Positions 1-25,277 of a stretch of 25,277 nt of DNA are shown piece by piece. The stretch comes from Saccoglossus kowalevskii (taxonomy: Eukaryota; Hemichordata; Enteropneusta; Harrimaniidae). Made by a program: the position numbers and the translations under genes. The notes under the pieces are model-generated. The model ran no database searches. It was not told the DNA's origin and was given only the letters and a program-made list of their open reading frames with translations. The DNA is taken from contig NW_003151293.1 of assembly GCF_000003605.2 (NCBI RefSeq), positions 1 to 25,277 of the forward strand, written 5' to 3'. Positions within the stretch are counted from its first letter, which is position 1, and every line of letters starts with the position of its first letter.

Positions 1-1000
1 TAAGTTGTTGGCATATATAAACGCGCAGTTGTAAAGTCAAAACAAATTTAATAAAAGCCAGTTGAAAGCAGCACATAGATGTTCATGTGAGCTGAGTGTT
101 AAATGTTAGAAAACAGCGTGCAAAGTTGGAAAAAACGAAGGAAATGTTGGCACAGTTGCTTGTATATTTAACCTAAGTCATTAACATGGCAACCCCGCAG
201 TTAAATTTCAAAATACTAAGTAAATGATCCGAGAATGTCTTATATATAAGCAGATTATCACAACAGTCAACCGAAAAATTGACAACAAACTGCTTACAAA
301 GTTGTGAAAAGCGATTGCAAAGTTAGTAGTTTCAATCGGAATTGTTATCTGTGATATCATATTAACAAGTCCCATAATTAAAAGTTCGAAAATGTGAATA
401 AATATTACGCCAATTGATGTTAAATTACCGTAGTGTTACTCCATGTATTCAGAGGTCATAGGTCAATTCTAGAAGGTACTCGAGCAGGCGATATCGATTG
501 AAAACACCCAAAAACATAAAATAAATTTATATTTTCGTAACATACATCTTCAATATTTCAACACAACTACACAATGTCGAGTGAACCAGTACTATGTAGT
601 TTAATTGATAATAATAAGCAGACCATATATAAATTACTATGTATTGCTTCCCTTTTTTAACAAAGGCTTACTATGTGAATCAGGAGCTGCACCAAATAAA
701 TAATACATTTCACTCAAAGACAAATGAAAACACTTTTGATAGACAGAATAGAAACTAAGTTACATGAACTAAAATAACAACAGAATATAACAAAAACATC
801 TAAAAGTAGATAAAATAGGAAAACTAATATATAAGGAGTACATTGTACATTGGAAATATATTAAATATTATCTATATATTTCGTCCTACCCTACATGGCA
901 TCAATTAAGAATTTGTTGTAAGAGTATCAATTTCGTCACACAAGACTGAATTATACTTCTTTGTTTTCTATGAAGTATTTATGTAAATTTATTTAGTTTT
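1..1000. other. AT-rich flank without recognisable gene
   Basis: No coding exon, RNA gene or clear mobile element is seen. Frames are short and no splice-bounded homologous segment was found. A TATA-like run (catatataaa) near the left edge is not supported by a downstream gene. Confidence 0.5.
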
Positions 1001-1960
1001 TGTTGCATAGGAGCATTTTAATCCTTTCCATTAGGGTGTTTCTCTGTTCTGAGAAACATTCACAATGTAATATGCAATGCTTAACTGTTTCAGGTTCCTT
1101 TTTGCAACATGGTTAGATAAAATCCTTGTTATCCAAGTTTGCCCATTTCCTTTTCTCATATGCCAAACCAAGAGTGAAGGATCTTCCTTTGAATTTTAAT
1201 TGTGTGCCCTTGAAGTTGAATACAATAATTTAATTTTTTTTCACAATTTGTTTTAAGTTTTCTATAATGGACGAGACTTGATTTCTCTGCTATTTTGTGT
1301 TTCCATTGAATCTGGTCTCTGTTTACAATCATATTTTTATTTCAGACAGATTAGTAAATTGGCTTTTGTTTATCTTAATATTTCTTTCTATATTTTCAAT
1401 GCTATTTAGCCATGGACAGGTCTTATTCAGATTATTCTTCGTTTTAACTACAGTTAGTTTATTAAAAATAACACAACCTTAAACATTAAACACAACCTCT
1501 TGTAATAATGCAATTGTAATAAACTGACTCTACTTTTCATAGTTATCACACCCAGGTTCCCTAGAACGGCTTCGTTTGCTGTGTATCGACATTCTCCTAG
1601 AATAAACTTTCCTACTGCACGTTGCAATTTTTCTAACTTTTCCATGTCTGTGAACTAAATATCAGTAACTCACAGGCATACTCTAAGGCAGGTCTAACAA
1701 CGTGGTTCCACAGGGATATATACTCTACTCTATTCACATTGCCAAGAATTGATTTCAAAATAAAAAATAACTTATTAAACTTATCAGACATTTTCAGTTA
1801 CGTGTAATTCAATAACCCAAATATTTATACTCAGAAGCTTCTTTTATCTTTGCGTTCCCAATCTGCCAATCGTTGTTTTTGTTAACTTTCTCGTTAACGA
1901 TCAACATGTTTGATTTGTATTCAATCATTGTCATCTCTCATAGTTTGCAGATATGGTTTT
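1000..1960 (-). mobile_element. Degraded LINE (non-LTR retrotransposon) 3' portion
   Basis: Read on the minus strand this is the end of a reverse-transcriptase ORF with stops and frameshifts. Recognisable pieces in order: WQIGNAKIKEASEYKYLGY (palm/thumb region), LKSILGN in relics, LEKLQRAVGKFILGECRYTA then NEAVLGNLGV (1645-1560), and CCKKEPETVKHCILHCEC then FSEQR near 1115-1030, the C-terminal Cys/His block common in LINE ORF2. It lies downstream of the receptor gene's 3' end in the same orientation. The clade cannot be fixed by eye, and no intact RT active site is present. Confidence 0.75.
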
Positions 1961-2603
1961 TAAATAAATCAACAACAATCTTATATTTATTTTATTTGAA
2001 GTTTATGTGTTTCTGCCAAGGATAATCTAATAAATCATTGCAACTTGTTGCTTGGGGATCTGCTGTCTAATTCTCAGTTAATTACAGGAATACTGAAACT
2101 ACAGTTGATGCCAAAAAACAGCAGGCCATTACACAATATGCCAATATGTATATCCTGTAATAATTGAATAAAATGTAACACTTAATAAATCTTCTTGTTT
2201 AAAAACATACTGTTACAAGTAAGAAGATGGTGAAATATATAAGACAATAACACATAAACCAAATTCTGACATAAAATACTTTCCAAAATGTCACCTTGCC
2301 CTAAATATTGCATTTAATTATAGCCCGGAAATTTAATACATAATAATCAATAAATCTAATAACCAACCAGAAAACAACAATATTTTTATTAATAATTTTC
2401 GAAATACGACACACAAATAGTTTGTAATAAACACTAACCTGAAATAACTTGACAGATTTGCACAGTGACAGACACTTACGAACATTTTGCAAAATGATTA
2501 TATCAACAACTTAAATATGTCTACTCAAACTTAAATACACACACTGAATAATTATTTCGGAGTTGTCCTCACAATTAATGCACAATAACTGTGGTGTTGC
2601 AGA
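1961..2603 (-). other. 3' UTR / downstream flank
   Basis: This AT-rich sequence follows the receptor stop codon. One open frame (2301-2492) could attach in phase 0 to a cryptic donor inside the last exon through an acceptor near 2437, but its residues show no kinase C-lobe pattern. No other gene is seen. Confidence 0.4.
2385..2390 (-). promoter_or_regulatory. Possible polyadenylation signal AATAAA
   Basis: On the minus strand an AATAAA hexamer lies about 215 nt after the stop codon of the receptor gene. It is the nearest one I saw. The flank is AT-rich, so chance occurrence is quite possible. Confidence 0.35.
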
Positions 2604-2741
2604 TTATTTCCTTTTTGCTTGATATTTTACCATATTCTTGCAATGCAACCCATCAAGTGTATGAAAGTCCTTTTCAACACCTGTTTGACACTTTCTTTCC
2701 ATGACTGAGCCCATTATAAGAAAAGCACTTAGACTTGATTT
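2604..2741 (-). CDS. Exon: kinase-like tail, part 2 and stop
   Basis: This 138-nt exon, phase 0, follows an excellent acceptor (catttgctttcag) and ends with TAA. It encodes 45 residues beginning [11 protein letters not shown], which aligns with the kinase segment vkLsDFGla; the magnesium-binding DFG Asp is Ala. After a short activation loop, [10 protein letters not shown] resembles helix alphaF (D-v-w-S-l-G). The protein then stops, missing helices alphaG-alphaI. A possible alternative donor, AATATG|GTAAAA at 2631/2630, could extend the C-lobe, but I found no convincing exon downstream. Confidence 0.65.
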   Translation of the reverse strand, partial: KSSLSAFLIMGSVMERKCQTGVEKDFHTLDGLHCKNMVKYQAKRK

Positions 2742-5700
2742 CTGAAAGCAAATGATATCAATATTTACTGCTGCACTGTATTTTCAGTGTAAAATATGAT
2801 AGTTAATGTTGGTGCTGACTGACCAGTCTACACTTATATGAAACTCAATGCAGACCAACATAAAATGAATAGTATATGACAATACACGTTCTTACATCTT
2901 TCGTATCAATATATATGTTTGTCATATCAACATTGCCATGACAACAGCCGCCACAATGAAGTGTATGTAGAGCGATGTCTATATCATGTAAGACTGTTTG
3001 CCAATGGTCTTCATTGATTATTCGATTATCAGTAAAGTTATCCAATCGATATTCAGTCCACGTTTCAATATCCAAAATCCCCGACCAGCACAGTCGGCTA
3101 ATAGCAATAAAGCGTAACTGTTCAAACTGAATCCGTTTACCTAACAGACGAGAATGTATTATTTATTTATATTTGTGTACACCCACATGCTTGAGTGATA
3201 AGACAATTTAAACTGAATTATTCACGTGATATAAATTGTTATTTGTTGCACGACACATTCTCCAGTAGGTCAAGTTAATGTGTGATGATGGCCGACGGAA
3301 GATGTCTGATTTACATTATCATCGAATAAAACGTTTAGTTCGCCATTGGTCAACTGATCGAAGTATTAACGCAGTCGTATATTGAGAACTCACCTACTTC
3401 CCGTTTCCTTCCTTTCTTGGATGAAGTCGCTTTCCTGAATGGAGCAGTCCCAATTACTTTTAAATCGGGCAATATTATTGAATAAAATATGGGGTTGAAT
3501 ATTGAACGCAATGGCAAAAACGTGGCGGCAATCCACTGCAAAGCAACACAGCTGATATTAACTCCAGCTAATCCCAAAAATCCTGGCAATGATATTGGCA
3601 CCTGGCAAATCATATTAATCAGTATTATAAATACAATTCTTGTAAGCATTTTGGCTTGTTCATTAGGTTTTCGATTTTCGCTTCTAATGCGTTTTCTTGA
3701 ATTAACAAACTTTTGGTATATGCCACAATAGCATACCATAACAGCAACGTTGCATGGTATATTTAGGACGTTGTAAAATAGAAATGAGTACTTCCAAGCA
3801 GGTTGTTGACCACTGCAGATATAGTATGGCAAACATATAGTAGACATTCCATAAAAATATTCCCCAAAATACGATATACCTATTATAGGTATCACCGAAA
3901 TAATTATATTGTATATCATCGACCCAGCAACAACAGACATAGAGCTTTTTCTATCCACATGCCTTAGCAACAAAGGGAATTTAATGTGTAACCAGCGGTT
4001 GACAGTGAGGAAAGTCAAAATGTGCATGGACATTTGATTAGATATGACAGCTATGATTCCACTTATCTTGCACAGTGTACTGACCCGCCAGGTAATGGCG
4101 TACAAAATGAATTGGTTTCCATAATACGCACCAACCACACCAATCGTCAAGAGATACAAACCAAAGAAAAAATCTGAATAGGACAAGACTAAAATGAAAA
4201 ATGAATCAACCGACGGTTCCAAATGGATATTCAGTTTAGAGAACCGAGACATAATTGTTGTTAAATTCAATAAAACGACAAGAAGTCCAAACACCCAATA
4301 GCAAATTTGTATAACAGGAGATGCAAACAAGTTTCTCCCGCAAGACAAATTCATGTTTTCTTCTGGAACACATGTTTGTAGCTGCACTCCATGAAATTTA
4401 GCCAAACAGCATATAATATACTCGTCACTGTATCTGCAACAACAAAACACATACTATGTTATACCAATAATTCATCTGACACTAAATAAAAAATAGTTCG
4501 CTTTTTCATCTACTAGATGTAGGCATTGGGGTGAGCAACATTGAATAAACACCCCAATGACACATAATAGGGCGTGAAAAATATTTAATCAATAACGATG
4601 CATGGTTAAAATGTGACATGCAATTTGATTTTATTGCACTGAACATGATAATTAGTATCAACAGTAGTGTTACCAAATAAGATATTATTAAGTATATTGG
4701 AGGTCGTCGAATAAAATAGAATACTGGACAACCAAATTGCGGGAAGTAATACAGCTATATAACTTAAAAAATGTACCCCATATGTCATTTCTCGTATTCA
4801 GAATGACATAGAATGTTTTGCCTCACATATACATGATTGAATAAGGTTGTCTTACTTACAGTATGCGCATGGATTTCAGAGCTGTGAATAAGTCTTCTGT
4901 GAAATGCGTGATTCTATTTAGCCGGATGTCTCTGTAAAATATAAACAACTCGACATCATTCATAGAAGATGCCAACCTCTACTAGGATTTTAATACCAAC
5001 ACTCTACAGAGCTACAGTTGATGTAGAGCAGTTATGAACGGAAAAGTGCTTGGTAGGGCTGTGACAATCCTTTCTAAGTAGGTTTTGCATGGAGAACATA
5101 TGTGTAAAGATGGTACATATATTGTTGTCACTGTTATTTTGACCTTTGATTCCAAAATGTAACAATGTCTTGTGGAAAACATCTACTAAATTCGAACGTG
5201 TCTTGAAAATACACAAACACATGTGACCTTAACGTTTGACCCATGTCTCCACAATACGGGCATTTACTGTAGCTCAATAATGAGCAAACATAAACACACA
5301 CCCTGACAATAACATTTGGCCGTGTGTCAGCCAAGTTTAACCCATGGAGACCACGTGTGTCAATTGTGAAGATGCTGTCTGTTTTTCCCATTTTAATAAG
5401 ATTATTAGAAACATATTCACTGCCAGAAAAGTCACAAGGTAAATGTCATGCTTGTGCACAAAACAGTGCATATGCATAATCATATACTTTCTCGTTAATT
5501 TAATGAAACATGTTAACTTCTACAAATTTTACGATTGGCGTTGTCAATAGTATTTCCATTTTACGTACAGTGCTGCATGTCGTAATAAGATCGAGCCTAT
5601 TTCAATTTTTACCACATTCTGTCCGTGTTCGTGATTGCACTAGTTTTTATATGCGGTGAGAAATTGTCGGCTTGGCAGTAATATGTTTGTCTAAACTTCT

Positions 5701-8700
5701 CAACTGTTAGCTCAGCCATCTACATGCTGCCAATACAACATTATATAAAATTTTATTTCGCTGATTTTCCTATATCAAATATCACAGTATTATGTCCAAA
5801 AATAGGGTCAACATGCCTATTTCAATTCATAAAAAGAACTATAAATAATTGCGAAACATGGCGTGTTCTTTTGTCAGTTTTACACGCGGACCAATCATGA
5901 ATTATCATGTGAAATGTAAAATAATTATTTACATCACGCGTTCACGGTGACTTAAAAAAATATGTTACATTATGCATGTCGCGTACAACAACAAAAGCGA
6001 CAGGCATGTACACGATCCACCACAATAACTAAAATAAACATATGAATCTAATTAAATTTAGAGACCGCATGGCATTGATATTGGGCATTTTCAGTTTATT
6101 GGGATTTATTAGTTAGCTGTTAGCGTTTAATATAGACAAAATATGAACATAATATTGTAGTTTGAAGTTAACATATCATTCATGTACTCATAACTTAATA
6201 TAACTTACAAATAACGAAGACGAGCAAGACCAGTAAACGTGTGGTCAGTCAGCTGCTGTATACTATTATTGTAAAGATTTCTAAAAAGCAAATTATACTA
6301 TGCAAATATTAGTTATATTAAACATATTTTTTGTTATGTTTGATTCACGTTTTTTATGTCTTTTTTATTTCAAACACTGTTGATTGTGGTGATTGTCACT
6401 ACAGGTCTGTGAATACGATTTATATCCTTTTTGTATAGGTAGAATTTACAGGGCGTTGTGCTCAATAACGAAGTTACAATGAAAGACTTCACTTCAGTAA
6501 CGTCAACTTACAATATAAGGAGATTGTCCATCCCAGAGAATACGTCATCCTTGAGTTCTGCTATTTCATTAGAAGATAAATCACTATCGAACGAAACGAA
6601 CAAGTTTTAAATATACATTTTATATTTATTCAAGCGAATATATATTTTTTTAATATTGTCAAATATGCAGAGTCTGTGTTACAGAATTGTTGATACTTAC
6701 AGCAGTCCTAGATACGGTAGGTCACCAAATACTATATCAATTGAACGACTCACATTAATGTGTAGGTTACTGACATTCCTGGAATTTATAGAAAGGCAAA
6801 ATCTTGATTCTTTTATGCCCTGCATTGTCATCATTCAAAATTGTTCAGAATATTGATAAACAAATAGAGTGACATTCAATGTCTCGAATGACATTTTCAA
6901 GTATTGTAATTTTTGATTATGAATTACTAGTATATGGCGGAGCTTGATTGTAATTTTTTATTTCGCATTTCATGGAAACTCTATCAAATGCGTAACAAAC
7001 AATATATATTCTTTGTCATTTGACATTATGTAATTTTACTTACAAACTTCTCGTACTTGAATGAATGAGACTCAGTGAAAATTCCGAGGCATTGGAGCAA
7101 CTAACATCAAAACCTTTACAAACACACCCATCTTGGCATTTAACGTCTGAACAAAAGACACAGAGAGAAGTTCAATGCACAAGTATTGTAATTAACATAA
7201 AATATAGCATTTAACAATTTAAATCTATCATTTCATGAATTATTTGCCAGTCATCTTCTTGTCAGGTAATTCAACATTGCGCGATACATATTAAAGTCAC
7301 TGGATAAAAATATTTTGAAAATTATATCATTGCACTGTTGTAACATTGTGTATATAGGTTTGTGTTTTTAAATACATGCTTGGTAAATTATTGTAGACAA
7401 TAGAATTAATGTTCCTTGTAAGCATATACTTACTACAATAATATTCATCATCTCCATTATCACAATGATGTATACCATCACAAACGTTAGAAGAATACAC
7501 GCATATTTTGGAATGCTTACATCTATATGTACCATCTGGACATTTGTAATCATCTGCAGAGTAAAACAGTTCATGTAAAGAGTCCTAGAACCTCATCAGA
7601 ATATTACATTCAATAACATTATTATAAAATGAACAAATTGCGCAACACCCCAAATTCATATTGTAACTTTACTTTCATATGTTAGCACCAGTTCGCCATG
7701 GCAAAGAAAAACCATTGAATAATGTTATCTATTGCCATCACAACAATTTGCATTATTATAATTAAGTATTTGCTTAAACTAGCCACGCACATGATAATAA
7801 CAATTGTTCTTCCCTCTTGTATTGAACAATTGATTTTATAATAGTAAGAATTAAATCAATCTGACCAAAGTTAATTAAAGTACAATAGTAAAAAAAAACA
7901 TTTATCTCATAGAACACAATTTGATAAGACAGGTCAACAATTCATCTTTCATCATTTGCAGTTTGATCTATACATAAGTGCGGGTACCAAGAGTTAATGA
8001 ACAAACCACAGGTCATTCAGAGATATAAAAAGTGAATCGCGCCTTATTATTTTGGAATGATCTGAACACATAATTATTGTTATATCCAAGACAACCAACA
8101 AGTTAAATAGGAACACACTAAAAGCAACGCGTTCTAGGACGTTAACTCACCGCATTCAATTTCATCTTCGCCATCTGGGCAGTCATGTTCGCCATTACAC
8201 CTCAAATGTATGGGAATACAGTAAGTATCAGGGCATTTGTACATGTATTCCGGGCACGTAAAATTCCCTTAAAAGTGCAAATAGAAACAGCACTGCAGTA
8301 ATGTCAGACAATATGCAATTAAAACATTAAAATTATACACATTAAAAAGTATGACATATTATGCAAACGTGTAATTCCAAAATGATGATACTGTAACAAA
8401 ACCTTGTATTGCATGATTATGCATTAAGCGCACATGTTACCCTGCAATGTAAGTCACTTAAAGAGTTAATACTATGGTACAAAAAACACACACACACAGT
8501 GTGTACCATCATTATTTTAAAAATCGTCTTGTCGTATGAATGACATCATTTAAAAAAAACAAGCTATTTAAAACGCACCATATTTGTTTCTTTTTTATAA
8601 ATACGGTAAGAATTGTATGTGTTTATTTTTTATAACATTGAGCATTGGTGAGTTTTATTCAACTTTATGTTATGTAACTTTTAAATACATGTGTATGTGG

Positions 8701-11700
8701 GCGTAACATAAATAAATACTGTCAGAAATACATATATGTTATGCACAATATCTAAAGACACTAACGATAATTGGCCAATCATAATTGGTAAAGTCCTATC
8801 ATCACAAAAGTTTGTGGATTAACCATATAGTTCACCATTTGCACGTTTGAATAAACATACACAGTGAGACAAATAAAGTAATTACAAACATACCACAGTT
8901 ATTCAAATGCCAAGCATCGCGACAACCTTTCATATAACCCATATCATCAATATCATAAACACATTGATTACTCTTCTCGACACAAGCACCATTTTTACAA
9001 CGTATCTGATCGTCGCGGCACTGGAGAAATTCTGCTGAGAAAGTACAAAAACATATTCAAGATGTCTGAGCTCTGTTCGAATATACTAAACTGTATATAA
9101 ACCATACAATTCTTACCGCAGTATGCCTCATCTGGTGCATTCTCCTTCTCACAGTAAGCACAGTCAGTAATCCCATCACATTTAACAGTTGAATGTAGAC
9201 AACTAGTGTCAAGACATTTGATACCATGACATACATCTGTGATAAGAGAAGCATGTTTGTATGTGTTACATTCGAAAAAAATAAGGTTAGTTCCATGTTA
9301 AATACAGTGAACATTGTAAACGCTCATCGGTGTTCATTTTTTGCACTATGTACAACAATGTACATCATTTTCGTCTACGACAACGATGCGTAATACTGTT
9401 GAAAAGATTTTAGAACAATTGGCTGCCATTTACCGTTTGTTACACAGTCTACTTCGTCACTACCATCGATACAGTCAGCATGTGCATCACATTGCCTTTT
9501 AACATCGATACATTGACCGTTATTGCAGAGGAAAGTATCAGATCGATTCGCACAAGACGTGAAATCTTGTGAAAACAGATGAGTAAAGATTATATTACTA
9601 TTAAAATAAATAACAATTTAAACAGGGTTGCTCAGAAAAATGATTAGTCGATGTCTATATGTTCCTATAATTATTAGGATGGGAGTTTTGTACATTATCA
9701 GTGAAACAAAGCCTGGTTGTACGGAACTAGCTAATTAAGCAAACCCATGCCAGTACATTGATTGGAAGGAATAAATGATTAAATAAACAAAACCTAACCG
9801 CATCCTAGCTCATCCGAGGAATCGTCACAGTCAGTTTCCGAATTACAGTACTTCGAGTAAGGAATAGTTGCTGTGTTGTTACATATAAAACCATTAAACT
9901 CATTGTCTAGAGTGAAGATTAACAAAACTAAGATTTGTTAGTTTGTAAATTATTTGAGTGTGATCAGTGAAATGCTCCATGATCGTTAGTATACGTGTTG
10001 ATTAAACACTGAAACATGTTGAACACGTGGATTAAAACGCAGTATCACAACGTTATTCTTTTCGACTTTTAAGGTATTACAAGGTTAACACGCCACACAA
10101 TCGCGCCCTTCAACATATAATTCTGGCTTGCTTATAAGCAATCAATTTAGCTATTGGGTTTGTACGGAGTTATCTTCTGTAATGAATTGTGCAATAATAG
10201 AAAAACCAACAAAACGTTACCACACATCAGTTCATCACTGTTGTCATAACAATTTTTTTCGTTGTCACAAACGTCAGCAAAATGAATACATTCACCACTT
10301 CTGCATTGATAAAGGTGTGATGGACAATGAACGTGCTCTAATGAAAGACAATGTACAAGTTGTGTTACTATATTTCGTTAGGTAAATGTATGTAAATATA
10401 AGTATGATATGTCTTTGTCAGCCTTGCTAAGTGCAATCAATTACATATTCATTTTGTTTCATCGGCTGTGATTTGTTGGATGAGTTCTACAAGTGAATTT
10501 AATTTATCAAATTGTTTGCTTGGTTACATATACTGAGTAATGTAAGTTCCTCATACCTTTGTCGTCAGTGATGTTTTTTATAGATTTCACGGCAACTAAA
10601 AACATTATAGGAAAATAATTTTAAAAAACATAGTATCATAGTACAAAATAGTATCATAAAAAGTGTAAATTATTGTTATTTCAATAATAATACATTCGCT
10701 TTTGGGTTATAATGTTTATACTTGCCTCTTTTATGAGTTAAACCTATTCTGCTTTTTTTACATATAAATTGATTAGTTTTATTCGAGTGACACGCAAAAT
10801 CATGCCAGTGAGTTAAAGAATGTAAGTCAGTCAGATAGATAGCAATACAGTTTTCAAACACACCCCCGTTAGGTTGGTGACTGAAAGTAAATAGAAAAAG
10901 TACTTATAGTATATGTATTTAGTAGCATGTATGTAATCATATTGATTGTAGGAATATATGGTTATCTATAATATATATTGAGTAATAGTATTTAGATTTT
11001 CCACTGGATAGATATTTATGAATCTATTAGAGTAATTATTCACCTCTTAAGATCCCAATCTGTGTAGTTCATAGGACGGCCATTTTCCCATTTGTAAACT
11101 CCTTCCGTCATTTTGTCAGACAAACCTGAACGTAACAAATGTAAATATTATGTTCATCAAAATAAAGATATTGAAAACACATCATTGTGGTATAATAAAT
11201 AATAAAATAACTTATCTATTGATTGTTTTGGGTTTTTTTATTTTTAGAAACAATGAATCATGAAATAAACACAATACAACACCATTTTTTTAAGTATTTT
11301 GTATGCATTAAAATAACTGCATGGCCTTCGCTTGGTAAAGTCATTACATTATGTTGTCGTCAATATTGTATTTGTGAACAATGTTCGCATATTTTTCAAT
11401 GAAGTTTACAATAGTATGAAGCATATCTTTGACGAACATGTTTGAGAGTTGGGGCCCCAGAATAGGTACACTGGATGTGTGCTTGTAACATACTGATTTG
11501 TATAGCAAAAATAATAATTATGTTTTCAAAAGACGTTTGACAGAAGACCCAATCTACCATGCTATATTAGTATAGTACAGAGCCTGAATTTTCGTCACAC
11601 TGCCACCGACCCTTCAAAATAAAGTTTTAATTGTTCTTATTCGGCACATGTTAATGTCACACATCAGTCACAGATGTTATTCGTTGATGAAAATGCGATG

Positions 11701-14700
11701 AGGAACAATGTTTGTCCCCCCTCCCAAGAAGAATAAGAGCGGTGTGTTGATGAGATGATAGAAATATGATCTACTTTGTAAAGCATTAATATATATTATT
11801 TAGCATAGCATATACAACAAATGTAAGATATATAATTGCTCATACACGTATTCTATATTTGATGTATATTGTAAGGTAAACTTTATCCCACATGTGTTGT
11901 TCAGGCACCGCAACTGGGTTGGGCTTATCAAACACGGGTCACTAAGGGCACTAATCAATGGAAACTTAAAGAATCACATGTGTAAGGATACTTTTCAGTT
12001 GATTCGCTGCTCAATAGTACGACGTCGGGCAACCAAGAGGGATAGAACAAAGCGAATTGAGTAAGGAATCATCCAATTCAGTTGTTATCTTTATCACACA
12101 TGTACGATTTGGGGCGTAACTAAGTTCAGTGATAATCACAAATTCAAAAATCATAGATGTGCTGAAAAATACTTATACCTCAATAAATCATCGTACTTCA
12201 TAAACAGCCATACTTGTTTCAAAACTAATTATATTTCAGTTGTACATACATTGATCTTTTTTTAAATGTTTTTTGTGCCAGGTGACAGTTCCGGACATTG
12301 AATGTCGCTGTTGTCTCTCCTGACTTTTTTTGTATGTGCGATTTGCAAGTGCTAGTGCTGAAACATGGTGCATTTTTGCCATCTTCCTATCAATTTAATG
12401 CGCTGTCATGGCGTCAACACAAGCACCTGCGGATCTTAACCAAGTTCCACCAAAGTCGCATTCGTTAGTGAATGAATCTTGGCCAGTGGAATTGGCCTTC
12501 CTATTGAGTCCGTGGTACACTCACCCAGGTTATGGGTCGACTCTTTTGATGTTCAGCCTAAGTACAATTTGAACTTGGGTCTACCGATCATGAGTGTGAT
12601 GCGACAACCACTATGATACCACCTCAGATCTTATAACATCTTAACAGTTCAACATAATGTTTACTCGTATTTCAACGTGTTCAAGGTGTTTATGTTATAC
12701 TAATACTTGTTCTGCCTTCACAGTTTGATAAACTGTTTTGGTTTGATGACTTTCACGTTTGACCAGTTAAATCACTAGCAATTTCAATTTATGTATAAAT
12801 GAAATCATAGTATACATGAAACAATATTGCATTTGAATATTAAGTTTTAATTTCCATGGTGATGTAATTATATATTTTGATTTACATCCGGTTATTTTCA
12901 TGAACCAATAATTTCCATTGTATATCACAAGCGATTTTTGTCACAACTTTTTTGATATAGCACATTTGTAGATTTCATAAATCGTCACAAAAAGGCTTTG
13001 TGCATTGGCACATATTGTGGTGGTGTGCATGCTGACCATATAAGAGGACATTATTGTTTTGGCCTTAGAGGACAAGCAATTGTGTTTTTGACCTTATTTC
13101 CCTGGGGCATATTGGTAGAGAAACATGACCATATATCTTTGCTTGGGTACAAGTAGACATTTAGTCAACATGAATTCAGCGTTTACTGGACATGTGAGAA
13201 GATGAAAATAAATAGCGGAGATACCCTGTGTTGATATGGTTTTTACAAGAAAACACTAATAAATGGATGTGCGCCTCCATACTCCTTTCCTGGAAAACTA
13301 CTGAGTTTACCCTGTTAATGTTGGTGTGGCCTGTATTTGGAACGATACACACATCTATGAACTGTCAAAGACCTTACTTGTGAAGTTTGTTACTCATATC
13401 ATCGATTTCTGTCTCCAAAATTATCAAAGAAAAACCTGGTCTATGTTACAATTGAACTGACACTGTGACATAATTTATGCGTGTTTCATTGTCTCGACTA
13501 AGTTATATAACTCCAGGTGCCACTGATTACCTCACTATTCATATGCTGATTGTCCATTCAATACTACATTGCATTACAGCACCTCCACTCCGGGCGTGCT
13601 GTGCTACACACAGAGGCAAAAGAGCGGGCTCATATATACAGGACCAATCACATTAAGTAAGCTACATCAAAACAATACAGCCCACCTGCAAACAAGCTTC
13701 TTTTGTTGTAATGCAAATCGTACCAACTTTGACAATCTCATCTAAATTCCACTAATAAATACAACAAATGGCGGTACCCAGAACACCATTCAGCGTCAAC
13801 TCCAACTTCTTCTCTCAACCGGGAATATTTGCTCCATTCGTTACAAAGCATCAGATGTACACGATTATATTACTGAAAAGAACATTGACGTAATTGCACT
13901 CACAGAAACCTGGCTAAAAGACACCGGAGATGAGAATATTATTACAGAATGCACACCAGTTGGATACTATTGCAAGCAAACACCACATGCAGGATCGACT
14001 GGCGGTGGTGTCGCCATCATTTATAAGTCATCACTAAAACTTGTAACATGGAAACCTCTCAGCCAAATTTCATTCTTTGAAGCTACAGAGGCCAGATTTT
14101 TTCTTTAAACTTGTGGCTCTATATCGTCCACCTTCAAGTACGCAGCATGTACTGGTCACCTGTTTTTTGTCAGGGATTTTAATCTACATCTTGATGATCC
14201 CTGTGATTCCAGTGCCAAGAAATTCTCTGACATCATTGAAGGTTGCAACTTCAAGCAGTGGGTCAGTGGCAGGTCAAAGGTGTTATTGTTGACCAACTCA
14301 AACTGTCTGATCATAACCCTGTTAATGCCACACTTCTGTATCGTAAGCCACCACTCTCCAAAAAGCGAATAACTTATCGATGTATTAAATCAATTTCACT
14401 CGATGATTTCCAGAGTGACCTGCAAGTATCTCCTTAGATAATTCTGCCTTCATCAGATCAACAGACTGCCATCTTACAATTCAATAAAACTCTCTCGGAC
14501 ATTCTTAATAAGCACCCTCCTGTTCAAAAACCGGGACATCTCCCTACGTCCAGAAAGTAAATGGTACACTTCTGACATCAATTTGGCGAAGAAGACCAGA
14601 CGATCAGCTGGGAAAAAATGGCGGTCTACTACACTAGAAATTCACAGACAAATGTTCAAACATGAATGCAAGAAAGTCAGGCAGCTCATACGTAAATCAA

Positions 14701-16256
14701 AACAGTCTTACTACACCAACCTGATCGAAGACCATGTTCATGATCAACAATTCCTATTTCGCATCTGTTCAAACTTGTCTGGGAACTCAAATCAGAAACA
14801 GCTACCATCACATAAGTGTGACCAAACACTTGCCAATTTAGCAATTTTTTATCAATAAGATCAAAGATATCCGTGACAAACTAGACTCGATTAGAAATGT
14901 CAATATTCTGCCGGATATAGAAACTACATCCACCTCCACTTTTCATGCTTTCAGGACCACTAATACAGATGAACTATCCGATATTATTAGTAAGTCAACA
15001 TCGAAACCGTGCCGCGTGGATCCTATTCCAACAACACTATTCAAACATTGTCTTGGAAAACTGGTACACAAACTCAATGATATAATTAACATCTCTCTAC
15101 GTCTTGGAATTGTACTAGAGTTCATGAAAACTGCAATCGTCACACCTTCACTGAAGAAACCGTCACTCGACAGCAACATAATTAAACATTACCGTCCTAT
15201 CCCAAATCTATCATTTACTTCCAATATCCTGAAGAAAGTCGTAGTGCTACAACTGAATTCATATCTTTCTGAACATTCATTACTTGAACCTTTACAATCT
15301 GCATATAGGAGATTTTATAGTACCGAAACAGCACTTCTAAAGGTTCACAATGACATTTACATGTCGCTTGACTCAATGTGTATTTATTATCCTTCTGGAT
15401 TTATCCGCAGCCTTCGATACAATTGACCATGATATACTTCTGAGAAGACTGTTCAACCTTGGAATTACTGATACTCCACTTCTCTGGTTAACTTCTTATC
15501 TGTAGGATCGTCATCAGCGTGTTCCATCAATGATAGTCGCTCCGCTTCTCATGTACTTAAAACCGGAGTTCCCTAAGGGTCTGTTCTAGGACCTCTACTA
15601 TTCTCCATTTATATATCACACTAGGTCAACTTATTCGTCGTCATAGCGTTAATATCCATCAGTATGCTGATGACAACCAACTCTACATCGCCTTCTCATA
15701 CTCTGATACACCGTCTTCAGTCAGCATACTTGAAAGTACAGCTCGTGACATTAAATCATGGATGTCATGCAACAAATTAAAGTTGAATGATGATAAAACT
15801 GAGGCTCTTCTAATTAGATCACCGTTTAACCGCACCCCTTGCCCAATAGATAATATTCTCATTGGTTCCAGCGTTATCCAACTCACTGAGATGGCAAGAA
15901 ATATCGGGGTCATCTTTGATCATCATCACAGCTTCAAGAAGCACATATCTGCAACATGTCAGTCTATATACTTTCGGCTACGTAAAATTGATCACATACG
16001 ACGCTTCCATGTACAATAATTAATCATGCATTAATATCTTCAAAATTTGATTACGGCAAATCACTTCTATTCAGACTACAATAGAACACTACAAAGTCAC
16101 TACAGCAAGAATTGTGACACACACAAAGAAACATGAACATATTACACCGATTCTACAAGATTTGCATTGGCTACTAAACACTTTTAACAACTAGACATCT
16201 ATGTACAGCGCTATTGAACATTACCTTGTTTTGGATACTGGCGCTTTATAAATTAC

Positions 16257-16312
<56 letters not shown>

Positions 16313-19300
16313 ATTGTGACCAAGCCTTAAAACCTTGAACTAAGCAGTGCAATAAAAGTGGAGTTATATTCAATATTCAAGTCTGAAAAAATATAGTGTC
16401 AAAATTAAGAGATAGTTTATATACAGTCTTTCCCATCACAAACCCAGAATTTGAAAGCTATGTATGGTCATGTTTTATGTACAATTTTCCCTATATTACC
16501 TAGAAGAATTAGCAAGTGACGACCAAGTGAAATCAACAGGGGATTTGGAGATGAAGGAATGAATGACTATTGGCTGAAAATCTAGCTGATACAGGGGGGT
16601 TGTGAATTCTAGAGTTCTATTGAGAGAACCTACCAAGGAGGATTTGGGCAAACAAGAATGCATATTATTCGTAGATTACGCAGAAACTCCCATGCCTTTG
16701 CCTATTCCAACATAAGAAGGTGAGGGAACTAGCTTGGGTATATTACAGCAGGGAATTCGGCTGCTCTGACAGTACTGAAAACAAAATCACTCAATAAACA
16801 TGTGAAGAATAGAAAGCAGTTTGCCGTTTGACAGGCATAAGAAAGTCAAAAAGTACAGTATATTACCAAGGTGGCAGAGCCCAAGAGGTTTAGGAGCGAA
16901 ATAGTTGACAAAGAAGATTGGAATACGCTACAGTGATATGAGTATAAAGTAAGGCAAGTAAACGACGTTCATAATACTATGTGTTACCAGAAGCCAAAAA
17001 GATATGTTGTCAAAATTATGATTAATCGTCAAACAGACACATGTTAGATAGTTATGCATATATGCTAGTGTCCTGTGTGTGGTCCTTTAAATTATGTTGA
17101 TAATAGGTATATAATGATCAGAACTCCCTATATTCTGTATTTGTAAAACACTTCAGTGAAAATAATACCGGCAACAGTACTTACCAATATACGTCCATCC
17201 GAATTGTATGTAAGAAATCATCTGATGAATAAATCGTGCTTCATATTCATTACTTATATCTGTCAATGTTGCACCAGATTTGTGGCAGATTTCCATTGCT
17301 TCACTGAACAAAAGTTTGGATGGCATACTGAATAAACGATAGCAGGAGCCCATATAATTATCCCAGTGTATGGGGCACACAGAATCTATAAAATAAGGAC
17401 ATGTGAATAGAGGTATAATCTAAGAAGGATAAATGCATTTATAGAGACTGAATGCTGGCTATTTGGCTTAATAAAAAATATGCACAAACACACACCATAC
17501 ACATACACCCAGTTGCTTACTTAAACTATCGGCAACCCTATATTTTCTGAATAAATGCACACATAACATATGAACATATGTTTGATTTAATATTGTTCCC
17601 GATTCCAGCTTGATTGCCATGGAAATTGGCCTGGATTTCTGTCTCAATAAGGCAAAGTCAGCTGCCGTACAAGTGATGATAAAATAAAATCGATTTACTA
17701 GTATTCGCCGATATTTACTATGGGGGGGCCATCAATTTTGGATGGGACTTCAAACTGAATAATGAGACAGCTTTCTTTAAATCAGGAAAAAAAATCCAAA
17801 TTTTCACAGTCAAACGAACCGATTGAGAAGAATTAGGTCAACCGCTAACAAAATCCCGTTAATACCTAATTACACGAAGAACATAAAACACTTTCTTGAG
17901 TATTTGAAACCGAAATCTGTGATAACTATAAGACCGTCGCTGGTTGGCTCATGAGTTTGATGACGATTTCATATATGGAAATGGCGCCCCAATCACAAAT
18001 ACATCGTAAGTAAATGCACACATAATATATGAAAATACCTTCTTGATTTAACGAGCTTTCCGATTCTATCTTGATAGATATAAAGGTATATTTCGCCATA
18101 AATCCGATGCTATTGTCGTCATGGTTGTCGGATGTGAAAAAGATCAGTAGATGGTGAAAGTCAGACTTAATTGTTCGAAGTGGCATATTCCGATTGCAAT
18201 AGCGTACTTTGTTCCACTCATCCCTTGTCTGACCATTATATACTTCTACGTAGTCAGTCTGACATTCTTTGCTAGATCTTCCTACATCGAATTCAACAAA
18301 CTCCAAAGCGACATACTCATTTACTGGTGACTCGATTAACCAGGAGCACTGGAGATGCTTCTTGTATGGTGCAGGATAGTCTATTGAGGAAATTACCCCA
18401 GGTGTGTTTGTACATTTTAATTTCTGACCACACACTCTGCTGATGTTGCCACACTCCAATACTTCTACAGGTGTGTAATGCAAGTCAGATTAGCTCGTGT
18501 ATCGACAGTGTGGTCTATGAAGGATCAGTCCGAAACAAGTTTTCGTTAAATTTAATTTACTAAATGTACAATAGTTAACGCTATGCTTTGCAAATTCTGC
18601 AAACGTTATCGATATGATACCGTTACAATTACTTACCATCTGTGAGACGAATATAATAATCCCAGTGTAAAGACTCATATATTATATAACTTTGATCTCC
18701 CATCCAATGTGTATACGGACCAAACATACATGTACTTTGAAGAGTATCATAAGCCATATATCGACATTTAAATCGTGTTTCTTCCATACACAATATTCGA
18801 CATGCCTCAATGCTCAAATAAAAATGACCTGTAGCACTCCTGTTATCCAGGGAGTCTGCTGTATCTTCAAGAAACATTTCTCCTTTTCTTACATAAAAGT
18901 CAGAATGTAAACTCCCTGATGCAAAAACACAAAGATATATTTTGTTTAATGTGTTATTTTAATGATCATATTGATGAAATAAAAAATTGGCATTATGCGA
19001 GTCAATACACAAGTACACCTTAGATGCAAATGGCCTTTAAGGTAGAGATGCATGTTCGTGGGCACTTTTTTTTTTTTTTGCTTTTTATTATCCAAAAAGT
19101 CTTAGCTATAGACTGTTGAAATTTTGTAGAATTGTGAATAGTCGAACATACTCAAAAACAATTTCAAAATATAGATAACAGGTGCAAAATTATCTCTTTT
19201 TAAATGCTAAGCAAGATTTAGCAAGGCTGTATATAAATAATAAAAAAACATGGTGAAAACAAGAAATGACGGAATCTTCATATTATGCACTGTATTTAAC

Positions 19301-22300
19301 TTTTTACAAAACGATAATACATTTAAATTTGAAACAGCCATTTGAATTATGAGCATTAGCAAACTTCTTACTGAGTTAAATTAGCAATTATCTCAGCTTA
19401 CTTTTAGTGCACATTCCAGAACTTTAAAAAAATAGCTCCTAGACACTTTGACCTTTTGTTTTGAAATTTTCACAAATGATTGACAATGTGTTTATCTTCA
19501 AAACGCCGTCGGGCATTGTTTTTAGTTGAATAGTGTTACAACAATCGTACAGACAACTAGCCTGGGTGTTAATTTATGCATAAACTTGAAGTAGTGATAT
19601 TTGAGCTGCTGTCCTACAAAATTGACAACTGGTAGACAGTTTTCAAGACGGCGCTTTCTTCATAGTAAACAGATGTACCCATAAACCAATTTTGACAGGA
19701 AACAGAAGCATGGTTTAGAAGCTAATTTTTTTTAAATCACTTTTGACCAAAAAAGCACATTTTTGTGCATATTTCAAACTATAGTGTCCATAAAAATAAA
19801 ATACTAACAAAACTTTAAAATTCATACAATAAGCTTTCCGAAAATATATAGTTTTGTGGACAAGGGAGGTCATCTTGGTTTCTTAATTAACTAATTAAAA
19901 TACCTGTCAGGTAAACTGCATCTCTACCTTAAGAGCATGATCTATTTTTTCCCCTAAAAAATTCACACCTCCACCCCTTAAACGACATCGAGGGACTACT
20001 ATTTGAGGGACAATAATTCGTCGCGGCCACTTGGGTCTATTAGAAGAAAATTTAAAGTCTTGTTTGATCTAGGATATGATACAATGTCATCAGAATAGTT
20101 TCCATGCCACACAAATCAGACTAAATAAAGCATTGTGAGTAAACGCTATCGCTAACGCCAAATTAATGAAATGTCCTGTATCCCACAGCACAGCACAGTA
20201 ATACAAATTCTATAATATAAATGTATGCATATTATGGCAAAATTATTGAGTTAACAAGATTTTAAGCACAACTTTTGTATTATCATTTTATGACACAAAA
20301 GTCTACAACGCTTTATCGAAAGAAAGGATGACGTTGATTGTGACGTGGGAATAAATATAAATGCTTATTTTACCGGGTGTGTTCGCACTCGACCAGATAT
20401 CTATCCCTAAAAGGACAATGGAATGCACCAGGCTGTCGTAAAAATGTTATTCCTGGGTAAGGATACATTGTTGCAACATCTTGTATTAGCTTGATTAATT
20501 GATATTATAATAATGTATAGCAATATTGTTAGCGAAACAGCGATATAATTTGCATCACTGCACAGCGGATTATTTTCACGATGACAGTAAACTGTCCACA
20601 CACTCTTGAGATATGTGAATATTATGTGTTCGAATAATAATTATGGGATAAAAACATTTGGCTGTCAAATATTTATAAACAGCGATAGCTCCAAACAACC
20701 CTGTGATAGGGTAAGCTTCGTCTTTGCTGTGATATTGGTCTATTATCTACCCAACCTAATATGCCACATCTTACATCAATCTGTGGTGATACACGCACTA
20801 TACATGTATGTGCTGATCTTACCGTCATGTGTGACAAGTGGAAAATAAATTTCAATGAAGCAACCACGTCGTATAGCGATACTATCACGTTGTATTTCGA
20901 CCCGCAGTGAACGTGCCAATATTGTTGGGCATATGTAGTGGAATGATGGCGCGTTTTTCATATTCAATGGTGTGAATACCTGCATAAAACAAAAATATAC
21001 ATAAGATATGTCTAATTTTGTTTATATACCTTTCAGCTGATGTTTACATGTTATTAATTGTCTAAATTCTTACCCTTTTTCTTCCTATACTGTCGAGTAA
21101 AAAATTCCAATTTCCTTCATTAACCCTGTATGCCAATTTATATGTCCCTATACCAATGAGTTCAGGTTTTGCACCAATTATCCGTAAAGTTAGTACTGCA
21201 ATAGCCAATATTGATTTTTGCTGTCCAAAATAAATTTCCATAAAAGGCAAAGGATCCTCGAATCGTGGATATAGTACACCAACATGATGGCTTGACATTA
21301 AGATGTTATTCAATCTTAGTATTCTCAGCATATTCGACAGTCCACCAATTACAAATGGTTGATCCACCTGTTCACTCGATTTTAACACTTGCTCAATACT
21401 AATTCTGCCATCTTCCATTCCATAAGGTATATATGTAATTGGACAGGTACTTTCTGAAACATTTTACAGATATTATATTATATTATATTATATTATATTA
21501 TATTATATTATATTATATTATATTATATTATATTATATTATATTATATTATATTATATTATATTATATTATATTATATTATATTATTGCTTTTAATAAAT
21601 TATGTAACTATCATAAACTTTTGAAAAAAGAATGTATATAATTTGTCACAAATACGCTTGTCATCATGTGAAATCGTCTCTGTAATGAACAAATTATAAG
21701 TAATTACAAATAAATTTAAATAATACATTTCTATCAATTCGAAACTACTTTGCATATGATGTTTGCTGAATGACTTTTTACATGGATGGTACCTGTGTTA
21801 CGAGTACAAAAGGCGTGTGCGTCTAGATTGATGGATCCACTTCGAGACCTCAGAACTGGATATTGGTAATATAAATGTTGCCAATCGGTACTTGTGAAAA
21901 CATTACTAAAAGAAATGATATGTATCCTTTCGATTGTCCAATGATATTCCATGGTTTCATAACCAAACCATAACGAATTTTTCACGTCATCAAATGACGA
22001 TAATGTCGCGTTATATGTCTGGCAGACTCTAACGGCTTCATCATAGGTGAATCGTCCACGGACAGAAAAGGCAATTGCTGAATAGATATAATTTGAGTTA
22101 TCGAAGTTATTAAACGTGAGTAAGAATGTATTTATGAGATTGGATAGATGAGTGCACAGCAAGAAAATTAAAATATCTCTTCACAGACATGCATGTATTG
22201 TACACATGCGAACATTCGTATGAATCATGGAAAATCTAAATGTAGGAGGGAGTAATGATTTGTTTTTTAATGTAATTTGTTTCGTTTCTTGAACTATATA

Positions 22301-24384
22301 AGTCTATCTGGAATTAAATGTAATTTAATATTAGTATTTATTCGTTACATCACACATCCAAAACTTTTAACTGATCAAGTTCATATTTAGCATGTAACAT
22401 ATATGGCACCACTTTTGATTATTGACAACAGAGACAACACGTTTGGCCATTTGTTTCTTGCAAATGTGTTTACCAAACAACTTGATATTTAGTACATAAC
22501 ATGTTTTTCCATAACTTCTTACGAGGACAAATTATTATCGATATCAGTCACTTGGTTTGACCGTTATCTTGTATTTCCCCTAAACAGACAATTTATCATA
22601 AATATTTCAATTGATAAACCTATTTTTTGTATATAACTTGTATTACAGAGCTTCTTATAAAAATACTAATATATAATTTTGAGCAGTCACATGGTTAGGC
22701 CGCAATTTCCGGCAAAAATGGCAACATTTTGGGGCATTTGTTTATTTCTCATGACTTATATGAAAAGTAAAACGAGTTTTAATTGTCACGTGATTTCGGC
22801 ACCATTTAGCATTTTTTCAAAGAAATTGCCAAAATGTATAGTGTTTGGTGGAATGTATTCATTTTACAATAATTGCATGCAATAATAGCTTATTGATGGC
22901 ACTGCACAAAGTATACCTGTCACTACACCTCAAGTGCACACCATCCATTCAATGGAATGCTATAATTTTTTTCTGTCCTGACAGAGAAAACTGGTACACC
23001 TGACTTTCAAAATTGTGATTGGCCACGTGGTCCGGAGAGTCCATTTAAAGCTATACCGAAACATCCTTTCAGTGGTATCAACACTGTAATAAATATTTAA
23101 ATAAGTAATATTTAAGGGTCAAGTCAACTGTTGTGTTTAAGTTCAGTTTATGCTTTCTTCTTTCTTCTCGTTTGCTAGTATCTATATGTAAAGCACATTA
23201 GGCTGGCCATGTGGTTTGAATTTCTTCTACACAGGGTGTTGTTGTGAAATGATTTTGTGCCGATTTTGATTTGCCGATTTGAGAAAAATATAATTATTTT
23301 GGCCAGTCACGTGGTTTCACTGTTATTTTTGTCGAAAAATGCTAGAAATGTTAAACATTTGTTTGGCAGAAATGTTTGGATTTCAGGCAGAAATTACCAC
23401 ATTTTGGGACATTTGTTTCTCATGTATGACCAAGAAAAGTGAAATATTTTTAATCAGTCACGTGGTTTGACAACCATCTTGAAATTTCAGCAAAAATGGC
23501 TACAATTTGAGGAGTGCTTCTTCTCGATCGACTTGATATTTTATAAATAACATTTAATGCTAAAGCCTATTGTAGAAAATGTTGAATCACATGGGCTGGC
23601 CTCAACCTTGGATTCTCAGCAAAAATGGGGAAAGTGTGGCTCATGTCTGTCTCATTGATGCTTTAGCAGACCATCAACAAAGCAACCTCCGAGAAAAAAT
23701 AGTAGATATATTAGTGGGTATAGCTTTACAACTTTATTGGGCATTGTCAGTGTGACAAATGATTTATTCAAATGAAAATCTCAATCATGATATTTGTAAT
23801 TGATATAACCATGTACATTATTGAAACAGGATACTCACCTAACTCACAGTCATAACCAGTAAAACCAATATCGCAAATGCAAGTATACGAATCGAACATT
23901 GGAACGCATGTTCCATTATTTTTACATGATGAACTGTCACATAAATGTAGTTTTGGGTAATCTATAATATAATCAAAATAATACAATTTTGAATTGTAAC
24001 ATTTTATTTCATCTCAAATTTAGCAGCAATCAACAGTATGCGAACACCTGAAAAATTTTGTCAAATGTGTGATTTTTTAAAAGTGATTATTATGTGACCC
24101 CAAACACATACCACAGTATTGTCCTGGTGATCCTATGGAACATTTTCCTTTCGTAGTGTAGCGTGAATAACACACCGTTGCATTGTCTGTAAAGTCTCCA
24201 AAGTCTATTCGTCGACAGTAGTTGCCATAAAAAATGCCCTGCAATCTGTATATATTAGTATTCATATCTGTGTAACCATGCAGAATTGTTTCCCAGAATT
24301 CACATTGGACGCCATTTTGCATGACATTCTTTACACCGCGATAATCGTCTTTGTATGGAGCCCAGTGACATTCACCAATACCAC
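2604..24384 (-). CDS. Multidomain LDLa/LRR G-protein-coupled receptor with pseudokinase tail (26 exons, 5' partial)
   Basis: This is the chain of all minus-strand exons, listed singly below. Spliced coding length is 5,057 nt, about 1,684 residues, ending at TAA (2606-2604). Approximate residues from the first visible one: kringle 1-91, EGF 92-132, Link-like 133-227, discoidin 228-406, PAN 407-499, CUB 500-641, C-type lectin 642-781, linker 782-794, seven LDLa-type repeats 795-1079, LRR 1080-1211, 7TM 1212-1558, kinase-like tail 1559-1684. Most ectodomain modules are bounded by phase-1 introns, the LRR exons by phase-2 introns. The LDLa-LRR-7TM part follows the GRL101/relaxin-receptor plan; the ligand is unknown. 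No start codon or signal peptide is visible, so the gene continues past the right edge. It could instead be two adjacent genes, but no stop, start or promoter-like break appears in the chain. Confidence 0.85.
2896..3140 (-). CDS. Exon: kinase-like tail, part 1 (degenerate catalytic loop)
   Basis: This 245-nt exon follows acceptor ttctcgtctgttag in phase 1 and ends in phase 0 at AAAGAT|GTAAGA. Joined to the 7TM exon it reads [19 protein letters not shown]. Residues [15 protein letters not shown] resemble strands beta4-beta5 and the hinge of a protein kinase. [18 protein letters not shown] resembles helix alphaE, and [12 protein letters not shown] aligns with the catalytic loop HRDLKxxNxxx. The catalytic Asp is Asn and the Lys is Asp; only the His and the late Asn are kept. 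The glycine loop and beta3 lysine are absent. I infer an inactive, truncated kinase fold. Confidence 0.7.
3394..4433 (-). CDS. Exon: seven-transmembrane GPCR domain (LGR/GRL101 type)
   Basis: This 1,040-nt exon follows acceptor tttgttgttgcag (phase 2) and ends at AAGTAG|GTGAGT (phase 1). All helices are visible: TM1 around [16 protein letters not shown]2 with [10 protein letters not shown]3 with conserved LCKISG and an NRW motif in place of DRY/ERW, TM4 around [18 protein letters not shown]2 cysteine in TICLPY, TM5 around [17 protein letters not shown]6 [16 protein letters not shown], and TM7 FNPIFYS (NPxxY). Class A, leucine-rich-repeat subgroup. The open frame runs on about 15 codons past the donor, but that stretch is intron. 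The positively charged SSKKGRKRE tail leads into the kinase-like exons. Confidence 0.93.
4860..4931 (-). CDS. Exon: leucine-rich repeat 4 (72 nt)
   Basis: This 72-nt exon is phase 2 to 2, with acceptor tattttacag and donor ATACT|GTAAGT. It encodes [20 protein letters not shown] then MRIL. It joins the 7TM exon as [13 protein letters not shown], the hinge sequence seen between LRRs and helix 1 in LGR and relaxin receptors (..TDEY..CC). Confidence 0.92.
4932..6208 (-). other. Intron between LRR 3 and LRR 4
   Basis: This is about 1.28 kb. On the minus strand 5391-5004 has two overlapping open frames of about 85 and 72 codons with unusually few stops for this AT content. Neither has acceptor/donor sites in phase with the LRR exons, nor a domain I recognise. 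An old transposon fragment is possible. The rest is AT-rich and featureless. Confidence 0.5.
6209..6280 (-). CDS. Exon: leucine-rich repeat 3 (72 nt)
   Basis: This 72-nt exon is phase 2 to 2, with acceptor tttgctttttag and donor TTATTT|GTAAGT. It encodes [20 protein letters not shown] then LRYL, a canonical typical-type LRR. The next repeat exon is about 1.3 kb away. Confidence 0.92.
6512..6583 (-). CDS. Exon: leucine-rich repeat 2 (72 nt)
   Basis: This exon is exactly 72 nt, phase 2 to 2, with acceptor tttcgttcgatag and donor ATATT|GTAAGT. It encodes [20 protein letters not shown] then LLIL, a canonical 24-residue repeat with the LxxNxI core and F..L cap. One repeat per 72-nt phase-2 exon is the known gene structure of glycoprotein-hormone and relaxin-type LGRs. 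Confidence 0.92.
6701..6778 (-). CDS. Exon: leucine-rich repeat 1 (78 nt)
   Basis: This exon is phase 2 to 2, with acceptor ataaattccag and donor CTGCT|GTAAGT. It encodes [20 protein letters not shown] then PYLGLL. It is a divergent LRR, 6 nt longer than the 72-nt exons that follow. The first repeat after the cap is commonly irregular. Confidence 0.8.
7044..7146 (-). CDS. Exon: LRR N-terminal cap
   Basis: The exon is 103 nt, entering in phase 1 and leaving in phase 2, with acceptor cttttgttcag and donor AGTTT|GTAAGT. It encodes [20 protein letters not shown], the CxxxCxCxG..V.C pattern of the cysteine-rich cap that starts LRR stacks in LGR-type receptors. The phase change from 1 to 2 here marks the switch from shuffled ectodomain modules to the LRR exon series. 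Confidence 0.88.
7434..7553 (-). CDS. Exon: LDLa repeat 7
   Basis: This 120-nt exon is phase 1 to 1, with acceptor tttactctgcag and donor TGTA|GTAAGT. It encodes [20 protein letters not shown], then [18 protein letters not shown], a complete LDLa module with GDDE in place of SDE. It is the last repeat before the LRR cap and joins as YYC-N-VKCQDGC. Confidence 0.92.
7554..8150 (-). other. Intron between LDLa 6 and LDLa 7
   Basis: This is about 600 nt of AT-rich sequence. No additional LDLa exon or repeat was found on reading all frames. Confidence 0.55.
8151..8267 (-). CDS. Exon: LDLa repeat 6
   Basis: This 117-nt exon is phase 1 to 1, with acceptor tgcacttttaag and donor TGCG|GTGAGT. It encodes [20 protein letters not shown], then [17 protein letters not shown]. 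It is a complete six-cysteine LDLa with the calcium-cage run CPDGEDE. It joins in frame to repeat 5 (NNC-G-NFTC) and repeat 7 (EC-D-DYKC), and an NFT glycosylation sequon spans the first junction. Confidence 0.92.
8268..8893 (-). other. Intron between LDLa 5 and LDLa 6, with a small hairpin
   Basis: This is about 625 nt with no extra exon seen. Near 8474-8510 a short CA run lies inside an imperfect palindrome (atggtaca ... tgtgtaccat) that could form a hairpin. It looks like a simple-repeat accident rather than a functional site. Confidence 0.5.
8894..9034 (-). CDS. Exon: LDLa repeat 5 (divergent, long)
   Basis: This 141-nt exon, phase 1 to 1, ends at TGTG|GTATGT. It encodes [20 protein letters not shown], then [20 protein letters not shown] and LNNC. 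The first half is a good LDLa. The second half keeps an acidic DIDD but lacks SDE and has an insertion before the last cysteines. The acceptor is a tandem CAGCAG, so the start may be 9034 or 9031, changing one residue. Confidence 0.8.
9117..9236 (-). CDS. Exon: LDLa repeat 4 (atypical)
   Basis: This 120-nt exon is phase 1 to 1, with acceptor ctcttatcacag and donor TGCG|GTAAGA. It encodes [20 protein letters not shown], then [19 protein letters not shown]. The LDLa core is clear, but an extra cysteine (AYC) and a stretched acidic loop (EKENAPDE) replace DGSDE. Calcium binding may therefore be altered. There is no frameshift and both splice sites are good. Confidence 0.85.
9434..9565 (-). CDS. 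Exon: LDLa repeat 3
   Basis: This 132-nt exon is phase 1 to 1, with acceptor gttttcacaag and donor AACG|GTAAAT. It encodes [20 protein letters not shown], then [18 protein letters not shown]. It is a complete six-cysteine LDLa repeat with the SDE signature. A possible N-glycosylation site (NRS) precedes the second cysteine. Confidence 0.92.
9799..9906 (-). CDS. Exon: LDLa-like repeat 2 (reduced cysteines)
   Basis: The exon is 108 nt, phase 1 to 1, with acceptor cttcactctag and donor TGCG|GTTAGG. It encodes [20 protein letters not shown] then [14 protein letters not shown]. The acidic calcium end DCDDSSDE..C is kept, but only four cysteines remain: the usual first cysteine and the C.....C pair around PYS are altered. 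Low-cysteine LDLa modules of this kind are plausible in GRL101-like receptors. The donor is non-optimal at +3/+4. Confidence 0.8.
10221..10337 (-). CDS. Exon: LDLa repeat 1
   Basis: This 117-nt exon is phase 1 to 1, with acceptor tttcattag and donor TGTG|GTAACG. It encodes [20 protein letters not shown], then [16 protein letters not shown]. All six LDLa cysteines and the calcium-cage acidic run CDN...DNSDE are present. In LDL-receptor-type modules this fold binds ligands through a Ca-stabilised acidic loop. Confidence 0.92.
10557..10595 (-). CDS. Mini-exon: 13-residue linker
   Basis: This 39-nt exon lies between acceptor ataatgtttttag and donor AAAG|GTATGA, phase 1 on both sides. It encodes [12 protein letters not shown] with a possible N-glycosylation site (NIT). 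No domain is recognised. Skipping it would keep the frame, so it may be a cassette exon. It links the lectin domain to the first LDLa repeat. The call rests on splice signals and phase only. Confidence 0.55.
10744..10880 (-). CDS. Exon: C-type lectin-like domain, part 3
   Basis: The exon starts 1 nt into a codon after acceptor ttactttcag. It encodes [19 protein letters not shown], then [11 protein letters not shown] and NQFICKKS, the CTLD end ..p....E.C.......W.d..C.....FIC. The sugar-site motif reads QPN with WHD in place of the usual EPN/QPD and WND, so sugar binding is uncertain. The donor is drawn at ATAG|GTTTAA. A second donor 18 nt downstream, AGAG|GCAAGT (exon end 10726), is a GC-AG type, also phase 1, and looks stronger apart from the GC. 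Confidence 0.85.
11044..11125 (-). CDS. Exon: C-type lectin-like domain, part 2
   Basis: This 82-nt exon (phase 1 in, phase 2 out) has acceptor gttacgttcag and donor AAGAG|GTGAAT. It encodes [20 protein letters not shown] then YTDWDLK, the central CTLD block GL.d...eg.w.W.dG.p..yt.W. It is a short exon that depends entirely on its neighbours for identification, and the frame fits both sides perfectly. Confidence 0.92.
12400..12640 (-). mobile_element. tRNA-derived SINE-like element
   Basis: Read on the minus strand, ggtatcatagtgg (12620-12608) resembles a pol III A box of tRNA origin, and aagttcaaatt (12577-12567) resembles a B box (GGTTCGANTCC) at about the right distance. Between them cactcatgatcggtagaccc resembles a tRNA body. 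The 3' body and exact ends are not defined. It is degraded and probably silent. Confidence 0.55.
13570..16310 (+). mobile_element. Degraded CR1/L2-clade LINE
   Basis: An endonuclease domain is visible from about 13800 ([19 protein letters not shown], then [10 protein letters not shown], and DFNLHLDD further on). A reverse transcriptase follows at about 15000-15700, with [55 protein letters not shown] and [12 protein letters not shown]. The order, the wording of these motifs and the 3' end (ggcgctttataaattacg then a TTA array) fit the L2/CR1 group. Frameshifts near 14090 and 15390 and an in-frame stop after LTSYL break the ORF, so the copy is dead. It lies antisense to the host gene inside the lectin intron. 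The 5' end is approximate. Confidence 0.85.
16257..16310 (+). repeat. TTA trinucleotide microsatellite (LINE tail)
   Basis: About 17 uninterrupted copies of ATT/TTA directly follow the LINE 3' end. Short tandem repeats at this position are the usual tail of L2/CR1-type elements, and the run has probably expanded since insertion. Confidence 0.9.
17185..17385 (-). CDS. Exon: C-type lectin-like domain, part 1
   Basis: The exon is 201 nt, phase 1 to 1, with acceptor ttattttatag and donor ATTG|GTAAGT. It encodes [17 protein letters not shown], then [29 protein letters not shown] and GWTYIG, the textbook first half of a CTLD (C....W....SCY.......A...C...gA.L..i....e..f). The WIGL strand is completed only by splicing across the 6-kb intron to the next exon, giving WTYI-GLSDK. 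Confidence 0.92.
17552..17615 (-). pseudogene. Decayed partial copy of CUB exon 3' end
   Basis: This stretch resembles 18011-18074, the end of the CUB exon plus the start of its intron, at roughly three quarters identity by eye. Shared blocks include taaatgcacacataa, ttgatttaa, ccgattc and cttgat. The copy lies in the same orientation about 460 nt away, in the intron between CUB and CTLD. It lacks an intact donor and open frame, so it looks like the remnant of a local tandem duplication. Confidence 0.6.
18039..18464 (-). CDS. Exon: CUB domain
   Basis: This 426-nt exon, phase 1 to 1, follows acceptor acacctgtag and ends at AAGAAG|GTATTT. CUB hallmarks are clear: [42 protein letters not shown], then [17 protein letters not shown]. 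The four core cysteines are present, and the acidic residues in FVEFD, TDYVEV and TSDNHD fit a calcium-binding CUB site. A partial decayed copy of the 3' end of this exon and its donor-side intron lies near 17552-17615. CUB modules usually mediate extracellular protein binding. Confidence 0.9.
18637..18915 (-). CDS. Exon: PAN/apple-like domain
   Basis: The exon is 279 nt, phase 1 to 1, with acceptor ttttgcatcag and donor GATG|GTAAGT. Its cysteine pattern, [20 protein letters not shown] then STCMFG, matches the four-cysteine PAN/apple core C...C....F.C....y......C. PAN modules mediate protein or carbohydrate contacts in plasminogen-family proteins and many invertebrate surface proteins. It lies between discoidin and CUB. 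The domain call rests on the cysteine spacing, which I read by eye. Confidence 0.75.
18916..20822 (-). other. Intron between discoidin and PAN exons
   Basis: This 1.9-kb intron contains the inverted-repeat element at 19041-19928. The remaining part, 19933-20822, is AT-rich. A frame at 20601-20407 with a hydrophobic run was read but has no splice-site support. Confidence 0.6.
19041..19928. mobile_element. Non-autonomous DNA transposon (TIR element, TTAA target site)
   Basis: The left end reads GGTAGAGATGCA (19041-19052). The right end is its exact reverse complement, TGCATCTCTACC (19917-19928). Each end is flanked by TTAA (19037-19040 and 19929-19932), as expected for a 4-bp target-site duplication. 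The 888-bp interior has no long open frame, so it is non-autonomous. TTAA duplication is the hallmark of the piggyBac superfamily, although these termini do not start with the CCC-type ends most familiar there. Confidence 0.8.
20823..20979 (-). CDS. Exon: discoidin / F5/8 type C domain, last part
   Basis: This 157-nt exon starts in phase 0 (acceptor ttttatgcag) and ends in phase 1 (GACG|GTAAGA). It joins in frame as GRKR-VFTPLN. The segment [20 protein letters not shown] followed by [10 protein letters not shown] matches the discoidin C-terminal signature P.i.AR.iRi.....lR.El. Other frames of this stretch hit stops. The closing cysteine sits inside the last strand rather than just after it, a minor deviation. 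It joins onward to the PAN exon 1.9 kb away. Confidence 0.8.
21074..21453 (-). CDS. Exon: discoidin / F5/8 type C domain, first part
   Basis: This 380-nt exon starts in phase 1 after acceptor aatgtttcag and ends in phase 0 at AAAAAGG|GTAAGA. It begins [18 protein letters not shown], matching the classic discoidin opening C..pLGMEdg.I...qi.aSS. Later [17 protein letters not shown] fits the W-qvDLg..- .i.gi strands, and [17 protein letters not shown] fits the v..y.l.yS.dg..W stretch. Discoidin domains bind phospholipid, collagen or glycans. The second half is in the next exon. Confidence 0.85.
21471..21587. repeat. TATTA pentanucleotide microsatellite
   Basis: About 23 near-perfect tandem copies of TATTA. 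On the gene's strand the array is (TAATA)n and ends only 17 nt upstream of the discoidin exon acceptor, so it occupies the branch-point region. The long plus-strand frame encoding repeated IILYY is an artefact of this array. Confidence 0.97.
21793..22077 (-). CDS. Exon: Link-like (hyaluronan-binding type) domain
   Basis: The exon is 285 nt, phase 1 to 1, with acceptor tatctattcag and donor ACAG|GTACCA. It encodes [26 protein letters not shown] and [11 protein letters not shown], then AFCTRN near the end. This follows the Link (Xlink) pattern of F-eA..C, ATL and G-E..yGW. Only the outer cysteine pair is obvious; the inner pair seen in CD44, TSG-6 and aggrecan Link modules is missing. A C-type-lectin-like fold is the alternative. 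The donor is weaker than its neighbours, and reading through it would add a short tail and a stop. Confidence 0.65.
22078..23838 (-). other. Intron between EGF and Link-like exons
   Basis: This is a 1.76-kb intron. Much of 22360-23640 is made of a diverged interspersed/tandem repeat described separately. No additional exon with phase-1 borders was found. Confidence 0.6.
22360..23640 (+). repeat. Diverged repeat family with CAGTCACGTGG core
   Basis: A shared unit recurs in direct orientation: cAGTCACGTGGTTTGAC, then an ATTTCAGCAAAAATGGC-like block, then ttTTGGGGCATTTGTTTCTC, then a CTTGATATTT...ATAACAT block. Unit starts are visible near 22545, 22684, 22785, 23202, 23304, 23454 and 23586, with several spacings of 100-150 nt. 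Copies are strongly diverged, and some carry CACATGG or CACTTGG instead of CACGTGG. It looks like an old satellite or nested repeat. Confidence 0.65.
23839..23961 (-). CDS. Exon: EGF-like domain
   Basis: This 123-nt exon has phase 1 on both sides, acceptor tatattatag and donor TTAG|GTGAGT. It encodes a standard EGF module with six cysteines: [13 protein letters not shown], then YTCIC and GYDCEL. The GFTGYDC ending is typical. No clear Ca-binding DxxE start is present. The kringle exon joins to it as [12 protein letters not shown], and it joins onward to the Link-like exon. Confidence 0.9.
   Translation of the reverse strand: MTQNYIYVTVHHVKIMEHAFQCSIRILAFAILVLLVMTVS
24112..24384 (-). CDS. Exon: kringle domain
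   Basis: The exon (273 nt, phase 1 to 1) follows acceptor tttattgcag and ends at TGTG|GTATGT. All six canonical kringle cysteines are visible, in GEC, VQCEFW, GNYCRR, VCYSR, GKC and QYC. The QxW-like CEFW and the NYCRR motif are diagnostic. Kringles are extracellular ligand-binding modules best known from plasminogen, ROR kinases and HGF. This is the first exon found in the window. The 2-nt start means at least one upstream exon is missing. Confidence 0.85.
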
Positions 24385-25277
24385 CTGCAATAAAGAAATG
24401 ATATGTGAGGTTCATAGTATTATTTATGTTGCCCTTATCTCCTTGCAGACAAGATGTTTCTGTGCCACATATGTTATGTTCTACATCATTTATCTGATAC
24501 GTGCATAATTCATCACGGGATTTTCAGACAAAAACATCACAGTTAAACCAATTGACAATTACTTTGATTAATCTTTTTCCCATGGCACATATATTATATG
24601 TAACAATTTTGCAATCCCTATTTACATGTGTATATAATTATTTGCACCCAAATTACTTATATATAATGAAAGTAACAATAAATTTTATTAATTATAATAG
24701 ATTAAGAATGCAATTATTTAAATGACCAATGAAATTAAATTAAATTATTTACAAAGAAAGAAGGAAAATGAAAATAAATTAAATTCAGGTCAGCATTTTT
24801 CCAATTTGGATACAATGTGTTTGGTATACATGTTAGCGTAATAAAGTATGTTTTGCCAGTTTTATACATTATTCAATGCTTGGCTAATTATATACATCGA
24901 ATTTCGCAAGTATATTAGTTTCTCAATAATATATATTAAGGTAGCGAGAGTAATATTTACATTGAAAATTTCGAATTTTTCACATTTAAAATTTTATTTC
25001 CTAATTGATGGAATGTACTATTAACTTTGAAATGCTGGAGTCGAAATAACAAATAATGTCATGAACGTTGTATAAAATACAGGTTTCACGTAGAGAGGCA
25101 AAGCAACCTAATTTGTATAAGCAAAAAAAGAAACGACACACATTTAATCTCTATGCGTTGGTATTTGCAGCTCATTTGATCCAGTGAGTGCAAACAATTC
25201 AAATAACAAAATGCAACTGTCATACATTATGAAACGTTAATACAGAAAAAACATATTTTTAAAAAGATTGAACCTTG
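24385..25277 (-). other. 5' intron of the receptor gene (to window edge)
   Basis: The kringle exon begins mid-codon, so this stretch must be intron leading to exons outside the window. I saw no acceptor/donor-bounded open segment with a domain signature here. It is AT-rich with short homopolymer runs. Confidence 0.55.

Follow-up and report, generated by a model that had tools for sequence, protein, structure and literature searches.

The window, by which we mean the whole 25,277-base stretch of DNA analysed here (the first part of the 46,039-base contig C4150 of a 572-Mb genome, which gene content marks as that of an animal), probably carries one gene for a one-chain type C2 LGR. To an LDLa-LRR-7TM core this receptor would add kringle, EGF, Link, discoidin, PAN, CUB and C-type lectin modules on the outer side and a short kinase-derived tail on the inner side. 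It is very probable that a single gene runs from the kringle to the tail, and independent support for the chain comes from paralogs with the same modules in the same order and on the same strand. If expressed as one chain, the product would, to our knowledge, have one of the most elaborate ectodomains among class A GPCRs.

An LDLa array and LRRs ahead of an LGR-type rhodopsin-class 7TM are found, as here, in the GRL101 or type C2 LGRs (Lymnaea GRL101, arthropod LGR5, echinoderm GRL101), to which the window gene adds seven kinds of outer module and the kinase-derived tail. For Lymnaea GRL101 the portion of the report available to us gives 12 LDLa modules and 6 LRRs (PMC8286064), compared with 7 LDLa and 4 LRR exons here. 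According to the available sections of a report on Biomphalaria, GRL101-like receptors of this snail form a multigene family whose proteins join a C-type lectin to LDLa, LRR and 7TM; their genes cluster in a schistosome-resistance locus, and for 11 of the 12 that were predicted the report describes aligned RNA (PMC12297450). These SudRes2 receptors thus share CTLD, LDLa, LRR and 7TM in one protein with the window gene, whereas the main text on them makes no mention of kringle, CUB or discoidin (PMC12297450).

The closest solved 7TM is that of the vertebrate relaxin receptors RXFP1 and RXFP2, type C1 LGRs with the same LDLa-LRR-7TM order. These receptors carry a single LDLa and, as far as we know, have neither a mosaic ectodomain nor a kinase-like tail. 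The part of the literature available to us describes their N-terminal LDLa module (PMC5468325), to be set against seven LDLa exons in the window.

The first-pass annotation took LDLa-LRR-7TM receptors as known, but knew of none that also has kringle, Link, discoidin, PAN, CUB and C-type lectin modules and a kinase-like tail. The CTLD-LDLa-LRR-7TM core is known from the Biomphalaria sections cited above; as to the other outer modules and the tail, neither a GPCR with the complete series from kringle to 7TM nor a kinase-like tail on an LGR was found in the open literature searched, while annotations may already hold one of the former.

Exon chain and module identity

The gene consists of 26 exons on the minus strand, running from 24384 to 2604, with the modules ordered from N to C terminus as kringle, EGF, Link, discoidin, PAN, CUB, C-type lectin, seven LDLa, LRRs, 7TM and kinase-like tail (Table 1). 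All of the modules named by the first-pass annotation were recovered in their place, strand and order. Its 25 junctions are likewise phase-compatible, 24 with GT-AG sites and one with GC-AG (the donor after the last CTLD exon, at 10726), and the spliced product has 1,689 open codons with no internal stop. As phase and splice score guided the choice of these junctions, phase agreement within the window proves little.

Table 1. Exons of the window gene, in order of transcription, with window coordinates
Feature	Position	Strand	Evidence
Kringle-like exon (six cysteines, YRG, NYCR-type core)	24112..24384	-	Pfam Kringle 2.6e-4, below cut-off; homologous exons at C4224, C46
EGF-like exon	23839..23961	-	Pfam EGF 1.3e-7; C4224 exon 64% identical
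Link exon	21793..22077	-	Xlink 6.3e-4, below cut-off; collinear C46 exon above cut-off
Discoidin (F5/8 C) exon, first part	21074..21453	-	No Pfam match alone; profile with C167 homolog
Discoidin exon, second part	20823..20979	-	Two-exon layout also in C46
PAN/apple exon	18637..18915	-	PAN_1 3.3e-4, below cut-off; C4310 exon above cut-off
CUB exon	18039..18464	-	Pfam CUB 5.8e-22 on ORF, 1.5e-20 on product
C-type lectin exon, part 1	17185..17385	-	Lectin_C 1.1e-14 on spliced product
C-type lectin exon, part 2	11044..11125	-	
C-type lectin exon, part 3 (QPN and WHD motifs), GC donor	10726..10880	-	
13-codon linker exon, skippable without frame change	10557..10595	-	
LDLa 1 exon	10221..10337	-	
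LDLa 2 exon	9799..9906	-	
LDLa 3 exon	9434..9565	-	
LDLa 4 exon	9117..9236	-	
LDLa 5 exon (atypical)	8894..9031	-	
LDLa 6 exon	8151..8267	-	Best Pfam LDLa stretch in product
LDLa 7 exon	7434..7553	-	
Cysteine-rich cap exon preceding LRRs	7044..7146	-	
LRR 1 exon	6701..6778	-	LRR_8 2.5e-22 across LRR region
LRR 2 exon	6512..6583	-	LRR_8 region
LRR 3 exon	6209..6280	-	LRR_8 region
LRR 4 exon	4860..4931	-	Weak C4224 counterpart, E 0.32
LGR hinge (CC...SC) and seven-transmembrane exon	3394..4433	-	7tm_1 1.9e-15
Kinase-like tail exon, part 1 (kin1; HGN at 2932-2940 replacing HRD)	2896..3140	-	
Last exon, tail part 2 (kin2; AFL replacing DFG) and stop codon	2604..2741	-	

A Pfam run on the spliced product listed LDLa (3.4e-36, with five stretches passing alone, for seven LDLa exons), 7tm_1 (2.3e-14) and EGF (1.6e-5), together with LRR_8, CUB and Lectin_C at the values in Table 1; kringle, Link, discoidin, PAN and kinase were not listed at E <= 0.1. 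On single exons or frames of the window, kringle, Xlink and PAN (Table 1) and Pkinase (0.03) all fell below the curated cut-offs, and the discoidin exons gave no match. Each of these weak calls is settled by one collinear paralog in which the module passes its cut-off: Kringle (2.7e-9) and Xlink (1.1e-8) at C46, F5_F8_type_C at C167 (2e-6, narrowly above, 28.4 versus 28.2 bits), PAN_1 at C4310 (3.4e-5) and PK_Tyr_Ser-Thr in the tail of C3325 (7.3e-6). Other copies of the same modules are weaker, with C46 discoidin (2e-4) and C4224 kringle (0.011) and Link (2.2e-4) below cut-off and no Pfam match for C46 PAN at E <= 0.01.

A two-sequence kringle profile matched apo(a) (2e-4) and Kremen (0.011), and the discoidin profile built from the window and its C167 homolog, whose direct alignment is weak (E 0.017), matched factor V (6.4e-9) and neuropilins. 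The best PDB match of the Link profile was a mannose-receptor (C-type lectin) chain (2.8e-5), with CD44 at 0.005, and the PAN profile matched plasminogen, HGF and factor XI at E >= 0.03.

The 5' end of the gene lies outside the window. An acceptor at the kringle exon (24385) suggests further coding sequence upstream; the adjoining 4.7 kb (C4150:25278-30026) consist of N, and a homology search for exons upstream of the kringle returned none that was convincing. Scanning 349,538 bases, both strands counted, for signal peptides gave a single good candidate, at C4150:32479-32401 (14 at looser limits), outside the window. Because the N stretch separates it from the kringle exon and C46 showed no equivalent, it remains a candidate.

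Three minor features of the chain deserve mention. For the 13-codon linker exon no convincing counterpart was seen in the paralogs. A perfect ATATT microsatellite of 23.4 copies (21470-21586) lies in the intron that immediately precedes the first discoidin exon. Between the first two CTLD exons lie remains of a LINE-like retroelement on the plus strand (13746-16019), with endonuclease (5e-8) and reverse transcriptase (1.8e-5, below cut-off) recognised in two of the four frames scanned.

Receptor class and putative ligand recognition

The 7TM profile built from the window and six paralogs had relaxin receptor 1 as its best match (9.7e-64), followed by TSHR, LHCGR, FSHR and LGR4, all ahead of somatostatin receptors. 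With its 7tm_1 match above cut-off, the 7TM is therefore of the rhodopsin class and nearest to LGRs, in support of the GRL101- or relaxin-type affiliation proposed earlier. The LRRs stand directly N-terminal to it with a cysteine-rich hinge, whose CC and SC columns are invariant in seven aligned sequences. Several LDLa repeats (seven exons) precede the LRRs, as in type C2 LGRs, and a C-type lectin lies upstream of LDLa 1 together with LDLa, LRR and 7TM, as in SudRes2-type receptors. The order LDLa, LRR, 7TM is that given for type C LGRs in the available parts of two reports (PMC4079206, PMC8286064). On module order we class the predicted window gene as a putative type C2 (GRL101-like) LGR and place it as a variant within this type because CTLD-LDLa-LRR-7TM receptors have already been described in Biomphalaria.

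What such a receptor would recognise is a matter of weighing two readings. Being nearest to relaxin receptor 1, it could be a hormone receptor for an insulin- or relaxin-like peptide, with outer modules that only tune localisation or ligand capture; in the available portion of his report, Veenstra proposes for GRL101 the role of an IGF receptor that makes use of its LRRs and LDLa repeats (PMC8286064). We regard this reading as rather unlikely, given that the outer adhesion and lectin modules are kept across diverged paralogs and that the family has many loci, which indirectly suits diverse ligands better than one hormone.

The other reading, lectin- or adhesion-type sensing as the putative main role, seems to us to stand at somewhat under even chances. 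Sugars, lipids and matrix are ligands of modules such as the outer ones. Those of the window gene may capture a glycan-bearing or matrix-bound ligand, be it microbial, self or gamete; the LDLa/LRR part would pass binding on to the hinge and 7TM in the manner of relaxin receptors, the latter would signal via G proteins, and the catalytically dead tail could offer a docking or regulatory surface. Within the CTLD, the window has QPN and WHD motifs; C4224 and C4310 have QPD. More tentatively still, the loci may form a diversified family of pattern-recognition LGRs, each coupling a multi-lectin/adhesion ectodomain to G proteins and a conserved pseudokinase scaffold in one chain. If this is true, innate recognition would be routed straight to G-protein signalling, and, if the animal is a bilaterian, as its COX1 suggests, the family would provide the first reported kinase-derived fusion to a rhodopsin-class receptor in a non-sponge animal. 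The gene extends the lectin-bearing GRL101-like receptors of a snail schistosome-resistance locus and offers a system for asking if the recognition of carbohydrates or matrix is linked directly to G proteins in animals.

Kinase-like tail and gene integrity

Two exons after the 7TM, of which the first is separated from the 7TM exon by only 253 bases, encode a tail of about 127 residues. Active protein kinases have a G-loop, a VAIK lysine, HRD and DFG aspartates and a full C-lobe. In the tail, HGN stands for HRD, and AFL or similar residues occupy the place of DFG. The matched region extends from about the hinge through helix E and the catalytic loop to the DFG position, with no N-lobe and without most of the C-lobe. 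The tail, which the first-pass annotation took for a pseudokinase, is very probably kinase-derived, as judged from profile and motif comparisons, and is a truncated pseudokinase-like segment rather than a full pseudokinase domain.

Similar tails follow the 7TM at C4224, C167, C4310, C1352 and C814, and two broken copies keep theirs; at C46 no tail was found. A kinase-like frame also follows the 7TM at C3325; its equivalence rests on place and kinase likeness, since it has no significant similarity to the window tail (best E 7.3). In a genome search with the window kin1 exon at E <= 0.001, the only matches were the exon itself, the two broken copies, C4224 and C167. The last exon of C4224 (fetched piece 1870-2826) lies inside a 318-residue open frame that runs into a lysine/alanine-rich repetitive stretch absent from the window gene.

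Against two recent broken copies the tail gave dN/dS values of 0.36 and 0.42 (80 and 58 codons), which suggest constraint, with the proviso that these partners look like pseudogenes and that the values for parts of their 7TM were 0.25, 0.69 and 1.0. One such copy, at C4150:33941-35097 on the plus strand, 8.7 kb upstream of the window's end, is inverted, truncated and broken, comprises the 7TM end and tail, and is 71-88% identical by piece. The other, at C1342 (fetched piece 8874-9727, minus strand; 74-86% identical by piece), has an internal deletion that puts the 7TM against the tail. The C4224 paralog, nearly complete in other respects, has an in-frame TAG in its CUB exon (fetched piece 9566-9964). 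From this stop and the two broken copies it follows that some family members decay.

Whether the window copy is itself silent or decaying was considered in the light of these broken relatives nearby and elsewhere, of the weak scores of several outer modules, and of its reading NRW in TM3 and CQVP in TM6, places at which DRC or CW.P-like motifs are retained in some paralogs. LGRs, however, commonly read ERW at the DRY site. With 26 exons free of stops and frame breaks, intact splice sites and a tail dN/dS below 0.5, we judge decay of this copy improbable.

A kinase resemblance arising by chance in an ordinary cytoplasmic tail is less probable again. In favour of chance, the window tail alone reaches Kdo at 0.02-0.03 besides the Pkinase value above, all below the Pfam kinase cut-offs; C4310 gives only Kdo at 0.12, and the C167, C1352 and C814 tails, scanned alone, match no kinase family. 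C4224, however, gives PK_Tyr_Ser-Thr at 0.009, and C3325 alone passes its cut-off. A profile of seven tails had 416 PDB matches, the best 60 of which were kinases or kinase fusions (two rows being named only MGC80376). The top match, at 8e-5, was VRK3, a pseudokinase that likewise has HGN in the alignment. When C3325, the strongest member, was dropped, the best 60 of 152 matches were still kinase or kinase-like chains, with the best E falling back to 0.0011, and the match lay in one register with or without C3325; chance likeness was rejected on these results.

Kinase-related sequence C-terminal to a 7TM has parallels in the GPCR-kinase fusions, namely choanoflagellate GPCR-TKL/K and GPCR-TK, sponge GPCR-TK, and those of oomycetes and amoebozoans, as far as the available part of the source describes them (PMC12716839). 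There, predicted kinase domains are joined to other 7TM families (PMC12716839, same part); in the window gene, a truncated segment without catalytic residues follows a class A LGR. The window gene accordingly falls outside GPCR-TK and GPCR-TKL/K, having a kinase-derived segment and no full kinase domain. Among metazoans, GPCR-tyrosine-kinase fusions have been stated to occur only in sponges. This statement may need qualifying, given a degenerate kinase segment on a class A receptor in the window and at five other loci, and a more kinase-like form at C3325.

Collinear paralogs and the one-chain reading

A genome search with the 7TM exon (E <= 0.001) gave at least 24 matches in 18 contigs, and the flanks were fetched for 8 of the 17 contigs other than that of the window. 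The paralogous 7TMs are 29-33% identical to that of the window, so the shared module order is probably old. The architecture recurs with every ectodomain module type, in the same order and on the same strand, at C4224 and C46, and in part at four further loci: C167 is collinear with the window from EGF onward on the same strand, C4310 and C1352 from PAN within the DNA fetched, and C3325 from CUB, its CUB being weak (1.7e-5). In terms of the eight fetched contigs, kringle is found upstream of the 7TM in two (C4224, C46), EGF, Link and discoidin in three (these and C167), PAN in five (adding C4310 and C1352), CUB and CTLD in six (adding C3325) and LDLa in five, C1352 being N at that place, as it is from after its CTLD up to its 7TM. 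C814, with 5 kb to the contig end, and the broken copy at C1342 showed no convincing upstream module. Preservation is uneven: at C4224 the two discoidin exons can be recognised only weakly (E 0.002 for the first and 1.5 for the second) and LDLa 1 is degenerate, and at C46 one LRR exon only was recognised.

Intron phase was compared without a phase filter for 74 exons at five loci (C4224, C167, C4310, C46, C1352), taking the best splice site near each homologous exon edge. The window's phase was found at 69 of 70 acceptors and at 56 of 62 donors, the remaining donors having another phase (five) or no GT (one).

These comparisons bear on whether the locus comprises two neighbouring genes, one for a secreted or membrane-bound mosaic lectin with the modules from kringle to CTLD and, downstream of it, one for an LDLa-LRR-7TM receptor. 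In favour of two genes, a 6-kb intron with the LINE-like element interrupts the CTLD, and genome-search matches at C1598, C4124 and C1804 form a same-strand series of kringle, CUB and CTLD, with no 7TM match on that strand. On the other hand, only 388 bases separate the last CTLD exon (10726) from LDLa 1 (10337), with a donor and an acceptor that fit in phase; both halves are collinear at C4224, C167, C4310, C3325 and C46; and Biomphalaria GRL101-like proteins unite CTLD and LDLa in one gene in the sections available (PMC12297450). Because diverged paralogs keep order, strand and intron phases, two genes are very unlikely, and the one chain proposed in the first-pass annotation is upheld. An adhesion-class GPCR, a class for which kringle, CUB and EGF are listed (PMC12716839, Table 1, in the part available), was rejected as having a next to negligible chance, since the 7TM matches 7tm_1 and LGRs and no GPS/GAIN or 7tm_2-type family was listed for the product (Pfam, E <= 0.1).

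A tree of eight 7TMs from this genome, built to date the gain or loss of modules, had none of its five inner branches supported, and members with full and partial stacks did not cluster in it. Genome-search matches placed a CUB upstream of the 7TM on one strand at C2733 and, at C4310, a same-strand kringle at 50527-50763, 26 kb upstream of its PAN (24763). Kringle matches were numerous genome-wide (at least 86 at E <= 0.001), often with several per contig. On the mitochondrial contig C4830, the COX1 frame holds TGA codons and lies on the strand opposite to two frames that we take to be ND1 and COX2.
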